Shown: positions 1 to 64,000 of the stretch, one piece after another
Layout of the letters: every line of letters begins with the position of its first letter
How positions within the stretch are numbered: the stretch's first letter is position 1
Origin: Sphingomonas brevis
GTDB lineage: Bacteria > Pseudomonadota > Alphaproteobacteria > Sphingomonadales > Sphingomonadaceae
DNA: 64,000 bases
Reading direction: 5' to 3'
Assembly (NCBI RefSeq): GCF_023516505.1
Contig: NZ_JAMGBB010000001.1
Span: 558,001-622,000, forward strand
Translations under genes and position numbers: made by a program
Notes under the pieces: generated by a model
Told to the model about the DNA's origin: nothing
Database searches by the model: none
Seen by the model: the letters and a program-made list of their open reading frames with translations, nothing else

Positions 1-1343
1 GCGTCACGCCGCAGGTCGCGCAGATAACGCCGCGAGCGCAGGTTGATCCGCTCCTCGTTGATCTGGGCGAAGACCTGATCGAAACTGGGCATGCTGGGGT
101 CGACCTCGTCCCGGCCGCATAGCACGAGCACCCGGACGCCTTCTTCGATCGAGCCGAATGGACGGGTGGCTTGGCCGACCTGCATCTGCAACATCATTTC
201 CTGCAGCTGCGGCGGCAGGTCGCGCATCTTTACATCGTCCGACTGGACGACTTCTCCGTTGAATTCGCCGGCAATGCGCTCAGCGCCGCCGCACCCGCCG
301 ATATTCTGCACCGCCGCTGCGAAGCGCCCAAGGATCGGCTCCGCTGACGCCCGGGTCGATCCCTTGGGAAAGGCGACAGTGAGCTGCTTCAAACTGAGGA
401 CGGCGTTGCGCGGATCGGCGGTCAGTATCTTTCGGACATCCTGGACAGCGACGATCGAATAGCCACCCTGAACCTTGATCGGGGCGGAGAGCGTCCCCGG
501 CCGCATCTGGCGGACGGCATTCGCAAGCTGGTCGGGCAACTGCTCGGGCCGGACCCAGCCAAGATCGCCGCCAACGGCCGCCGACGACGACTGCGAGAAT
601 TGACGGGCGTAGCCGACAAACGAAGCCCCTTGCTGCAGGGCGTTGAAGATCTTGGCCATATTGCCCTGGACTTCGGCGTCGTTGCTGCTGTTCGCGGCGA
701 GGAAGATCTCGCCCACGCGATACTCTTCGGCGCCCTTCGACGCTTCGAGCTTCTTGATGACCGCCTGGACCTCTTCGTCGCCGACGCTGACGCTGCTTTC
801 AATCTTCTTCGATTGCAGCCGGCGCCAGGCGATTTCGCCCTGGATCTGGCGGCGCAACGAGCGGATCGAGGAGCCGCGCGCTTTCAGATAATTCGCCATC
901 TGGTCCGGCGTTTGCTTCGCAGTGTTGGCAACCCGCGCGATGGTCTTGTCGATGTCCGCATCGGAGATTTCGATCTCCTCCGCCTTCGCTGCCTGGATTT
1001 GAAGGGTCTCGTCGATGAGATTGCTGAGGATCTGCTGGCGCAGCCGATCGATCTGGTCTTGCGGGATTGGCGTATTGTTGGCGATCGACAGGAAGGCGAG
1101 TCGCTGGTCGATGTCGGTCTGGGTGATGACCTCACCGTTGACGATGGCAGTCGCTTTGACCACCGACGGCATGGCGGAACCGAACAGTTGCGGATTTTCC
1201 GGCAGCTTCAAGGTTGCGGTCGAATCCACCGTCGGCTGCTGTCCGGTGCCCTGCGCCAGCGCTGCTGCCGCAACGGTGAGGCCGATCGCCAACGGAGCGA
1301 TCCGCGTCAACCAGGTCGAACGATCCAAATGCTTCACTACCAC
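1..1343 (-). CDS. surA: Periplasmic peptidyl-prolyl isomerase / outer-membrane protein chaperone SurA (C-terminus beyond window)
   Basis: The reading frame is open from a GTG at 1343 to the window edge, about 447 codons, so the C-terminal end is missing. It begins with a signal peptide (hydrophobic stretch ending in AALAQ near residue 31). A SurA N-terminal domain follows (VNGEVITQTDIDQRLAFL near residue 67). Next comes a parvulin domain with EYRVGEIFLA and GGDLGWVRPEQLP, and then a second parvulin-like region. SurA is a periplasmic chaperone that escorts unfolded outer-membrane proteins such as LptD to the Bam machinery. It lies downstream of lptD in the same orientation, a pairing common in Proteobacteria. 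GTG 1343 is preceded by AAGGA at a workable distance; a second GTG at 1337 is possible. Confidence 0.9.
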   Translation of the reverse strand, partial: MVVKHLDRSTWLTRIAPLAIGLTVAAAALAQGTGQQPTVDSTATLKLPENPQLFGSAMPSVVKATAIVNGEVITQTDIDQRLAFLSIANNTPIPQDQIDRLRQQILSNLIDETLQIQAAKAEEIEISDADIDKTIARVANTAKQTPDQMANYLKARGSSIRSLRRQIQGEIAWRRLQSKKIESSVSVGDEEVQAVIKKLEASKGAEEYRVGEIFLAANSSNDAEVQGNMAKIFNALQQGASFVGYARQFSQSSSAAVGGDLGWVRPEQLPDQLANAVRQMRPGTLSAPIKVQGGYSIVAVQDVRKILTADPRNAVLSLKQLTVAFPKGSTRASAEPILGRFAAAVQNIGGCGGAERIAGEFNGEVVQSDDVKMRDLPPQLQEMMLQMQVGQATRPFGSIEEGVRVLVLCGRDEVDPSMPSFDQVFAQINEERINLRSRRYLRDLRRD

Positions 1344-1409
1344 CCCTAAAATTCCTTTGTAGCCAACGCTATAGGGAGTTGCCTTTATCGCTGCGGGCTG
1401 AACCGAAGC

Positions 1410-3641
1410 TTAGCGGCCGATGCCCTTCAATGCGAAATTTATCGAAAAAGTGCTGCCCTTGCGGAACTCCCCGATGCGCTCATAGTCGCGCTTCCACGCC
1501 ACGCCAAGCTCAAGGCACTCATCTTCATATGTTATTCCAACGCGATGCCGGACTGGATCGAATCCATCGGCCAGGCTGATCGGGTCTTCGTCCTTGCTCG
1601 TCAGATCGAGCACGGTCGATCCAAACACTGACCAATAGGGGTGGAATTGCCAGCGGCCAGCGAGCCTCAGCTCTTCCTTGTCGCGGAGATCCTCGACGGT
1701 CGGCGATATGTCTCGGTTGAGTCTCAGATAGCCGGCCTGGATATAGGTCAGGTCGGTACCCACCGTAAGATCGACCTCGCTCCGGCGAAGGGCCAGATTA
1801 TCCTTGTCGATCCGGAAACGGTTGGTGATGTCGACCAGCCGGCCAAAACGGATTCGGGTTCGGCCGACGATGTCAGAAAATCTATCGGAAAGGCCGGTCC
1901 CGTTAGGAAATATGCCCGGCTCGCGAGTGAGGCGATAGCTCTGGCCGATCACGGTATAGATTGACCATTTGGGACGATCGAGCGCCCATTCGAAGCCGTA
2001 GGTTACGCGCGACCCGTCCTCCCACCGGTCGTATCCCGGGAAACGGTTGAGGGCGAAAAGGTTGCTATCCTCCAGGTCGACCGCCCTGGCGTCTTCATTG
2101 GGTATCTTGAGATTGTCGAGGGCGGGCGTGAGGACCAGCTGGAGCCTCGGCGTCAGCGTCTGAGTGCCGCCCCAAAGGGAGCCCACCAACGGCCATTTAA
2201 GATCAGCGGCGAGCGCCGCGATTCCGCGAAACTGCCAGCCCTCTTGGCCGCGATAGATGTCGACCGTTGTCTCGGCGGAATCGTCGGTGTGATAGGCGTC
2301 CGCCCGGGCATAGGCGGTGAAGGTCAGCTCCTGGCCCATCTGGGTCAGCTTCTTCAGGTCCCAGCGGGCGCTGGCGAAGGCTCGCTGCGTGTCCTGGCCA
2401 TCGACGCGCAGGATCGCCAGGCTGTTCGCCTGCAACTCAACCTGTCCGCCCAGCACCGGATCTTCGAGCCGGAAGCGGGCATCGATCGCCGGCAACGCGA
2501 TCGGAATCCTTTTCTGGACGTCGGTACTTCTCAGACCCTGGAACGCCCAGCCTTCGATCGAGACATAGCTGTCGAGGTCGATTCGCTCGGCACTGACGAA
2601 GTTGCGCAGGCGGTCGTCCCGGCTGATGTCATACTGGCGGGTGATGGTCTTGTCCGTCGCGCCCCGCAGCGAGCTGGTCAATGTCCAGTGGGGGTCGAGC
2701 TGGAAACGGCCATTGGCCTCGAAATAGCCCCGGAGCCCATGGCCGTCCGCAGGCGTGGGGTCGACTGCGTCCGCTTCCGGAATGTTGCCATAGGTGAGGA
2801 ACGCGCCGACTTGATAGGCGCCGGTGGACGTGAGGTGCCGCCACCGGCCTTCCAGCGCCGGCGCCGAGCCGGTGTAGAGATGCGGCGTGACCGTGAGATC
2901 GCGGTTGCGGTCAAGCCGCCAGTAATAGGGCAGGTTCACTTCAAGGCCGTTATTGCTGTCGATCCGGATGCCCGGCACCAGCGTCCCGCTGAACGCGCCC
3001 TCCCGCGAGCCGTCACCGATGCTGAATACCGGCAACAACGGCAGGGTCAGGCCGAGGATAGTCAGCCGGCCGCTTGCAAAGCGGATCCGGCCTGTCGTGC
3101 TGTCCCGGCTGATCCGTGCAGCGGTAATTTTCCAGCTGGGGTTCGCCGGGCAGCCGGCGGCAGTGGTGGCCGGACAGGCTGAATAGACTGCATTGACCAG
3201 CTCTGTCTGGTTTCCGCTCCTCGTACCGCGCACGGCGGCGATCCGGCCGCCGCTTTCGAGCACGATCAGCAAATTCTCGATCGTGCCGTCCTTGAGCGAT
3301 TCGCTGAGGTCCACCCGGTCGCCGATGAATTTGTCGCCCTGCGGATTGATTGCGACGACGTTGCCCTCGGCGACGACCCGGCCGCTGTTGCGGTCCCAGC
3401 TGACCCGGTCCGCGGCGAGGTAGTTGCCGTCGCGAGACATGCGCACTTGCCCCTCGGCAGTGACGATGTCGCCGCTGGTGTCGTAGGTTACCTGGTCCGA
3501 GCTAAAATCGATTACTTGCTCGGCCGCCGGCTCGGCCGCCGCCGGCGCGCTCTGGGCCAGCGCGGCGTTGGGCAAGGCCATGAACAGGGGCAGTGCCGTC
3601 AAACACAGGCCAATCGATCGCACTGCCAACACGCCCCGCAA
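1410..3641 (-). CDS. lptD: LPS-assembly outer-membrane protein LptD
   Basis: This 743-residue protein has a signal peptide (cleavage probably after ALAQ near residue 30). An LptA/OstA-like beta-jellyroll follows (about 45-170; ADRVSWDRNSGRVVAEGNV). A long C-terminal region (about 230-743) has alternating aromatic beta strands typical of the LptD barrel, and near the C-terminus lies the conserved YEDECLELGVAWKRDY. LptD forms the outer-membrane channel, with the LptE plug, that inserts lipopolysaccharide or lipooligosaccharide into the outer leaflet. Length is typical for sphingomonads. surA starts 66 nt downstream on the same strand, so the two are probably cotranscribed. The divergent neighbour is pepA. 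Confidence 0.95.
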   Translation of the reverse strand: MRGVLAVRSIGLCLTALPLFMALPNAALAQSAPAAAEPAAEQVIDFSSDQVTYDTSGDIVTAEGQVRMSRDGNYLAADRVSWDRNSGRVVAEGNVVAINPQGDKFIGDRVDLSESLKDGTIENLLIVLESGGRIAAVRGTRSGNQTELVNAVYSACPATTAAGCPANPSWKITAARISRDSTTGRIRFASGRLTILGLTLPLLPVFSIGDGSREGAFSGTLVPGIRIDSNNGLEVNLPYYWRLDRNRDLTVTPHLYTGSAPALEGRWRHLTSTGAYQVGAFLTYGNIPEADAVDPTPADGHGLRGYFEANGRFQLDPHWTLTSSLRGATDKTITRQYDISRDDRLRNFVSAERIDLDSYVSIEGWAFQGLRSTDVQKRIPIALPAIDARFRLEDPVLGGQVELQANSLAILRVDGQDTQRAFASARWDLKKLTQMGQELTFTAYARADAYHTDDSAETTVDIYRGQEGWQFRGIAALAADLKWPLVGSLWGGTQTLTPRLQLVLTPALDNLKIPNEDARAVDLEDSNLFALNRFPGYDRWEDGSRVTYGFEWALDRPKWSIYTVIGQSYRLTREPGIFPNGTGLSDRFSDIVGRTRIRFGRLVDITNRFRIDKDNLALRRSEVDLTVGTDLTYIQAGYLRLNRDISPTVEDLRDKEELRLAGRWQFHPYWSVFGSTVLDLTSKDEDPISLADGFDPVRHRVGITYEDECLELGVAWKRDYERIGEFRKGSTFSINFALKGIGR

Positions 3642-3655
3642 GGTCCGAAGAAGAT

Positions 3656-3683
3656 GGAACCAGTGCCTATTGCACCTTGTTCC
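3656..3683. promoter_or_regulatory. Inverted repeat in the lptD-pepA divergent intergenic region
   Basis: GGAAC at one end and GTTCC at the other enclose GTGC and GCAC arms, giving an imperfect 28-bp palindrome just upstream of lptD. It may be an operator or part of the divergent promoter region. No regulator can be named. The rest of 3642-3793 shows no gene. Confidence 0.25.
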
Positions 3684-3793
3684 AAGGGCGGCAATCCGCC
3701 TTGCGACGGGAGCCGACGGGCCGCCCCTTTGCCATGACGCAATGGAGGTCTTAAGGAGCGGCCAACTTTGAACGCATTACGCTGAGGAATTTC

Positions 3794-5263
3794 ATGGAAA
3801 TCCGCTTCTCCGACACTCGCCCGAGCGGCGATTTTGCACTGGTGCTTCCTGCCGCCGGATCGACGCGACCCGGCCTCGACAGCATTGGCGACGCCAAGAG
3901 CGCCGTTGAAGGTGCGTTGAAGCGCAACCGCTTCGAGGGCGAGTCCGGCGCGATGGTCGAACATTTTGTCGAGGGCGATAAGGGCGGCCGGCTGCTCGTA
4001 GTTGGCACCGGTGACGACGCAACCTTGGGCGAGGGGCCGGAGAAGCTGGGCGGCGGCGCAGTGGCACGCCTGCTTACCTCTGGCGAAACCAGCGCGGTGA
4101 TCGATCTTAGCGGGCTCAACTATGACGCCGATGCAGCTGCCCGGGTCGCGCTCGGCGCAGCGCTGCGCAGCTGGCGCTACGACCGCTACCGGACCAAGCT
4201 CAAGGACAAGCAGAAGCCGACCCTGACATCGGTCACGATCGTCGGAGCGGGAGCAGATGCCGAAAAGCGCTATGCCAGCCGCTACGCCGCCGTGGTCGAG
4301 GGCGTGTCGCTGACGCGCGAACTGGTTACCGAGCCGCCCAACATCATTTACCCGGAAACTTTCGTTGAGCGGGTGCAGAAGAGCATCGAAGGCCTCGGCC
4401 TCGAGGTGCAGGTGCTCGGCGGCGAGCAGATGGCAAAACTCGGCATGGGCGCGCTGCTGGGCGTATCCCAGGGCTCGGTGCGCGAGCCCAGGCTGCTGGT
4501 GCTGAAGTGGAATGGCGGCAAGCAGGGCGATGCCCCGGTAGCCTTCATCGGTAAGGGCGTGACCTTCGATACCGGCGGCATCTCGATCAAGCCGGCCGCC
4601 AACATGGAAGCGATGAAGTGGGACATGGGCGGTGCCGGTGCCGTGGTCGGCGCGATGAAGGCGCTCGCCGGGCGGAAGGCGAAAGCCAATGTCGTCGGCG
4701 TCTGCGGCCTGGTCGAGAACATGCCCGACGGAAACGCCCAGCGGCCGGGCGACGTGGTCACCACCATGTCCGGCCAGACGGTCGAGGTAATCAACACCGA
4801 CGCCGAGGGCCGGCTGGTGCTGTGCGATGCGATGACCTGGACGCAGAGAAATCTGAAGCCGAAGACAATCGTCGATCTCGCGACCCTGACTGGCGCAATG
4901 GTGATCACGCTTGGCCATGAATATGCCGGCATCTTTGCCAACAACGAGATTCTCGCAGCGGCGCTCATCAAGGCGGCGGACGCCAGCGGCGACAAGCTGT
5001 GGCGCCAGCCCCTGGCGGAGGCTTATGACCGGCTGATCGACAGCCAGATTGCCGACATGAAGAATGTCGGCCCGCGTGAGGCGGGGTCGATCACTGCGGC
5101 GCAATTCCTGCAGCGCTACGTTGATGATGGCGTCGCCTGGGCGCACCTCGACATCGCCGGCATGGCGTGGTCGGACAAGGACAAGCCAACCTATGGCAAG
5201 GGCGCGACTGGCTATGGAGTGCGGTTGCTCGACCAGTATATCGCCGATACGGCCGAGGGCTGA
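3794..5263 (+). CDS. pepA: Leucyl aminopeptidase (M17 family)
   Basis: This 489-residue protein is the usual M17 length. The signature NTDAEGRLVLCDAM is at about residue 334 and the metal/lysine segment GKGVTFDTGG at about 254, so the catalytic machinery (two-metal site with its Lys and Arg) is intact. The N-terminal alpha/beta domain is more variable, as in the family. The enzyme removes N-terminal residues, preferentially leucine, from peptides in the cytoplasm. The start ATG is preceded by GAGGAA at good spacing. holC begins 9 nt after the stop, so the two form an operon; this pepA-holC order is common in Proteobacteria. Confidence 0.95.
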   Translation: MEIRFSDTRPSGDFALVLPAAGSTRPGLDSIGDAKSAVEGALKRNRFEGESGAMVEHFVEGDKGGRLLVVGTGDDATLGEGPEKLGGGAVARLLTSGETSAVIDLSGLNYDADAAARVALGAALRSWRYDRYRTKLKDKQKPTLTSVTIVGAGADAEKRYASRYAAVVEGVSLTRELVTEPPNIIYPETFVERVQKSIEGLGLEVQVLGGEQMAKLGMGALLGVSQGSVREPRLLVLKWNGGKQGDAPVAFIGKGVTFDTGGISIKPAANMEAMKWDMGGAGAVVGAMKALAGRKAKANVVGVCGLVENMPDGNAQRPGDVVTTMSGQTVEVINTDAEGRLVLCDAMTWTQRNLKPKTIVDLATLTGAMVITLGHEYAGIFANNEILAAALIKAADASGDKLWRQPLAEAYDRLIDSQIADMKNVGPREAGSITAAQFLQRYVDDGVAWAHLDIAGMAWSDKDKPTYGKGATGYGVRLLDQYIADTAEG

Positions 5264-5272
5264 TCAGAAGCG

Positions 5273-5710
5273 GTGCGCGTCGACTTCTACCAACTCGGCG
5301 CGGCGCAGCCCGACAGCGTGATTGCCGCAATCGCAGCCAAGCTCGTCGGCGAACAGCAACGCCTGCTCGTAGTCGCCGGGGACGAAGGGCTGCTTGCCCG
5401 GCTCGACCGTCAGCTATGGGACCAAGGCGCAGCCAGCTTCTTGCCGCATGGTTTGGCGGGCGGTTCGGACGATGCGGCCCAGCCGATCCTGCTGTCGACT
5501 GGAACCGACGCGCCCAATCTTGCCCGCAACATGTTGATCGCCGACGGCGAATGGCGTGAGGCGGCGCTGGGTTACGACCGCGCCTTCTATCTGTTCGACG
5601 AAGCAACGCTGGAAGGTGCCCGGCTGGCCTGGAAGCTTCTTGCGGGCCGCGAGGGTATCGAGCGCAACTACTGGTCAAATGAAGACGGAAAGTGGGTCAA
5701 GAAGGCCTGA
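5273..5710 (+). CDS. holC: DNA polymerase III chi subunit
   Basis: This 145-residue protein starts with GTG (MRVDFYQLG). It has the HolC fold pattern: the N-terminal YQL segment, a middle GxxEGLLARLDRQLW-like helix (GDEGLLARLDRQLW) and ILLSTGTDAPN near residues 80-90. HolC links the clamp loader to single-stranded DNA-binding protein at the replication fork. It lies directly behind pepA with a 9-nt gap. The C-terminal segment LAWKLLAGREGIERNYW is characteristic of alphaproteobacterial HolC. Confidence 0.9.
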   Translation: MRVDFYQLGAAQPDSVIAAIAAKLVGEQQRLLVVAGDEGLLARLDRQLWDQGAASFLPHGLAGGSDDAAQPILLSTGTDAPNLARNMLIADGEWREAALGYDRAFYLFDEATLEGARLAWKLLAGREGIERNYWSNEDGKWVKKA

Positions 5711-5738
5711 GCCTTGCCCTCGTCCCCTGAGCCCGCAC

Positions 5739-5857
5739 GGTCTTGATCGTTTCAGGCTCAGCCTGAAACGTGAATCTAGACCGCACTAAGGTCTGGAGCC
5801 TGATTCACGGTGAAAATGGAAGCGGCGGCACTTCCATTTTTAACGATCAGGCTCTAG
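5739..5857. repeat. Two-hairpin intergenic repeat (TCA-bulge palindrome family), copy 1
   Basis: Two consecutive imperfect hairpins lie between holC and ndk. The first pairs GTTTCAGGCT with AGCCTGAAAC, flanked by CTTGATC on the left and GTGAATCTAG on the right. The second pairs GAGCCTGATTCACGG...ATGGAAG with CTTCCAT...CGATCAGGCTC. In each hairpin one arm carries an extra TCA between GAT and CG. Related hairpins occur at 11689-11814 and 48391-48433. Confidence 0.75.
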
Positions 5858-5900
5858 GGCGCGGCCAATTCCAACCCCTGACAATCCTGGAGCCTTCACG

Positions 5901-6323
5901 ATGGCGGTTACCCGCACCTTTTCGATCATCAAGCCCGACGCTACCCGTCGCAACCTGACCGGCGCGGTCACCAAGCTGCTCGAGGAAGCGGGCCTGCGTG
6001 TGGTCGCTTCGAAGCGGATCCACATGACCCGCGACCAGGCCGGGGGCTTCTACGCGGTCCACAAGGAGCGGCCATTCTACAACGACCTCTGCACGTTCAT
6101 GACCTCGGGCCCGGTGGTGGTCCAGGTTCTCGAGGGCGAGGATGCGGTCAAGCGCAACCGTGACGTGATGGGCGCAACCAATCCGGCTGACGCGGCCGAA
6201 GGCACCATACGCAAGCTCTATGCCGAATCGATCGAGGCCAATTCGGTCCATGGGTCGGACAGCGACGAGAATGCGGCGATCGAGATTGCCTTCTTCTTCC
6301 AGCCCAACGAAATCGTCGGCTAA
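5901..6323 (+). CDS. ndk: Nucleoside diphosphate kinase
   Basis: This 140-residue protein matches the compact bacterial NDK family throughout ([18 protein letters not shown] at the N-terminus). The phosphate-accepting histidine is His117 in [11 protein letters not shown] balances nucleoside triphosphate pools by transferring the terminal phosphate between nucleotides via that histidine. The gene stands alone between the two-hairpin repeat upstream and a convergent small gene downstream. Confidence 0.96.
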
Positions 6324-6341
6324 GCTGTCCGGGGGACAGCT
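6323..6341. terminator. Hairpin at the end of ndk, possible bidirectional terminator
   Basis: AGCTGTCC, a GGG loop and GGACAGCT form a perfect 8-bp stem that begins at the ndk stop codon, in the gap before a convergent gene. There is no T-tract, so intrinsic termination is uncertain. Confidence 0.4.
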
Positions 6342-6360
6342 GAAGTCCGGCGATTGGCGG

Positions 6361-6861
6361 CTAACGGCTGAGACCGGCCAGCCGGAGCGAGCGGCCGCCC
6401 AACAGGCCGCCGCCGTCCCAATTGTAGCTGATCACGTAGGAGCCGGTGGCGGACTTGTCCGCGCCGGCTTCGACATATTTGGCGTCGATCCGTACGCGGA
6501 CGCGATGCATGCCATCGCCTTCCTCGGCTGATTTGCCGAGCGCATCTTCCAATGCCTTGGCGCCCAGCTCGCCGTCGCCGCCAAGCTCGATCTTGGACGC
6601 ACCAACCGCAATCGCCAACGACTGGAGCGCATGGCTGCCCTCGACCGGTGTGATTTCGAGTACGCGGCCCTCGTCAGCCACATGACCGCCGAGCCTCAGC
6701 GGGATCGACGCCTGCTTTTCAACCACCAGCGGCTTCTCATCGGGCTTGGTATATTCGCGCCACAGCCCAAGGCCGGAGACAACGAGGGCGGCAATGGCAA
6801 TCGCCTCGCCCAATGTCACCCAGCGCAGCCGTGATTTTTTCTTGACTTCAGCTTCACTCAT
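6361..6861 (-). CDS. Hypothetical membrane-anchored protein
   Basis: I do not recognise this 166-residue protein. It has a short basic N-terminus (residues 1-14) and one transmembrane helix (about 16-34, LGEAIAIAALVVSGLGLW), which suggests an inner-membrane anchor. A soluble, probably periplasmic beta-rich domain of about 125 residues follows, ending in GGRSLRLAGLSR. There are no catalytic motifs. It is convergent to ndk and upstream of the c-di-GMP protein on the same strand, with about 85 nt between them. The function is unknown. Confidence 0.7.
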   Translation of the reverse strand: MSEAEVKKKSRLRWVTLGEAIAIAALVVSGLGLWREYTKPDEKPLVVEKQASIPLRLGGHVADEGRVLEITPVEGSHALQSLAIAVGASKIELGGDGELGAKALEDALGKSAEEGDGMHRVRVRIDAKYVEAGADKSATGSYVISYNWDGGGLLGGRSLRLAGLSR

Positions 6862-6945
6862 CGTCGTGCAAACCCGGTTTGGGGAGTTTGTCGACTGCTT
6901 AGCGGCCCTTGCCTCAGCTTTGTAGCCGCCGTGAACTTAATCGCC

Positions 6946-9033
6946 TCAGCCAGTTTCCGATGCATCGCCAGACGTGAGGTAATCGGGCTTCATGACAGTT
7001 GATCCAGTGGGCGCCGGTTTGGCGGGTTGGAGCAGCCTGAGGTCGAACTTCTCCCTGAACTGGACCCCGAATTGCGTGCCCTTCACCCAGCGAATCTCCG
7101 CGTCGATCAATCCGCCGGCGGCGAAATCGAGCTGGATTTCCGCCCCAACCGTCATTTCTTCGCGGCATTCGACCAGCGCCCCGCCCGACGAGATATTCCT
7201 GAGGCGGGCGCCTTTTACCTGCCCCAGGTGATGGAGCAGTGTTGCCCTGATAATCCGGATACGCGGTTCGCGCGGCGGCAACTGTGCAGGCAGGGTTGCC
7301 GCGCCTTTCTTGGCCAGCTCCAGGGCTTCCTCGGCAGGCATGGGCTTGCCGAAGATGTAGCCCTGGACCAGTGGGCAGCCGAGGTCGCGCACCAGCTGCA
7401 GTTCCTCTGGCGTTTCGACCCCTTCGGCAATGGTCCGCATCTTGAGGTCGGATGCCAGGCCCACCATCGCCCGGATGAGCGCGGCGTTGCGGCTTTCCGG
7501 GTCGGATGCGCCGTTGACGAAGGACCGATCGATCTTGATCTTGTCGAACGGAACGCGCTGCAGGTAGCTGAGGCTTGAATAGCCGGTACCGAAGTCGTCG
7601 AGCGCCAGCTTGATCCCAATATCCTTGAGGGCTCGGATCATGTCGTGGACGTGATCGTCATTGCTGAGGAACACACCCTCGGTAATCTCAAGTTCCAGCC
7701 GTTTGGCGGGAAGGCCAGTGTCGCCAAGCACCATGCGCACGGTCGAGGTAAGCGCCGGCGATTTGAACTGGATCGGCGACAGGTTTACCGCGACCGAGAT
7801 ATGCGGCGGCCAGTTCGCCGCTTCTGCGCAGGCAGTCCGAAGCACCCATTCGCCGATCTCGTCGATCAACCGAATCTCTTCGGCCAGGGGAATGAATACT
7901 GCCGGGCTGACCGGGCCATGCTCTGGATGGTCCCAGCGGATCAGTGCTTCGAAGCCGGTTACCTCCTCGCTCGAAGCATCGACCTGGGGCTGGTAGACGA
8001 CCCTGAGCTGACCCTTTTCGAGAGCGACCCGCAGGTCGGACTCCATCAGCTGACGCTCGCGCGCTGCTTCGTGCATTTCCGGCGCGAAGAAGCGGAAGCA
8101 TCCCTTGCCGGCTGCCTTTGCCGCGTACAGCGCAAGATCGGCGTCGCGCATCAGATCGTCGGAAGTCCGATCGTCATAGTCCGAAGTGACGATCCCGACC
8201 GAAGCGCCGATCGAAACCAGCGTGCCGTTGATCGTGTAGGGGCGCGACAGGCTGTCGATAATGCCCTGGGCGACCTTCGACAGCTCATCGTTCGACGACA
8301 TGGCTGGCAGCACCACCTGGAATTCGTCGCCGCCAAGACGGCCGACTTGCCCGGCCTTGCCGACTTCGTCAGTCAGTCGCAGGGCGACCAACCGCAAGAG
8401 CGTGTCTCCGGCCGGGTGACCAAGCGTATCGTTGACTGCCTTGAAGCGATCCAGGTCGAGCAGGAACACCGAGCAGCGGTGCTTTCTCCGCACTGCTCCA
8501 ACCAGCGCGTCGTCCAACGCGCGCCGGAGGGCTTCGCGGTTGGCAAGGCCGGTCAGCGAATCCTGCCGGGCCAGGCGGTCGAGTTCGACCTCCGACTGGC
8601 GCATTTTCGTAAGGTCGGAAGCATAGCCCCTGAACCCGAAGAAACGGCCAGCCTCATCGTGGACCGGCCGGCCCGAGATCGACCACCAAATCTCGTTCTT
8701 TGTCTTGGCCCGGACGATCAGGTCCTGGAAAGCCACGTGCGACGACAGGTAGAAGCCGAGCGTCCGCTCCGACGTTCCGGCGCCGTCAGCGGTCTCCGAG
8801 AAGGTGAGGTCGGAGAAGGGCCGATTCAGCAGGTCTTCCGGTTCCCGCCCCAGGGCGCGGGCGACATTGTCGCTAATGTAGGAAAGCGTTCCGTCACGCC
8901 CGGTTTCCCAGAACCAGCCTTTTTCGCTGTTCTCAAACTCCTGGATGAGGCCTTCGGCGCGCGACGATTGGGGACGCGAATCGTCCTGGGCCGAACTGGC
9001 CCCCGGTCTCAAAAATTTTCCGATCGTTCCCAC
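6946..9033 (-). CDS. PAS-GGDEF-EAL-PilZ cyclic-di-GMP signalling protein
   Basis: This protein of about 695 residues has four domains. A PAS sensor lies near 30-140 (WFWETGRDGTLSYISDN), a diguanylate cyclase domain has an intact GGDEF at about 234, and a phosphodiesterase domain has EALIRW at about 361 plus DDFGTGYSSLSYL. The C-terminal PilZ-like domain (about 600-690) has NISSGGALVEC. Both catalytic motifs are intact, so it could make and degrade c-di-GMP; the net direction cannot be told. No transmembrane segment is visible, so it is probably cytoplasmic. I chose GTG 9033 because GAGG lies 5 nt upstream; the frame is open to another GTG at 9063 with no ribosome-binding site. Confidence 0.92.
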   Translation of the reverse strand: MGTIGKFLRPGASSAQDDSRPQSSRAEGLIQEFENSEKGWFWETGRDGTLSYISDNVARALGREPEDLLNRPFSDLTFSETADGAGTSERTLGFYLSSHVAFQDLIVRAKTKNEIWWSISGRPVHDEAGRFFGFRGYASDLTKMRQSEVELDRLARQDSLTGLANREALRRALDDALVGAVRRKHRCSVFLLDLDRFKAVNDTLGHPAGDTLLRLVALRLTDEVGKAGQVGRLGGDEFQVVLPAMSSNDELSKVAQGIIDSLSRPYTINGTLVSIGASVGIVTSDYDDRTSDDLMRDADLALYAAKAAGKGCFRFFAPEMHEAARERQLMESDLRVALEKGQLRVVYQPQVDASSEEVTGFEALIRWDHPEHGPVSPAVFIPLAEEIRLIDEIGEWVLRTACAEAANWPPHISVAVNLSPIQFKSPALTSTVRMVLGDTGLPAKRLELEITEGVFLSNDDHVHDMIRALKDIGIKLALDDFGTGYSSLSYLQRVPFDKIKIDRSFVNGASDPESRNAALIRAMVGLASDLKMRTIAEGVETPEELQLVRDLGCPLVQGYIFGKPMPAEEALELAKKGAATLPAQLPPREPRIRIIRATLLHHLGQVKGARLRNISSGGALVECREEMTVGAEIQLDFAAGGLIDAEIRWVKGTQFGVQFREKFDLRLLQPAKPAPTGSTVMKPDYLTSGDASETG

Positions 9034-9122
9034 TCGTGCCTCAGTCCTCGGACGGCAATGCACTAATGTGGTTTAAATTCGGTTAGGTTTCGAAAGTTTA
9101 GTCGCAGCTGCGAGACTTGGGC

Positions 9123-9569
9123 TCAATTGCCGGCCGCGCCCGCCGTACGCTTGTAGCTCCACCGTTCGGGCTTGCTGCCATCCGCCAGCGAAACTTCCGC
9201 ATCGAGACCGGTGTCGGTCGCGACATAGCGAAGTCGTTGCGGATAATCGTGAGACGCGTTGATGAAGGTTACCGATTTGGCGTCCGCCTCGGTCGCCTTG
9301 AAGCCGACTGCCGGAGCGCCCTTTGGCGAGCCATAGAAGGTTATCGATCCGTCCGTGCCGCGCTCGATCCGCATCCATTCCCAATGGCCGACACTGTCGC
9401 CCGTGCCGGTCCGGCCGGAGCCGATCATCACGCCGCCGCGAGTGTCGGTCCAGCACTCTTCGGTCCATTGCCCGGCTTCCGTCCGCTGTTCCCAGCAGCC
9501 GGATAGAAAGGCCGGCATGGCGACCGGTGCGGCGACGGCGGCTTCGGCCAGCATCATCAAGGCGATCAT
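9123..9569 (-). CDS. DUF6265-family protein, probably exported
   Basis: This 148-residue protein starts with a hydrophobic, Ala-rich segment that looks like a short signal peptide (MIALMMLAEAAVAAP). The body contains FLSGCWEQR near residue 21, a beta-strand pattern with HWEWMRIER and SHDYPQRLRY, and resembles the small lipocalin-like DUF6265 family, whose function is not established. It is transcribed away from purN, with 56 nt between the start of this gene and the purN stop. The family assignment rests on the GCWE and HDYPQR signatures. Confidence 0.75.
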   Translation of the reverse strand: MIALMMLAEAAVAAPVAMPAFLSGCWEQRTEAGQWTEECWTDTRGGVMIGSGRTGTGDSVGHWEWMRIERGTDGSITFYGSPKGAPAVGFKATEADAKSVTFINASHDYPQRLRYVATDTGLDAEVSLADGSKPERWSYKRTAGAAGN

Positions 9570-9625
9570 CGGCTCGCTCCCCCTTTTGCGGCGGAGAAGC
9601 TACTCGCCGGCAGAATCGACGTCGA

Positions 9626-10588
9626 TCAAAATTCGTTCGCGACGCGCAGCAGCTTGGTGAGGCGCGGCGGGGCCATGGCGGCCCAGCTGCGCTGCAGCCA
9701 GCCGGCGACATGATCCCAGTCGACTCGTGGACGGTCCAGCTTGATCCCGATCCAGTCGGACGGGCCGTAATAGGCGGGACGGAAATATAGCTCGGGCTCG
9801 GCCTCGATCAGCTGGGCCATCTCGTCCTGGCCGCTGCACTTGACCAGCACGCCGACATTTTCCTCGCCATGGTGTCGGTTCCACATGATTCCGAAGAATT
9901 TGCTGCTGCTCTTGCTGCCGACCTTCCAGCCGGGCGAGCCATGGCTCGTCTGGAAACCGGTTTCGGGCAAAGCCAGCGCAAGCTCGCCGACCTTGTTGGT
10001 GATCCAGTCGAAATCGCGCGTTCGGTTGAGATAGCGAATGACGGTATCCGGATAGAGCTGGTGCTCGGCAATCAGCACCCGCTCGGCGAGCGAATCCGGC
10101 GTGTCGTTCGAAAGAACGGCAACCTCGACCTGGCCAAGGATCTCGCCACCGTCGACGTCCGGGCTGACCAGATGAACGGTCGCGCCACTGAATTTATCTC
10201 CGGCGGCAAGGCAGGCCTCATGGCTTTTCAGGCCTTTGTGCCTGGGCAGAAGCGAGGGGTGGATGTTGACCATACGGCCATCCCATTTTGCGACGAATTC
10301 CTCGGGAATGATCCGCATGAAGCCGGCGAGGGCGACCAGGTCGATGCTCGCAGCCTCCAGCAGCTGTTGCAGTCGGGTCCAATAGGAGGCGCCAAGCTCC
10401 CTGGCATTCAATGCCTCGGTCGCCACGCCCTCGGCACGCGCAATTTCAAAGCCGTCTGCATCAGGCTTGTCGCCGGTCACCATCGCGACCTCGTAGGGGC
10501 AATCCTCGGCGCGCGAGGCATAGATAAGCGCGGCCATGTTTGAGCCGCGGCCCGATATCAGTACGGCGACACGCGACCGCTCAGCCAT
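9626..10588 (-). CDS. purN: Phosphoribosylglycinamide formyltransferase fused to an MmcQ/YjbR-type domain
   Basis: Residues 1-190 are a complete GART enzyme with the folate/GAR-binding LISGRGSNM near residue 8, [10 protein letters not shown] near 108 and SPDVDGG in the active-site loop. It transfers a formyl group to GAR in purine synthesis. From about residue 200 to 320 an MmcQ/YjbR-like (DUF419) domain follows ([31 protein letters not shown]). The frame is continuous and without a stop. Free-standing PurN is about 190-220 residues, so the 320-residue length reflects a real fusion. The ATG at 10588 overlaps the purM stop by 8 nt, so purM and purN are translationally coupled. Confidence 0.9.
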
Positions 10589-11678
10589 GATGGCTGGCCG
10601 ACCAGTCAGCCAGCGCGCTCCAGGTCCCGGCGCCGCCATGGACCGTGCAGCCCGTATCGCCGGGCTCGATCCGGCCGATGCAATGGACGATCTCGCCCGC
10701 TGCTTCCAGCCTTTGGGTTACTTCCGCCGCATCGTCCGGCGCAACGATCGCAACCATTCCGATCCCGCAATTGAATGTCCGCGCCAGCTCGTCCGGTTCG
10801 ATCGCTCCGCCGGCCTGGAGGAAGGCGAACAGGAGGGGAAGGGGCCAACTGTCGGCATCGACCATCGCGTGGGCGCCTTCGGGCAACACGCGCGGGATAT
10901 TCTCCAGCAAACCGCCACCGGTGATGTGCGCAAGGGCGCCGATCTTCCCCTCGCGCACCAGCGGCAGCAGGCTCTTCACATAGATTCGCGTCGGCTCGAG
11001 CAGGATTTCGCCCAGCAGCCGATCCTGCTCGAACAGGGCAGGGCGGTCGAGCTTCCAGTCGTTGACCTCGATCAGCCGGCGGACAAGCGAGAAGCCGTTA
11101 CTGTGCACGCCTGAACTGGCGAGACCCAGGATGACATCGCCTTGGGCGATCCGAGTGCCGGTCAGCGCCTTGGAGCGGTCGACCGCCCCGACGCAGAAGC
11201 CGGCAAGGTCATAATCGCCTTCCGAATACATTCCCGGCATCTCTGCCGTCTCGCCGCCGATCAGCGCGCAACCGGCCTGACGGCAGCCCGCGGCGATCGA
11301 TGCGACCACCGCGGCGGCCACCTCATTGTCGAGCTTGCCGGTAGCATAATAGTCGAGGAAGAAGAGAGGCTCGGCACCCTGGACGATCAGGTCATTGACG
11401 CACATCGCCACCAGGTCGATGCCGACGCCGTCATGCTTGCCGGTATCGATCGCGAGCTTGAGCTTGGTGCCGACACCGTCATTGGCCGCGACCAGCAGCG
11501 GATCTTCATAGCCCGCGGCTTTAAGGTCGAAAAAGCCTCCGAATCCACCCAGCTCGGCGTTGGCGCCTGGGCGGGCGGTGGCTTTGGCCAGCGGTGCAAT
11601 TGCCTTCACCAGCGCATTGCCGGCAGCGATCGACACGCCGGCATCGGCATAGGTCAGCGGCTTGGAGTTCGACGACAT
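10581..11678 (-). CDS. purM: Phosphoribosylformylglycinamidine cyclo-ligase (AIR synthetase)
   Basis: This 365-residue protein has the PurM pattern: [15 protein letters not shown] at the N-terminus, [10 protein letters not shown] near 45, [11 protein letters not shown] near 65, [11 protein letters not shown] near 140 and [16 protein letters not shown] near 252. It closes the imidazole ring of AIR using ATP in de novo purine synthesis. It is the first gene of the purM-purN pair. The two-hairpin repeat lies directly upstream, between this gene and the divergent DUF2066 gene. Confidence 0.96.
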
Positions 11679-11688
11679 GGCGGTGCGA

Positions 11689-11814
11689 CTAGAGCCTGAT
11701 TGTATGAAATGGAAGCGAGGGCCGCTTCCATTTCATACGTGAATCGTGCTCTCGGACATGGTCGTGACCTTGATTCACGCTTCAGGCTGAAAAGCCTGAA
11801 ACGATCAAGGTCGG
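11689..11814. repeat. Two-hairpin intergenic repeat (TCA-bulge palindrome family), copy 2
   Basis: The purM / DUF2066 divergent intergenic region is almost filled by two hairpins. One pairs AGAGC...GTATGAAATGGAAG with CTTCCATTTCATACGTGAATCGTGCTCT-like sequence. The other pairs GACCTTGATTCACGCTTCAG with CTGAAACGATCAAGGTC. The second is nearly identical to the hairpin at 48391-48433. One arm of each keeps the extra TCA. Confidence 0.75.
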
Positions 11815-11862
11815 GCCATATCGCGCTTGGAATTCCACGCCATTGTCGCCAAAAGCGCGCAG

Positions 11863-13074
11863 ATGCTTCTTCGTCGGCCTGCTGTCCTCATTGCCGCCAC
11901 ACTGCTTGCCCTTGCCGGAATGGGCGGGGTCTTGGTCGCGCAAATGGAGAGCGGCGAGCGGGGAATTCTGCCGATCGACAGCTCCGGAACGCTGGAAATC
12001 ACCGGGATCAAGGTCGACGTTGGCGGCAAGGACGCGGATTCGGCCCGCTATTCCGGCTGGCGCATCGCCCAGAGAGAGGGCTTCAAGGCGCTTTGGGCCA
12101 AGATGAACAAGCGCCCGGCCGGTGAAGCTCCGAATCTTTCGGATTCGACGCTTGATAATCTGGTCAGCTCGATCGTTGTCGAGAATGAACAGATTGGCCC
12201 CAACCGTTACATCGCGACGTTAGGCTTGCTGTTCGATCGGCAGCGCGCCGGCGAATTGCTCGGCCTCGCCGGCGAAGTGCGCCGCTCGGCGCCGATGCTG
12301 CTGATCCCCGTGCTGATCTCGGGCGGTACGGCAACCAGCGTTGAGTTGCGTAACCCTTGGCAACGCGCCTGGGCCCAGTTCCGTACTTCTCAAAGCGCGA
12401 TCGATTATGTGCGGGTCAGCGGGCTTGGCGTCGACCCCCTGCTGGTCAACGCGGCCCAGACCCGGCGGCCGGGCCGCGGTTGGTGGCGCAACATCCTCGA
12501 CCTTTATGGCGCGGCCAATATCCTGGTGGCCGAGGTTAGGCTCGACCGGCTTTATCCCGGCGGGCCAAGCAAGGCGCTATTCGTCGGCCGGTTCGGACCC
12601 GACGGGCGAACGCTGGGCAGTTTCGAGCTGACTGCGCGGAACAGCGACGATCTGCCGCGGATGATGAACGAAGGTGTCCAGCGCATGGACGATCTCTTCA
12701 CCCAGGCGCTGGCCGCGGGTATCGTTCGCGGCGATCCCGACCTTATTATCCAGCCACCTCCACCGCCCAAGGAAGAGGAGGAGGCGCCGGTAGCGGCAGA
12801 GATCGCACCGACCGTTATCCAGGTTCTGGTGATCGAGCGCGGTGAAGCAGCCGCTGTCGCACAATCGGTGGCACAAATCCGCGGACTTGCCGGTGTCATT
12901 TGGGTAACCCAGGCGCCATTGCCCAACGGCAACGCGAATCTGTCGGTCAATTATCGCGGCGACATCAACGCCTTGGGGTCGGCGCTTTACTCGCGCGGCT
13001 GGTCGGTCACCAACCGTGGCGGCGTCCTCTATGTGACCAGGGGAGCCGCGCCGGGGGTAAGCCCAACCCAATGA
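11863..13074 (+). CDS. DUF2066-type exported protein between purM and hdaA
   Basis: This 403-residue protein has a signal-peptide or anchor helix (PAVLIAATLLALAGMGG, about residues 6-22), then a mixed alpha/beta body with repeated VAEVRLDRL and GPDGRTLGSFELTARN segments, a proline/glutamate linker (about 298-312) and a C-terminal module of about 85 residues. Its position between purM and hda matches the DUF2066 family seen at that locus in other Proteobacteria; the family has no established function. The ATG at 11863 puts the hydrophobic segment at the N-terminus; the frame is open upstream to a TTG. The stop overlaps the hdaA start (ATGA). Confidence 0.7.
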   Translation: MLLRRPAVLIAATLLALAGMGGVLVAQMESGERGILPIDSSGTLEITGIKVDVGGKDADSARYSGWRIAQREGFKALWAKMNKRPAGEAPNLSDSTLDNLVSSIVVENEQIGPNRYIATLGLLFDRQRAGELLGLAGEVRRSAPMLLIPVLISGGTATSVELRNPWQRAWAQFRTSQSAIDYVRVSGLGVDPLLVNAAQTRRPGRGWWRNILDLYGAANILVAEVRLDRLYPGGPSKALFVGRFGPDGRTLGSFELTARNSDDLPRMMNEGVQRMDDLFTQALAAGIVRGDPDLIIQPPPPPKEEEEAPVAAEIAPTVIQVLVIERGEAAAVAQSVAQIRGLAGVIWVTQAPLPNGNANLSVNYRGDINALGSALYSRGWSVTNRGGVLYVTRGAAPGVSPTQ

Positions 13075-13700
13075 AGCAGCCGGCGGACCAGATCGCGCTG
13101 CCGCTCGACTGGCCGCAAGCCAAGGACTCCAGCCGCTTCATACTTTCCGAGGCCAACGCGGCCGCATTCGAACATTTCCGCAGCTGGAGCCTGTGGCCGG
13201 TCAAGGCGACCATGCTGACCGGCCCGCGACGATCGGGCCGTTCCTTGCTCGCCCGCGCCTTCGTTGCCCGGGTCGGCGGTCGCCTGTTCGACGACGCCCA
13301 GGGCCATGACGAGGAAGCGCTGTTCCACGCCTGGAATACAGCGCAGGACGATGGTCGCCCAATTGTCATGATTGTGGACGATGTACCTCCGGTTTGGGAG
13401 GTAGCTTTGCCCGATCTTCGAACCCGACTGGCGATTACCCCGATTGCCCGCATCGAGCAGCCGGACGATGGGCTGTTTCGATCCATCATCCGCCTGCTGT
13501 TCGCGGATCGCGGGCTGCACGTTCCGGACGATGCGCTGAGGTTTATCGGCGAGCGGGTCGAACGGAGCTATTTCATGGCCGAGCGAGTAGTGGAAACGAT
13601 CGACCGTTTCGCCATCGCCGAACGAGCAAGGCTGAGTCTGCCGACCATAAGGCGCGCCCTCAGTGACGGCGGCATCATCGATGCGCGGGGCGCAGCATGA
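13071..13700 (+). CDS. hdaA: DnaA-related regulatory ATPase HdaA
   Basis: This 209-residue protein has a beta-clamp-binding peptide at the N-terminus (QIALPLDW, residues 7-14). The DnaA-like AAA+ core follows, with Walker A-like GPRRSGRS, Walker B IVMIVDD and the C-terminal lid helices (RSYFMAERVVETIDRFA). Hda-type proteins act with the sliding clamp to stimulate ATP hydrolysis by DnaA and prevent re-initiation. The P-loop has Arg in place of the invariant Lys, so nucleotide binding may be altered. It is sandwiched by ATGA overlaps with the DUF2066 gene and ppk, a three-gene translationally coupled unit. Confidence 0.88.
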   Translation: MKQPADQIALPLDWPQAKDSSRFILSEANAAAFEHFRSWSLWPVKATMLTGPRRSGRSLLARAFVARVGGRLFDDAQGHDEEALFHAWNTAQDDGRPIVMIVDDVPPVWEVALPDLRTRLAITPIARIEQPDDGLFRSIIRLLFADRGLHVPDDALRFIGERVERSYFMAERVVETIDRFAIAERARLSLPTIRRALSDGGIIDARGAA

Positions 13701-15823
13701 ACGTCCAGCCCAAAATGGTGAAAACGGGCCCGCGCCTGTTCAACCGAGAACTGAGCTGGTTGGGGTTCAACCGGCGCGTGCTCGAGGAAGCCACCAACCC
13801 AGCGCATCCCTTGCTGGAACGGCTGCGTTTCCTGTCGATTTCGGGCACCAACCTTGACGAATTCTTCATGGTGCGCGTCGCCGGGCTGAAGGGGCATCAG
13901 CTTCAGGGTGTCGAAGATCTGAGCGCCGATGGGATGACTGCAACGCAGCAGCTCGATGCGATTGCCGCAGAGGCCGATTCGCTTGTTGTCGCCCAGCAGG
14001 CGGAGTGGATCTTGCTGCATGAGGCGCTGGCCGATGAGGGCCTGTCAGTGGTCGGCGAGGAGGAACTTGAGCCGGCGGCGAAGGAATGGCTCGCTGACCA
14101 CTTCCGCGAGCAGATTCTGCCGGTGCTGACCCCGCAGGCGATCGACCCGTCGCACCCGTTTCCATTCATTCCCAACGGCGGCTTCAGCCTGGTGTTCGAC
14201 TTGAGGCGCGGCAAGGCGGCCGAGCCGGTGGTCGAGCTGCTGATGATCCCGTCGACGCTGCCGCGATTTATCCGCCTACCGGGCGGCAAGCTCAACTTCA
14301 TCGCCATCGAGACGGCAATCGCCGCCCATTTCGACCAGATCTTCCCTGGTTTCGAGAAGGTGGCAGCGGGTGCGTTCCGGTTGATCCGCGACAGCGATAT
14401 CGAGGTGCAGGAAGAGGCCGAGGATCTGGTCCGCTACTTTCGCAGCGCGATCAAACGCCGCCGTCGAGGCCGGGTCATCCGCCTTGAGTTCGCGGCAGAC
14501 ACGCCGCCCGACCTGGAATCGATGGTACGTGAGGGCCTTGGCGCGGACTCCGCGCTGGTTGCCGAAAGCGCCGGGCTGATCGGCATTGCCGATCTCGGCC
14601 AATTGGTCGAGGTCGACCGGCCCGATCTCAAATTCCCGCCATACACGCCCCGCTTCCCCGAGCGGATCAAGGAACATGACGGCGACTGCTTCGCCGCCAT
14701 TAGGGCCAAGGACTTCGTGGTCCATCACCCCTATGAAAGCTTTGAGGTGGTGGTCGCCTTCCTCCGCCAGGCCGCCGAGGACCCGGATGTCGTGGCGATC
14801 AAGCAGACGCTCTACCGCGCCGGCAAGCAGTCGGCGATCATCGACGCGCTGGTGGTCGCCGCCGAGGCCGGCAAATCAGTTACCGCCGTGGTCGAGTTGA
14901 AGGCCCGCTTCGATGAGGAACAAAATCTGCTTTGGGCCAGCCGGTTGGAGCGCGCCGGCGTGCAGGTCATCTATGGGTTCGTCGAATGGAAGACCCACGC
15001 CAAGATGTCGATGGTGATCCGCCGCGAAGGCAGCATCATGCGGACCTACTGCCATTTCGGGACTGGCAATTATCATCCGACCACCGCCAAGATTTACACC
15101 GATCTCAGCTATTTCACTGCATCGCGCAGGGCGGCCCGCGACGCGGCCAAGCTGTTCAATCTCACGACAGGCTATGTTCGCCCAAAAGGGCTCGAGCTGT
15201 TGACGCTCTCGCCAATCGGGTTGCGCGAGAAGATCGTCTCGTTGATCGACACGGAAATCGCCAATGCCCGGAATGGGAAGCCGTCAGCGATCTGGGCAAA
15301 GATGAACAGCCTGGTCGACGGCCAGATTATCGAAAAGCTCTACGAGGCCAGCGAGGCGGGCGTTTCGATCGAATTGATCGTGCGCGGCGTCTGTTGCCTC
15401 CGTCCCGGAGTGCCCGGCCTGTCGTCCAATATCCGGGTGAAATCGATCATTGGCCGCTTCCTTGAACACAGCCGCATCTTCGTGTTCGCCAACGGGGACC
15501 GGCTGCCTCACCGCAATGCCAAGGTTTACATCAGCTCGGCCGACTGGATGCCGCGCAATTTCGACCGGCGGGTCGAATATATGATGCCGATAGAGAATCT
15601 GACGGTACATGCCCAGGTGCTCGACCAGGTAATGATCGCAAATCTGATCGACAACGAGCAGAGCTGGGTCCTGAATGCGGATGGCAGCTATACCCGGCTG
15701 AAGCCGGGCAAGCGGCACTTCAACCTACATCGTTACTTCATGACTAATCCCTCGCTGTCGGGTCGCGGCCAGGCGCTGGCTGGCAAGGCGGTGCCCAAGT
15801 TGCGGTTGACGCAACGGGGCTAA
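13697..15823 (+). CDS. ppk: Polyphosphate kinase 1
   Basis: This 708-residue protein is the normal PPK1 length. The N-terminal segment is FNRELSWLGFNRRVLEEA, the start of the catalytic core is YESFEVVVAFLRQAA, and the phospho-histidine region TYCHFGTGNYH is near residue 450. A further catalytic segment is IRVKSIIGRFLEHSRIFVF. PPK1 polymerises the gamma phosphate of ATP into inorganic polyphosphate at the inner membrane face. The start overlaps the hdaA stop by 4 nt and ppx follows 20 nt downstream, so synthesis and breakdown of polyphosphate are encoded together. Confidence 0.97.
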   Translation: MNVQPKMVKTGPRLFNRELSWLGFNRRVLEEATNPAHPLLERLRFLSISGTNLDEFFMVRVAGLKGHQLQGVEDLSADGMTATQQLDAIAAEADSLVVAQQAEWILLHEALADEGLSVVGEEELEPAAKEWLADHFREQILPVLTPQAIDPSHPFPFIPNGGFSLVFDLRRGKAAEPVVELLMIPSTLPRFIRLPGGKLNFIAIETAIAAHFDQIFPGFEKVAAGAFRLIRDSDIEVQEEAEDLVRYFRSAIKRRRRGRVIRLEFAADTPPDLESMVREGLGADSALVAESAGLIGIADLGQLVEVDRPDLKFPPYTPRFPERIKEHDGDCFAAIRAKDFVVHHPYESFEVVVAFLRQAAEDPDVVAIKQTLYRAGKQSAIIDALVVAAEAGKSVTAVVELKARFDEEQNLLWASRLERAGVQVIYGFVEWKTHAKMSMVIRREGSIMRTYCHFGTGNYHPTTAKIYTDLSYFTASRRAARDAAKLFNLTTGYVRPKGLELLTLSPIGLREKIVSLIDTEIANARNGKPSAIWAKMNSLVDGQIIEKLYEASEAGVSIELIVRGVCCLRPGVPGLSSNIRVKSIIGRFLEHSRIFVFANGDRLPHRNAKVYISSADWMPRNFDRRVEYMMPIENLTVHAQVLDQVMIANLIDNEQSWVLNADGSYTRLKPGKRHFNLHRYFMTNPSLSGRGQALAGKAVPKLRLTQRG

Positions 15824-15843
15824 TCGGCTCTCCCGTCGGCCTA

Positions 15844-17304
15844 ATGGTCAAGCGGTTCGGCCCGGTCGGGATCATCGACATCGGATCCAACAGCGTGCGC
15901 TTCGTCGCTTATGGCGGCGCCGCCCGAGTGCCGTCGACTTTGTTCAACGAGAAGATCATGGCGGCGCTTGGCCGCGGCGTCGCGCGCGATGGCCGTCTTG
16001 AGGAAGAGGGCGTCGCGAAAACATTGGAAGCGCTCGCCCGTTTCCGGCAGCTGGCGCGCGAAATGCGGCTGAAAAAGCTACACACGGTTGCCACGGCCGC
16101 AGTCCGCGACGCCAAGAACGGCAAGGCCTTTCTGAAGCAGGTTGCCGAACTTGGGCTAAGGCCCCGGCTGCTGTCTGGTCCCGAAGAGGCTGCCCTGTCC
16201 GGGCTTGGCGTGATTTCGGCCGTCCCCGACGCAAAGGGCGTGGTGGCTGACCTGGGCGGCGGCAGCCTCGAACTGATCGGGGTTGCGCGCGGAGCAGCGG
16301 GTGCCGGAATTTCATTGCCACTAGGCGTGCTGCGGGTTGGTGCCGATCCGCGGCGCGAGGATATTTCATCCGCGATCAAGGCCGGTATCAAGAAGAGCCG
16401 GCTCAAGGATGCGGCCAAGAATAGCGGACTTTACCTGGTAGGCGGTTCGTTTCGCGCGCTTGCCCTGCTCGATATGAAAACGCAGGGCCACCCGCTGCCG
16501 ATTGTCCATCACTATCGGATAAACCCCGCGCGACTCGCCGATTTGAGGGCGATCCTGGCAACCCTGGATGTCGAAGAGCTGAAGCGTTTGACGGGCATTT
16601 CCCTGGCCCGCCTGCCGACACTTCCCGCCGCGGTGACGATCCTTGAGGCGATGATCGAAACGCTCGGCCCGCGGCGCGCGATCGTGTCAGCCTTCGGTCT
16701 GCGCGAAGGGCTGCTTTACGGCGATCTCGACCAGCCAACACGCGATGAGGACCCGTTATTGGCCGCGGCGCTGGAGATTGGCGACCGTCTGGGACGGTTC
16801 GGCGATCATGGTGCCGCGCTCGACCAATGGATGGACCCGCTGTTTCCCGACGAAAGCAGGGAATTGAAGCGATATCGTCTCGCGGCCTGTCTGCTCGGCG
16901 ACATCGCCTGGAACGCGCATCCGGATTATCGCGCCGAGAGGGCGGTCGATCTCGCCATTCATGGCAATTGGGTTGGAATCGATGCCAACGGCCGTGCGGT
17001 ACTTGGAAGGGCCTTATGCAGCGCCTTCAGCGGCGACAGCGGTTTCAGCCCGGAAATACTTACGCTGCTGCGGCCCGGCGAGGACGCCCGGGTCAGCGCC
17101 TGGGGTCGGGCGATCCGGCTGGCGCAACGGCTAAGCGGCGGCACCGAGGCGTTGCTTCGGAAAACCAGCATCGGGCTTGAGCCGGGGCGGGTCGTTCTCT
17201 CGATCCCAAGGAAGCATCACGAGCTTTATGCGGATTCGGTCGATCGGCGGCTGCACTTGTTGGCGCGTGCACTTGGCCGGGTCGCCGACGTAAGGTTCAC
17301 CTAG
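15844..17304 (+). CDS. ppx: Ppx/GppA-family exopolyphosphatase
   Basis: This 486-residue protein of the ASKHA superfamily has the phosphate-1 motif GIIDIGSNSVRFV near residue 9 and the phosphate-2 motif DLGGGSLEL near 139. The C-terminal all-helical HD-like half (about 310-486) is longer than in GppA-only proteins. It removes terminal phosphates from polyphosphate and possibly pppGpp. It lies directly behind ppk; its last 4 nt overlap the convergent small lipoprotein gene. Confidence 0.93.
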   Translation: MVKRFGPVGIIDIGSNSVRFVAYGGAARVPSTLFNEKIMAALGRGVARDGRLEEEGVAKTLEALARFRQLAREMRLKKLHTVATAAVRDAKNGKAFLKQVAELGLRPRLLSGPEEAALSGLGVISAVPDAKGVVADLGGGSLELIGVARGAAGAGISLPLGVLRVGADPRREDISSAIKAGIKKSRLKDAAKNSGLYLVGGSFRALALLDMKTQGHPLPIVHHYRINPARLADLRAILATLDVEELKRLTGISLARLPTLPAAVTILEAMIETLGPRRAIVSAFGLREGLLYGDLDQPTRDEDPLLAAALEIGDRLGRFGDHGAALDQWMDPLFPDESRELKRYRLAACLLGDIAWNAHPDYRAERAVDLAIHGNWVGIDANGRAVLGRALCSAFSGDSGFSPEILTLLRPGEDARVSAWGRAIRLAQRLSGGTEALLRKTSIGLEPGRVVLSIPRKHHELYADSVDRRLHLLARALGRVADVRFT

Positions 17305-17594
17305 CCGCAGTTGGCCCGCACGACCTTGTTGTTTTCATCAAGGAGCACGGTCACGCGCTCGGCGCTGAACTCCATGGTGATCACGCTTCCCTTCGGCACC
17401 CAGCGAATTAGCCGAGCTCCCGAAGCAGCGAGGATGCGCGCGCCAAGTTCCTGCGATGCCGGCTGGCCGGTAAACTGATCCAGTGCAGCGGGGCGGCATG
17501 TTCCGCGGAGGGGGCCCGGGGCAGTCCCATCCGATTGGGCAACCATGCAAGCGCTCAACGTGAGAAGTGCAATGCTCGCAATCCAAAGTCGCAT
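17301..17594 (-). CDS. Small lipoprotein, peptidase inhibitor I78-like
   Basis: This 97-residue protein has a lipoprotein signal peptide (LLTLSACM, lipidated Cys near residue 16). The I78-family pattern follows: a Cys-bearing segment (TCRPAALDQFTGQPASQEL), RLIRWVPKGSVITMEF, an RVTVLLDENN strand and a terminal CG. I78 proteins resemble small serine-protease inhibitors; activity here is inferred from family only. It is convergent with ppx (4-nt overlap) and in the same direction as rnd, which lies upstream. Confidence 0.75.
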   Translation of the reverse strand: MRLWIASIALLTLSACMVAQSDGTAPGPLRGTCRPAALDQFTGQPASQELGARILAASGARLIRWVPKGSVITMEFSAERVTVLLDENNKVVRANCG

Positions 17595-17626
17595 CGGTCC
17601 CTCCGGTTTGTCTGGCTAATCAAGCG

Positions 17627-18820
17627 CTAAACCGTCTCGAGAGTTCCCGAATCAACCGGAATCCGGCTCAGCTTGAGCTTGCCATTCTCAGTCGCGAATG
17701 CCAGCCGCCCCTCGACCAGGTCTACGGCATCCCGGCCGAATTCCTCAAACCGCCAGCCATCGAGGATGTTGAGGTTGTTGCGGACTCCAGCGGCCAATGC
17801 TTCCAATTCGTCGGACCGGGCGATCAGCTTCGCGGCTACCCCAGCTTCCTTGGCGCGGATCTTGAGCAGCAGCTTTAACAGATCGCTGACCAGCGCCGCA
17901 TCCTTGGTCAGGCCAGGGCGACTCGGTTCCCGTTGGGGCAGTTCGTCGCCCTCCAGCGGCTTGGCGGTGGCAATCGCCGACATCAGGCGGGCGCCGATAT
18001 CGTTCGCCCGCCAGCCCGAGGACAGCCCGCGGACCTTGCCAAGATCGTCTTGGGTCTTGGGCGGATGGCTGGCCAGTTCGTTGAGCGTATCGTCCTTGAC
18101 GATTCGGCCGCGCGGCAGGTTTTTCGAGCGTGCTTCAGTCTCGCGCCAGCCAGCCAAGGCCCTAAGCCTGCCGAGCACGGCCGGATTGCGGCTTGGCAGC
18201 TTCAGACGCTTCCAGGCGTCCTCCGCTTCGAATGCGAAGCTCGACGGGTCGGCCAGCCGCTCCATCTCTTCGTCGAGCCAGGCGCCCCGGCCGGTTTTGA
18301 TCAGCTTCTTGACCAGCCGTGGGAATATTTCCGCCAGGTGAGTCACATCGGCGATGGCATAATCGATCTGCCGCTTGTCCAGGGGACGCCGCGACCAATC
18401 GGTAAAGCGGGCTCCTTTGTCGAGCGTGTGGCCAAGCACGCTTTCAACGAGATTTGAGTAACCGACTTGCTCGCCATAGCCGAGGGCCATCGCTGCAATC
18501 TGCGTGTCGAACAGCGGATTGGGCACCTTGCGGGTGAGATTATGGATGATTTCCAGATCCTGCCCGCCGGCATGAAAAACCTTCAGCACGTCATGATTGT
18601 CGACCAGGAGATCGAGCAGCGGCGTCAGGTCGATGCCATCCGCCTTTGGGTCGATCGCAGCGGCTTCTTCCGTCGTCGCGACCTGAATCAGGCAAAGGTC
18701 CGGCCAATAGGTATTTTCGCGCATGAATTCGGTGTCGACCGTGACGAAGTCCTGGGTCGACATTCGGGAGACGAGGGCGGAAAGCTCTTTGGTGGTGGTG
18801 ATAAGCGGGTGAATCTTCAT
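17627..18820 (-). CDS. rnd: Ribonuclease D
   Basis: This 397-residue protein is of typical length. The DEDDy 3'-5' exonuclease domain occupies the N-terminal half: VTVDTEFMRE near residue 26, FHAGGQDLEII near 80, and the ExoIII tyrosine motif YAIADVTHLAEIF near 153. An HRDC domain lies near 215-290. It trims the 3' ends of tRNA precursors and other small RNAs. The upstream region 18821-19005, shared with divergent aspS, holds a palindromic repeat. Confidence 0.94.
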   Translation of the reverse strand: MKIHPLITTTKELSALVSRMSTQDFVTVDTEFMRENTYWPDLCLIQVATTEEAAAIDPKADGIDLTPLLDLLVDNHDVLKVFHAGGQDLEIIHNLTRKVPNPLFDTQIAAMALGYGEQVGYSNLVESVLGHTLDKGARFTDWSRRPLDKRQIDYAIADVTHLAEIFPRLVKKLIKTGRGAWLDEEMERLADPSSFAFEAEDAWKRLKLPSRNPAVLGRLRALAGWRETEARSKNLPRGRIVKDDTLNELASHPPKTQDDLGKVRGLSSGWRANDIGARLMSAIATAKPLEGDELPQREPSRPGLTKDAALVSDLLKLLLKIRAKEAGVAAKLIARSDELEALAAGVRNNLNILDGWRFEEFGRDAVDLVEGRLAFATENGKLKLSRIPVDSGTLETV

Positions 18821-18900
18821 CTGTCGCGCGCCATAGCGACATGCTCGCGCCTTGACAAAGTCCTGTTTGGATATGAAGCGCCACCTCGAAATCCCAACAG

Positions 18901-18986
18901 CGTCACCCCCGCGAAAGCGGGGGCCCCGCTTCTTCCTTGAATGGCAAGAGAGAGGCAGCGGGATTCCCGCTTTCGCGGGAATGACG
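18901..18986. repeat. Palindromic intergenic repeat with CCCGC(GAAAG)CGGG arms, copy 1
   Basis: The left arm contains CCCCCGCGAAAGCGGGGG and the right arm CCCGCTTTCGCGGGAATGACG, so each arm is itself a near-perfect palindrome and the pair forms a larger inverted repeat ending in CGTCA / TGACG. A second copy is at 63745-63815. The element lies between rnd and aspS and may terminate or stabilise transcripts. Confidence 0.8.
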
Positions 18987-19005
18987 AAATGAAGAAGAGC
19001 AATTC

Positions 19006-20793
19006 ATGCACGCCTACCGTACCCATAGCTGTGCCGACCTCCGGAAAGGCGACGTCGGTTCGACTGTCCGCCTGTCCGGCTGGATTCACCGTAAGCGCGA
19101 CCATGGCGGCGTGCTGTTCGTCGATCTGCGCGACCATTATGGCCTGACCCAGGTGGTCTGCGCGGCAGGCAGCGAAGCACTCAAACTGCTGGATCACCTG
19201 AAGCTTGAGTCGGTCGTGACGATCACCGGCGAAGTGGTCGATCGCGAAGGCGGCGCGGTCAATCCGAAACTTGCGACGGGCGACATCGAGGTCGTTGCCA
19301 AGGAAGTCGCCGTCCAGTCCTCTGCCAACGAACTTCCGATGCCGGTGGCAGGCGAGCAGGAATATCCCGAGGATATCCGCCTCAAATATCGCTATCTCGA
19401 TCTCCGCCGCGAACGGCTCCACGCCAACATCATGCTGCGATCGAAAGTCATAGCCTCGATCCGCCGCCGGATGATCGACCAGGGCTTCACGGAGTTCCAG
19501 ACGCCGATCCTGACCGCCTCGTCGCCCGAAGGTGCACGCGACTATCTGGTGCCGAGCCGCGTCCATCCTGGCAAATTCTATGCGCTTCCGCAGGCGCCGC
19601 AGATGTTCAAGCAGCTGCTGATGGTCGCCGGCTTCGACCGCTATTTCCAGATTGCGCCCTGTTTCCGCGACGAGGATGCTCGCGCGGACCGGAGCCCAGG
19701 CGAATTTTACCAGCTCGATTTCGAAATGAGCTTCGTGACCCAGGACGACGTGTTCGCAGCGATCGAGCCGGTGCTGTCGGGCGTCTTCTCGGAGTTCGGC
19801 GAAAACAAGTTCGTGACACCCGCTGGCGAGTATCCGCGCATCCCCTACAAGGAAGCGTTGCTCAAATATGGTTCGGACAAGCCTGACCTCCGCAATCCCC
19901 TGCTGATCAGCGATGTCGGCGACCATTTTAAGGGTTCGGGCTTCGGCCTGTTCGCCGGACTTGTCGAAAAGGGCATGTCCGTCCGCGCTGTCCCGGCGCC
20001 GGGAACGGCGGAAAAAAGCCGCAAATTCTTCGACGACATGAACGAATGGGCTCGCGGAGAAGGCTTCGCCGGCCTTGGATACGCCACCCGCAAGGGCGGC
20101 GAGTGGGGCGGCCCGATCGCCAAGAATCATGGCACCGAAGGCATGGACAAGATTGCAACGGCGATGGGCCTTGGCCCCGACGACGGCATTTTCTTCGCCG
20201 CCGGCAAGGAAGAGGAAGCCGCCAAGCTCGCCGGCCTTGCTCGCACCCGCGTTGCCGAGCAGCTCGAGCTGATCGAGCAGGGATCATTCCGCTTCTGCTG
20301 GATCGTCGACTTTCCGATGTTCGAGTTCAACGACGAGCAAAAAAAGATCGACTTCAGCCACAATCCCTTCTCGATGCCGCAGGGCGGAATGGAAGCGCTG
20401 GAGACGAAGGACCCGCTCGACATCCTCGCCTGGCAATATGACATCGTCTGCAACGGTGTGGAGCTCAGCAGCGGCGCGATCCGCAACCACCGCCCCGACA
20501 TCATGTACAAGGCGTTCGAAATCGCGGGATACAGCCGCAAGGAGGTCGATACGAACTTCCCGGGCATGATCGGCGCGTTCAAATTTGGTGCTCCGCCGCA
20601 CGGCGGCTCGGCGCCGGGCATCGATCGGATCGTCATGTTGCTGGCCGACGAGCCCAACATCCGCGAGGTCATCGTCTTCCCGATGAACCAGAAGGCCGAG
20701 GATTTGATGATGAACGCACCGGCTCCGGTGATGGACAAGCAGTTAAAAGAGCTGTCGATCCGCATTATCGCCGACGGAGTTCCCAAGGCCTAG
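19006..20793 (+). CDS. aspS: Aspartyl-tRNA synthetase
   Basis: This 595-residue class II synthetase has an N-terminal OB-fold anticodon-binding domain ([20 protein letters not shown]). Motif 2 is [10 protein letters not shown] near residue 222, the bacterial-type GAD insertion lies near 290-410, and motif 3 is [12 protein letters not shown] near 535. It charges tRNA-Asp. Sphingomonads usually rely on a non-discriminating enzyme plus the GatCAB amidotransferase; that cannot be judged from this gene alone. The ATG follows an AAGAAGAG stretch. Confidence 0.97.
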
Positions 20794-20893
20794 GAACAGT
20801 TCGCGGCGTTCGCGCCACGGGCCAACCGCCCCATTGTCGGACAATCGGCCTCGCCCAATTGCGGCCTTGCGACCTTTGGGTTAGGCCTCCCGC

Positions 20894-21679
20894 GTGCCGA
20901 TTGATTTAACGGAATTTGAACGGGGGGTGCCGTTCTCCGGGGACGTTGCCGAAGCGCTCGAGGCGCTTGGCCATCGCTTGGCGCGCCTGCAGCTGTCGCA
21001 AATCGTTCATCGCAAGCGCGCGATCATCCTGTTCGAAGGCTGGATGGGCTCTGGCAAGCGCGCAGTGCTGAAGCGTCTGGTCGGTTCGCTCGACCCGACC
21101 TACGTGCGCGTGGTCAAGGTGGCCGGCAGCGACGACATGGACGACGAGCGCCACTGGCTCGCGCCCTTCTGGAGCCGCCTACCGGCCGCGGGCAACACGA
21201 CCATCTTCTATCGCAGCTGGTATCGGCTGGTGCTTGAGCAGCGCATGTTGGGCAATATGGACGACAAGCGCTGGGCCCGCGCGCTGGATGAAATCAACGA
21301 GTTCGAAGCGCAGCAGCGCGACCACGGCACAATGATCGCCAAGCTGTTCTTCCATGTGACGCCGGAGAAGCAGGCCGCTTCCCTGCGCGCCCGTCAGGAA
21401 GACCCCTGGCTCCGCCACCTGCGCGATTTTCAGCCGATCATCGGCCCGACCAATCGTGAGCGGGCCAACGAAGTCCTGCAGGATTTCTTCGCGCACACCA
21501 ATACCCGGTGGGCGCCATGGACCCCGATCGATGCCAATGACGACATGGCGGGCTGTATCGCGGCGTTGACGGCGGTCGCGGACCAGATGGAAAAGACAAT
21601 GCCGGCTGAACCGCCGGCGATGGGAGAGACGATCGTCCCATTCCGCACTCCGAAGGCATCGGAAACCAACAGCGCCTAG
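20894..21679 (+). CDS. PPK2-family (polyphosphate kinase 2-like) protein with altered active-site motifs
   Basis: This 261-residue protein aligns along the PPK2 domain: ILFEGWMGSGKRAVLKRL (P-loop, about residues 45-62), LPAAGNTTIFYRSWYR (Walker B region, about 95-110) and FFHVTPEKQAASLRAR. In the family the P-loop reads GxDxxGK and the Walker B region FDRSWYN; here both aspartates are replaced. PPK2 enzymes use polyphosphate to phosphorylate nucleotides; whether this one retains activity is doubtful. It starts with GTG, about 100 nt after aspS. The P-loop lysine and the RSWY motif remain. Confidence 0.8.
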   Translation: MPIDLTEFERGVPFSGDVAEALEALGHRLARLQLSQIVHRKRAIILFEGWMGSGKRAVLKRLVGSLDPTYVRVVKVAGSDDMDDERHWLAPFWSRLPAAGNTTIFYRSWYRLVLEQRMLGNMDDKRWARALDEINEFEAQQRDHGTMIAKLFFHVTPEKQAASLRARQEDPWLRHLRDFQPIIGPTNRERANEVLQDFFAHTNTRWAPWTPIDANDDMAGCIAALTAVADQMEKTMPAEPPAMGETIVPFRTPKASETNSA

Positions 21680-21708
21680 CACCCCGGCCTCGCCATCCGC
21701 CGCACGAC

Positions 21709-22200
21709 CTAAGTCTGTGACGGATAGCGAATATTGATCACTTCATAGCTTTTCTCGCCGGCCGGAAGGCGGACAATTCGTTCGTCGCCAACTTTCGCGC
21801 CGACCAGCGCCCGGGCGATCGGGGCCGCCCAACTGATGAGTCCGGATGTGGCGTCGGCCTCGTCCTCGCCGACCAGGGTTACTACCCGACGATTATCATC
21901 CTCGTCGGCCAGCTCGACGATCGCGCCAAACCGGACGGTGTCGCGCTGCTCCTGAGTGGCTGGATCGACCACCTTGGCGGCCTTCATCACCTTGGCGAGA
22001 TAGGACAGCCGCCGGTCGATCTCGCGCAACCTCTTCTTGCCGTAGAGATAGTCGGCATTTTCCGACCGGTCGCCCAATGAGGCCGCCCATGAAACCGTCT
22101 CGACGATCTTTGGCCGCTCGACCGCGAACAACTCTTCATATTCCGCGCGCAGCCGCGCGAAACCCTGCGGCGTGATGAAGCGGGGAGGGCGGTCGTTCAC
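21709..22200 (-). CDS. greB: Transcription elongation factor GreB
   Basis: This protein of about 163 residues has a GreA/B N-terminal coiled coil (GFARLRAEYEELFAVERPKIVETVSWAAS region, with GDRSENADY bearing the acidic tip) and a C-terminal FKBP-like domain (SLISWAAPIARALVGAKVGDE-like segment). The YLYGKKRLREIDRRL segment marks GreB rather than GreA. Gre factors stimulate RNA cleavage by backtracked RNA polymerase. I chose GTG 22200; the longer open frame runs into the intergenic repeat at 22213-22287 and encodes a non-conserved extension. Confidence 0.9.
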   Translation of the reverse strand: MNDRPPRFITPQGFARLRAEYEELFAVERPKIVETVSWAASLGDRSENADYLYGKKRLREIDRRLSYLAKVMKAAKVVDPATQEQRDTVRFGAIVELADEDDNRRVVTLVGEDEADATSGLISWAAPIARALVGAKVGDERIVRLPAGEKSYEVINIRYPSQT

Positions 22201-22212
22201 CTCAGCGCCTTT

Positions 22213-22287
22213 GTCATTGCGAGCATCGCGAAGCAATCCAGCCAAGCGTTCTGGATTGCCACGCCGTCTTCAACGGCTCGCAATGAC
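22213..22287. repeat. GTCATTGCGAG/CTCGCAATGAC palindromic repeat, copy 1
   Basis: Outer arms GTCATTGCGAG and CTCGCAATGAC enclose inner arms GAAGCAATCCAG and CTGGATTGCC. The element fills the gap between the lytic transglycosylase and greB. Other copies are at 40320-40403, 50914-50985 and 63225-63302. Confidence 0.85.
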
Positions 22288-22299
22288 GGATGCCGAGCC

Positions 22300-24285
22300 T
22301 TAGCCCGGTCGCGAGGATTTGCCGAGATAGGCCGAAATATGCACGGGCTGCGGCGCCGGCAGCGACGGATTGAGCCGGTCATAGACCACGCTGTTCTCCA
22401 GCACCCGTTGCACATAACCCCGGGTCTCCTCGAATGGGATTTTCTCGATCCAGCTGACAATGTCGACGTTGCCGCGCGGATCGCCATAGGCGTTGACCCA
22501 CTTGCGGACATTGCCCGCCCCGGCGTTATAGCTCGCTACCGCCAGGGGATAGTTGCCGTCCCAGGTGTTGACCAGCCGCTGGAAGTAGGCGCTGCCCAGC
22601 ATGACGTTATAGGCCGGATCGGCTGTCAGCCGGCCATAGTCGTAGCTAAGGCCCATCTTCCCGGCCTGCTCGCGCGCCGTGCCGGGCATCAGCTGCATCA
22701 TGCCGCGGGCATTGGCGCCGCTGACCGCCGCGCGGTCGAAGCTGGATTCCTGCCGGGTGATGCCATGGACCAGCGACCACATCCTTCCCGACGGCACATT
22801 GGCCGGATGGGTCGGGTAAGTCGCCTTGTAATAAAAGGCGTTGCCGGCGTTGCGGGCCGAGCGCGCGGTCCAAACCGCCAGGTCCGGGCGCCACACCTGA
22901 GTTGCCAGGTCGACCGCCATCAGCCGCTCGGCATCGCCATCCAGATTCTCCGACAAAGCGCGGATAAACAGGGTCTGATCGCTCCATTGGCCCTGCTGGC
23001 CGAGCAGCTTCACCGCCCGCACCAATCTCTTTTGCGCGAAGGCCTGGCGCTGGACGTCAGTCACTAGCAGCGACGGCGTTCCCGCCGGTTGCGGCACGAT
23101 CCGTCCCAACCGTTCGAGCGCCAACTGGCCGTAGAATAGCTCCGGCGTCGCAGCCGCGCGCTCGAAATAGGCCCGGCCACGCATCGGATCGCCGCTTTGG
23201 AAGGCAGCTCTTCCGGCCCAGTACCAGCCCTTGGATTTGACCTGCAAAGAACGGCCGGCGGCGGCATATTTGTCGAACAGGGCAATCGCGTCGCGGCCAC
23301 GGTTCATCCGTTCCAGCGCGACCGTCCCGGCGGTCCACACGATCGTGGTATATTCGTCCCGAATTCCATAGCTCTTCAGGCTGATGTCAACGCCGGGGGC
23401 GAACAGGTCATCGACCTGGCTGCCGATATTGTAGGCCGTCTGCCATTGACGGTCGCCGGCCGCCTCTCGGGTCAGGATCGACATCATGTCGAGGAACCGT
23501 TCCGGATTGGCCGGCTTGGCGGTGAAATTGTGCGCCCTTGCGAACAGATCGCGCGCCGCCTGGGTGTAACCGCTGTCGCGCAGGTAGCGAGCCCGGTCCA
23601 TCATCAACCCGGCGTCGCTCGTCACCTGACCGATTGCCGCCTGGTAGCGCTGCTCCGCGTCGCCCATTCGGGACTGCATCGCAATCCGCGCCTGAAACGC
23701 CGCCCTGCGGCTAGGGCTGGACCAGGCCATCATTCGGTATGCGTCGCTATATTTCTTGTCGAACAGCAGCGCGTCGACGCGCCTGTCATGGTCAGTCGCG
23801 GTGAACTGACTGCCGAATTTCGCGAACAGGGACTGTTCGTCATATTGGCTGAGGTCGCTCGATACCCAGGCGGCTTTTGCGGCAGCCAGCGCTTCGGTCG
23901 TCCGACCGAGGGCCAGGTTGGCCTCCGCCAGCCTTGCCCACCCACTGCCGCTTTGTGGCTCGGTCGACCGATAGAAAGCGAGCACCGTGTTGGCATTCTC
24001 GCCTGGCCGCATCGCCTTTTCAGCGCTGCGTCGGATCCCACTTTCGCCTGGCCAGCCTGGATTGGCGCTTACGAAGCGCGCGTAGTCGCCGAAGCTATAG
24101 CCCTCGCTGGCCCGCAACCGGCGCCAGTCCGCGATCGCGTAGTTGATGTCGTAAACCGAACCCTGGCCATTGAGCTGCGTGGCGGCTGTCGCCGCTACTG
24201 GTGCCGGCGCCTGCTGCATCGAGGCGGCCGCCATGGTCGATAGAAAAAATGTCCCGATAATCCCCAATGTCCTCATGCTGGACAT
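22300..24285 (-). CDS. Soluble lytic murein transglycosylase (Slt type)
   Basis: This protein of about 661 residues has a signal peptide (FFLSTMAAASMQQ). A long superhelical alpha-toroid of TPR-like helices follows (about 60-470). The C-terminal SLT catalytic domain has the catalytic glutamate in GITRQESSFD near residue 512, then GARGMMQLMPGTA and AVASYNAGAGNV. It cleaves peptidoglycan glycan strands, leaving anhydro-muropeptides, in the periplasm. I chose ATG 24285, preceded by GGGGG; the frame is open to 24297. It is divergent from dapA. Confidence 0.94.
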   Translation of the reverse strand: MSSMRTLGIIGTFFLSTMAAASMQQAPAPVAATAATQLNGQGSVYDINYAIADWRRLRASEGYSFGDYARFVSANPGWPGESGIRRSAEKAMRPGENANTVLAFYRSTEPQSGSGWARLAEANLALGRTTEALAAAKAAWVSSDLSQYDEQSLFAKFGSQFTATDHDRRVDALLFDKKYSDAYRMMAWSSPSRRAAFQARIAMQSRMGDAEQRYQAAIGQVTSDAGLMMDRARYLRDSGYTQAARDLFARAHNFTAKPANPERFLDMMSILTREAAGDRQWQTAYNIGSQVDDLFAPGVDISLKSYGIRDEYTTIVWTAGTVALERMNRGRDAIALFDKYAAAGRSLQVKSKGWYWAGRAAFQSGDPMRGRAYFERAAATPELFYGQLALERLGRIVPQPAGTPSLLVTDVQRQAFAQKRLVRAVKLLGQQGQWSDQTLFIRALSENLDGDAERLMAVDLATQVWRPDLAVWTARSARNAGNAFYYKATYPTHPANVPSGRMWSLVHGITRQESSFDRAAVSGANARGMMQLMPGTAREQAGKMGLSYDYGRLTADPAYNVMLGSAYFQRLVNTWDGNYPLAVASYNAGAGNVRKWVNAYGDPRGNVDIVSWIEKIPFEETRGYVQRVLENSVVYDRLNPSLPAPQPVHISAYLGKSSRPG

Positions 24286-24366
24286 TATCACCCCCAAGTC
24301 CTTATCAGCCGCTGAACAAACGCATCGCCATCATTCGCGATCCTGCCTATGCGAAGGAAAAGTTTC

Positions 24367-25239
24367 ATGTTTTTCGGGTCTATACCAGCGCTGGTGACTC
24401 CGTTTGCGGCAGGCCGAGTCAATGAAGCGGCATTCCGAGACCTGGTCGAATGGCAAATCGACGAAGGGTCCAATGCCCTGGTGCCGTGTGGCACGACCGG
24501 GGAAGGCGCGACCCTCACCGACACGGAACATCGGCGGGTGATCGAAATCACGGTCGAGGTCGCGCGCGGCCGGGTGCCGGTAATTGCCGGCTGCGGCTCC
24601 AACAATACGGCCCATGCGATCGAGCTGACCAAAGCAGCCAAGGATGCCGGTGCGGACGCCGCATTGCATGTCCCTCCTTATTATAACCGGCCCAATCAGG
24701 AGGGGATCTACGGCCATCTCGCTGCCGTCGCGGATCTCGATATCCCGATTGTCCTCTACAATGTTCCGGGGCGGACGATTACGGACATATCGGTCGAAAC
24801 GATGGGCAGGCTGTCGCGTCTGCCCAATGTCGTCGGGGTGAAGGACGCCACCGGCAATCTGGGCCGGGTCTCCGACCAGCGCCGAGCGTGCGGCAGGGAG
24901 TTCATCCAGGTCAGCGGGAATGACGAGACCGCGCTCGCATTCAATGCCATGGGCGGGGTGGGGTGCATTTCGGTCACCGCCAATGTCGCGCCGAAACTTT
25001 GCTCGCGCTTTCAGGAAGCAACGCGAGAGGGGCGCTGGGATGAAGCGCTGGAGCTTCAGGATCGGCTGTACCCGCTCCACGTCGCATTGTTCACCGACGC
25101 GTCGCCGGGGCCGGTCAAATATGCCTTGTCGCGGGTCAGGAATGGCTTTTCGGCCGAACTTCGCGCGCCGATGACGGAACCGTCCGCGGCTTCGAAAAAG
25201 GCGGTCGATGACGCGCTGGCACACGCCGGACTCGCTTAA
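24367..25239 (+). CDS. dapA: 4-Hydroxy-tetrahydrodipicolinate synthase
   Basis: This 290-residue TIM-barrel enzyme has the Thr pair in [10 protein letters not shown] near residue 41, tyrosines in HVPPYYNRP near 103 and the Schiff-base lysine in [10 protein letters not shown] near residue 159. It condenses pyruvate with aspartate semialdehyde at the entry to lysine and diaminopimelate synthesis; dapF at the other end of the window acts later in the same pathway. ATG 24367 is preceded by AAGGA at 9 nt and gives the family N-terminus [13 protein letters not shown]. Confidence 0.96.
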
Positions 25240-25275
25240 GACCCAATCACCGCGTAGGCGGTCCGCAGAATCACG

Positions 25276-25761
25276 ATGTCCAAGCCCGCCGCCATCCAGG
25301 AATTTGATAAAGCCAAAGTCGTCGCCGAGAACCGGCGCGCGCGTTTCGACTATTTCGTCGAGGAGCGGTTCGAGGCCGGCATCGAACTGAGGGGCACTGA
25401 AGTAAAGGCGCTCCGCACCGGCGAGGGGTCGATCGCTGAGAGCTATGCACTGGTCGAGGGTGAGGAAGTGTTCCTCATCAACAGCCATATTCCACAATAT
25501 GGCGCAGGCAGCTGGATGAATCACGAGCCGCGGCGACAGCGGAAACTGCTGTTGCGCACCAAGGAGATCGACAAATTGCAGGGCGCCATTACCCGCCAGG
25601 GGCTGACGCTGGTGCCGCTGTCGCTCTATTTCAATTCGCGCGGCCGCGCGAAGGTCGAGCTGGCGCTGGCGCGGGGCAAGAAGGCGCACGACAAGCGCGA
25701 AACGATCAAGGAACGCGACTGGAAGCGCGAGCAGGGCAGGCTGTTGAGGAACCATGGCTAG
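25276..25761 (+). CDS. smpB: SsrA-binding protein SmpB
   Basis: This 161-residue OB-fold protein has the SmpB pattern: [46 protein letters not shown] and the basic C-terminal tail [18 protein letters not shown]. The tail enters the decoding centre during tmRNA-mediated ribosome rescue. It lies 36 nt after dapA, and its end overlaps the DUF2062 gene by 8 nt. The tmRNA gene itself is not in the window. Confidence 0.96.
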
Positions 25762-26299
25762 TAGCCCCAATTTCTGGCAGCGCATGATCCACCGTCATGC
25801 GCCATCGCGCGAGGAAGTGCTGAAAAGCCCGTGGCTGAAGCCGTTCGGCAGTCGCATCCGGCACAGCGAGCTATGGCGCTTCACCCGTCGTTCGGTGCCG
25901 CGGGCGGTGTTCGCCGGGGTGTTCGTCGGCATTTTCCTGATGGTTCCGGGGTTGCAGATAGTGGGCGCGGCGTTGCTGGCGATCCCGATGCGGGCCAATA
26001 TCCCGGTCGCGGCAGGAATGACCTTCCTGTCCAATCCGCTTACGACCCCTTTTTTCCTCGGGGCTGCGATGGAAGTTGGCAGCCGCATCGGATTTCAAAC
26101 CGACCTTGCGGCCTTTTATGCGCTGAGGGGCAAGAGCGTTGCTCAATGGATGTCCTGGCTTCTGTCGGATGCTGCCCCCGCTTTGGTCAGCGGTCTGTTT
26201 TTGATCGGCCTGGTACTGGCGCTCATAGGATATTTCGTGTCGCTCGTCGGATGGCGCTGGTGGATCGCCCGCAAGTGGCGGCAGCGTTACGCGCGCTAG
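25754..26299 (+). CDS. DUF2062 membrane protein
   Basis: This 181-residue integral membrane protein has hydrophobic helices near residues 60-85 ([24 protein letters not shown]), 90-115 and 140-165. The family-type motif lies around [18 protein letters not shown]2062 proteins are widespread in Proteobacteria with no defined activity. It overlaps the smpB stop by 8 nt, so expression is coupled to smpB. The termini are basic. Confidence 0.82.
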
Positions 26300-26342
26300 T
26301 GACTTGATTCGCGCTAAGGGTCTGATCCGGGGAGGAAATAAG

Positions 26343-28412
26343 ATGAATCGTTGGCATTTTCTTTTGGCCGCCAGCACGGCTCTCGCCGGATGCACGACGG
26401 CGTCGCCACCACCCGCACCACCAGTATCCGATGCGGCGCCCGCCGTCCCAACTGCCCCTGAAGCGCCGCCCGCGCCCAAGGCGGAGATTGGTGCTTTTGG
26501 GTTCGACGAGGCGGGGATGAACCGCGCGGTCGCAGCTGGTGACGATTTCTATCAATTCGCCAACGGCACCTGGGCCAAGAATACGACCATCCCGTCGGAC
26601 AAGTCGAACTACGGCATGTTTACGGCCCTGCAGGACAAGAGCCAGCAGCGCGTCCGCGACCTGCTCGACGCTGCCAAGGACGATAGCGGTAGCCGGGTCG
26701 GCGTCGCATATTCGAGCTTTCTCGATGAGGCAGCGGTGGAATCGAAAGGTCTTGCCCCGATCAATCCCTGGCTTGCCGAAATTCGCGCGCTCAAGGACCG
26801 CAGCGGCTATGCGGCGCTTCAGGCGCGCGCCGCCCGCAACGGCGTGACCGGCCTGTTCGCCGGCGGAGTCGCTCAGGACGACCGTAACAGCGAGGCTTAT
26901 ATTACCGGCCTCGGCCAGGCCGGTCTCGGCATGCCCGACCGCGACATGTACCTGGTCAATGAGCCTAACCTGGTTTCGCTGCGCGCCGCCTATGTCGACC
27001 ATTTGACGAAGATGCTGACCTTGGCCGGCGAGCAGAATGCCGCCGCGCGAGCCAAGGCGGTGATGGCTTTCGAAACCAAAATCGCCCAAGCCTCCTGGAC
27101 GCGCGAGGACGTCGGCGACGCTACCAAGACCTACAACCGGATGACTCGGGCCGAGCTCAAGAAGCTGGCGCCTGGCTTCGATTGGGCGAGCTATCTTTCG
27201 AGCCGTGGCATCAACGCCAACGAGCTGCTGGTCGCCGAACCGAGCGCATTCAAGGCGATTGCCGCCTTGTCGGCGAAAGCGCCGCTCCAGGTGCTCAAGG
27301 ACCAGATGATCGTCCAGTCGCTGGATACTTATTCGGACGTCCTGCCGAAGGCGATTACCGACGAAAGCTTCGCCTTCTACGGCACCAAGCTCAACGGCAC
27401 CCCGGAGAATCAGCCGCGCTGGAAACGTGCGGTCGATTTCACCACCAACATCCTCACCGACGAAGTGTCGAAGGTCTATGTGACGAAGTGGTTCCCGCCG
27501 GAATCCAAGGCCGCGATGCAGCAGCTGGTCGGCAATATCGTCGCGGCGATGGGCCGCCGGATCGACAATCTCAGCTGGATGGCGCCCGAGACCAAGGTCA
27601 AGGCCAAGGCCAAGCTGGCCGCCTTTACCCCGCGCATCGGCTACCCCGACCAATGGCATGACTATACCTTCGACGTCCGCCGCGACGATCTGTTCGGCAA
27701 TGCATGGAGAGCCAATCAGTGGGCGCACGACTGGAACATCGGCAAGCTTGGCAAGCCGGTGATGCGCTGGGAATGGGGGCTCGATCCGATGACGGTCAAC
27801 GCCCAGGCCAATTTCCAGCTGGTCGCGATCACCTTCCCGGCGGCGATCCTCCAGCCGCCTTTCTTCGACCCGAACGCCGATCCGGCGATCAATTATGGCG
27901 GCATCGGCGCGGTGATCGGCCATGAAATGAGCCACCATTTCGACGACCAGGGCTCGAAATATGACGCCCACGGTAATCTCACGGACTGGTGGACGCCCCA
28001 AGACGTCAAGAATTTCAAGGCACTCAGCCAGAATCTGGTCAAGGAATATGACGCATATGAAGTGTTCCCCGGCGCGCATGTGAAAGGTGAATTCACGCTC
28101 GGCGAGAACATCGGCGACCTGGCCGGCATCCTTTCCGCCTACGACGCATACCAGCTGACGCTGGGCGGCAAGGAAGCGCCCGTGATCGACGGCTTTACCG
28201 GCGACCAGCGCTTCTATTTAGGGTGGGCCCAGGTCTGGCGGCGCAACTATCGCGAAGCCAACCTCCGCTCCCGGTTGCTGACCGATCCGCATGCGCCGTC
28301 GATGCAGCGCTCATGGATCGTGCGGAACTTCGATCCATGGTATCCCGCGTTCGGCGTGCAGCCGGGGCAGAAACTGTATCTGACCCCGGAACAGCGCGTC
28401 CGCATATGGTGA
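26343..28412 (+). CDS. M13-family (PepO/neprilysin-like) metallopeptidase, lipoprotein
   Basis: This protein of about 689 residues begins with a lipoprotein signal peptide (STALAGCTT, lipidated Cys near residue 17) and an Ala/Pro-rich linker. The M13 N-terminal domain (DDFYQFANGTWAKNTTIPSD) follows. The catalytic domain has HEMSHHFDDQG with the zinc histidines and catalytic Glu near residue 527, and GENIGDLAG with the third ligand. It degrades peptides in the periplasm or at the outer-membrane inner face. The ATG is preceded by GGGGAGGAAATAAG; the frame is open further upstream without a start signal. Confidence 0.94.
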   Translation: MNRWHFLLAASTALAGCTTASPPPAPPVSDAAPAVPTAPEAPPAPKAEIGAFGFDEAGMNRAVAAGDDFYQFANGTWAKNTTIPSDKSNYGMFTALQDKSQQRVRDLLDAAKDDSGSRVGVAYSSFLDEAAVESKGLAPINPWLAEIRALKDRSGYAALQARAARNGVTGLFAGGVAQDDRNSEAYITGLGQAGLGMPDRDMYLVNEPNLVSLRAAYVDHLTKMLTLAGEQNAAARAKAVMAFETKIAQASWTREDVGDATKTYNRMTRAELKKLAPGFDWASYLSSRGINANELLVAEPSAFKAIAALSAKAPLQVLKDQMIVQSLDTYSDVLPKAITDESFAFYGTKLNGTPENQPRWKRAVDFTTNILTDEVSKVYVTKWFPPESKAAMQQLVGNIVAAMGRRIDNLSWMAPETKVKAKAKLAAFTPRIGYPDQWHDYTFDVRRDDLFGNAWRANQWAHDWNIGKLGKPVMRWEWGLDPMTVNAQANFQLVAITFPAAILQPPFFDPNADPAINYGGIGAVIGHEMSHHFDDQGSKYDAHGNLTDWWTPQDVKNFKALSQNLVKEYDAYEVFPGAHVKGEFTLGENIGDLAGILSAYDAYQLTLGGKEAPVIDGFTGDQRFYLGWAQVWRRNYREANLRSRLLTDPHAPSMQRSWIVRNFDPWYPAFGVQPGQKLYLTPEQRVRIW

Positions 28413-28415
28413 GCC

Positions 28416-30806
28416 TTGTTATACGAACAGTTCGACCTTGCTGAAGCCGAGCCTCTGAAAGGCAACCTGCGCTGGCTTGTGCCGGCGCTGGTTGCCGCAG
28501 CCGCGGCCAGCGGGGCGCTGCTCTTTTTCCTGATCGGGCAGCAATTCTACGGCGCGCTGTTCCTGGCTGGCTTTGTCGCCATGCTGGTCGCTGCGTTCAT
28601 TTTCGACCGTCGCGGGGCGAAGCGGGTCGAAACGCCGCCCGTGATTTTACCGGACCTGGCACTGGTCGGGTCGGCGCTGAGCCTGGCAAGCGATCCGACG
28701 GCGCTGACCGGCGCGGAAGGTGCGTTGAGGTCGGTCAACCCGGCCTATAAGGCGCGCTTCGGGCAAAAGTCGCCGATCGAACTTGGCAAGGGCAAGCAGG
28801 GGGCCAAACTGCTGTCCGAGCTCACCGAAGCCGCATTGCAAGATGGCGAAGCCACGACAGCGGACGTGCCGCTGACCGGCGGTCCGGTGACCGTCAGCGT
28901 GAATCGTGCCGGCGTTGACGGCGACCTGCTCCTTTGGCGATTTGTCGGAGCAGCGCCGACCGACGTGCTTGCGGTTGCGGCCAAGCGAGTATCGGGTGCA
29001 ACCGGTGAGCGCCTGGCCGCGGCGGGGGTCATGGCTGCGCTGATCGACGCCAAGGGCCGGCTGTTGGCCGCCAATGGCCTGTTTAGCGATCGTGCGCTGA
29101 CGGCGGTGCCGGCCAAGGACAAGGCGCCGCTGTTCGCCGACTTGATCGAGACCTCGACCGAGGGCGCCATCCGGTTGCTGACCGAGGGCTCCGACGGCCG
29201 GCCGCTTCGCATGGTCAGCATCCCGCTCGAGCCTGGCGCTGACAAGGGCGCGGCGACATTGCTGATGTTCGACTGGGAGGAGGGGCCAAGCCTTGCCAGC
29301 TCGTCCAACGTCCAGATATTGCTGGAAATGCTGCCGATCGGGCTGGCGCTGGTCGATCGCGACGGCCGCTTTCTGACCATGAACAACGCCTTTCGCGTGG
29401 CCGGTGGCATCGGCAATGCCGAGATGCCGTCCTACCCCGGTGATTTGGTGGTCAAGGAAGACAAGGCGGCGGTGGCCGACGCGGTCCGTCGCAACGCCCG
29501 CGGTCCGTCGATGTCGCAGGACCTAGCGGTGCGGCTCGCGGTCCAGCCGGCCGAGCCGGTGGCGATGACTGTCGCCGGCCTGCGCGGCCTTGGCGATGCC
29601 GCGGTGCTCCTCCTGCTCAAGGACAATAGCGAGGAAGCCAAGCTCAAGCGGCAGATCGCCCAGGCGACCAAGATGCAGGCAGTCGGGCAGCTGGCCGGCG
29701 GCGTGGCCCATGACTTCAACAATATCCTGACCGCGATCATCGGCCATTGTGACCTGATGCTGATGCGGCACACGCCGGGCGACACCGATTACGACGACAT
29801 CCAGCAGATAAAATCGAACTCCAACCGGGCTGCCGGCCTGACCCGCCAACTGCTGGCCTTTTCCCGCCAGCAGACCCTTCGGCCGCAGCTGCTGCAGCTT
29901 CCTGATGTCATCAGCGAAGTGTCGCACCTGTTGAAGCGGCTGCTCGGTGAAACCGTCCAGCTGGTGGTCAAGCATGGCCGCGACCTTGGCCCGGTCCGTG
30001 CCGACCCCGGACAGCTTGAGCAGGTCATCGTCAATCTGGCCGTCAATGCCCGCGATGCGATGACGTCCAAAGGCGGCGGCGCGCTGACCATCCAAACCTA
30101 TGCCGTTCGCGCCGACCAGGTGGCCGATCTGGGCAGCGAAATACTCCCGGTGGCCGATTATTCGGCGGTATCGATCGCGGACACCGGAACCGGCATTCCC
30201 GCATCGATTTTGAGCAAGGTGTTCGAGCCCTTCTTCACCACCAAGGAAGTCGGCAAGGGAACCGGCCTTGGCCTCTCTACCGTCTATGGCATCGTCAAGC
30301 AGTCGGGCGGCTACATCTTTGCCGATTCCAAGGTCGGAGAGGGTACGCGCTTCACCATCTATTTGCCGGTCCACCATGTCGAAGAGGACAAGGAGGCCGG
30401 CACGCGGTCCGCCAAGAAGGAAGGCGAGGGCGAGCTCTGGGGCACGGGCACCATATTGCTGGTCGAGGACGAAGCGATGGTCCGTACCGTGGCCGAGCGT
30501 GCGCTGACCCGGCATGGATACAAGGTCCTGACCGCCAACAATGGCGAGGAAGCATTGGAGATTATCGAGCGCGGCGATGAAATCGCCTTGCTCATCTCCG
30601 ATGTGGTGATGCCATTGATGGACGGCCCGACCATGGTGCGCGAGGCACGCAAGACCCGGCCCCAGCTGCCGATCCTGTTCATGTCCGGCTATGCCGAAGA
30701 GCAGCTCAGGAAATCGATCGACATCGCCAATGTCGCTTTCCTGCCCAAGCCCTTCTCGGTCCAGGAACTGGCCGAGGCAGTCCGCAAGGCCCTGGTGGGC
30801 AATTAG
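28416..30806 (+). CDS. cckA: Cell-cycle hybrid histidine kinase CckA
   Basis: This 796-residue protein has two transmembrane helices near residues 20-66, PAS-like regions (about 95-410, including NVQILLEMLPIGLALVDRDGR), and a HisKA domain with phosphoacceptor His432 in GGVAHDFNN. An HATPase domain follows (NLAVNARDAM near 541; GTGLGLSTVYG), then a receiver domain with phospho-acceptor Asp729 in LISDVVMP. CckA phosphorylates ChpT (chpT lies at 42.4 kb), which passes phosphate to CtrA and CpdR in alphaproteobacteria. The start is uncertain: TTG at 28416 follows the M13 stop after 3 nt with a GGTGAG signal. Confidence 0.93.
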   Translation: MLYEQFDLAEAEPLKGNLRWLVPALVAAAAASGALLFFLIGQQFYGALFLAGFVAMLVAAFIFDRRGAKRVETPPVILPDLALVGSALSLASDPTALTGAEGALRSVNPAYKARFGQKSPIELGKGKQGAKLLSELTEAALQDGEATTADVPLTGGPVTVSVNRAGVDGDLLLWRFVGAAPTDVLAVAAKRVSGATGERLAAAGVMAALIDAKGRLLAANGLFSDRALTAVPAKDKAPLFADLIETSTEGAIRLLTEGSDGRPLRMVSIPLEPGADKGAATLLMFDWEEGPSLASSSNVQILLEMLPIGLALVDRDGRFLTMNNAFRVAGGIGNAEMPSYPGDLVVKEDKAAVADAVRRNARGPSMSQDLAVRLAVQPAEPVAMTVAGLRGLGDAAVLLLLKDNSEEAKLKRQIAQATKMQAVGQLAGGVAHDFNNILTAIIGHCDLMLMRHTPGDTDYDDIQQIKSNSNRAAGLTRQLLAFSRQQTLRPQLLQLPDVISEVSHLLKRLLGETVQLVVKHGRDLGPVRADPGQLEQVIVNLAVNARDAMTSKGGGALTIQTYAVRADQVADLGSEILPVADYSAVSIADTGTGIPASILSKVFEPFFTTKEVGKGTGLGLSTVYGIVKQSGGYIFADSKVGEGTRFTIYLPVHHVEEDKEAGTRSAKKEGEGELWGTGTILLVEDEAMVRTVAERALTRHGYKVLTANNGEEALEIIERGDEIALLISDVVMPLMDGPTMVREARKTRPQLPILFMSGYAEEQLRKSIDIANVAFLPKPFSVQELAEAVRKALVGN

Positions 30807-30838
30807 TCCTTTCATCCGGCGGCGTGGCTGCTATTTCC

Positions 30839-31210
30839 ATGTACATGACGGAGCCCCGTTCCATCCTGATCGTCGAAGACGAGCCGCTGATTGCGATGAT
30901 GCTCGAAGATTTCATCCAGTCGCTTGGCCATCGGGTGAGCGGCAACTGCGACAGCGTCAGAACGGCGCTGAAGGAAGTTGAAAAGGGCGATTTCGATCTC
31001 GCTATCCTTGACGTTAATTTGAAGGGTGAGAGCGTCTGGCCGGTTGCGGCGGCGCTGCGCGGACGGGGCACCCCATTCGTGTTGGCCACGGGCGGCCATG
31101 TCGATCCGCCTCCAGCCGAATTCGCCAACGTTCCGACTATCGAGAAACCCTATACAATCGATAGGGTTACGCCAATTATTGAGGCAGTTCTGGCCGGCGC
31201 CGACCAATAG
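30839..31210 (+). CDS. Single-domain response regulator downstream of cckA
   Basis: This receiver domain of about 123 residues has no output domain. It has the acidic pocket VEDEP near residue 12, phospho-acceptor Asp58 in ILDVNL, and the PFVLATGG segment followed by a conserved lysine (EKPY). The LATGG block resembles the FAT-GUY type of sphingomonad receivers (PF-FATGY) rather than CheY. It lies 32 nt after cckA, so it may receive phosphate from, or drain it from, the CckA relay; that is inference. The frame is open upstream to GTG 30824; ATG 30839 or 30845 is more likely. Confidence 0.85.
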   Translation: MYMTEPRSILIVEDEPLIAMMLEDFIQSLGHRVSGNCDSVRTALKEVEKGDFDLAILDVNLKGESVWPVAAALRGRGTPFVLATGGHVDPPPAEFANVPTIEKPYTIDRVTPIIEAVLAGADQ

Positions 31211-31224
31211 TTGAACCGATGAAT

Positions 31225-31239
31225 GTTCTACTCTTGTTC
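31225..31239 (+). promoter_or_regulatory. LexA (SOS) box upstream of recA
   Basis: GTTC-N7-GTTC (spacer TACTCTT) is an exact match to the alphaproteobacterial LexA operator. It lies 75 nt upstream of the recA start, so recA is expected to be SOS-induced. A GTTC-N5-GAAC arrangement overlaps its right half. Confidence 0.8.
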
Positions 31240-31313
31240 TTATGGAACAGATAGGATACGAATAGTTCCTTCAAGGGGGCGATGAGCTTCCGATTGACGA
31301 AGGGACAAGGGCC

Positions 31314-32399
31314 ATGGCAGCGCAGCTTAAAGTCGTCGGCTTGGATGGGGATAGCGTGAACACGGATCGTCAAAAGGCATTGGAAGCCGCGCTCGCGCAG
31401 ATCGATCGCGCGTTCGGCAAGGGCTCGGCAATGAAGCTCGGCAGCCGCGAGAAGATGGAGATCGAGACGGTCTCAACCGGCTCGCTCGGGCTCGACATAG
31501 CGCTGGGTGTCGGTGGTCTTCCGCGTGGCCGGGTGATCGAGATTTACGGCCCGGAGAGCTCGGGCAAGACCACGCTGGCGCTGCATGCAATTGCCGAGGC
31601 GCAGAAAGCCGGCGGCACCGCGGCCTTCGTCGATGCCGAGCATGCGCTTGACCCGGCCTATGCCAAAAAGCTGGGCGTCGACATTGACGAGCTGATCGTG
31701 TCGCAGCCGGATACCGGCGAGCAGGCGTTGGAGATCGTCGACACGCTGGTCCGTTCCAACGCGATCGACGTGCTGGTGGTCGACTCGGTCGCCGCGCTGG
31801 TGCCCAGGGCCGAAATCGAAGGCGAGATGGGCGACAGCCATGTCGGCCTCCAGGCTCGCCTCATGTCGCAGGCGCTTCGCAAGCTGACCGGATCGATCAG
31901 CCGCTCGCGCTGCACGGTTATTTTCATCAACCAGGTGCGGATGAAGATCGGCGTAATGTACGGCAATCCGGAAACCACCACAGGCGGCAATGCGCTGAAG
32001 TTCTATGCCTCGGTCCGGCTCGACATCCGCCGCACCGGCCAGATCAAGGACCGCGACGATATCGTCGGCAACACGACCCGCGTGAAGGTCGTCAAGAACA
32101 AGGTCGCGCCACCGTTCAAGCAGGTTGAATTCGACATCATGTATGGCGAGGGCGTCAGCAAGGTCGGCGAAATTCTCGATCTCGGCGTCAAGGCCGGTCT
32201 GGTCGAGAAGTCGGGCGCCTGGTTCAGCTATGACTCGACCCGGATCGGCCAGGGCCGCGAGAACGCCAAGCAATATCTCAAGGACAATCCCGACGTCGCC
32301 CAGCGGATAGAGAATGCGATCCGTGGGCGCACCGAGGAAGTCGGCGAGGCGTTGATGGTCGGTCCGGACGGAGATGACGACGAGGTGGGAGCGGAGTAA
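31314..32399 (+). CDS. recA: Recombinase RecA
   Basis: This 361-residue protein has the Walker A motif [10 protein letters not shown] near residue 81, Walker [13 protein letters not shown] near 155, the loop-2 region [24 protein letters not shown] and an acidic C-terminal tail ([10 protein letters not shown]). It forms the filament that drives strand exchange and LexA self-cleavage. The regulatory LexA box is upstream and a strong terminator follows. There is no intein and the gene is complete. Confidence 0.98.
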
Positions 32400-32500
32400 T
32401 CGAAAGAGAGCAGCCGGGAGCTGTTCTTGGCCGATTGCCGCGGGGCGCTATTTCGACCCGCCTTGGTCGAAGCCTAGGCCTTTAAATGCCGGATGATTGA

Positions 32501-32530
32501 AGGGCGGAGGGGAATAACTCCGCCCTTTTT
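32501..32530 (+). terminator. Rho-independent terminator of recA
   Basis: AGGGCGGAG and CTCCGCCCT form a 9-bp GC-rich stem around a GGGAATAA-type loop, followed directly by TTTTT. It lies about 100 nt after recA and just before the convergent MFS gene, and could serve both directions. Confidence 0.85.
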
Positions 32531-32537
32531 CTATCCG

Positions 32538-33824
32538 CTAGCAAAGGTCCTCGGGCAGCGCTGTCGATTCCCTGGCTGCCTCCTGCTCGTCGGGATCGGC
32601 CTCGATCGGGGCGAACAGCCGCTTCGGCTCGGTCAGCACGATCAGCAGGAAGCCAAGGCTGGTGCAGATCGCCGTGCCGACGATGAATGGTGTTGCCGTC
32701 CCGTCGAAACTGCGTCCGATCAGAAAGCCGAGGATCGCCGCTCCAAGCGTGCCGGTGACGCCCTGGACCGAAGAAGCGGTGCCGGCGATCGGCGCCATAT
32801 GCTCCATCGCCAGCGTCCCAAGGTTGGAGGAGGTGAGCGAGAAGCAGGCCATTGTCAGCCCCTGCAAGACAATGAAGCTGCCCAACGTCTCGCCGCCGCT
32901 AAGCGCCAGCGTCGCATGGGCAATGGTAACGATCGCCAGGCAAAGCGAGGCGGTGTGGCCCACTCGGCGCAGCCCGAACCGTTCGACGATCCGGCTGTTG
33001 AACCAGGACGCCAGCGCCATCGGCGCAGCGATTGCCGCGAATACCAGCCCGATCAAATGCGGCGTCTTGAACACGTCGAAAATAATCTGCTGAATCGACG
33101 AGATGTAGGCGATCAGTGCCGAAAAGGTGACGGTCAGCGCCAGGGTGTAACCGCGCGACTGCCGCTCGCGCACGGTTTGGCCGATCGCTCTGGCCATATC
33201 GCCAAACTTCAAGGACCGGCGGTATTCAGGATGCAGCGTCTCGGGCAGCCTGAGCGATGTCCAGGTCAGCATGGTGAGCGCATAGGCCGCGAGCACCAGG
33301 AAGATTGCCCGCCATGAAGCGACCAGCAGAATTGCCTGGCCGATGTTGGGCGCCAGCACCGGCACCAGCATGAATACCATGAACACCAGGCTCATCACCC
33401 GGGCCATGGCTTCGGCTTCGAACAGATCCCGGACCATTGCCACAACGAGCACGCGCGTGACCGCGGCCGAGGCACCCATCGCTACGCGACCGGCAATCAG
33501 CAGCGGGAAGCTGCCGGCAAAGGCACATAGCGTCGCGAACACGCCATAGAGGATGATTCCGGCGGCAAGGATCGGCTTGCGCCCGAACCGGTCGGCCAGC
33601 GGGCCCCAGAATAGCTGGGTCGAGGCAAAACCGATGAAATAGGCAATCACCACCAACTGGCGGTCATTCTCTTGCGCCACATTGAGCGAACGGCCGATGT
33701 CCGGCAGCGCCGGGATCATCGCGTCGATGGCAAAGGCGTTGAGCGCCATCAGCCCCGCGAGCATTGCGGTCATCTCTCGCGATCCGGGCCGCTTCTTATG
33801 GTCGTTGAAGGCGGTGTCAAACAT
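32538..33824 (-). CDS. Bcr/CflA-family multidrug efflux MFS transporter
   Basis: This protein of about 428 residues has 12 hydrophobic helices. The MFS loop motif GPLADRFGRKPILAAG is near residue 77, and LNAFAIDAMIPALPDIGRSL in helix 1 is typical of Bcr/CflA (DHA1) proton-driven drug exporters. It probably exports drugs or metabolites across the inner membrane. I placed the start at ATG 33824 (MFDTAFNDHKKRPG); the longer open frame overlaps the divergent arginase-family gene and is not conserved-looking. Substrate is unknown. Confidence 0.9.
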   Translation of the reverse strand: MFDTAFNDHKKRPGSREMTAMLAGLMALNAFAIDAMIPALPDIGRSLNVAQENDRQLVVIAYFIGFASTQLFWGPLADRFGRKPILAAGIILYGVFATLCAFAGSFPLLIAGRVAMGASAAVTRVLVVAMVRDLFEAEAMARVMSLVFMVFMLVPVLAPNIGQAILLVASWRAIFLVLAAYALTMLTWTSLRLPETLHPEYRRSLKFGDMARAIGQTVRERQSRGYTLALTVTFSALIAYISSIQQIIFDVFKTPHLIGLVFAAIAAPMALASWFNSRIVERFGLRRVGHTASLCLAIVTIAHATLALSGGETLGSFIVLQGLTMACFSLTSSNLGTLAMEHMAPIAGTASSVQGVTGTLGAAILGFLIGRSFDGTATPFIVGTAICTSLGFLLIVLTEPKRLFAPIEADPDEQEAARESTALPEDLC

Positions 33825-33856
33825 CGGACGGCGCTGCTGGCCTATTGCGACGTGCC

Positions 33857-34690
33857 ATGCAACATTCACTTTCGAAGATGCCCGATGCGCGCCCGAAGAT
33901 CCGGCTGGTCGGCCTGCCGACGGACAGTCATTCCTCTTTCCAGCGGGGGCCAGCAAGGGCGCCCGCGGTTATTCGCGCTGCCCTTGCTTCCGAGCACGCC
34001 AACAGCGCCTCCGAATCCGGCCTGGAGCTTGGTATCGACATCATGGTCGATGACATGGGCGACTTGCCGCTCAACGAGGACAAGCTGGATTTGGAATTGA
34101 TCCAGACTGCCGCACGCGAGGCGAAGATCGGCGGCACTGTCCCGATCTTTTTAGGCGGCGATCATATGGTCAGCTATCCCATTGTCGCAGGCCTGGCGGA
34201 AGCGATCGGTCAGGTTAACATCCTGCACTTCGACGCTCATCCCGACCTCTACGACGATTATGAGGGCGATCCGCTGAGCCACGCATCGCCCTTTGCGCGG
34301 ATCATGGAAAAGGGCTTGGCCAAGCGCTTGGTCCAAGTCGGAATCCGCACGATGAATCGCCATTGCCGAGAGCAGGTTCAGCGTTTCGGCGTCGAGGTGA
34401 TGGAAATGCGCGACTTCGCCGTGGCCCAGGTGCCGATTCCGGAAGGGCCGCTTTACATCAGCATCGATATGGATGCGCTCGATCCGGCATTTGCACCGGG
34501 TGTCTCACATCATGAGCCCGGTGGTCTCAGCGTCCGCGACGTTATTTCGGTGCTTCACCGGGTCGAACAGCCGATCGTCGGCGCAGACCTGGTCGAATAT
34601 AATCCAGACCGCGATATCAACGGCATGACCGCGGTAGTCGCCGCGAAATTGATAAAAGAACTTGCGGCCCTGGCGGGGAGGAACGGATGA
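33857..34690 (+). CDS. Arginase/agmatinase-family ureohydrolase
   Basis: This 277-residue protein has all manganese-binding motifs of the ureohydrolase fold: LGGDHMVSYP near residue 98, FDAHPDLYDD near 121, and SIDMDALDPAFAPGVSHHEPGG-type loops near 202-223. It would hydrolyse a guanidino substrate (agmatine, arginine or similar) to urea; the specificity cannot be read. ATG 33857 is chosen over an upstream TTG. Its stop overlaps the M24 peptidase start by 4 nt, linking guanidino and peptide catabolism. Confidence 0.9.
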   Translation: MQHSLSKMPDARPKIRLVGLPTDSHSSFQRGPARAPAVIRAALASEHANSASESGLELGIDIMVDDMGDLPLNEDKLDLELIQTAAREAKIGGTVPIFLGGDHMVSYPIVAGLAEAIGQVNILHFDAHPDLYDDYEGDPLSHASPFARIMEKGLAKRLVQVGIRTMNRHCREQVQRFGVEVMEMRDFAVAQVPIPEGPLYISIDMDALDPAFAPGVSHHEPGGLSVRDVISVLHRVEQPIVGADLVEYNPDRDINGMTAVVAAKLIKELAALAGRNG

Positions 34691-35952
34691 CGATGGACTT
34701 TTCAAGGCGCGCTCTGCTCGGTGGTGGGACGGCCATTGCCGCAAGTGCGCTCATAGGCCGCGGTTCGGCGGCCTGGGCGGCGGTTCAGGGCGCAGCGGAC
34801 TTGCCGTCCATTCCGATACCGCCTCCGATCGGGCCGGCCGAGCGGTTGCAACGACTTCGGCGGGCTCAGAAACTGATGGCTGAGTTTGGCTTGGGTGCGG
34901 TCGTCGTCGAGGCTGGTCCGAGTCTCGACTATTATACCGGCATTCAATGGTGGCGCTCGGAGCGGCTGACCGCGACTGTCATACCAGTCAAGGGCGACCC
35001 GATCGTCGTCACGCCATTCTTCGAAAGACCCAGCATCCAGGAAATGCTGCAGGTCCCGGTTGAGATCCGTACCTGGAACGAGGACGAGGAGCCGCTGAAG
35101 CTTGTCGGCGACTTCATCAAGCAGCACGCCAGCAATGGACCGATCGGTTTCGAAGAGACCAATCGCTTTTTCATTCTCGATCGCCTGCGCGAGCAAATTG
35201 GAAGCGCGGCGTCAATTGTCAGCGCCAATTGGGTGGTTCGTGCTCAGCGCATGATCAAGTCGCCGGCCGAGATCGCCCTGATGCAGACGGCAGCCGACAT
35301 TACCGCCGCCTCGCTGCGCTATGCCGGCGAGCGCACGAAAGAAGGCATGACCGCGGCCGAGATCGACGCGATGATCGCAGCCGCCCACAAGAAGCTGGGC
35401 GGAAGCTATGACGGCGGACTGGTCCTGCTTGGCGAAGCTGCAGCCTATCCCCACGGCAGCAAGAAGCCGCACGTCGTCACGCGCGGCGAGGTCGTGCTGA
35501 TGGACGTCGGCTGCTCGGTGCACGGCTATCAATCGGACATTTCCCGCACCTTTATTCTGGGCGATCCGTCTCCCGAAGTCCGCAAGGTTTGGGAGCAGAT
35601 GCGTCGCGGGCAGGATATTGCGATGGCGGCGGCCAGGATCGGCGCGCCGGCCGGCAGCGTCGATGATGCGGTCCGCCATGCCTATGAAAGCTGGGGATAT
35701 GGTCCGGGCTACAAGCTACCCGGAACTTCGCACCGGACCGGCCATGGGATCGGCATGGAAGGCCATGAACCGGTCAATTTGGTGCACGGAGAGACGACTC
35801 CGCTGGCACCTGGCATGTGCTTCTCCAACGAGCCGGGCATCTACTTGCCTGGCAAGTTTGGGGTACGGCTCGAGGATTGCTTCCACATGACCGAGGCGGG
35901 GCCGAAATGGTTTACCACGCCCCCGCCGAGTATCGACCGGCCGTTCGGCTGA
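34687..35952 (+). CDS. Tat-exported M24 (Xaa-Pro) aminopeptidase
   Basis: This 421-residue protein starts with a Tat signal (SRRALLGGG, hydrophobic stretch to about residue 30). A creatinase-like N-domain and the pita-bread catalytic domain follow: MDVGCSVHGYQSDISRTF (two Asp ligands), GTSHRTGHGIGMEGHEP (His ligand) and FSNEPGIYLPGKFG (Glu ligand). It probably removes N-terminal residues before proline in peptides in the periplasm; creatinase-like activities are also possible. It is translationally coupled to the arginase-family gene, and the divergent strand carries an amino-acid symporter. Confidence 0.92.
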   Translation: MTMDFSRRALLGGGTAIAASALIGRGSAAWAAVQGAADLPSIPIPPPIGPAERLQRLRRAQKLMAEFGLGAVVVEAGPSLDYYTGIQWWRSERLTATVIPVKGDPIVVTPFFERPSIQEMLQVPVEIRTWNEDEEPLKLVGDFIKQHASNGPIGFEETNRFFILDRLREQIGSAASIVSANWVVRAQRMIKSPAEIALMQTAADITAASLRYAGERTKEGMTAAEIDAMIAAAHKKLGGSYDGGLVLLGEAAAYPHGSKKPHVVTRGEVVLMDVGCSVHGYQSDISRTFILGDPSPEVRKVWEQMRRGQDIAMAAARIGAPAGSVDDAVRHAYESWGYGPGYKLPGTSHRTGHGIGMEGHEPVNLVHGETTPLAPGMCFSNEPGIYLPGKFGVRLEDCFHMTEAGPKWFTTPPPSIDRPFG

Positions 35953-35958
35953 TCGGCA

Positions 35959-37275
35959 CTAGAAATGATCGTCGATCGGCTTGTCCCGTGCGACGTGCGA
36001 TGGCGCATGTGCCGGCTCGATGTCGGCCGGCTCTTCCGGATTGAGATGGCCTTCCCAGCGCGCCACCACGCTTGAGGCAATCGCATTGCCGACCACATTG
36101 GTTGCCGATCGGCCCATGTCGAGGAAATGGTCGACCGCCAGGATCAGCAGCAGGCCCGCTTCGGGAATGCTGAACATCGCCATGGTCGCGGCGATGACCA
36201 CCAGGCTGGCGCGCGGAACGCCGGCCATGCCCTTCGACGTGATCATCAGCACCAGCAGCATGGTGATTTCCTGTCCGATGCTGAGGTCGATGCCATAAGC
36301 CTGGGCGATGAAAATCGTCGCGAAGGTCATGTACATCATCGACCCGTCGAGATTGAACGAATAGCCCAATGGCAGGACGAAGCTGGCAATCCGCGGCGGG
36401 ACTCCGAAGCGGTCGAGTGCTTCGAGCGTGCGCGGATAGGCGGCCTCGCTCGAAGCGGTCGAAAATGCGAGCACGATCGGATCGCGAATGTAGCGCAGCA
36501 GGTGGCGGGTGCGCGGACCGACGATGACAAAGCAGGCCGCAATCAGCAGCAGCCAAAGGAGTGCCAGGCCGAGATAAAAGCTGCCGACGAATTTGCCGAA
36601 GGTATAGAGGATCTCTGGCCCTTTTTCGGCGATCGCACTGGCCACCGCGGTGAAGACCGCGAAGGGCGCGAACCGCATGACGTAGTTGGTGACCTGCAGC
36701 ATTACGCTCACCAGCGCTTCGACGCCGCGGACAATTGGCTTGCCCTTGTCGCCGACGGCAGTCAGCGCCACCCCAAAGAAGATCGAGAAAATGACGATCG
36801 GCAGGATTTCGTTGGTCGCCATCGCGTCAAAAATCGAGGCAGGGATAAGGTGGGTGATGAAATCCTTGAGATTGAATGCCGCCGTCTCGACCCCGCTGGA
36901 AGCCGTCACCGGCGGAATTGGCAGGTTGAGGCCGATACCAGGCTGAAGCAGGTTCACCAGAATGAGGCCGAGCGTGAGCGAGACCAGGCTGGCGCCGATG
37001 AACCATATCAGTGACCTTAGGCCGACACGGCCGAGGGCGGCGATGTCGCCCATATGGGCGATGCCGGCGACGAGGGTCGAGAAAACCAAGGGCGCAATGA
37101 TCATTTTGATCAAGCGGAGGAACAGCGCGGTAACGATCGAAAGATAGTCGGCGATTTCCTTGAGTTGGGCCGCCGATTGGGCAGACCCGTCGTCGATCGC
37201 CGTGTTTGTTGCCCAACCGGCAACGATTCCGAGGACCAGTGCGAACAATATGTAGCGGGTAAGATTCTTGGCCAA
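35959..37275 (-). CDS. Dicarboxylate/amino-acid:cation symporter (DAACS, GltP/DctA type)
   Basis: This protein of about 438 residues has the DAACS transport core: hydrophobic helices from residue 8, AFSTASSEAAYPRTL in hairpin 1, GYSFNLDGSMMYMTFATIF near 300 and MITSKGMAGVPRASLVV in hairpin 2. It imports glutamate/aspartate or C4-dicarboxylates with Na+ or H+. A TTG start at 37275 is preceded by GAGGAG. The frame is open further upstream into the region opposite the HAD gene but gives no membrane sequence. Neighbouring peptidase and ureohydrolase fit an amino-acid uptake role. Confidence 0.9.
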   Translation of the reverse strand: MAKNLTRYILFALVLGIVAGWATNTAIDDGSAQSAAQLKEIADYLSIVTALFLRLIKMIIAPLVFSTLVAGIAHMGDIAALGRVGLRSLIWFIGASLVSLTLGLILVNLLQPGIGLNLPIPPVTASSGVETAAFNLKDFITHLIPASIFDAMATNEILPIVIFSIFFGVALTAVGDKGKPIVRGVEALVSVMLQVTNYVMRFAPFAVFTAVASAIAEKGPEILYTFGKFVGSFYLGLALLWLLLIAACFVIVGPRTRHLLRYIRDPIVLAFSTASSEAAYPRTLEALDRFGVPPRIASFVLPLGYSFNLDGSMMYMTFATIFIAQAYGIDLSIGQEITMLLVLMITSKGMAGVPRASLVVIAATMAMFSIPEAGLLLILAVDHFLDMGRSATNVVGNAIASSVVARWEGHLNPEEPADIEPAHAPSHVARDKPIDDHF

Positions 37276-37371
37276 GACGCAGCGCTCCTCAGATGGCGGC
37301 GTCACCCAAGCCGCTGACCCGTGCGGCGTCAAGGCTTGCCAACGCAGCAGTCGGCGGGCCATCGGCACCGA

Positions 37372-38172
37372 ATGAACGACCTCGATGGTTTGGATCAACG
37401 CTACCGCGCAATCCTGTGCGATATCTGGGGCGTGGTCCACGACGGCGCCCGGATCCTGCCCGGCGTCGCGCAACGGCTGCTGAAATGGAAATCCGAAGGC
37501 CGCCGAATCATCCTGGTCACCAACGCGCCGCGCCCTGCCGACACCGTGCAGGCTCATCTCGACGCTTTGGGCCTGCCGCGCGGCGCCTACGACGCCATCA
37601 CAAGCAGCGGCGAGGCGGGCATTGCCGAGTTGACCGATCCCCCGCGTGCCGTCGGATTTCTAGGTACAGACGACGACCGGTTGGACCTCGTCCGGGGCGG
37701 AGTCGTCCTTGCGGCCGATGATTTCACCGAGCTTGCTTGCACCGGCCTCAACGATTGGGGCGATGAACCCGCCGACTATCGGCCGCGGCTGGAGGCGTGG
37801 GCAGGGGCGGGCGTTGTCATGCATTGCCTCAATCCAGATCGCATCGTGATCCATTGCGGCCGGCGCGAAGCCTGCGCCGGTGCCCTGGCCGACATCTACG
37901 AGCAATTGGGCGGCACGGTTTTATGGTATGGAAAGCCATATCCGGCGATTTACGACCATGCTCGCTCGCTCGCTGGCAACCCACCCAAATCAGCCATGCT
38001 GGCAATTGGCGACGGCCTGCCGACCGACATGCTGGGGGCGGCGAGCTACGGGATCGATGCGATCTATGTCAGCCACGGCATCCACGCCGGCGAGCCCGTG
38101 CCCGACGGTTTTGCGTCGGGCCACGGGCTGGGAAGCTGGCGGCCGATATTGACCGTTGAAAGCCTGGCCTAG
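37372..38172 (+). CDS. HAD-superfamily hydrolase (TIGR01459 type)
   Basis: This protein of about 266 residues has HAD motif I in ILCDIWGVVHDG (residues about 13-24), motif II in ILVTNAPRP, and motif III/IV in MLAIGDGLPTDMLGAASYGIDAIYV-like sequence near 222-240. DxWG is typical of the TIGR01459 group, whose substrate is unknown. ATG 37372 is chosen; the frame is open further upstream. Its stop overlaps the convergent EF-G-like gene by 4 nt. Confidence 0.88.
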   Translation: MNDLDGLDQRYRAILCDIWGVVHDGARILPGVAQRLLKWKSEGRRIILVTNAPRPADTVQAHLDALGLPRGAYDAITSSGEAGIAELTDPPRAVGFLGTDDDRLDLVRGGVVLAADDFTELACTGLNDWGDEPADYRPRLEAWAGAGVVMHCLNPDRIVIHCGRREACAGALADIYEQLGGTVLWYGKPYPAIYDHARSLAGNPPKSAMLAIGDGLPTDMLGAASYGIDAIYVSHGIHAGEPVPDGFASGHGLGSWRPILTVESLA

Positions 38173-40196
38173 GCCGGCTCGGCCTCGTGCTGCTGGACTA
38201 CCTTTTCCGCCAAATGCCCGCTTAGCTCAGCCAGATGGTCGAACTCGGCCTCATAACTCGCGAGGCCCTGGCTCATCGACCTCAGCTCCGCTTCGAGCCC
38301 GCCTAGTTCGGCTTCGGGGATCAGCGCCTCGATCCGGTCCCAGCCGGCCCAGCCGTCGCGCGGTCCCATGCCGAGCATCTGACCGCGGCGCCCTGCGACC
38401 GCCGACGAGACGCGGCTCGTCGCCGAAGCGGGCGTAACCAGCACCAGCTTCTGCACCGGCTCGAGCAGGTGAGGAACGGCGCCGCCAAGCGCTTCCTGCA
38501 TCGCAACGCGCCCCGCCAGGCGGAACGCGAGTTCGCTTGAATCGACGCTATGGTAGCTGCCGTCGGTCAAGGTCACCGCGACATCGACCACCGGGAATCC
38601 GAGCGGGCCTTTCTGCATCGCGTCCTTGACCCCCTGCTCGACGGCCGGGATCCATTGCTTGGGGATCGCCCCGCCATGGATCTTCTCGTCGAACTGGAAG
38701 CCTTCGCCGCGCTGCAACGGCCGGATCTCGATAATGACATCCCCATATTGGCCGTGACCGCCTGACTGTTTCTTATGGCGGCCGCGTTGCGTAACCGGCC
38801 GGCGGATCGATTCCCGATAGCCGATCGATGGAGCATGGTGCTTGACCTCAACGCCGTAGCGCCGCTTGAGCTTGGCCAGCGCCGTCTTCAAATGCTCGTC
38901 GTTGACGCCGCGCAGCCGCATCTCATGGCTCGCTTCATCCTGCTCCAAAGTCAGGCTGGGATCCTCCTCAAGGATACGCGCGAGAGCACCCGACAGTTTG
39001 ACGTCGTCCTTTCGGTCGGCAGGTTCGATCGCCAGCGCGCAGTTGCGCGAAGGCAGGTCGGTTTCGACCGGGGGCGGCAGCTTTCCGGCACCGAGCCAGT
39101 CGCCGGACTTGACCGCATCCGCCTTGGCCACGGCGACGACGTCGCCGTTGGCGGCTTCGGCGATCTTGCTGGTCTTGTCGCCCTGGACCGCGAATAGCGC
39201 CCCAAGCCGGCCATGCTCGCCGCTGCTGCTCTTGAAATCGCTATTTTCATGAACCGCACCGCCGACAGCCCGGGTCAGTGCGAGCCGTCCGACCGAGCCG
39301 CCATGGTAGATCTTGAAGGCGTATAGGGCAGGGGAATCGACTCCCAACCGGGCCGCGGTTGATTCCGGTCCCGGTGCTTCGTGGCGCAGCGCCTTGAGCA
39401 GGCGCCCAACTCCCCAGCCGTTTTGGGCGGAGCCGAACAGCACCGACACGCCGAGGTTGTCGCTCGTCTCGCGGCGGAGGTCCGCGAAGATCGTACCGGG
39501 CTCAGGTACCTGGTCCAGCAGCAATTGCTCGAGCAGATTGTCGTCATGGTCGGCGAGCTGTTCGAGGAGCTGGGTGCGGGCCTGGGCCTCGCGCTCTGCC
39601 AGCTCGTCGGGAAGGGCGATCGGCTCGTCCTCCTTTCCCGGCGAATAATGATAGGCGCGCTCCAATGCGACATCGACGAAGCCGGTGACCTTTTCGCCGT
39701 CGCGGATCGGAATCTGGCGGGCGATCAGAGGCGACACGCTCATCGGCTGAAGCGCGGTCAACAGGTCGCGGATGCGGCCATGCGCCTGGTCGATGCGATT
39801 GACGAAGAGGAGGTGGGGGATGCCGAGCTCGTCGAGCATCCTGAGGGCCGGCGCGGCAAGCGCGGCGCGGGCCGGATCCGGATCGACCACGACGATTGCG
39901 ACGTCGGCGATGGCTACGCCGCGATTGCCGTCGGCTGCGAAACCGATCGAGCCGGGCGCGTCGATGATCGCATATTTGTCGCCGAGGTAGGTGAAATTGT
40001 AGAGGTTGGTTTCGGTCGAACCGCCGCGCGAGCGGGCTTCCTCACAGCTGTCGCCGATGCTCGATTTGTTGGCGACGGAACCCTGCCGGTCGGTAGTCTT
40101 GCTGGCGAAAAGTAAGGCCTCCGCCAGGCTAGTCTTACCCGCGCCGGCCGGACCGACCAGCGCGATAACCCTCGTGCCCTTGGTTTCTCCAGGCAT
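38169..40196 (-). CDS. Elongation factor G-like GTPase lacking the catalytic His
   Basis: This protein of about 675 residues has EF-G architecture: P-loop LVGPAGAGKTSLAEALL near residue 13, a G3 motif DAPGSIGF near 77, a G4-like NRID, then domains II-V (GHGQYGDVIIEIRPLQRGEGF in domain IV). In EF-G the G3 motif is DTPGH with a catalytic histidine; here Ser occupies that place. Length is slightly shorter than EF-G. It resembles the EF-G2/FusA2 paralogues, whose role is unclear. ATG 40196 follows GGGAGAG at suitable spacing. Confidence 0.88.
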   Translation of the reverse strand: MPGETKGTRVIALVGPAGAGKTSLAEALLFASKTTDRQGSVANKSSIGDSCEEARSRGGSTETNLYNFTYLGDKYAIIDAPGSIGFAADGNRGVAIADVAIVVVDPDPARAALAAPALRMLDELGIPHLLFVNRIDQAHGRIRDLLTALQPMSVSPLIARQIPIRDGEKVTGFVDVALERAYHYSPGKEDEPIALPDELAEREAQARTQLLEQLADHDDNLLEQLLLDQVPEPGTIFADLRRETSDNLGVSVLFGSAQNGWGVGRLLKALRHEAPGPESTAARLGVDSPALYAFKIYHGGSVGRLALTRAVGGAVHENSDFKSSSGEHGRLGALFAVQGDKTSKIAEAANGDVVAVAKADAVKSGDWLGAGKLPPPVETDLPSRNCALAIEPADRKDDVKLSGALARILEEDPSLTLEQDEASHEMRLRGVNDEHLKTALAKLKRRYGVEVKHHAPSIGYRESIRRPVTQRGRHKKQSGGHGQYGDVIIEIRPLQRGEGFQFDEKIHGGAIPKQWIPAVEQGVKDAMQKGPLGFPVVDVAVTLTDGSYHSVDSSELAFRLAGRVAMQEALGGAVPHLLEPVQKLVLVTPASATSRVSSAVAGRRGQMLGMGPRDGWAGWDRIEALIPEAELGGLEAELRSMSQGLASYEAEFDHLAELSGHLAEKVVQQHEAEPA

Positions 40197-40319
40197 GCGA
40201 CTCTCCCTTCCTCCGAGTTGACGGGGGCGCGAGTCGCATGTCGAGCGGCCAGCGCTCTCCAAACGCACAGCGTCGGACTCTTTGGTCAGGAAGGCAAGAG
40301 GGTGCAACGAAGCGCAGCC

Positions 40320-40403
40320 GTCATTGCGAGGAGCAGACGCGACGAAGCAATCCAGAACGTCGCTGGATTGCTTCCCCCGGACTGGATCCGGGGTCGCAAT
40401 GAC
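40320..40403. repeat. GTCATTGCGAG/CTCGCAATGAC palindromic repeat, copy 2
   Basis: GTCATTGCGAGGAG at the left and GGGTCGCAATGAC at the right enclose GAAGCAATCCAG and CTGGATTGCTTC. It lies between rpoH (downstream side) and the EF-G-like gene. It is the longest copy because of an extra CCCCCGGACTGGATCCGGGG hairpin on the right. Confidence 0.85.
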
Positions 40404-40409
40404 GACTTG

Positions 40410-41321
40410 TTAAGCGGCCGGAAGCAACCTTTGCTCGCCGGCCAGGCGGATCAATGCCGCCTGGAGCTTTTCGAACGCCCGCACCTCGATCTGCCTGATG
40501 CGTTCCCGGCTGACGCCATAGACCTGCGACAGGTCTTCCAGCGTCTTTGGCTCGTCGATCAGCCGGCGCTCGGTCAGGATGTGCTTCTCGCGGTCGTTGA
40601 GGCTGTCCATCGCCTCGACCAGCAGGTCGTGGCGGACACGCCGCTCCTCGTCGTCGGCGATCACCTCGTCCTGAAGCGGCCCATTGTCGACCAGGAAGTC
40701 CTGCCACTGACCCTCGCCATCGGTATCGCGCAGCGGCGCGTTGAGGCTGGTGTCGCCACCCATCCCCATCCGGCGGTTCATGCTGATGACCTCTTCCTCG
40801 GTCACGCCGAGGTCGGTGGCGATCTTGGTGACCGCCTCCGGCTTGAGGTCGCCTTCCTCGAAAGCGTCGATCTGGTTCTTCATCCGGCGCAGGTTGAAGA
40901 ACAGCTTCTTCTGCGCCGCGGTGGTGCCCATTTTTACCAGGCTCCACGAGCGCAGGATGAATTCCTGGATCGAGGCGCGGATCCACCACATTGCGTATGT
41001 GGCGAGGCGGAAGCCCCGGTCCGGCTCGAACTTCTTCACGCCCTGCATCAGGCCGATATTGCCTTCGCTGATCAGTTCGCTGACCGGAAGGCCATAGCCG
41101 CGGTAGCCCATCGCGATCTTGGCGACGAGGCGCAGGTGCGAATTGACCAGGCGCGCGGCGGCGTCGGTGTCACCATGTTCGGTCCACCGCTTGGCCAGCA
41201 TGTATTCTTCTTCCGGGGCGAGAATCGGGAATTTCTTGATCTCGCTGAGGTAACGGTTGAGGCCGGCCTCCCCGCCAGAAGCGGGGATCGACACAACACG
41301 CGTGGAAGCACCATTAGCCAT
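40410..41321 (-). CDS. rpoH: RNA polymerase heat-shock sigma factor sigma-32
   Basis: This protein of about 303 residues has sigma region 2 with the RpoH hallmark GLMQGVKKFEPDRGFRLATYAMWWIRASIQEFILR. An RpoH box-like region follows (AAQKKLFFNLRRMKNQI), then region 4 with YGVSRERIRQIEVRAFEKLQ. It directs transcription of heat-shock genes. ATG 41321 is preceded by GAGGGAG; the earlier GTG at 41333 lacks spacing. A GC hairpin sits just upstream in the leader, downstream of rluD. Confidence 0.95.
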   Translation of the reverse strand: MANGASTRVVSIPASGGEAGLNRYLSEIKKFPILAPEEEYMLAKRWTEHGDTDAAARLVNSHLRLVAKIAMGYRGYGLPVSELISEGNIGLMQGVKKFEPDRGFRLATYAMWWIRASIQEFILRSWSLVKMGTTAAQKKLFFNLRRMKNQIDAFEEGDLKPEAVTKIATDLGVTEEEVISMNRRMGMGGDTSLNAPLRDTDGEGQWQDFLVDNGPLQDEVIADDEERRVRHDLLVEAMDSLNDREKHILTERRLIDEPKTLEDLSQVYGVSRERIRQIEVRAFEKLQAALIRLAGEQRLLPAA

Positions 41322-41342
41322 CGTTTCGTTCACTCCCTCAGC

Positions 41343-41359
41343 AAGGGGGCACGCCCCTT
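41343..41359 (-). promoter_or_regulatory. GC-rich hairpin in the rpoH leader
   Basis: On the minus strand AAGGGG and CCCCTT pair around a GCGTGC-type loop, ending about 4 nt before the GAGGGAG ribosome-binding site of rpoH. There is no T-tract. It could influence translation of rpoH or act as an mRNA end for rluD; neither is shown. Confidence 0.3.
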
Positions 41360-41372
41360 AGCTGTATTATCC

Positions 41373-42326
41373 TTATACACCAAGTCTGTTGAACAGTTCC
41401 TGCATGTCCGACGGAAGGGCACTGTCAAACGACAAACGACCCTTTGTGACGGGGTGGACGAAGCCCAGGTGAGCGGCGTGCAGTGCCTGGCGCTTGAAGT
41501 CCAATTGATTAAGCAACTTTCTGTGACCGGTTTTTCCGCGACCATAGACGGGATCTCCGACCAGCGGATGGCCGATCGAGGCCATATGCACCCGCACCTG
41601 GTGGGTCCGTCCGGTTTCCAGCCGGCATTCGACCAATGCAGCATCGTCGAGAAGTTTTAGCCGTTTCCAGTGGGTTATAGCCCGTTTTCCACGACCTTCC
41701 TGAACAATTGCTATCTTCTTCCTGTTCTGCGGCGACCGCGCCAGCGGCGCATCGACCGTTCCCTCGGCTTGACGCGGAATACCTGACACAATGGCCAGGT
41801 AGCGGCGGTCGATCGAATGGGCCGCGAACTGCTTGGCCAGCCCTTCATGGGCCTTGTCATGCTTGGCGACGACCAGCAGGCCCGAGGTGTCCTTGTCGAT
41901 GCGATGCACGATGCCTGGCCGGGCGACTCCGCCGATTCCGCTCAGGGATCCGCCGCAATGATGTAGCAGGGCGTTGACCAGTGTCCCGTCACGATTCCCC
42001 GCCGCCGGATGGACTACCAGCCCGGCCGGCTTGTCGACCACCAGCAAATGCTCGTCCTCGAAGACGATCGGAAGCGCGATTTCCTGCGGCTCGTTGTGGG
42101 CCGGTTCAGGGGCTGGCACCGCCAAGGTGTAGCGCTCATCGCCTTTCACCTTGGTCGCGGGGTCGCGCACCGCCTTGCCGTCGCGGGTCAGCGCGCCGGC
42201 CTTGGTCAGCACCTTCAATCGCTCACGCGAGAGGCTTGGAACCTGTGCGGCCAATGCCCTGTCGAGCCGCCAGCCGGCATGGCTGGCGTCGAGCGCTATT
42301 GCGATGCTGATATCCCCCCCGGACAT
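41373..42326 (-). CDS. rluD: 23S rRNA pseudouridine synthase RluD
   Basis: This 317-residue protein has an N-terminal S4-like domain (RLDRALAAQVPSLSRERLKVL) and a RluA-family catalytic core with HRIDKDTSGLLVVAK (catalytic Asp) near residue 141 and LETGRTHQVRVHMASIGHPL near 234. RluD makes pseudouridines in helix 69 of 23S rRNA. The position upstream of rpoH in the same orientation is seen elsewhere in sphingomonads. RluD and RluC/RluA cannot be fully told apart without phylogeny; the length and S4 domain favour RluD. Confidence 0.93.
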   Translation of the reverse strand: MSGGDISIAIALDASHAGWRLDRALAAQVPSLSRERLKVLTKAGALTRDGKAVRDPATKVKGDERYTLAVPAPEPAHNEPQEIALPIVFEDEHLLVVDKPAGLVVHPAAGNRDGTLVNALLHHCGGSLSGIGGVARPGIVHRIDKDTSGLLVVAKHDKAHEGLAKQFAAHSIDRRYLAIVSGIPRQAEGTVDAPLARSPQNRKKIAIVQEGRGKRAITHWKRLKLLDDAALVECRLETGRTHQVRVHMASIGHPLVGDPVYGRGKTGHRKLLNQLDFKRQALHAAHLGFVHPVTKGRLSFDSALPSDMQELFNRLGV

Positions 42327-42414
42327 GTAGCCAGGAAATGGTGATTTGACCGTCGAGTTTCAATGGGGCCGGGGGACACTTGCTTCAGGTTAAACTCTCG
42401 CGCATCAGCGTCCC

Positions 42415-43053
42415 ATGAACGCGATCGAACTTGCCAGCCTGTTGTGTTCCCGCCTGTGCCATGACCTGATGTCGCCGGTCGGTGCGCTGAACAACGGGAT
42501 CGAGCTGCTCGCCGACGAGCAAGACCCGGAAATGCGCGAAAAGTGCCTCGAATTGTTGGCGGAAAGCGCCCGTGCAAGCGCCAACAAGCTCAAATTCTTT
42601 CGCCTGGCATTCGGGGCGGGTGGCGGATTCGGCGACGAAATCGACACGCGGGAGGCCAGGACGGCGCTGGAGGGATTGTACGGCTCCGAGGGAAAGACGG
42701 AGCTCGGCTGGATGGTGGCCGACGACAAGCTGCCCAAGGGAGCGATCAAGCTGCTGTTGAACCTGGCGATGATCGCTGGGGACGCGCTGGTTCGTGGCGG
42801 CCGGCTGGATGTTGGCGCGGAACGCCGCGACGGAAAGCTGGAAATGGTGATCCGCGCAGAAGGCCAGCGGATCTTGCTCGACCCCAAGCTGCGAGAGACC
42901 ATCGCGACCGGCCAATCGGGCGGAGAAGTCGAACCGCGCGCGGCGGGCGCATGGCTGGCGCACAGCTTGGCGGCGGAAGCCGGCGGCACGATCCAGCTCA
43001 GCGATCCGGCCGACCAGGTGCTGTTGATCGGCGTCACCCTGCCCAACATCTGA
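42415..43053 (+). CDS. chpT: Histidine phosphotransferase ChpT
   Basis: This 212-residue protein has a phospho-acceptor His16 in SRLCHDLMSPVGALNNGIEL (a two-helix DHp-like segment) and a C-terminal degenerate ATPase-like domain without the G boxes. This is the ChpT architecture. ChpT carries phosphate from CckA to CtrA and CpdR in the alphaproteobacterial cell-cycle relay. It lies immediately upstream of cheA and 12 kb from cckA. A fragment of a palindromic repeat lies between chpT and cheA. Confidence 0.92.
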   Translation: MNAIELASLLCSRLCHDLMSPVGALNNGIELLADEQDPEMREKCLELLAESARASANKLKFFRLAFGAGGGFGDEIDTREARTALEGLYGSEGKTELGWMVADDKLPKGAIKLLLNLAMIAGDALVRGGRLDVGAERRDGKLEMVIRAEGQRILLDPKLRETIATGQSGGEVEPRAAGAWLAHSLAAEAGGTIQLSDPADQVLLIGVTLPNI

Positions 43054-43067
43054 TGGTTCAGGCCCTT

Positions 43068-43094
43068 CGATAAACTCAGGACAGGGCTAACGGG
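43068..43094. repeat. Half copy of a CCCTTCGA-ACTCAGG intergenic repeat
   Basis: CCCTTCGATAAACTCAGG followed by ACAGGGCTAACGGGG looks like one arm of a common sphingomonad repeat (consensus CCCTTCGACAAGCTCAGG). It lies in the chpT-cheA intergenic region; the other arm is absent or degenerate. Confidence 0.4.
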
Positions 43095-43156
43095 GCGTTA
43101 ACTCCTTGGCGGCATAGAGGACTCAAGCAACTATTTTGCGTGGGGCCCCGCCGCCG

Positions 43157-45505
43157 ATGGATGACCTAATTGCCGATTTCGTGGCCGAGTGCCGGGAAAT
43201 GCTTGAAGCGCTGGGCGGCGAAATCGTCGCCTGGGAAGCCAATCCCGACGATCGCACCCGCCTCGATAGCATTTTCCGCTTCGTCCATACCGTGAAGGGC
43301 AACTGCGGCTTCTTCGATTTTCCGCGCCTGGAGGCACTGAGCCATGCCGCCGAGGACGCGCTCGCCGACTGCCGCGCCGGGCGCCGGACTCCGGATTCCG
43401 CACTGGTCAGCGCCGTGCTGGCGGTGATCGACCGCATTGGTGAGATGATTGCCTCGATCGATGCCGGCGAAGGTGTGCCGGCTGGCGACGACACCCAGTT
43501 GATCGAAGCCTTGGCTCCCGGTGCAGAAGGCCCTGCGGTGCAGGCCAGCGCAACGGTGATGACGGATGCGACGGGCAAGGCCGGGGCCGCGCCCCGCACG
43601 ATCCGCCTTTCCGTTGAGTTGCTCGACCGGGTGATGTCAGGCGTCAGTGACATGGTGCTGGCCCGCAACGAGCTAGCTCGCCGCCTGCGTGAGGCACCGA
43701 CCGAAGTTGCGGTCGACGGCGCCTTCGAACGGCTGTCGGGCATCATTGCCGAGATGCGCGATGCGATCACCCGCACGCGCATGCAGCGAATCGAAAATCT
43801 GTTCGTCGCGCTGCCGCGGATGGTCCGCGACCTTTCGGCGGAGCTCGGCAAGCAAGTGCTTGTCGATATCGACGGCGGCGACGTCGAGCTGGATCGCGAG
43901 ATGATCGAAATGATCCGCGATCCGCTGACCCACATTATCCGCAATGCCGTCGACCACGGCATCGAGGCGCCGGCTGACCGGATCAAAGCCGGCAAGCGCG
44001 AAATCGGTTTACTGTCCGTGTCGGCGCGCCAGTCCGGCAATCAGATCCTGATCGAAATTGCGGACGACGGCAAAGGCATCGACGGCGCGAAGCTGGTCGA
44101 GAAGGCCGTTGCCAACGGCGTGATCGAGCGCGAAGCGGCCCAGAAAATGTCTCGCGGCGAGCAGTTGGCGCTGATCTTCGAGGCCGGACTGTCGACCGCT
44201 CAGTCGGTGACCGCCATTTCCGGGCGAGGCGTCGGCATGGACGTGGTTCGATCCAACGTCGAGCGGATCGGCGGGCTGGTCGAAGTGGATTCCACTCCCG
44301 GTAAGGGCACGCGGATGATCCTCCGAGTGCCGCTGACCCTGACCATCATCCCGGCGCTTACGGTGTCGATCGGGTCGCAGCATTTTGCAATTCCGCGTTC
44401 GGCTATCGAGGAAATTGTCCGTGCCAACGGCAGCAGCGTGACGCTGGAGCAGATTGGCGGCGCGGGGGTCGCAACGATCCGCGGTCGCCGCGTCCCCGAG
44501 GTCGCGCTGGCCAATGTACTTGGCCTGCCCAACACGATGGCCGACGAGGACCGCACCCTGGTCGTGCTCCGTCCGGCCGGCGGCGATGTCTACGCGCTGG
44601 CCGTCGACAAGATCCACGACCATGAGGAACTGGTGGTGAAGCCGGCCGCTCCGGCGGTGATGGCGACCGGACTCTATGCCGGTACCACTCTGGCCGACGA
44701 CGGAAGCCCGATTCTGTTGTTCGATCCTGCCGGCATTGCGCAGGTCGGCGGAGTCAAGCTCGAGGCGATTGAGCGGGCCGGCCGAGGTGTCGATGCGCCG
44801 GTCGCAATCAATTCCAGTGAAGTACCAGTGCTGCTGTTCCGCGGCCTCGATGGCGCACGCCGCGCGCTGAGGCTGGGCGTGGTCGACCGGATCGAGGAGG
44901 TCGAGCCGGATGCGATCCGCACTACCGCCGGGCAATTGCGGGTCCAGCTCGGCGAAGCAATCCTGCCATTGGCCGGTGTTGCCAATGCGGAGGAAATCAA
45001 CGGCAAGATCCGCGTTTTCCGTCTGAATGACGGTAGCCATGAGCTTGGCTACGCCTTCCGCGAGGTAATCGACCTGATGGCGATCGACCGGGACGTGATT
45101 CCCGCCGACGTGCCGGGAGCGGTCAGCGGCGTCACCCTGATCGATGGCGAACCTGCCGAATTGATCGACGCCCACTGGCTATTTGCCGAGCATCTCGGCG
45201 CTGCGGTTCGGCCGCACGCGCAGCTGGTCTGCCGGCTACCGGAAAACGACGCCTGGATGCAGAATATGTTGCGCCCGATCGTCGAGGCCGCTGGCTATCT
45301 GGTGATCGGCGAGCAGGATGAACTGGCAGCCGACGTAACCATCGTCTCGCAAGGCAAGGACGTCGAACCCGGCCAGGGCGGACGGATCTTGCGCCTGGCG
45401 GCCGATCCGGACGCCGCCAACGGCGAGGACAGTATCTATCGCTACGATCGGGCCGGCCTGCTGATGGCGCTCAAGGCATCGAGCGCGAGCGCAGGGAGGC
45501 GTTGA
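43157..45505 (+). CDS. cheA: Chemotaxis sensor kinase CheA with extended C-terminus
   Basis: This protein of about 782 residues has an N-terminal HPt domain with His44 in FRFVHTVKGNCGFF. A short linker leads directly into the dimerisation domain (RLSVELLDRVMSGVSDMVLARNEL), so I see no P2 domain. An HATPase domain follows (HIIRNAVDHGIE; GRGVGMDVV) and a CheW-like regulatory domain (about 405-530). A further region of about 240 residues looks like a second CheW-like module plus a receiver-like tail. CheA autophosphorylates and passes phosphate to CheY and CheB. It heads a cheA-W-Y-B-R operon. ATG 43157 is chosen over TTG 43136. Confidence 0.9.
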   Translation: MDDLIADFVAECREMLEALGGEIVAWEANPDDRTRLDSIFRFVHTVKGNCGFFDFPRLEALSHAAEDALADCRAGRRTPDSALVSAVLAVIDRIGEMIASIDAGEGVPAGDDTQLIEALAPGAEGPAVQASATVMTDATGKAGAAPRTIRLSVELLDRVMSGVSDMVLARNELARRLREAPTEVAVDGAFERLSGIIAEMRDAITRTRMQRIENLFVALPRMVRDLSAELGKQVLVDIDGGDVELDREMIEMIRDPLTHIIRNAVDHGIEAPADRIKAGKREIGLLSVSARQSGNQILIEIADDGKGIDGAKLVEKAVANGVIEREAAQKMSRGEQLALIFEAGLSTAQSVTAISGRGVGMDVVRSNVERIGGLVEVDSTPGKGTRMILRVPLTLTIIPALTVSIGSQHFAIPRSAIEEIVRANGSSVTLEQIGGAGVATIRGRRVPEVALANVLGLPNTMADEDRTLVVLRPAGGDVYALAVDKIHDHEELVVKPAAPAVMATGLYAGTTLADDGSPILLFDPAGIAQVGGVKLEAIERAGRGVDAPVAINSSEVPVLLFRGLDGARRALRLGVVDRIEEVEPDAIRTTAGQLRVQLGEAILPLAGVANAEEINGKIRVFRLNDGSHELGYAFREVIDLMAIDRDVIPADVPGAVSGVTLIDGEPAELIDAHWLFAEHLGAAVRPHAQLVCRLPENDAWMQNMLRPIVEAAGYLVIGEQDELAADVTIVSQGKDVEPGQGGRILRLAADPDAANGEDSIYRYDRAGLLMALKASSASAGRR

Positions 45506-45951
45506 TGAACGAGTTGCTGCTAATCGTGTCGATTGCCGGTAGCCGCGTTGCACTGCCCGCGGTGGCAGTGGAGAGCGTGGTCGAGCTGGAGGCGCTGATC
45601 CCGGTGCCTCGCGCGCCGGATCATCTCGCCGGCCTGTCGGCGCTTCGTAGCCGCGTCTTGACCGTGATTGATTGCCAGCGTTCGCTCCAGCTCGGCACGA
45701 CCGACCTTAACAATGGCGACCTTCATGAGGCCGCGGTGGTTGAGCTCGACGGCCATCACTATGCCCTGACGGTCGATGCGGTGGAGGATGTCGTCGAGGC
45801 CCTGTCCGAAGCGGCCCCGATCCGCGCCGCCATGGGAGAAGGTTGGGAGCGAGTATCCAAGGGGATGGTCGAAACCGAAGAGGGCCCGCTTCTGCTCGTC
45901 GACATTGCCGCCATCATCGCCGGCCCAGTCTCGGAGGCCCGCGCGGCTTAA
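45505..45951 (+). CDS. cheW: Chemotaxis coupling protein CheW
   Basis: This protein of about 148 residues fits one CheW domain (NELLLIVSIAGSRVALPA, then HLAGLSALRSRVLTVIDCQRSL). It couples receptors to CheA. The cheA stop and this ATG overlap (TGATG), and GGGAGG precedes it, so translation is coupled. In the second half, HHYALTVDAVEDVVEAL matches the CheW strand-helix pattern. Confidence 0.9.
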   Translation: MNELLLIVSIAGSRVALPAVAVESVVELEALIPVPRAPDHLAGLSALRSRVLTVIDCQRSLQLGTTDLNNGDLHEAAVVELDGHHYALTVDAVEDVVEALSEAAPIRAAMGEGWERVSKGMVETEEGPLLLVDIAAIIAGPVSEARAA

Positions 45952-46008
45952 GAGGTTCGTTACCCTTATCGCTTAGTAACTGCGCTAACATTTGACGGAA
46001 TTGATATT

Positions 46009-46374
46009 ATGAAAACCTGCCTCATCGTCGACGACAGCAAGGTCATCCGCAAGGTTGCGCGGCATATCCTGGAAACGCTTGAGTTCCAGGTTGACGAAGC
46101 CGGTGATGGGCGCGAGGCGCTGGACCGCTGCGAAGCAAAAATGCCCGACGTCGTGCTGCTCGATTGGAACATGCCGGTAATGAGCGGAATGGAGTTTTTG
46201 AAGCTCCTTCGGCAGCGCGGACATGCGGACCAGCCGAAGGTCGTGTTTTGCACGACGGAAAACGACATGGCTCATATCCGCGCGGCACTTGAAGCGGGCG
46301 CGGACGAATATGTGATGAAGCCGTTCGACCGCGAAACGCTGCACATCAAGCTGCAACTCGTCGGCGTAGCCTGA
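46009..46374 (+). CDS. cheY: Chemotaxis response regulator CheY
   Basis: This 121-residue receiver domain has the acidic pair IVDDSKVIRKV, phospho-acceptor Asp52 in VLLDWNMPVMSG, the conserved Thr in VVFCTTENDM and the conserved Lys in YVMKPFDRETL. There is no output domain. It lies within the che operon, before cheB. The family binds the flagellar switch when phosphorylated; no flagellar genes are in the window. Confidence 0.92.
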   Translation: MKTCLIVDDSKVIRKVARHILETLEFQVDEAGDGREALDRCEAKMPDVVLLDWNMPVMSGMEFLKLLRQRGHADQPKVVFCTTENDMAHIRAALEAGADEYVMKPFDRETLHIKLQLVGVA

Positions 46375-46381
46375 GAATCCG

Positions 46382-47491
46382 ATGAGCGGGGCGCTCGCCA
46401 CTTCCCGGGCCAGCGATCGGGCTGGGGCCGGCCGGCAACTGCGCCGGCCGATCCGGGTGATGATCGTCGACGATTCGATGGTCGCCCGCGCGGTGCTCAG
46501 CCGGATGATCGACGCCGACGGCAATTTCGAAATCGCGGCGATTGCCGGCACTGGCGAGGACGCCGTTGAAGCGCTCGGCCAGGTAATGGTCGATACCATC
46601 CTGCTCGACCTGGAAATGCCTGGTGCTGGCGGGCTGAAGTCGATTCCGCATATCCTTGAGGCGGCCAAGGGCGCCAAGGTGCTGATCGTCTCGTCCCTTG
46701 CCGAGGAAGGCGCCGAGGAAACGGTCGCGGCCCTGGCGCTGGGTGCCGCCGACACGCTGCCAAAGCCTGGCACCGGCCGGTTCAATGGGCGCTTCTCGGA
46801 AGTACTGCTCGGGAAGCTTCGAGAGCTTGGCTATGCCGACCGCAGTTCGATCCCGGCGAGGCCGGTTACCATCCCGCATCGGCCAATGCCGGTTCAAAGC
46901 GATACGCCGCTTCGATTGCTGGCGATCGGAGCGTCGACCGGCGGCATTCATGCGCTTGCTACCTTTTTCGATGCGCTGCCCAAGCGGATCGGTGTGCCGA
47001 TCCTGGTAACCCAACATTTGCCGCCGGCTTTCATGACCGTGTTCGCCCGCCAATTGTCGGCCGTGGCCGGGCGGGAAGCGGTGGTCGCCGAAGACGGAAC
47101 GAAGCTGCTTCCCGACCGGATCGTGGTTGCGCCAGGCGAAGCTCATTTGCTGGTGGACGAAGTCAACGGTCGGTTGGTCGCGCGACTGCTCAAGACCAAG
47201 GTCGCCAGCGGCTGCTTGCCGTCGGTCGACCCGATGCTGGCCTCGGCCGGCGCGATCCTCGGTCCGGCCGCCCTCGGCGTCGTGCTTACCGGAATGGGCC
47301 GTGATGGGGCTGAGGGTGCCAGGCGGCTGGTCGAAGCCGGCGGTGCCGTCATGGCGCAGGATGAAGCCAGCTCGGCAATCTGGGGTATGCCGCGCGCCGT
47401 TGCCGAGGCCGGCCTGGCCTGTGCCGTGCTTCCGCCCGAAAAGCTGGCGCGGCGAGTTGGCGTGCGGAGCGAGGAGGCCTCGTGCAAGTAA
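46382..47491 (+). CDS. cheB: Chemotaxis protein-glutamate methylesterase CheB
   Basis: This 369-residue protein has an N-terminal receiver (MIVDDSMVARAVLSRMI; Asp in TILLDLEMP) and a C-terminal methylesterase with the Ser in IGASTGG near residue 181, His in VTQHLPPAFM and Asp in TGMGRDGAEGA. It removes methyl groups from receptor glutamates during adaptation. An extra 20-odd residues precede the receiver. Its end overlaps the cheR GTG start by 10 nt. Confidence 0.94.
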   Translation: MSGALATSRASDRAGAGRQLRRPIRVMIVDDSMVARAVLSRMIDADGNFEIAAIAGTGEDAVEALGQVMVDTILLDLEMPGAGGLKSIPHILEAAKGAKVLIVSSLAEEGAEETVAALALGAADTLPKPGTGRFNGRFSEVLLGKLRELGYADRSSIPARPVTIPHRPMPVQSDTPLRLLAIGASTGGIHALATFFDALPKRIGVPILVTQHLPPAFMTVFARQLSAVAGREAVVAEDGTKLLPDRIVVAPGEAHLLVDEVNGRLVARLLKTKVASGCLPSVDPMLASAGAILGPAALGVVLTGMGRDGAEGARRLVEAGGAVMAQDEASSAIWGMPRAVAEAGLACAVLPPEKLARRVGVRSEEASCK

Positions 47492-48330
47492 GCGATAGTT
47501 CGAGCCGAATCCTCGCCGGCCTGCTCGAGGCCCGTACCGGACAGCAATTGACGATGAGCCGCCGCTGGCGGATCGAAACAGCGCTTGCCGCGCTGCTTCG
47601 CGAACGCGGCATTCCGACGCTGGACGAGCTGATCACGATCCTGGTGATGGGCCGGGAACCAAGCCTGGCCACTCAGGTCGTCGAAGCGCTGCTCAACAAC
47701 GAAACCTACTTCTTCCGCGATCGCTCTCCGTTCGATCTGCTGACCAAGTCTACGCTGCCCAAGCTGGCCCAGCGCCGCCAACAGACCAAGCGGCTGTCGA
47801 TCTGGTCGGCCGGCTGTTCGACAGGGCAGGAAGCATATTCGCTGGCGATGCTGTTTGCGGAAGATCCGGTGAAATGGGCTGGCTGGACGATCGACATCCT
47901 CGGCAGCGACGTCAGCGAATGCGTCGTCCGCCGTGCCCGCGAAGGGACCTACAGCCAGTTCGAGGTGCAGCGAGGCCTTGGCATTACCCAGATGATCCGC
48001 TGGTTCGAGGAAACCGGCAATGGCTGGCGCGCGGTCGAGCCGCTACGCCGGATGGTTCGCTTCCAGGTGCATAATTTGCTCGAACCGCCACCGCATCCCG
48101 GCAAGTTCGACATCGTCCTGTGCCGCAACGTCCTGCTCTACCTGAACGGCGACCGCCGGGCCCAGGTGTTCGACCGCATCGCCGATGCGATCGCGCCCGA
48201 CGGCTCCCTGATGCTCGGCGCCGGGGAGACGGTCATCGGGCAGACCAGGCGCTTCTGGGCCGACCCGGATTCGCGCGGGCTCTATCGTATGGTCGACCAG
48301 GAGGAACCGCGGGGAATTGCGGTTGCCTGA
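47482..48330 (+). CDS. cheR: Chemotaxis protein methyltransferase CheR
   Basis: This 282-residue protein has an N-terminal all-helical CheR domain (NNETYFFRDRSPFDLL, near residue 73-88). A SAM-binding Rossmann core follows with SIWSAGCSTGQEAYSLAML and FDIVLCRNVLLYL. It methylates receptor glutamates. The GTG start lies inside the cheB end. It is the last gene of the che operon; a hairpin repeat (48391-48433) follows. Confidence 0.94.
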   Translation: MQVSDSSSRILAGLLEARTGQQLTMSRRWRIETALAALLRERGIPTLDELITILVMGREPSLATQVVEALLNNETYFFRDRSPFDLLTKSTLPKLAQRRQQTKRLSIWSAGCSTGQEAYSLAMLFAEDPVKWAGWTIDILGSDVSECVVRRAREGTYSQFEVQRGLGITQMIRWFEETGNGWRAVEPLRRMVRFQVHNLLEPPPHPGKFDIVLCRNVLLYLNGDRRAQVFDRIADAIAPDGSLMLGAGETVIGQTRRFWADPDSRGLYRMVDQEEPRGIAVA

Positions 48331-48390
48331 TCGCCTCGACCGGGCCGAAGTCGGTCGATCGAGGCGTGAATCAGTCAACAATTTAATCGA

Positions 48391-48433
48391 GACCTTGATT
48401 CACGTTTCAGCCGTAGCTGAAACGATCAAGGTC
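48391..48433. repeat. TCA-bulge hairpin repeat, copy 3 (single hairpin)
   Basis: GACCTTGATTCACGTTTCAG pairs with CTGAAACGATCAAGGTC around CCGTAG. The left arm has an extra TCA relative to the right. Further TGAATC sequence lies just upstream. It lies between cheR and the amidase gene. Confidence 0.8.
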
Positions 48434-48460
48434 TAGGGGCTTGACCCCGCACCCAATCCC

Positions 48461-49156
48461 ATGTGCCATGCGGCAATGGACGTGACGCGCCGCCCTTCGC
48501 CCAACTTCGATGAGCGCGGACTGCCGGTTTCGATGATTGTCCTTCATTACACCGGCATGCCCGACGCCGAAGGGGCATTGAACCGCCTGACCTCACCGGA
48601 TGCGCGGGTATCCGCCCACTATCTGGTCAGCGAGGAAGGCGAGGTGTTCCAGCTGGTCGATGAGGAAAAGCGCGCCTGGCACGCCGGCAAAAGCTATTGG
48701 CGCGGGATTACCGACGTCAACAGCGCGAGCGTCGGGATCGAGATCGTCAATCCCGGCCATGAATTTGGTTACCGCCCGTTTCCCGACGAGCAGATCGCAT
48801 CGGTCATCCCGCTGGTGGCGGATATCAAGGAACGGCACGGTATCGGCCGCGGCAATGTTGTCGGCCACAGCGATATCGCGCCTGCCCGGAAGGAAGACCC
48901 CGGAGAGCTGTTCCCCTGGGCAGCGCTGGCCAAGCGCCGGCTGGCGTTGCCCAGCCCGACACGCGACCTGATGGACCCGTACTGGACCGATGCCGGCTTC
49001 CTGCTGGCGCTGGAGCGGTTCGGCTATGACGTGACCGATACGCAAAAGGCGGTGATCGCCTTTCAGCGGCGCTTCCGGCCCGATCTCATCGACGGGATCG
49101 TCGACGGCGAATGCCGCGCCAAGTTGCTCGCACTCTTGCTGCCTCGGCCGCAATAG
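48461..49156 (+). CDS. N-acetylmuramoyl-L-alanine amidase (AmpD type)
   Basis: This 231-residue protein has an amidase_2 domain: MIVLHYTG with the first zinc His near residue 28, then SAHYLVSEEGEVFQLVDEEKRAWHAG (second His), and VGHSDIAPARKEDPG (third His). The C-terminal 70 residues look like a peptidoglycan-binding domain (TDTQKAVIAFQRRFRPD). It cleaves the amide between muramic acid and the stem peptide. The lack of a signal peptide suggests a cytoplasmic recycling enzyme. The last codons are repeated at 50434-50508, before rnpB. Confidence 0.92.
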   Translation: MCHAAMDVTRRPSPNFDERGLPVSMIVLHYTGMPDAEGALNRLTSPDARVSAHYLVSEEGEVFQLVDEEKRAWHAGKSYWRGITDVNSASVGIEIVNPGHEFGYRPFPDEQIASVIPLVADIKERHGIGRGNVVGHSDIAPARKEDPGELFPWAALAKRRLALPSPTRDLMDPYWTDAGFLLALERFGYDVTDTQKAVIAFQRRFRPDLIDGIVDGECRAKLLALLLPRPQ

Positions 49157-49185
49157 GCTTGTTTCGCGTAATCCAGGGAGTGGGC
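49081..49185 (+). repeat. Direct repeat, left copy (amidase 3' end plus following bases)
   Basis: This segment covers the last 22-25 codons of the amidase gene and 29 nt beyond its stop. It is similar along its whole length to 50434-50537, which runs into the start of rnpB. The copies share blocks such as GGATCGTCGACGG, AAGTTGCTCGC, CTCTTGCTGCC and CGGCCGCAATAG. Confidence 0.8.
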
Positions 49186-49209
49186 ACCAACCGGGGGGAG
49201 ACAGGGGCG

Positions 49210-50421
49210 ATGCTGCGCGGACTGATCGGAATAACCGCGACCTTGCTGGCTATGGCCGCCGCACCGGCGCAAACTGCCCGCAATTCCGGCCATTATCTAT
49301 TCGTATGGACGGGGGATCAGGCCAAGCAAGCAAATGACTTCCTGATCGTTATCGACGCGGACCCGGTGTCGCCGACCTATGGCAAATTGCTCACCGGCCT
49401 TGCCACCGATCAGAAGAGCGTGCGCATCCACCACACCGAATATGAAATGCCCGCAAGCGGCATGCTGTTTGCCAATGACCATGGTGCGAACCGCACGTTC
49501 ATCTTCGACCTCCGCAAACCGCTGGAGCCCAGGATCGCGGCGTCGTTCGAAAATATGGACAGGTTCAGCATGCCGCACAGCTTCCTGCGACTGCCCAATG
49601 GCCACGTGCTGGCGTCCTTCCAGTTCGCCGCTCACGGCGACCATATGACGATGAGCGGCAAGACCGGCGGGCTGGTCGAGATTGACGATAGCGGCAAGGT
49701 GGTGCGGTCGGTCAGCAATGCCGACCCAGCCCTCGCGGACGAAGGCCTGCTACCCTATAGCCTGGCCGTCCTGCCGAAGATCGACCGGGTGATCGTTACA
49801 AACTCGCCAATGGGCGATGATTATCTGTTGAGCAGCAACAGCTACCAGCTGTTCCGTCTGTCGGACCTCAAGTTGCTAGGCACTTACCGGCTCGACCCCG
49901 GCCCAACGCTCAATGGCCATATCGCGCCCGAAGAGGCCCGGATCGGCCCGGACGGCGCGGCCTACGTCCAGACGCTGTCTTGCGGCATCCAGCGCGTGAC
50001 CGGCATGGACGGGCCGTCGCCGTCGGCCAGGATGGTCCACAAATTCCCCGGCGACTTCTGCGGCGTGCCGACCATTGTTGGCCATTACCTGGTGCAGAGC
50101 GTGCCGAGTATCCACGGTTACATCGTGCTCGACATTTCCGATGGTGCAAAAGCGCGCGAGGTGTCCCGGTTGGTGATCAACGACAAATATGATCCGCACT
50201 GGACCGGGTGGGACGCAAAAGCGAAGCGGCTGGTTGTAACGTCAGGCAAATCCGGCGACCGGATGTACCTGCTGAAGCTCGACGGGACGACGGGCGCGCT
50301 GACAATCGACGAAACGTTCCGCGATATCGATGGCCAGGTGGGTTTCAGCTTCGCGAAGCGAACCTGGCCGACGGGCTGGACCGGGGAAGGGAGCCCTCAC
50401 GGCGCCGTCTTTTCGCGCTGA
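49210..50421 (+). CDS. Secreted beta-propeller protein, selenium-binding-protein-like
   Basis: This protein of about 403 residues starts with a signal peptide (GITATLLAMAAAPAQ). Blade-like repeats follow with HYLFVWTGD, PTYGKLLTGL, HHTEYEMPASGMLFANDHG, TFIFDLRKPL and PHSFLRLPNGHVLASFQ. The pattern resembles selenium-binding protein 56/methanethiol-oxidase-like and YncE-type propellers; the characteristic CSS/C-rich metal motifs of SBP56 are not obvious, so function is uncertain. ATG 49210 has a GGGGGAG-type signal. It is flanked by two similar segments of about 105 bp. Confidence 0.75.
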   Translation: MLRGLIGITATLLAMAAAPAQTARNSGHYLFVWTGDQAKQANDFLIVIDADPVSPTYGKLLTGLATDQKSVRIHHTEYEMPASGMLFANDHGANRTFIFDLRKPLEPRIAASFENMDRFSMPHSFLRLPNGHVLASFQFAAHGDHMTMSGKTGGLVEIDDSGKVVRSVSNADPALADEGLLPYSLAVLPKIDRVIVTNSPMGDDYLLSSNSYQLFRLSDLKLLGTYRLDPGPTLNGHIAPEEARIGPDGAAYVQTLSCGIQRVTGMDGPSPSARMVHKFPGDFCGVPTIVGHYLVQSVPSIHGYIVLDISDGAKAREVSRLVINDKYDPHWTGWDAKAKRLVVTSGKSGDRMYLLKLDGTTGALTIDETFRDIDGQVGFSFAKRTWPTGWTGEGSPHGAVFSR

Positions 50422-50433
50422 TCGATCTGATTG

Positions 50434-50537
50434 CGACCTGTTGGACAGGATCGTCGACGGGGCATGCCGCCAAGTTGCTCGCGCTCTTGCTGCCACGGCC
50501 GCAATAGCCCATATCGCGCGCCGCCAGGGGATCGGGC
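50434..50537 (+). repeat. Direct repeat, right copy (remnant of amidase 3' end running into rnpB)
   Basis: This repeats the 3' end of the amidase gene with a 2-nt deletion that shifts the frame, ending in the CGGCCGCAATAG block and continuing into the first bases of rnpB (CCAGGGG...GGGC). It is therefore a pseudogene-like fragment. See the copy at 49081-49185. Confidence 0.8.
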
Positions 50538-50902
50538 GGCCGCGGCCCCGCACTTGATGCGGGGGCGAGGAAAGTCCGGGCTCCACGGAATAACGGTGCC
50601 GGGTAACGCCCGGCGGTTCCGGCTTCGGTCGGGATCAGGGAAAGTGCCACAGAAAGCATACCGCCTGCCTTCGGGCGGGTAAGGGCGAAAGGGTGCGGCA
50701 AGAGCGCACCGCGTCACTGGCAACAGTGGCGGCACGGTAAACCCCACCGGGTGCAAGACCGAATAGGGGCGGCACATGGGCCTGTTCCGGCTCGTCGCCC
50801 GGGTTGGTCGCTGGAGGCGAAGGGTAACCTTCGTCCTAGAGGAATGGTCGCCATCTCCGCGCAAGCGGAGATACAGAACCCGGCTTACAGGTCCCCTGGC
50901 AA
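50523..50902 (+). ncRNA. rnpB: RNase P RNA (bacterial type A)
   Basis: The conserved sequences are in order: GAGGAAAGTCCGGGCTCC near 50567, ACAGAAAGCATACCGCC near 50650, AGAGGAATGGTCGCC near 50840 and ACAGAACCCGGCTTACA near 50874. Helix P1 is formed by GCCAGGGGATC at the 5' end and GGTCCCCTGGC at the 3' end (50890-50900), which sets the boundaries. It is the ribozyme that matures tRNA 5' ends. The P1 end is followed by AAATTGCTTTTT, a possible terminator tract. Confidence 0.95.
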
Positions 50903-50913
50903 ATTGCTTTTTC

Positions 50914-50985
50914 GTCATTGCGAGGAGCCGAAGGCGACGTGGCAATCCACGTTTCCCTGGATTGCCTCGCTCCGCTCGCAATGAC
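50914..50985. repeat. GTCATTGCGAG/CTCGCAATGAC palindromic repeat, copy 3
   Basis: GTCATTGCGAGGAG at the left and CGCTCGCAATGAC at the right enclose GGCAATCCACG and CTGGATTGCC. It starts 14 nt after helix P1 of rnpB and lies before the DnaJ-domain gene. Confidence 0.85.
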
Positions 50986-51012
50986 GGCAGACTGTGTCTA
51001 GTGAAGGAAGTG

Positions 51013-51552
51013 ATGGCCAAGCCGACCCGATCCGACGACTGGGGATTTCCCCGCTGGCGCCCCTATGGCGCCAAAAGTCGTGCCGCGACCCGGGTGCGCC
51101 TGTGCGATCGCGAGGGCTGCAACGAGCCGGGCGACCGGCCCGCGCCCAAGGCGCCTAACAGCCCAGAGCGCTGGATGTTCTGCGAGGCGCATGCGGCCGA
51201 ATACAACAAGAATTGGAATTACTTCGCCGGCCTTTCCGCCGAGGAAGCCGCCAAGCGTGCGGCCGAGGAAGAAAGCGGCGCCAACGCCTATCGCAAGAGC
51301 GCCCACTATCAATGGGCCGGTCCCGGCGATGGCACCCGCACCCGCGATGAAATGCGCGCGCTGGATATGCTCGAACTGGAGGCCGACGCCGACTTCAAAG
51401 CGGTCAAGGCCAGCTATCGCCGGCTCGCCAAGGAACATCATCCCGATCGGCACAAGGGCGACAAGGAAGCGGCCAAGCGGTTCCATGCGGTTCAGGCGGC
51501 CTATGAAGTCCTTCGCAAAGCTGAAGAGCGGCGCACAGGCCGTCCGGCTTGA
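51013..51552 (+). CDS. DnaJ-domain protein
   Basis: This protein of about 179 residues carries a C-terminal J domain (ALDMLELEADADFKAVKASYRRLAKEHHPDRHKGD, HPD near residue 144), followed by a short AERR tail. The N-terminal half has CDREGCNEPGDRPAPKAP and MFCEAHAAEYNKNWNYF, possibly a small metal-binding module with two Cys pairs. It would stimulate an Hsp70 partner. ATG 51013 has GAAGGAAG upstream; the frame is open back into rnpB, which I do not treat as coding. Confidence 0.88.
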   Translation: MAKPTRSDDWGFPRWRPYGAKSRAATRVRLCDREGCNEPGDRPAPKAPNSPERWMFCEAHAAEYNKNWNYFAGLSAEEAAKRAAEEESGANAYRKSAHYQWAGPGDGTRTRDEMRALDMLELEADADFKAVKASYRRLAKEHHPDRHKGDKEAAKRFHAVQAAYEVLRKAEERRTGRPA

Positions 51553-51589
51553 CGGCCGAGCACCGCTCTCGGAAGTCCGGGACCAAGCT

Positions 51590-52042
51590 TTAAGGGTTCA
51601 GCATGAAGGTTCCGGTGGCCTGGGCGATCGGCCGGCCCGGATCGCCGCCATGGGCAGTGCCGCGGATGAAGGCGACCTGCCGGGTCAGCTTGTAGCATTC
51701 GCAGCGCGCGATCACCGTTTCTCCCTTCAGGGAGGGGCGGAGGTAATCGAGGCGCAGGTCGATCGTGACGAGCGGCTGGAAATGGCCGAGCGCCATCCAC
51801 ACCGACGCGCCGCCGCACGTGTCGAGAAGGCTGACGATTGCACCCGACGCCAATATGCCCTGGTCCGGAATCCCCACCAGCTCCTCGCGCCACGGCAAGG
51901 CGAGCTCGATCCAGTTGTCCGCGGAATTGCGATACTCGAGCGCAAGTGCCCGGCCATGGCCCAGGGTGCGGACAATCTCGAAAAAGCGTTTGGGGTCGAA
52001 CGCTTCGCGCTTGGCAGCGTCGCTTTCCGGCGTCTCGCTCAT
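51590..52042 (-). CDS. PaaI-type hotdog thioesterase
   Basis: This 150-residue hotdog-fold protein has GAIVSLLDTCGGASVWMAL near residue 67-85 (the active-site Asp on the long helix) and TIDLRLDYLRPSLKGETVIA. It hydrolyses acyl-CoA thioesters; the substrate is not identifiable. Its start overlaps the sufE stop by 4 nt, so the two are coupled. It lies downstream of the psp operon on the same strand. Confidence 0.88.
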   Translation of the reverse strand: MSETPESDAAKREAFDPKRFFEIVRTLGHGRALALEYRNSADNWIELALPWREELVGIPDQGILASGAIVSLLDTCGGASVWMALGHFQPLVTIDLRLDYLRPSLKGETVIARCECYKLTRQVAFIRGTAHGGDPGRPIAQATGTFMLNP

Positions 52043-52458
52043 GCCGCAGCCAGCCGGGCGGCGGTCTCGCGCACCAGTGCGATCATATTGGGAACGCCCT
52101 GCGTGCGATTGGACGACAATTCGCGGGTGAGGTTGAACGGCTCCAGCAGCGCCCTGACGTCCATTGCGGCGACTTCGTCGGGCTGCCTGTCCTGTACAGC
52201 CGAGAGGATCAGCGCCACGACGCCCTTGGTAATGGCGGCATTGCTGTCTGCAAGGAAGTGAAGCCGGCCGTCGGGCAGGCGGGTTGGATAAACCCAGGTG
52301 GACGAGGAACAGCCGCGCACCTTGGTTGCATCGGTCTTGAGCGCGTCGGGCATCGGCTCCAGCTTGCGGCCTAGCTCGATCAGCAGCCGGTAGCGGTCCT
52401 CACTGTCGAGAAACTCATATTCGCCGGCAAGATCGGACAGGGCAGGGAGGGCGGTCAT
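52039..52458 (-). CDS. sufE: SufE-family cysteine desulfurase partner
   Basis: This 139-residue protein has the SufE pattern: DRYRLLIELGRKL, KVRGCSSSTWVYP with the sulfur-accepting Cys near residue 50, and SNAAITKGVVALILSAV. SufE takes persulfide sulfur from SufS for iron-sulfur cluster assembly. It is 39 nt from the end of the PspB-like chain, on the same strand; the suf operon proper is not in the window. Confidence 0.92.
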   Translation of the reverse strand: MTALPALSDLAGEYEFLDSEDRYRLLIELGRKLEPMPDALKTDATKVRGCSSSTWVYPTRLPDGRLHFLADSNAAITKGVVALILSAVQDRQPDEVAAMDVRALLEPFNLTRELSSNRTQGVPNMIALVRETAARLAAA

Positions 52459-52497
52459 TGTTGGCCACTTAGGCGGTGGTACCCGCCTTCGCTAGCC

Positions 52498-52743
52498 TCA
52501 GCGGTCGCGCAACTCGTCAATCTGGCGAGTCAGCGTGTCTTCCTTCTCGACCGCGATCCGCTCAAGCACGTTAATTCGTTCCTTGAGCTGCTTGACCTCG
52601 TCTCGAAGCCGGAGGGTTTCCGCCTTGTCTTCCGCCGAGATCGCCGAGCCGTCGCCCCGATGGCGATGGCCATATTTGGCGCGCAGTACCGAAGCGATCA
52701 TCACCGCGACCACGATGACCGCGACCATTTCAAAAGGATTCAC
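52498..52743 (-). CDS. PspB-like small membrane protein (fourth of the set)
   Basis: This 81-residue protein has one N-terminal transmembrane helix (MVAVIVVAVMIASVL, about residues 6-20) and a C-terminal coiled coil (LRDEVKQLKERINVLERIAV, then RQIDELRDR). The shared coiled-coil pattern (L..RI..LERI) matches the end of PspB. Function in envelope stress is inferred from similarity and position. Its ATG overlaps the preceding cistron's stop by 4 nt. The membrane topology would place the coiled coil in the cytoplasm or periplasm as in PspB; this is not settled. Confidence 0.75.
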   Translation of the reverse strand: MNPFEMVAVIVVAVMIASVLRAKYGHRHRGDGSAISAEDKAETLRLRDEVKQLKERINVLERIAVEKEDTLTRQIDELRDR

Positions 52744-53024
52744 TGGACCTTGTCTCCATTGCCGAGGCGCGGCGTGCGCAGCGCCTCGATTTGCGCGGCG
52801 GTTTCGATTCCGCCGTCCGTGACGATCTTTTCAAGCACTCTGACCCGCGCTTCAAGCTCCGCGTTCGATGCCGCATATTGCGCGGCCTTTTCGGCGGTCA
52901 GCATGGCATCGACTTCAAGCTGCTTTTCACGAAACCGGAAGAACCGGTGAAATCCGTAGAACAGCATGATCGTCGGCAAGCCGATGACGATCAGGGCAAT
53001 CATCACTTCGCCGGGACCCATCAT
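52740..53024 (-). CDS. PspB-like small membrane protein (third of the set)
   Basis: This 94-residue protein has a transmembrane helix (MIALIVIGLPTIMLFYGF, about residues 8-25), a basic segment and a coiled coil with NAELEARVRVLEKIVTDGG then AAQIEALR near the end. The VLEKIVTD signature repeats that of its neighbours. It overlaps both adjacent cistrons by 4 nt. The longer C-terminal tail (RTPRLGNGDKVQ) is polar. Confidence 0.75.
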   Translation of the reverse strand: MMGPGEVMIALIVIGLPTIMLFYGFHRFFRFREKQLEVDAMLTAEKAAQYAASNAELEARVRVLEKIVTDGGIETAAQIEALRTPRLGNGDKVQ

Positions 53025-53365
53025 GCGTGACCTCCCTTGTCGATTGCCAGCTGGTCGATTTCCTTGGCGAGCCGAAGCGGCTGGTCGGTAACGATCCGCT
53101 CGATCGTCTCAAGCCGATCCTTGACCGATCCAAGCTCGGCCCGCAGCTGAGCGTTCTCGGAGGTGAGCAGCTTGATCCGTTCCCGCGATTCCTTGTCGGT
53201 ATGCGGATGGATCGCCTGGCCCCAGGCTCCGTCTAGCGGATAGCCATGTTTGATGCGCAGCCAGGTGTTCATGACCCACCCGCCGATACTGATCCCCAGA
53301 ATTGCAATCAGATAGGGCAACAGCTCGGTGGCCCGGTCGAACCAAAGCACAGTCTCAGGATCCAT
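53021..53365 (-). CDS. PspB-like small membrane protein (second of the set)
   Basis: This 114-residue protein has a transmembrane segment (about residues 13-34, ELLPYLIAILGISIGGWV), a linker of about 40 residues with IHPHTDKESRERIKLLTSEN, then a coiled coil (AELGSVKDRLETIERIVTD) and AKEIDQLAIDKGG. The ETIERIVTD ending is nearly that of PspB (NTIERIMTA). It is 24 nt after the PspC-type gene. It could be the fourth or a specialised Psp membrane partner. Confidence 0.75.
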   Translation of the reverse strand: MDPETVLWFDRATELLPYLIAILGISIGGWVMNTWLRIKHGYPLDGAWGQAIHPHTDKESRERIKLLTSENAQLRAELGSVKDRLETIERIVTDQPLRLAKEIDQLAIDKGGHA

Positions 53366-53389
53366 GATGTTCCCCAGTAGAGTAATTGA

Positions 53390-53779
53390 TCAGCGCAGCT
53401 GTTCGATTTCGTGGGCAAGGCTGCGGTTTTCGGTCGTTACATAGCTTTCAATGTCGGCCAGGCGGCGGTCGATGTCGCGCATCCGGCTGCGGATGTCGCG
53501 GGCACTGCGCCGCGGGGACTGCCTGACGCCCTGCCAGAATTGCTGATGCTCGTTATCCTCAAGCACCAGCTCGCTCGGCTTGTCGTCCGCGATGAAGCCG
53601 GCGATGAAGTAGAGTGGCAGGACGCTTCCGCCACTCATGAACACCGCGCTGACGAACATAATCCGGACGAGGGTGATATCGAGCCCGGTATAGTCGGCAA
53701 TTCCCGAACAGACGCCCATGAACTTGCCACCGCGCTTGTCGAGATAGAATTTGGTGCGGCTCGGAGGCTGCGTGCTCAT
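53390..53779 (-). CDS. pspC: Phage-shock protein C (PspC domain)
   Basis: This 129-residue protein has the PspC domain: KFYLDKRGGKFMGVCSGIADYTGLD at the N-terminus and a transmembrane segment near residues 38-60 (IMFVSAVFMSGGSVLPLYFIAG). The C-terminal region, RRSARDIRSRMRDIDRRLADIESYVTTEN and SLAHEIEQLR, ends in the same coiled-coil signature as the neighbouring PspB-like proteins. PspC with PspB senses membrane stress and recruits PspA. It overlaps the pspB stop by 4 nt. Confidence 0.9.
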   Translation of the reverse strand: MSTQPPSRTKFYLDKRGGKFMGVCSGIADYTGLDITLVRIMFVSAVFMSGGSVLPLYFIAGFIADDKPSELVLEDNEHQQFWQGVRQSPRRSARDIRSRMRDIDRRLADIESYVTTENRSLAHEIEQLR

Positions 53780-54051
53780 CGTACTGAATCCTCGTCGGTC
53801 AACAGGCGTTGGCGGTCGGCTTCCGGCAGGACATTCTGACGCCAGCTCGGGTTTTCAGCGGTCATAATCCGCTCGATCGTGTTCAGCCGGTCGTCAAGCC
53901 GCCGCGCGGCGTCATGCAGCTCGTCCAGCAGCTTTTCGTCCGAACCGGTCAGAGTCGCCGCCGTCTTCCATTTGGTGATGTAGTGGAAGACCAGCCAGGG
54001 TAGTCCAATGAACAGGGTGACAATTGCAATTACCGGAATAATTTCTTCCAC
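53776..54051 (-). CDS. pspB: Phage-shock protein B
   Basis: This 91-residue protein has an N-terminal transmembrane helix (IIPVIAIVTLFIGLPWLVFHY) and a cytoplasmic coiled coil (ELHDAARRLDDRLNTIERIMTA) typical of PspB. It directly follows pspA (start adjacent to the pspA stop). With PspC it forms the stress-sensing complex. The family C-terminal coil is intact. Confidence 0.88.
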   Translation of the reverse strand: MEEIIPVIAIVTLFIGLPWLVFHYITKWKTAATLTGSDEKLLDELHDAARRLDDRLNTIERIMTAENPSWRQNVLPEADRQRLLTDEDSVR

Positions 54052-54720
54052 TTACGCCCCCTTGGCCTTCATGGCCGCCTTCATCGCTTCCAATTCGGCA
54101 TCCACCTTGTCGGTCGCGCGAAGCTCGGCAATTTCCTCTTCCAGGCTCTTCGGCCCGGTCATTCCCAGTGCATCGGCCCGGCCCTCGGCGAAATCCGCGC
54201 GCCGTTCCAGCTGATCGAAGCGCGAAAATGCATCTTCGGTCCGGTTGCCATGCAGGACTTCACTTGCCCGTGCGCGTGTCACGGCGCTTTCGATCCGGGT
54301 AGCGATGGCATTCTGGCGAGCACGGGCTTCGCGCAGCTTGCCCTGCAACTTGGCGATGTCGGCCTCGTAGCCCTTCAGCGTGTCTTCGATCGACTTGAGC
54401 TCAAGCTCCAGGCCCTCCGCCATGTCGGCCGCCTTCTGCCGCTCGATCAGCGCCTGCTTGGCCAAATCCTCCCGATCCTTCGAAAGTGCCAGCTCGGCTT
54501 TCTCGGTCCAGCTTGCCTGAAGCTGGTTGAGCCGGAGCAGCGCGCGATCCATCTCCTTGCGGTCGGCAATGCACCGCGCCGCCGAAGCGCGAACCTCGAC
54601 CAAAGTCTCTTCCATTTCGAGGATGATCATGCGGATCATGCGCGCCGGATCCTCGGCCCGATCGAGCAGCTCGGTAAAATTGGCTGCGAAGATATCCCGT
54701 GTCCGGGAAAAAATGCCCAT
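54052..54720 (-). CDS. pspA: Phage-shock protein A
   Basis: This protein of about 222 residues is of the PspA/IM30 family, almost entirely helical coiled coil: MGIFSRTRDIFAANFTELLDRAEDP at the N-terminus, with an amphipathic membrane-binding helix. Long helices with RASAARCIADRKEMDR follow. It binds and stabilises the stressed inner membrane and in resting cells inhibits PspF. It is the first gene of the operon, with GGAG upstream of the ATG and a sigma-54 promoter 39 nt further upstream. Confidence 0.95.
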   Translation of the reverse strand: MGIFSRTRDIFAANFTELLDRAEDPARMIRMIILEMEETLVEVRASAARCIADRKEMDRALLRLNQLQASWTEKAELALSKDREDLAKQALIERQKAADMAEGLELELKSIEDTLKGYEADIAKLQGKLREARARQNAIATRIESAVTRARASEVLHGNRTEDAFSRFDQLERRADFAEGRADALGMTGPKSLEEEIAELRATDKVDAELEAMKAAMKAKGA

Positions 54721-54758
54721 CAAGTCACTCCAACGACAAGCCCTGTCGAAATTCGCTA

Positions 54759-54774
54759 TGCAGGCAATGTGCCA
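54759..54774 (-). promoter_or_regulatory. Sigma-54 promoter of the psp operon
   Basis: On the minus strand the sequence is TGGCACATTGCCTGCA: a GG and a GC separated by 10 nt, matching the -24/-12 rule (TGGCAC...TGCA). The implied start lies about 28 nt upstream of pspA, and a bacterial enhancer-binding gene (pspF) is divergent next door, which supports the call. Confidence 0.85.
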
Positions 54775-54795
54775 AAACTAAAGTTCACCTAAAAT

Positions 54796-54823
54796 TCTGC
54801 CAAAATGGATAGAAATTGGCAGA
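54796..54823. promoter_or_regulatory. Palindromic candidate PspF-binding site
   Basis: TCTGCCAA and TTGGCAGA form a perfect 8-bp inverted repeat with a 12-nt spacer (AATGGATAGAAA). It lies about 50-75 nt upstream of the predicted psp start, the expected range for an enhancer-type activator site, between pspA and pspF. Confidence 0.6.
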
Positions 54824-54843
54824 AAATTGCGCGAAACATCTTG

Positions 54844-54870
54844 CCACATGGTGGGATTTACCACCACATG
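54844..54870. promoter_or_regulatory. Inverted/direct repeat upstream of pspF
   Basis: GGTGG and CCACC (54850-54865) form a short inverted repeat, and CCACATG occurs twice (54844 and 54864). It lies just before the pspF start and may be an operator for pspF. No regulator can be named. Confidence 0.35.
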
Positions 54871-54877
54871 TTGGCGC

Positions 54878-55924
54878 ATGGAACGGGCCAATCAGTTCGT
54901 CGGTCAAAGCCTGGCCTTCCTCGACGCGGTCGAGCGGGCAAGCCGTGCCGCGCCGCTCAATCGACCCGTCCTCGTAATCGGGGAGCGCGGGACGGGCAAG
55001 GAGCTGATTGCGGAGCGCCTGCACCATCTTTCTTCGCGCTGGGCTGGCCCGCTGGTGACGATGAACTGCGCCGCCTTGCCCGAAAATCTGATCGAGGCGG
55101 AGTTGTTTGGGCATGAAGCGGGGAGCTTTACCGGCGCCGCAAAAACCCGGCATGGGCGGTTCGAGGAAGCGGACGGCGGAACGCTGTTCCTGGACGAGCT
55201 GGCGACCTTGTCGTCACCGGCTCAGGACCGGCTGCTGCGCGCGGTCGAATATGGCGAGATTACCCGGATCGGCGCGTCCAAGCCAATATCCGTAGACGTC
55301 CGCATCGTGGCGGCGACCAACGAGCATTTGCCGAAGCTGGTCGACCAGGGACGGTTCCGCGCCGACTTGCTCGACCGGCTGTCGTTCGAGGTGGTGACGC
55401 TGCCGCCGCTCCGCGCCCGCAAGGGCGACATTCCATTGCTTGCCGAACATTTCGGCCGCCGCATGGCCGTCGAGCTCGACTGGTCCAATTGGCCGGGCTT
55501 TTCGGACCGGGCGGTAGCCGAGATGGAAGCCTATGGCTGGCCCGGCAACGTTCGCGAACTGCGCAACGCGATCGAGCGGGCGGTCTATCGGGCCGAAGAC
55601 CCGGAACGGCAGATCGACGCCATCCAGTTCGATCCGTTCGCATCGCCCTGGGTGCTCAGTCCCGACCCGGCGGGCGCGGTCGAGGTTGCGGCCTATTCGG
55701 CACAACCCGCCGCGGCTCCGCCGGAGTCCGTGGCAGCGATGCCGGCGCCCACCACCGACGATCTTCGCGGCGCGGTTAACGCTTATGAGAAAGCGCTGCT
55801 GGAAGAGGCCTTGGCCCGCCATCGCTACAACCAGCGGTCGACAGCGGCGGCTCTCGGGCTCAGCTACGACCAGTTGCGGCATGCGATGAAGCGGCACCAG
55901 CTGGCGCTATCCTCACCCGCTTAG
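54878..55924 (+). CDS. pspF: Sigma-54-dependent activator PspF
   Basis: This protein of about 348 residues has no N-terminal sensory domain. The AAA+ core has Walker A GERGTGKE near residue 34, GSFTGA (the sigma-54 contact loop, family GAFTGA) near 84, and Walker B GGTLFLDEL. The C-terminal Fis-type HTH is STAAALGLSYDQLRHAMKRHQ. The PspF role is supported by the divergent psp operon with a sigma-54 promoter and by the missing regulatory domain (PspF is controlled by PspA binding). ATG 54878 (MERANQF) is chosen; the upstream frame is open but poor. Confidence 0.93.
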   Translation: MERANQFVGQSLAFLDAVERASRAAPLNRPVLVIGERGTGKELIAERLHHLSSRWAGPLVTMNCAALPENLIEAELFGHEAGSFTGAAKTRHGRFEEADGGTLFLDELATLSSPAQDRLLRAVEYGEITRIGASKPISVDVRIVAATNEHLPKLVDQGRFRADLLDRLSFEVVTLPPLRARKGDIPLLAEHFGRRMAVELDWSNWPGFSDRAVAEMEAYGWPGNVRELRNAIERAVYRAEDPERQIDAIQFDPFASPWVLSPDPAGAVEVAAYSAQPAAAPPESVAAMPAPTTDDLRGAVNAYEKALLEEALARHRYNQRSTAAALGLSYDQLRHAMKRHQLALSSPA

Positions 55925-55981
55925 GCTTGAATCATGCTATAGGTCGTCGCGGGTGTCCGATTCACGGAGTCGGGAGGTCCT

Positions 55982-56533
55982 ATGATGAGACTATCTCTCG
56001 CCATTGCGCTGTTGTTCGCGGGCAGTGCCGCGTCCGCTCCTGCGTCCATCCTGGTTGTCGGCGGCAATATGGCCCGAAGCTGCTATCTTGCCGCGGAGGC
56101 GAAAAACCTGGGCCGCGACGCGCTTGAGTCATGCAACCGCGCTTTGGCCGACGAGCCGCTGACCCGGGAGGATCGGGTGGCGACCTATGTCAATCGCGGG
56201 ATTATCTATTTCCGCCAGGCGGCGGTTCCCCAAGCGACGGCCGATTTCGACCGTGCGCTGGCGCTAGATCCGGCGGAACCTGACGCCTGGCTCAACAAGG
56301 CCGTCATGCTTGTCCAATATGGGCATAGCGCCGAAGCCATGCCGATGATCGAAAAGGCAATCGACCTGAAGACCCGCCGTCCCGCGGTTGCCTATTTCGT
56401 TCGTGGGCTGATCCATGAGGAGCGCGGCAATCTGCGGGCCGCCTATGACGATCTCCAGCACGCCAGGGCGCTCGAGCCCAATTGGCGGCAACCGGCAATC
56501 GAGTTGGCGCGCTACCAGGTCCGCCAGCCCTAG
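55982..56533 (+). CDS. Secreted tetratricopeptide-repeat protein
   Basis: This 183-residue protein starts with a signal peptide (LAIALLFAGSAASAP). TPR units follow: TYVNRGIIYFRQAAVPQATADFDRALALDP, EPDAWLNKAVMLVQYGHSAEAMPMIEKAIDL and AYFVRGLIHEERGNLRAAYDDLQHARALEP. It would serve as a scaffold in the periplasm. The start has GGAGG upstream. I see no partner gene; it is 58 nt after pspF but not obviously linked. Confidence 0.85.
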   Translation: MMRLSLAIALLFAGSAASAPASILVVGGNMARSCYLAAEAKNLGRDALESCNRALADEPLTREDRVATYVNRGIIYFRQAAVPQATADFDRALALDPAEPDAWLNKAVMLVQYGHSAEAMPMIEKAIDLKTRRPAVAYFVRGLIHEERGNLRAAYDDLQHARALEPNWRQPAIELARYQVRQP

Positions 56534-56556
56534 CCGGCGGACTGGTTCGCGTAAGC

Positions 56557-57129
56557 TTAGCGCGGCAGCGACTGGAAGCTGGCCATCGCGTAAAGCATCG
56601 GGATCGACAGCAAGGTGTTCGTGCGGCTGGCCAGCATTGCAACGCGCGCCGACTTGGCCTTGGTCGCATCGTCCGCTTCAACCAGGCCCAGGGCCTTCTT
56701 CTGGTTCGGCCAGATCACGCCCCACACGTTGAAGCCCATGATCAGACCCAGCCACATGCCGGTTCCGATCAACTGGAAGCCGGGCTTGAAGGTCAAGGCT
56801 TCGACCAGATAGCCGTTCGACCAGGCCAACAGCAGGCCGATCAGCATGGTCATCGCCGCCGCCCAGCGGAAATAGAACAGTGCCTTGGGCGCGATATATT
56901 TGGACACGCCCGGCTTCAGCTCGGCGGGGATGGAGGGCATGGTCGGGATCTGCACGAAATTGAAATAATAGAGCAGGCCGATCCAGGTGATGCCGAAGAA
57001 GACGTGCAGCCAGCGCAGCACGACGGATTCCGTGATCGCATCGGCATGGAAGCCCATCATCAAGCCGATCGCGAGTACCAGGCCGATCAGCAGCACCGTG
57101 TTCAGATTTTCGAGAATCTTCCCCATCAT
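56557..57129 (-). CDS. PuuD-like (DUF989) membrane protein without cytochrome domain
   Basis: This 190-residue integral membrane protein has at least four hydrophobic helices (about 9-26, 36-58, 86-106, 120-140) and the pattern ITWIGLLYYFNFVQ and GLIMGFNVWGVIWPNQKKAL of the PuuD/urate-hydroxylase membrane domain. Described PuuD has an additional C-terminal cytochrome c domain with CxxCH; here the chain ends after the membrane part. Urate oxidation is therefore not established, and a different role is possible. It is monocistronic and divergent from sodB. Confidence 0.8.
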   Translation of the reverse strand: MMGKILENLNTVLLIGLVLAIGLMMGFHADAITESVVLRWLHVFFGITWIGLLYYFNFVQIPTMPSIPAELKPGVSKYIAPKALFYFRWAAAMTMLIGLLLAWSNGYLVEALTFKPGFQLIGTGMWLGLIMGFNVWGVIWPNQKKALGLVEADDATKAKSARVAMLASRTNTLLSIPMLYAMASFQSLPR

Positions 57130-57285
57130 TTCCCCCTCGGGTTGGCGGATTGCGCCGCTTCAATGTGCTGCTGTTACGACCGTGTAGGGCCAGGGGGCAA
57201 GATATTGACGGCAGATTGGGGAGCAGGATGCGCTGAGCCGCGTTGGGAGATGGGGCTTCCTCTTTGAGTCTGCCGGGAGACGATC

Positions 57286-57933
57286 ATGGCTTTCACCCTT
57301 CCTGACCTGCCGTTCGACACACAGGTCCTCGCGCCTCATATGTCCGCCGAAACGCTCGACTATCACCATGGCAAGCACCACCGGGCCTATGTCACCAAGG
57401 TCAATGAGCTGCTCGGCGACACTGACCTTGAAGGCGCATCGCTGGTCGAGGTGATCCGCGCCGCCCATGAGCGCCACGACAAGAAGTTGTTCAACAACTC
57501 CGCCCAGATCTGGAATCACAGCTTCTTCTGGCAGTGCCTGGCGCCGGCCGGCTCAACCCGCCCGTCGGGCAAGCTGCGCGACATGATTGCCGCCGATTTC
57601 GGCGGCGAGCAGGCCTTGCTCGACAAGCTTGCGGCAGAAAGCGTCAACCATTTCGCCAGCGGTTGGGGCTGGCTGGTGCTCAACAACGGCAAGCTGGAGG
57701 TGACCTCGCTCCACGATGCGGACACCCCGGTTGCCCATGGAATGACCCCGCTTCTGACCGTCGATGTGTGGGAGCACGCCTACTACATCGATTACCGAAA
57801 CGAACGGCCGCGCTATGTGAAATCAGTGCTCGAACACATTATCAGCTGGGATTTCGTCGCGGAGAACCTCGACGGCCAGGGCACATCCCGGGCAGATCAG
57901 AACGCTAGGATTTCAGCCGATAACCTGACTTGA
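57286..57933 (+). CDS. sodB: Superoxide dismutase (Fe/Mn)
   Basis: This 215-residue protein has the SOD metal ligands in DYHHGKHHRAYV and NHSFFWQCL at the N-terminal half. The C-terminal DVWEHAYYIDYRNERPRYV carries the other ligands. The QLAPAG- and GWGWL-type patterns point to the Fe-containing form; the metal cannot be assigned with certainty. The tail ([19 protein letters not shown]) is longer than usual and overlaps the convergent ABC permease gene by 29 nt. Confidence 0.95.
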   Translation: MAFTLPDLPFDTQVLAPHMSAETLDYHHGKHHRAYVTKVNELLGDTDLEGASLVEVIRAAHERHDKKLFNNSAQIWNHSFFWQCLAPAGSTRPSGKLRDMIAADFGGEQALLDKLAAESVNHFASGWGWLVLNNGKLEVTSLHDADTPVAHGMTPLLTVDVWEHAYYIDYRNERPRYVKSVLEHIISWDFVAENLDGQGTSRADQNARISADNLT

Positions 57934-58666
57934 AGATCCAGATGATCGCCGCGAGCGGGACGAGGATCACCGCCGCCATCATCGCGACGCTTGCCCATAG
58001 CGGCACGTCGCTGACCCCGAAGAAGGTCCAGCGATAGCCCGCCACGAGATAAAGTACGGGGTTCAAAAGCGTGACCGTGCGCCATGGCTCGGCAATCGAT
58101 CCGATCGAATAGAAGACCCCGCCGAGGAAGGTGAGGGGAGTCACCACGAGCAGCGGAATTACCTGTAATTGCTCGAAATTCTTGGCCCAAATGCCGATCG
58201 CGAAACCCAACAGGCAGAATCCGACCGCGATCGCGACCAGGAACAGCAGCATCAGCAGCGGATGGGCGACCCATACGTCGACAAACAAAGTGGCGGTGGC
58301 GAGCGTGACGATCGCCAGGATCACCGCCTTGGTCGCCGCGGCGCCGACGTAAGCCGTCACGGTTTCCAGCGGCGACAGCGGAGCCGACAAAATCTCGTAG
58401 ATGGTGCCGGTGAACTTGGGGAAGAAAATGCCGAAGCTGGCGTTCATCAGCGCCTGGGTCAGCACCGACAGCAGGATGAGGCCGGGTACGATGAAGCTGC
58501 CGAACGGAATTCCGGCCATGTCGCTCATCCGGCTGCCGATCGCCGAGCCGAACACCAGAAAATAGAGCGCGGTGGTGATGACCGGCGTGACGAGGCTCTG
58601 CCACAGGGTGCGGCCCCAGCGCGCCATTTCGAAGCGATAGATCGCCTTGACGCCGTGGACATTCAT
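57905..58666 (-). CDS. ABC-2 type transporter permease
   Basis: This 253-residue protein has six hydrophobic segments (about 25-45, 60-80, 105-130, 140-165, 170-195, 225-248) and an ABC-2 membrane pattern. It pairs with the ATPase encoded immediately upstream (4-nt overlap), so the two form an exporter. The substrate is unknown; its location after ftsY-yciB does not identify it. Its end overlaps convergent sodB by 29 nt. Confidence 0.88.
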
Positions 58667-59598
58667 GCCGCTTTTTCCTCATGGACCAGGCTGACGAAGA
58701 TATCCTCGAGGCTCGACTGGTGCGTGGCGAGGTCCTTGTAGCCGATGTGGAGCTCGTCCAGTCGCCGCATCAGCCCGGGAATGCCCGTGTGGTCGGCATG
58801 GCTGTCGAACCGATAACAGAGCGCATGGCCCTCATCCTCGAGCGCCAGGCCCCATTCGGCGAGGCCTTCGGGGATTTCCTTTAGCTCATCGTCGAGCGTG
58901 ATCTTGAGCGTCCGCTGGCCCATCTGCGCCATCAGCGCTTTCTTGTCGCCCAGCGCGACCAGTTCGCCCTTGCGGATCACGCCGACCCGGTCGGCCATTT
59001 CCTCGGCCTCTTCGATATAGTGGGTCGTAAGGATGATCGTGGTGCCGTCGGCGCGAAGCTTGCGCACCAATTCCCACATGTCACGCCTCAGCTCGACGTC
59101 GACGCCCGCGGTCGGCTCGTCGAGGAACAATATGTCGGGTTCATGGGCCAGCGCCTTGGCGATCATCACCCGGCGCTTCATTCCTCCGGACAGTTCGCGC
59201 ATCTCCGACTTGCGCTTGTCCCACAGGGTGAGCCGCTTGAGGATCTCTTCGATTTTCCCGTCGTCCCGAGGCTTGCCGAACAGGCCGCGAGAGAAGCTGA
59301 CCGTGGCCCAAACGCTTTCAAACGCATCGGTGGTCAGTTCCTGGGGCACCAGGCCGATACGGGTTCGGACGCGCCGGAAGTCCTGCAGCCAATTCTGGCC
59401 CTCGACCCGCACTTCGCCGCCGGTCGCCGTGACGATTCCGCAGACGATGTTGATCAGCGTCGTCTTGCCGGCGCCGTTCGGCCCGAGCAGGGCGAGTATC
59501 TCGCCGCGCCGGATATCGAGGTCGACGCCCTTCAGCGCCACGACGCCATTGGCATAGGCCTTTTTGAGTCCCTCGATGCGGATGATCGCTTCGCTCAT
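58663..59598 (-). CDS. ABC transporter ATP-binding protein
   Basis: This protein of about 311 residues has Walker [15 protein letters not shown] near residue 36, Q-loop [11 protein letters not shown], signature [14 protein letters not shown] near 135, and Walker [13 protein letters not shown]. The C-terminal 80 residues are a regulatory extension ([13 protein letters not shown]). It belongs to the drug/lipid-type ABC-2 exporters. It starts 4 nt inside the yciB end and overlaps the permease start by 4 nt. Confidence 0.92.
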
Positions 59599-60218
59599 TC
59601 GATCGGTCCCGGTTCCGCTGGCTTGGCCTGGTCCTCGGCGGCAAGTCCGTGGCGCATCAACATGGGGACGTTGGCAACGGCAAAGAGCAGGGTTGCGGGA
59701 ATTGCTCCCCACAGCTTGAACGCGATCCAGAAGTCGGTGGTCGAGTTGCGCCACACCGCTTCGTTGACCACCGCCATCAATGCAAAGAAGATCGCCCAGT
59801 TGCGGGTCAGCTTGCGCCAGCCTTCCTCATCGAGCCCGGGATAGGTGCTCCCGAGCACCAGCTTCAAAAGCGGCCGCTTCGTCGCCAGCCCGAAGGCGAG
59901 CAGGCCGGCGACCAGGGCGTAATAGATGGTCGGCTTGATCTTGATGAATGTCTCATTGTGCAGCCAGATGGTGAGGCCGCCGAGCACCACCACCATCACC
60001 GCCGAAAACAGCAGCAGGGGCGAGACGTAACGATATCGAATGGCGGCAAAGCACAGCGCCGCGACCATCGCCGCCATGAATGCGCCGGTAGCCACGAAGA
60101 TCTTGAGCGGGCCGGCGACCGGCGCAAAGAAATTGACAAGGAAGAATACCAGCAGCGGGCCGATATCGATCGCCAGCCGGGCGACTCCGGCGGGCTCGCG
60201 AGGTTGAACTTCGCTCAT
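59595..60218 (-). CDS. yciB: YciB/IspZ-type septation membrane protein
   Basis: This 207-residue protein has five hydrophobic segments (about 15-35, 40-58, 65-82, 98-110, 130-150 and 165-185), with YciB signatures [18 protein letters not shown] and [18 protein letters not shown] and the C-terminal [11 protein letters not shown]. The homologue in E. coli is involved in septum-related cell-envelope function; its exact activity is unsettled. It overlaps both ftsY and the ABC ATPase by 4 nt. Confidence 0.92.
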
Positions 60219-61129
60219 GCCGGTAGCCCCGCAATGGCGCGCGCCACCGCGCGCGGATCGAATGGCCGCAAATCATCCACTCCTTCACCAACCCCGATCG
60301 CATGGATCGGCATTCCAAATTTCTCAGCCGCCGCGACCAGCACGCCGCCGCGCGCAGTACCATCCAGCTTGGTCATGACAAGGCCGGTCACCCCGGCATC
60401 GCGCGCAAATACCTCGATCTGGTTCAGGGCGTTCTGGCCGGTGGTCGCGTCGAGCACCAGGATCACGTCATGCGGCGCTTCCGGATTCAAGCGGCCCAGC
60501 ACGCGGCGGACCTTGGACAGTTCTTCCATCAGATGCGCCTTGTTCTGCAGCCGCCCGGCAGTGTCGACGATCAGTGCGTCGATGCCGGTCGCGGTGGCTT
60601 GCTTGACGCCGTCGAAGACGATCCCGGCCGCGTCGCCGCCCTCCTTGCCGGAGATGACCGGCGCATTGATCCGGTCGCCCCAGATTTTGAGCTGTTCGAT
60701 CGCCGCGGCACGGAATGTGTCGCCGGCTGCCAGCAGCACGCCATAATCCTGTTCCTTCAGCAGGTGGCCGAGCTTGCCGATCGTGGTGGTCTTGCCGCTG
60801 CCATTGACGCCGATCACCAGGATGACGTGCGGGCGAGGAAATCCCCAGATTTCGAGCGGCTTGGCCACCGGCGCCAATATCTTCTCAATCTCCTCGGCCA
60901 GGATCGTGCGAAGCCCGCGCTCGTCCAGCTGCTCATACCGACGCGCGGCAATGCCTTCCCGGATCCGCTTCGACGCCTCGGGGCCCAGGTCGGACGCGAT
61001 CAGCGCCTCCTCGATATCGTCGAGAGTCGCCGTGTCGAGCGCCTGTTCTTTGACCAGGCCCGAAATATTCTCGCCCAGGCGGTCCGCCGTTTTCTTGAAA
61101 CCGCCTGTCAGGCGTTCGAGCCAACTCAT
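60215..61129 (-). CDS. ftsY: Signal recognition particle receptor FtsY
   Basis: This 304-residue protein has the SRP GTPase NG domain: GVNGSGKTTTIGKLGHLL near residue 107, DTAGRLQNKAHLMEEL, TKLDGTARGGVLV and GVGEGVDDLRPFD at the end. The N-terminal acidic domain is short, as common in alphaproteobacteria. FtsY docks SRP-ribosome complexes at the SecYEG translocon. It overlaps mtaB and yciB by 4 nt each. Confidence 0.97.
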   Translation of the reverse strand: MSWLERLTGGFKKTADRLGENISGLVKEQALDTATLDDIEEALIASDLGPEASKRIREGIAARRYEQLDERGLRTILAEEIEKILAPVAKPLEIWGFPRPHVILVIGVNGSGKTTTIGKLGHLLKEQDYGVLLAAGDTFRAAAIEQLKIWGDRINAPVISGKEGGDAAGIVFDGVKQATATGIDALIVDTAGRLQNKAHLMEELSKVRRVLGRLNPEAPHDVILVLDATTGQNALNQIEVFARDAGVTGLVMTKLDGTARGGVLVAAAEKFGMPIHAIGVGEGVDDLRPFDPRAVARAIAGLPA

Positions 61130-62379
61130 TCAAAAATCCCGATTAAAATGTCGTGATCGCGGCCAACGATCCGGGCTGTGCCAAGGTCGCCGCGCTTCGA
61201 TCCGGCGATGCGGACCGGCGCGAAGCCGTCGCTATGACCCTTCTCGCTATTCTCGATCAGCACCGTCTGCCGAGCGCCGGCCAGGCCAACCAGCCAGCGC
61301 AGGCGGCGCTCTTCCGCCGCCTGCCGTAGCCGAGCCGCACGTGCCTTGACCAGTTCGCGCTCCAGCTGCGGCATTCTCGCCGCCGGCGTGTCCGGGCGGG
61401 GCGAAAAAGGGAAGACATGAGCGGCGACGATGTCGCAATCGTCGAGCAGCTTCAGCGAGTTCAGAGCGGCTTCCTCGCTCTCGGTCGGGAAGCCGGCAAT
61501 CAAGTCGGCGCCGATGGTGACATCGCCCCGAGCCGACTTTAGCCGCTCGACCGTTGCCACCGCCTGCGCGCGGCTGTGACGTCGCTTCATCCGCTTGAGG
61601 ATCAGATCGTCGCCAGCTTGCAGCGACAGATGAAAATGGGGGAGGAGCCGGGGTTCGCCCGCCACCAGCTCCATCAGCGCATCGTCAATCTCGATGCTGT
61701 CGAGCGACGACAGGCGCAGGCGCTTCAGTTTCGGCAAATCGGTCAGAAGCCTCTGGCAAAGCGGACCAAGTCCCCCTGCATAGCTGGTGATGTCGACGCC
61801 GGTCAGGACGATTTCCATCGCGCCAGCCTCGAGCTCCCGTGTCACGGCATCGCGCACTGCCTCGTACGGAAGCGACCGGCTCGCCCCACGAGCCTGCCAT
61901 ATCGAACAGAAGGTGCAGCGATGGTCGCAGCCGGTCTGGACTGCGACGAAACTCCGTACCCGCGCCAGGAAGCCAGCCGCGACCGGCGGCGCCGGTGCAG
62001 TCATGACGTCAGTCATCAGAATCTTACCCTCGCCGTTCGCCCCGAGCGACGTCGAGGGGCGTGTCTCGACTTCGCTCGACACGAACGGGAATAGGAAAGA
62101 CTCCGCCTTATACTTCTCGGCATTCCCCACGACCCGGCTCACTTCGGGCATTGCCGCGAAGCTTGCCGGATCGAGCTGGGCGGCGCAGCCGGTGACGATG
62201 ATGCGCTTCTCGGGCGCGTCGCGATGGGCGCGGCGGATCGCCTGGCGCGTCTGCCGGACCGCTTCATTGGTCACCGCGCAGCTGTTGACGATGATCGCAT
62301 CGTCGCCGGCAAAGCCACGCATCGCCTCGCTCTCGGCGAAATTGAGCCGGCAACCGAGGGTGATCGTCCGCCCCGTCAT
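61126..62379 (-). CDS. mtaB: tRNA N6-threonylcarbamoyladenosine methylthiotransferase MtaB
   Basis: This protein of about 417 residues has a UPF0004 domain (TLGCRLNFAESEAM, VNSCAVTNEAVRQTRQ) and a radical SAM core with GCDHRCTFCSIW (the CxxxCxxC cluster). TRAM-like sequence is reduced at the end. It methylthiolates t6A37 of tRNAs. At about residues 98-117 a stretch EVETRPSTSLGANG is encoded by an in-frame palindromic repeat (62034-62087). The ATG overlaps the dapF stop by 1 nt. Confidence 0.9.
   Translation of the reverse strand: MTGRTITLGCRLNFAESEAMRGFAGDDAIIVNSCAVTNEAVRQTRQAIRRAHRDAPEKRIIVTGCAAQLDPASFAAMPEVSRVVGNAEKYKAESFLFPFVSSEVETRPSTSLGANGEGKILMTDVMTAPAPPVAAGFLARVRSFVAVQTGCDHRCTFCSIWQARGASRSLPYEAVRDAVTRELEAGAMEIVLTGVDITSYAGGLGPLCQRLLTDLPKLKRLRLSSLDSIEIDDALMELVAGEPRLLPHFHLSLQAGDDLILKRMKRRHSRAQAVATVERLKSARGDVTIGADLIAGFPTESEEAALNSLKLLDDCDIVAAHVFPFSPRPDTPAARMPQLERELVKARAARLRQAAEERRLRWLVGLAGARQTVLIENSEKGHSDGFAPVRIAGSKRGDLGTARIVGRDHDILIGIFE
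62034..62087. repeat. Palindromic repeat inserted in frame within mtaB
   Basis: CGTTCGCCCCGAGCGACGTCGAG and, inverted, CGTTCGTGTCGAGCGAAGTCGAG differ at only a few positions and are separated by about 8 nt (GGGCGTGT). The element is entirely within the coding region and adds about 18 residues with no stop. The same type of sequence occurs in sphingomonad intergenic regions. Confidence 0.8.
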
Positions 62380-63179
62380 CAGGCGAAGGCCGCCAGGTCG
62401 ATTTCGCCGGTGAAAACATGCGTTGCCGTTCCGCGCATGCGGATCGGATCGCCCGGCGCCCAGGTCACGGTCAGCACACCGCCTCGCATATGCACCTTGA
62501 CCGGCGAATTGGTTTTCTTCTGCGCGATCGCCGCGACTGCGGTGGCGCAGGCACCGGTGCCGCACGCCAGGGTCAGCCCCGAGCCGCGCTCCCACGTGCG
62601 GAGGTGAATGTCGCCGTCACGCACGCTGGCGACATTGACGTTGATCCGCTCGGGAAAGGCTGGGTCATGCTCGATTGACGGGCCAAGGCTGGTGAGTTCT
62701 ATCGTCCGCTCATCGTCGACGAAAAATACCAGGTGCGGATTGCCGACGCTTAGCGCCATCGGATGTTCGAGCGGCCCCCAGGCCAGCGGCAGCCGGGCGG
62801 TGTCCATCGGATAGGTGAGCGGAACCTCGTCCCACGCGAAGTGGGGCGGGGGCAGGCTGACCTCGACTTCGGCTCCGAATGTCCCACCCTCTACCTTGCC
62901 GCCGCCGGTCTCCAGGCTCTTGGCGCCGGTCAGGGCGACTACGCAGCGCGATGCATTGCCGCAGCTTTCCACTTCGCCGCCGTCATGATTCCAGATGCGC
63001 ATCTTCACATCGGCGGTGGTGCTGGGTTCCAGCAGGATCAACTGGTCGCAGCCGATGCCGAGGTGACGGTCGGCCAGCGCCTTGGCCAGCGCGGGAGTCA
63101 TCGTCACCGGCTGTTCACGCGCATCGATCACGACAAAGTCGTTTCCAAGCCCGTGCATCTTGTGGAATTGCCGCGTCAC
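62379..63179 (-). CDS. dapF: Diaminopimelate epimerase
   Basis: This 266-residue protein has both catalytic cysteines: VESCGNASRCV near residue 74 and LACGTGACATA near 206. It interconverts LL- and meso-diaminopimelate, a cell-wall and lysine precursor. It is the first gene of a six-gene chain (dapF, mtaB, ftsY, yciB, ATPase, permease). It works downstream of DapA, whose gene is at 24.4 kb. Confidence 0.96.
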   Translation of the reverse strand: MTRQFHKMHGLGNDFVVIDAREQPVTMTPALAKALADRHLGIGCDQLILLEPSTTADVKMRIWNHDGGEVESCGNASRCVVALTGAKSLETGGGKVEGGTFGAEVEVSLPPPHFAWDEVPLTYPMDTARLPLAWGPLEHPMALSVGNPHLVFFVDDERTIELTSLGPSIEHDPAFPERINVNVASVRDGDIHLRTWERGSGLTLACGTGACATAVAAIAQKKTNSPVKVHMRGGVLTVTWAPGDPIRMRGTATHVFTGEIDLAAFA

Positions 63180-63224
63180 GCGCGCCGAATTAGGGACGAG
63201 TAGTCAGAGTGTCCACCTCGCAGC

Positions 63225-63302
63225 GTCATTGCGAGCGGAGCGAAGCAATCCAGCTTTGCGCTTATTTCTGGATTGCTTCGTCGCTGCGCTCCTCGCAATG
63301 AC
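63225..63302. repeat. GTCATTGCGAG/CTCGCAATGAC palindromic repeat, copy 4
   Basis: GTCATTGCGAGCGGAGCG and GCGCTCCTCGCAATGAC enclose CAATCCAG and CTGGATTGCTTCG. It occupies the dapF / 63321 intergenic region. It is the most regular copy. Confidence 0.88.
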
Positions 63303-63320
63303 GAACCGAGGAGAATCTGA

Positions 63321-63743
63321 ATGCAACGAGCCGCATCCGATGTCATGCAATCCGTCCTGCTGTCCGCGGTGATCGATGCGCTGGAAGCGATGAAGGCCGC
63401 GTCGGCCGGCGTCCCAAACAACATGCTGCGCGACCTGCAGAGCGTGCACCGCAACACTACCTTTGCCGACCTGCCCAAAGCGGTACAGGATTCGATTGCA
63501 CAGAGCGTCCGCGCGGCTTTCACCCAGCTTTTGAAGGAAGGCTATGCGGTCGGGCCCAAGCAGGCGATCCAGCAATCGCGGCCGATGGACCGGGTGCCGG
63601 AGCGCGACCGCCGTACACCGGCCGACCGCCGCGATTTCCGCCAGGGACCTGGGCGGAGAGGGCCGGGTGGTCCGGGTGGCAAACCGGGCGGTGGTCGTCC
63701 CGGCGGCGGCCGTCCCGGCGGACCGAGAAAGCCCAAGCCTTAG
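63321..63743 (+). CDS. Basic Gly/Pro/Arg-rich hypothetical protein
   Basis: I do not recognise this 140-residue protein. The N-terminal 85 residues are a helical segment (SVLLSAVIDALEAMKAAS, LPKAVQDSIAQSVRAAFTQLL). The C-terminal 50 residues are low-complexity, rich in Gly, Arg and Pro (GRRGPGGPGGKPGGGRPGG), suggesting a disordered nucleic-acid-binding tail. The gene is preceded by GAGGAG. It stands alone between two repeat elements. The function is unknown. Confidence 0.7.
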   Translation: MQRAASDVMQSVLLSAVIDALEAMKAASAGVPNNMLRDLQSVHRNTTFADLPKAVQDSIAQSVRAAFTQLLKEGYAVGPKQAIQQSRPMDRVPERDRRTPADRRDFRQGPGRRGPGGPGGKPGGGRPGGGRPGGPRKPKP

Positions 63744-63744
63744 T

Positions 63745-63815
63745 CGTCTTTCCCGCGAAAGCGGGAACCCAGTTTCTTTGTTTTTGCTAGGTTCCCGCTT
63801 TCGCGGGAATGACGA
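63745..63815. repeat. Palindromic intergenic repeat with CCCGC(GAAAG)CGGG arms, copy 2
   Basis: TTTCCCGCGAAAGCGGGAACC at the left and GGTTCCCGCTTTCGCGGGAA at the right, followed by TGACG. It matches the copy at 18901-18986 and lies just after the basic protein gene. Confidence 0.8.
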
Positions 63816-63825
63816 AGGAAAGGCG

Positions 63826-64000
63826 ATGACCACTTCCCCTGTCGACCTCGCCCAAGCCGTCATCCATTTCTGGTGCGACGAGCTGACCGAGGAGCAACAT
63901 TTCAAGAAGGATGCGAGCGTCGACCGGCACATTGCCGAGCGGTTCGGCAAGGTTCGCGATGAAGTGCTCCGATCCAAGGCAGCGGGCTGGCGCGACACGC
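63826..64000 (+). CDS. DUF924-family protein (5' part; continues beyond window)
   Basis: The visible 58 residues start at ATG 63826 (GAAGGAAAGG upstream) and read TTSPVDLAQAVIHFWCDELT, then HFKKDASVDRHIAERFGKV. The FWCDEL and D-x-I-x-x-RFG pattern fits the N-terminus of DUF924 proteins, of unknown function. The rest is outside the window. Confidence 0.75.
   Translation, partial: MTTSPVDLAQAVIHFWCDELTEEQHFKKDASVDRHIAERFGKVRDEVLRSKAAGWRDT

Follow-up and report, generated by a model that had tools for sequence, protein, structure and literature searches.

The window analyzed here, the whole stretch of 64,000 nucleotides from Sphingomonas brevis contig NZ_JAMGBB010000001.1 (positions 558,001 to 622,000), contains three doublets of imperfect hairpins, making six hairpins that stand back-to-back, two per doublet, with a surplus TCA in their inner arms. 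Their features are as follows.

5734..5787, minus strand: A-type hairpin of doublet 1 with 11-nt flanks; hairpin proper approximately 5738-5783
5769..5776, minus strand: inner arm GATTCACG of that A hairpin, with the surplus TCA
5791..5859, plus strand: B-type hairpin of doublet 1, inner stem ATGGAAG/CTTCCAT; hairpin proper approximately 5794-5857
5802..5809, plus strand: inner arm GATTCACG of that B hairpin, with the surplus TCA
5854..5857, no strand: CTAG bounding doublet 1 on its outer side; CTAG without the element in the relative G014
11687..11756, minus strand: B-type hairpin of doublet 2, partner arm CAATC; hairpin proper approximately 11690-11752
11689..11692, no strand: CTAG bounding doublet 2 on its outer side; a single CTAG without the element in G014
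11738..11745, minus strand: inner arm GATTCACG of that B hairpin
11761..11817, plus strand: A-type hairpin of doublet 2; hairpin proper approximately 11766-11812
11772..11779, plus strand: inner arm GATTCACG of that A hairpin
48318..48383, minus strand: B-type hairpin of doublet 3, CTGATCGCCTCGACC...GGTCGATCGAGGCGTGAATCAG; hairpin proper approximately 48327-48374
48365..48372, minus strand: inner arm GATTCACG of that B hairpin
48386..48438, plus strand: A-type hairpin of doublet 3; hairpin proper approximately 48389-48435
48397..48404, plus strand: inner arm GATTCACG of that A hairpin

All three doublets measure 121 to 131 nt with flanks, the third spanning 48318-48438. Doublet 1 lies between ndk, which starts at 5901, and an open reading frame that ends at 5710 and whose best match, DNA polymerase III chi, stays below that family's cut-off; the B hairpin of doublet 2 occupies the gap in front of purM, which starts at 11678 on the reverse strand, and one arm of the B hairpin of doublet 3 overlaps the stop codon of an open reading frame ending at 48330. 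The only Rfam matches in the window are to RNase P. A preliminary description of this DNA reported five hairpins in which every TCA-containing arm pairs with CGATC. The family and its three-nucleotide arm surplus are indeed present where described, but the hairpin at 48327-48374 had been overlooked, so that the third element is also a doublet, and GATTCACG faces CGATC in five of the six hairpins and CAATC in the one at 11690-11752. The ATGGAAG/CTTCCAT stem, taken at the time for a second hairpin type attached to the first, in fact belongs to the bulged B-type hairpin, whose inner stem it forms in two of the three doublets, and the parts come in a different order because one doublet is inverted. 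The observation of a bulge is thus real and partly confirmed, short of its exact wording.

The arm sequence is more frequent than chance would have it: GATTCACG occurs eight times in the window, six of them inside the elements, against a mean of 3.6 and a maximum of 7 in 100 shuffles. Genome-wide, GATTCACG-N12-40-CGATC matches 13 times (at least two of them without a hairpin) versus once for the reversed control pattern. A covariance model built from 28 sequences, which include ten of the 11 hairpins that it recovers here, places these 11 at seven positions in the 2.6-Mb genome, with E values of 4e-17 to 1.6e-7 on the better strand; the hairpin at 11687-11756, absent from the training sequences, scores 9.9e-10. 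The stems vary by paired substitutions, which surpass all 500 shuffles, and GAT-TCA-CG/CG-ATC is nearly constant.

The same model matches other genomes of the Sphingomonadales and Caulobacterales up to 138 times, the seven copy-richest holding 138, 124, 124, 91, 64, 57 and 57 matches. The preliminary description would have counted a low copy number against itself; copies are few in this genome and many in some relatives, where dozens to more than 100 matches bear out its claim that the asymmetry is kept while stems and loops vary. From 43 listed partner hairpins we excluded three that match the exact selection pattern; of the remaining 40, 35 keep a three-nucleotide surplus in the same arm (26 of them exactly as GATTCACG/CGATC), four do not (three lack TCA on both arms and one has it on both), and one is unreadable in that register. 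The insert is also absent from a Hankyongella hairpin beside an IS630 (L304). Early matches in other families, and a few within the genus, are hairpin-less by eye and look like chance. In plasmids and phages, blastn, a weak tool for repeats this variable, returned no convincing element (best E value, 0.03). Twelve of 122 elements fall inside a predicted open reading frame of at least 110 amino acids, by crude gene calls that include frames over tRNA genes.

What unites these repeats is the arrangement of the two hairpins. Both TCA arms lie on the inside in 48 of 53 adjacent hairpin pairs, and these 48 sample doublets are approximately 112 to 144 nt long with flanks. GATCG is found in 84 of their 96 outer arms and GATTCACG in 79 of their 96 inner arms; the inner arm repeats the outer arm in inverted form, displaced by an insert of 2 to 3 nt, TCA in the A and B families, some nine nucleotides from the end. 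The surplus also appears in the inner arms of two hairpin families of unrelated sequence. Hairpins of the type [CT]GA[AG]A[AT]CGG, which occupy the same partner position mainly in Brevundimonas, have it in 21 of 21 cases, with a net gain of 2 to 5 nt in 20 and of 0 in L183, which nevertheless folds with an inner bulge of 2 nt; at L199, outside these 21, the motif is present without a hairpin. All four GCGCGAT[AG]GCC hairpins, from a single metagenome-assembled genome, likewise carry a 3-nt inner-arm surplus (net, 2 or 3). We count these as two further families and not as 25 independent cases.

The outer ends point to a preferred insertion site. Of 96 arms of each kind, 50 outer and 20 inner ones have TA in front of the repeat, against a background of 1.3%, and the commonest outer four-mers are CTAG (29 of 96), TTAG (12) and CCAG (7), a C-TA-G context. 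In the relative G014 the ndk, purM and 48-kb sites are all without a doublet, with a single CTAG at ndk and purM; the filled sites each hold only one intact copy. No two-sided TA duplication is seen at the three window sites. We rejected a duplication of CTAG or YTAR because the left and right four-mers of a doublet often differ (TTAG with CTAG or CTAA); by eye, TA fits better. Stop codons lie within 6 nt of an element in 45 of 112 neighboring cases, compared with 8 of 98 starts, and TAG makes up 26 of these 45 stops versus 151 of 585 in the same loci. A CTAG target also predicts such closeness to stop codons.

Two-palindrome intergenic repeats of the alphaproteobacteria have, according to reference lists, been on record since 1995 (RIME) and 2003 (CIR), and a 2007 review, in the portion available to us, treats their mobility as unexplained (PMC2229807). 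The present elements match the CIR/RIME kind in their two palindromes and linker, TA termini, intergenic position, GANTC sites and a host methylase of the CcrM type, present in all 16 genomes tested. CIR, the CcrM-associated intergenic repeats of Caulobacter and other alphaproteobacteria (Chen and Shapiro 2003; PMC2229807, PMC10969869), are, in the accounts at hand, repeats of approximately 110 bp with two long inverted repeats, a linker, TA termini, intergenic positions, GANTC and an alphaproteobacteria-wide distribution. Those accounts place GANTC at the terminal loop; here it also lies in the inner arm by the bulge. The window copies have it (as GATTC) at that place alone, their loops having none; some A-type loops in other genera do contain it. 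The CIR descriptions on which this comparison rests mention neither the inner-arm insert nor outer ends like those of IS630 nor a C-TA-G target. RIME, the Rhizobium-specific intergenic mosaic elements, are in the excerpts consulted likewise intergenic repeats of alphaproteobacteria (PMC2573895). Their stem sequences appear unlike those found here. RIME elements have a two-palindrome structure, and in one metagenome-assembled genome (L168, L188, L209 and L257) the B hairpin is paired with a palindrome that we take to be RIME-like.

We favor, at roughly even odds (a probability of about 0.5), the reading that the elements are small nonautonomous insertions of the IS630 type, whose outer arms serve as terminal inverted repeats and whose inner-arm insert confines cutting to the outer ends; the repeats are probably old copies of a parasitic DNA element. 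Such an element would measure some 120 to 130 bp in the window, with two long imperfect palindromes facing each other over a short linker. Its outer arms, GA[GC]C[CT]TGATCGTTT..., would be terminal inverted repeats similar to the ends of one alphaproteobacterial IS630 group, and it would insert at TA within CTAG-like sites, often TAG stop codons. Each inner arm, as an inverted copy of the adjoining outer arm with 2 to 3 nt inserted, would be out of register for the transposase, so that cutting could take place only at the outer ends, and the insert would also keep the palindrome imperfect. Mobilization by an IS630 transposase and this purpose of the insert are what we infer. The closest precedent is RUP of pneumococcus, an IS630-derived MITE whose ends are, in the passages seen, reported as highly similar to those of IS630-Spn1 (PMC2229807); it would share with the present elements, as described there, small size, nonautonomy, a TA target and ends like those of an IS630 element, but the elements here have no known parent and match IS630 ends at 13 of 18 positions at best.

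Of 21 IS630 loci, 13 have TA-flanked ends scoring 15 to 16 of 20, a score of 15 being reached by none of 200 random stretches; all 13 end pairs lie within YTA...TAR, and 10 start with GAG at both ends. Omitted from the comparison are L296, L297, L303 and L305, for which no ends were found; L300, whose ends belong to another group; L298 and L302, which duplicate L293; and L299, L301 and L306, which are fragments or weak matches. Over positions 4 to 18, outer arms fit these ends better than shuffles do (by mean, uncorrected, P = 0.012 for A and 0.007 for B), and inner arms fit less well (P = 0.17 and 0.09, respectively). No IS630 element with matching ends was found among those examined, the best agreeing at 13 of 18 positions; an autonomous parent would be expected to end in GAGCCTGATCGTTT or GACCTTGATCGTTT. 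A different IS630 group is represented by one element in G003 (L300) and one on a Novosphingobium plasmid, both ending in GTGGATTGA, unlike the outer arms. DDE_3 is present in six of 12 carriers tested; no DDE_3 or IS630 gene was found in the window's genome, in which the copies are therefore probably immobile today, nor in the copy-rich G127, G135 and G148. We discarded IS5 as the mobilizer: one Novosphingobium IS5 gene matched IS903-like elements among others, and three of four IS5-family genes on a Komagataeibacter plasmid yielded end candidates, none like the outer arms (at most 8 of 18). Two IS5-family elements also sit at CTA...TAA, with ends unlike those of the repeats. Between hairpins 700 to 1300 bp apart (L166, L239, L242 and L263), the open reading frames are not transposase-like by eye.

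In their inverted hairpin doublets and conserved asymmetric bulge, the elements are reminiscent of REPINs and of the end hairpins of IS200/IS605, and the preliminary description had proposed a REP-transposase-like enzyme, that is, REP/REPIN elements mobilized by a RAYT (Y1 transposase) that reads the bulged hairpin as single-stranded DNA. The likeness extends to imperfect stems, intergenic position and high copy number in some genomes. Y1_Tnp (PF01797) exceeds its cut-off in 10 of 32 named carriers, including G126 and G148, and among the seven copy-richest genomes, the one with 91 matches has one Y1 gene and one of those with 57 has two. It does not, however, reach the cut-off in any of the 13 genus carriers tested (several being incomplete assemblies), and none was found in the other five copy-richest genomes (those with 138, 124, 124, 64 and one of those with 57 matches), a set made up of G120, G121, G127, G132 and G135. 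Most outer feet read CTAG or TTAG, the hairpins ending TA-GAGC, and not GTAG or CGTC, which the text available to us gives as the feet of the two REP superfamilies (PMC3733652). Given that no Y1 gene was found in most tested carriers and that the feet do not match, we reject this explanation as highly improbable, which leaves the earlier interpretation partly supported. A link to CcrM, in which the inner arm is kept as GATTC (a GANTC site) so that methylation or its postreplicative loss acts on the element or a neighboring gene, and the outer arm, having no GANTC, stays unmethylated, is a stronger contender but still unlikely. GATTC is present in the canonical inner arm and absent from the canonical outer arm GATCG, and a RAMA-domain methylase, presumably of the CcrM type, is encoded by all 16 carriers tested, the present genome among them; of the 14 control genomes, only Caulobacter vibrioides has it. 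GATTC or GAATC is also visible by eye in a number of A-type loops from other genera, and GANTC in loops is likewise described, in the part of the source seen, for CIR (PMC2229807). Yet conservation spans GATTCACG together with the paired CGATC, the N of GANTC is nearly always T, 3 of 96 inner arms are variants such as GATTTACG that are not GANTC, and two hairpin families in the same place have an inner-arm surplus other than TCA.

We give about the same low weight to an RNA element, whose transcript hairpins would act as 3' ends, RNase III targets or stabilizers, with the bulge as a recognition site for a protein or nuclease. The paired substitutions are strong, 45 of 112 stops lie within 6 nt, and at tRNA-Leu, tRNA-Ser and tRNA-Arg genes a hairpin sits directly 5' of the tRNA with its GATTCACG arm first in all six loci seen. 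But stop-codon closeness is also expected from a CTAG target, the excess of G-T over A-C mispairs (66 to 44) shrinks to 33 to 30 without position 7, neither doublet order (8 to 6) nor the strand of single hairpins (18 to 13) is biased with respect to transcription, and no terminator-like site was found in the purM gap, so recognition of the bulge by an RNase or as RNA gets little help. Elements do remain at orthologous places with paired changes, which is unexpected of a decaying transposon unless selection or templated repair is at work. Ten orthologous hairpin comparisons, leaving out both that involve the A hairpin of L020, show 22 positions switched from one Watson-Crick pair to another. 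Five of these, at tRNA-Ser, go back to a length shift of one pair, and another six, at purM, may stem from independent insertions, so that 11 are left. Templated mutation by quasi-palindrome correction would yield paired changes and arm identity in place of selection, the bulge being merely ancestral; we hold it to be somewhat less likely again. The asymmetry has been lost in both ways that such correction would give, with TCA on neither arm at L174, L238 and L195 and on both at L210, but these are only 4 of 40 hairpins, although correction spanning the bulge would erase it each time, and the inner-arm surplus recurs in three hairpin families of unlike sequence.

The IS630 reading suggests a broader, more tentative one: in alphaproteobacterial two-palindrome repeats generally, CIR and RIME as well as the present families, the bulge might be a letter-independent polarity mark, an inner-arm insert of 2 to 4 nt about one helical turn from the end that blinds the transposase to inner copies. 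Because only the shift would matter, hairpin families (A, B, Brevundimonas type and RIME-like type) could be swapped as modules. What is new here is the nature of the bulge, an inner-arm insert that shifts an inverted copy of the outer arm; we met no description of it, or of an IS630 link for these repeats, in the literature searched, outside of which lie most subscription papers. A structural rule shared by hairpin families of unlike sequence, together with a candidate transposase family and a target site, makes the origin of these repeats testable, and the inner-arm rule offers a way to annotate them. It also cautions that not every hairpin doublet is a RAYT-driven REPIN.

The intergenic elements of the window (63% G+C) are three doublets, each made of two imperfect hairpins placed back to back (coordinates include flanks):

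5734-5859: doublet 1, imperfect hairpin pair
11687-11817: doublet 2, imperfect hairpin pair
48318-48438: doublet 3, imperfect hairpin pair

Each joins one A and one B hairpin, with both TCA-bearing arms facing inward across the linker. The consensus base is GACCTTGAT-TCA-CG ... CG-ATCAAGGTC for the A hairpin, whose stem is short, and GAGCCTGAT-TCA-CG ... CG-ATCAGGCTC for the longer-stemmed B hairpin, with individual copies deviating from both. The five hairpins of the preliminary description are all present, but a sixth, at about 48327-48374, had been overlooked; the pairing of the TCA arm with CGATC, thought to hold in every hairpin, fails at 11690-11752, where GATTCACG faces CAATC, and ATGGAAG/CTTCCAT, taken for an attached second hairpin type, actually forms the inner stem in two of the B hairpins. 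Family searches identified ndk (5901) and purM (start 11678) as neighbors, the remaining neighboring ORFs giving matches under the cut-off or none. A class A RNase P RNA gene lies at 50524-50903.

A covariance model trained on 28 hairpins finds 11 hairpins at 7 places in the genome of the window (14 rows, three of them repeat hits on the other strand), arranged as four doublets and three singles; the training set already included 10 of these 11, and the window contains 6. Three of the seven places (5734-48438) lie inside the 64-kb window, which is 2.5% of the genome. At an E value of 0.01, 15 of 120 genomes, this one counted, have a match, 14 of them in the same genus, with one weak match elsewhere (E = 0.004). 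The exact pattern TGATTCACG-N8-38-CGATCA yields 43 matches in 100 genomes, and the reversed control pattern yields 1. A scan across species, each represented by one genome, detects at least 118 loci, largely in Brevundimonas and Sphingomonas among the matches listed, which also include Sphingobium, Allosphingosinicella, Rhizorhabdus, Hankyongella, Caulobacteraceae, and some Acetobacteraceae and Rhodospirillales; its Mesosutterella and Rhizobium matches are without the hairpin. In 32 genomes behind these loci, the model gives 1 to 138 matches each (both strands counted, up to 150 candidates scored per genome), with 138 in an Allosphingosinicella MAG and 124 each in Sphingomonas cavernae and Hankyongella. 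In Sphingomonas colocasiae (L217:7185-7454), four B hairpins stand in tandem with a period of 69 bp.

Stem pairing is preserved through sequence change. The alignment of 28 hairpins has changes on both sides of 19 of its 27 pairs, amounting to 98 cells versus 27.7 in shuffles (0 of 500 as high), and 149 matches from named loci show them in 22 of 27 pairs (393 cells versus 135), in rows that include a few opposite-strand copies and were aligned to the model, which biases them toward its pairing. GAT and CG, with their partners, are nearly invariant, and paired changes occur even in this core: CACC/GGATC (L177, L221, and L230) and CACA/TGATC (L213). Among 40 partner hairpins, counted by eye (43 less three matching the exact selection pattern), the 3-nt surplus is retained in 35, with exact GATTCACG/CGATC in 26; it is gone in 4, and 1 is unreadable in this register. 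The hairpins L174:4954-5008, L238:6403-6457, L195:2319-2363, and L210:2983-3043 have all lost the asymmetry, three with TCA on neither arm and one with TCA on both arms, the outcomes expected if a quasi-palindrome undergoes templated correction.

Elements occupy orthologous places across species at tRNA-Ser (the window's genome, G008, and G106) and purM (the window's genome and G046), and at seven further sites: one in G014, G100, and G027, one in G054 and G100, three in G003 and G046, and one each in G028/G046 and G028/G052. The base stems of the A hairpins at the site common to G014, G100, and G027 are GACTAAG/CTTGGTC, GACCATG/CATGGTC, and GACCTTG/CAAGGTC; such differing yet paired stems at orthologous sites indicate that pairing is maintained in place, by selection or templated repair. 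The relative G014 shares 88% identity with the window over its ndk region, more than any other of the 46 genomes searched besides the window's own. It lacks all three window doublets, and the stretches covering the three sites (L119 and L120) give no model match. Its element-free sites read CCGG-CTAG-TGGCG at ndk and CCG-CTAG-CCATATC at purM; CTAG was not seen at its 48-kb site.

Among 122 elements from sources of at least 3 kb, with genes taken from crude ORF calls, 12 lie within predicted ORFs and 10 have no neighbor on one side; 52, 27, and 21 lie between tandem, convergent, and divergent genes, respectively (220, 95, and 111 for all gaps above 50 nt). Stop codons fall within 6 nt of the element in 45 of 112 cases, versus 8 of 98 for starts, and TAG is enriched among the abutting stops (26/45 versus 151/585), which is what a CTAG target predicts.

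The preliminary description suggested recognition of the bulge by a REP-transposase-like enzyme, a protein, or an RNase; a RAYT reading is unsupported. A CcrM-type methylase is encoded in all 16 carriers tested, so the inner-arm GATTC may be methylated. Nothing in the orientation of the elements suggests a strand-specific RNA role, and the lean of mispairs toward G-T is due to one position alone. As far as the CIR description in PMC2229807 goes, the elements are CIR-like. Single hairpins also stand directly 5' of tRNA-Leu, tRNA-Ser, and tRNA-Arg genes, in one orientation, and are possibly domesticated tRNA leaders. At six loci (L013, L030, L073, L170, L001, and L029), the hairpin lies no more than about 10 nt from the 5' end of tRNA-Ser(GGA), tRNA-Leu(UAA), or tRNA-Arg(UCU), always with the GATTCACG arm first; the tRNA-Ser hairpin occurs in two genera, recurring in a Sphingobium MAG (L170).

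Removal of overlapping, opposite-strand, and identical copies reduced 273 matches to 218 distinct hairpins, in which the TCA arms point inward in 48 of 53 adjacent pairs. Outer arms contain GATCG in 84 of 96 cases and inner arms GATTCACG in 79 of 96; TA precedes 50 outer versus 20 inner arms (96 each; background, 1.3%), and CTAG or TTAG is the outer four-mer in 41 of 96. Many loci pair the B hairpin with one from a different sequence family. Classification gave 53 "other" hairpins: all 21 of the [CT]GA[AG]A[AT]CGG type have an inner-arm bulge of at least 2 surplus nt, all 4 of the GCGCGAT[AG]GCC type, from a single MAG, have an inner-arm loop with three, and the remaining 28 are, by eye, misfiled A/B hairpins and unrelated folds. 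Within the A/B class (n = 40), the surplus is +3 in 25, +2 in 6, +4 in 4, and other values in 5. What these families of unlike sequence have in common is thus an inner-arm surplus located some 9 or 10 nt from the GA end, rather than the TCA sequence itself.

Of 21 IS630-family loci drawn from carriers and alphaproteobacterial plasmids, 13 have TA-flanked inverted ends with 15 to 16 matches in 20, versus 0 of 200 random 2.2-kb stretches reaching 15 and 4 reaching 13. All 13 show a YTA...TAR context (TA imposed by the search, Y and R free), and 10 start with GAG at both ends; two elements of another IS630 group have the ends GTGGATTGA. The top match of an outer arm to an IS630 end is 13/18, GAGCGGGATTGTTTTAGT against GAGCCTGATCGTTTGAGG. 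Over positions 4 to 18, the A and B outer arms exceed shuffles (uncorrected P = 0.012 and 0.007 for the mean, 0.047 and 0.039 for the best), the Brevundimonas outer arm is weaker (P = 0.025 and 0.11), and the A and B inner arms do not rise above shuffles (P = 0.17 and 0.09 for the mean, 0.43 and 0.67 for the best). This likeness of sequence is moderate evidence for a relationship to IS630 ends. A DDE_3 search of the window's genome found none. In Hankyongella (L304:860-1000 and 1960-2120), an IS630 element starts exactly at the TA closing an A-like hairpin that has TCA on neither arm. The best account, to which we give a probability of about 0.5, is that the elements would be old IS630-type MITEs whose inner arms have shifted out of register, a shift that is seen directly in the hairpins and whose purpose we infer.
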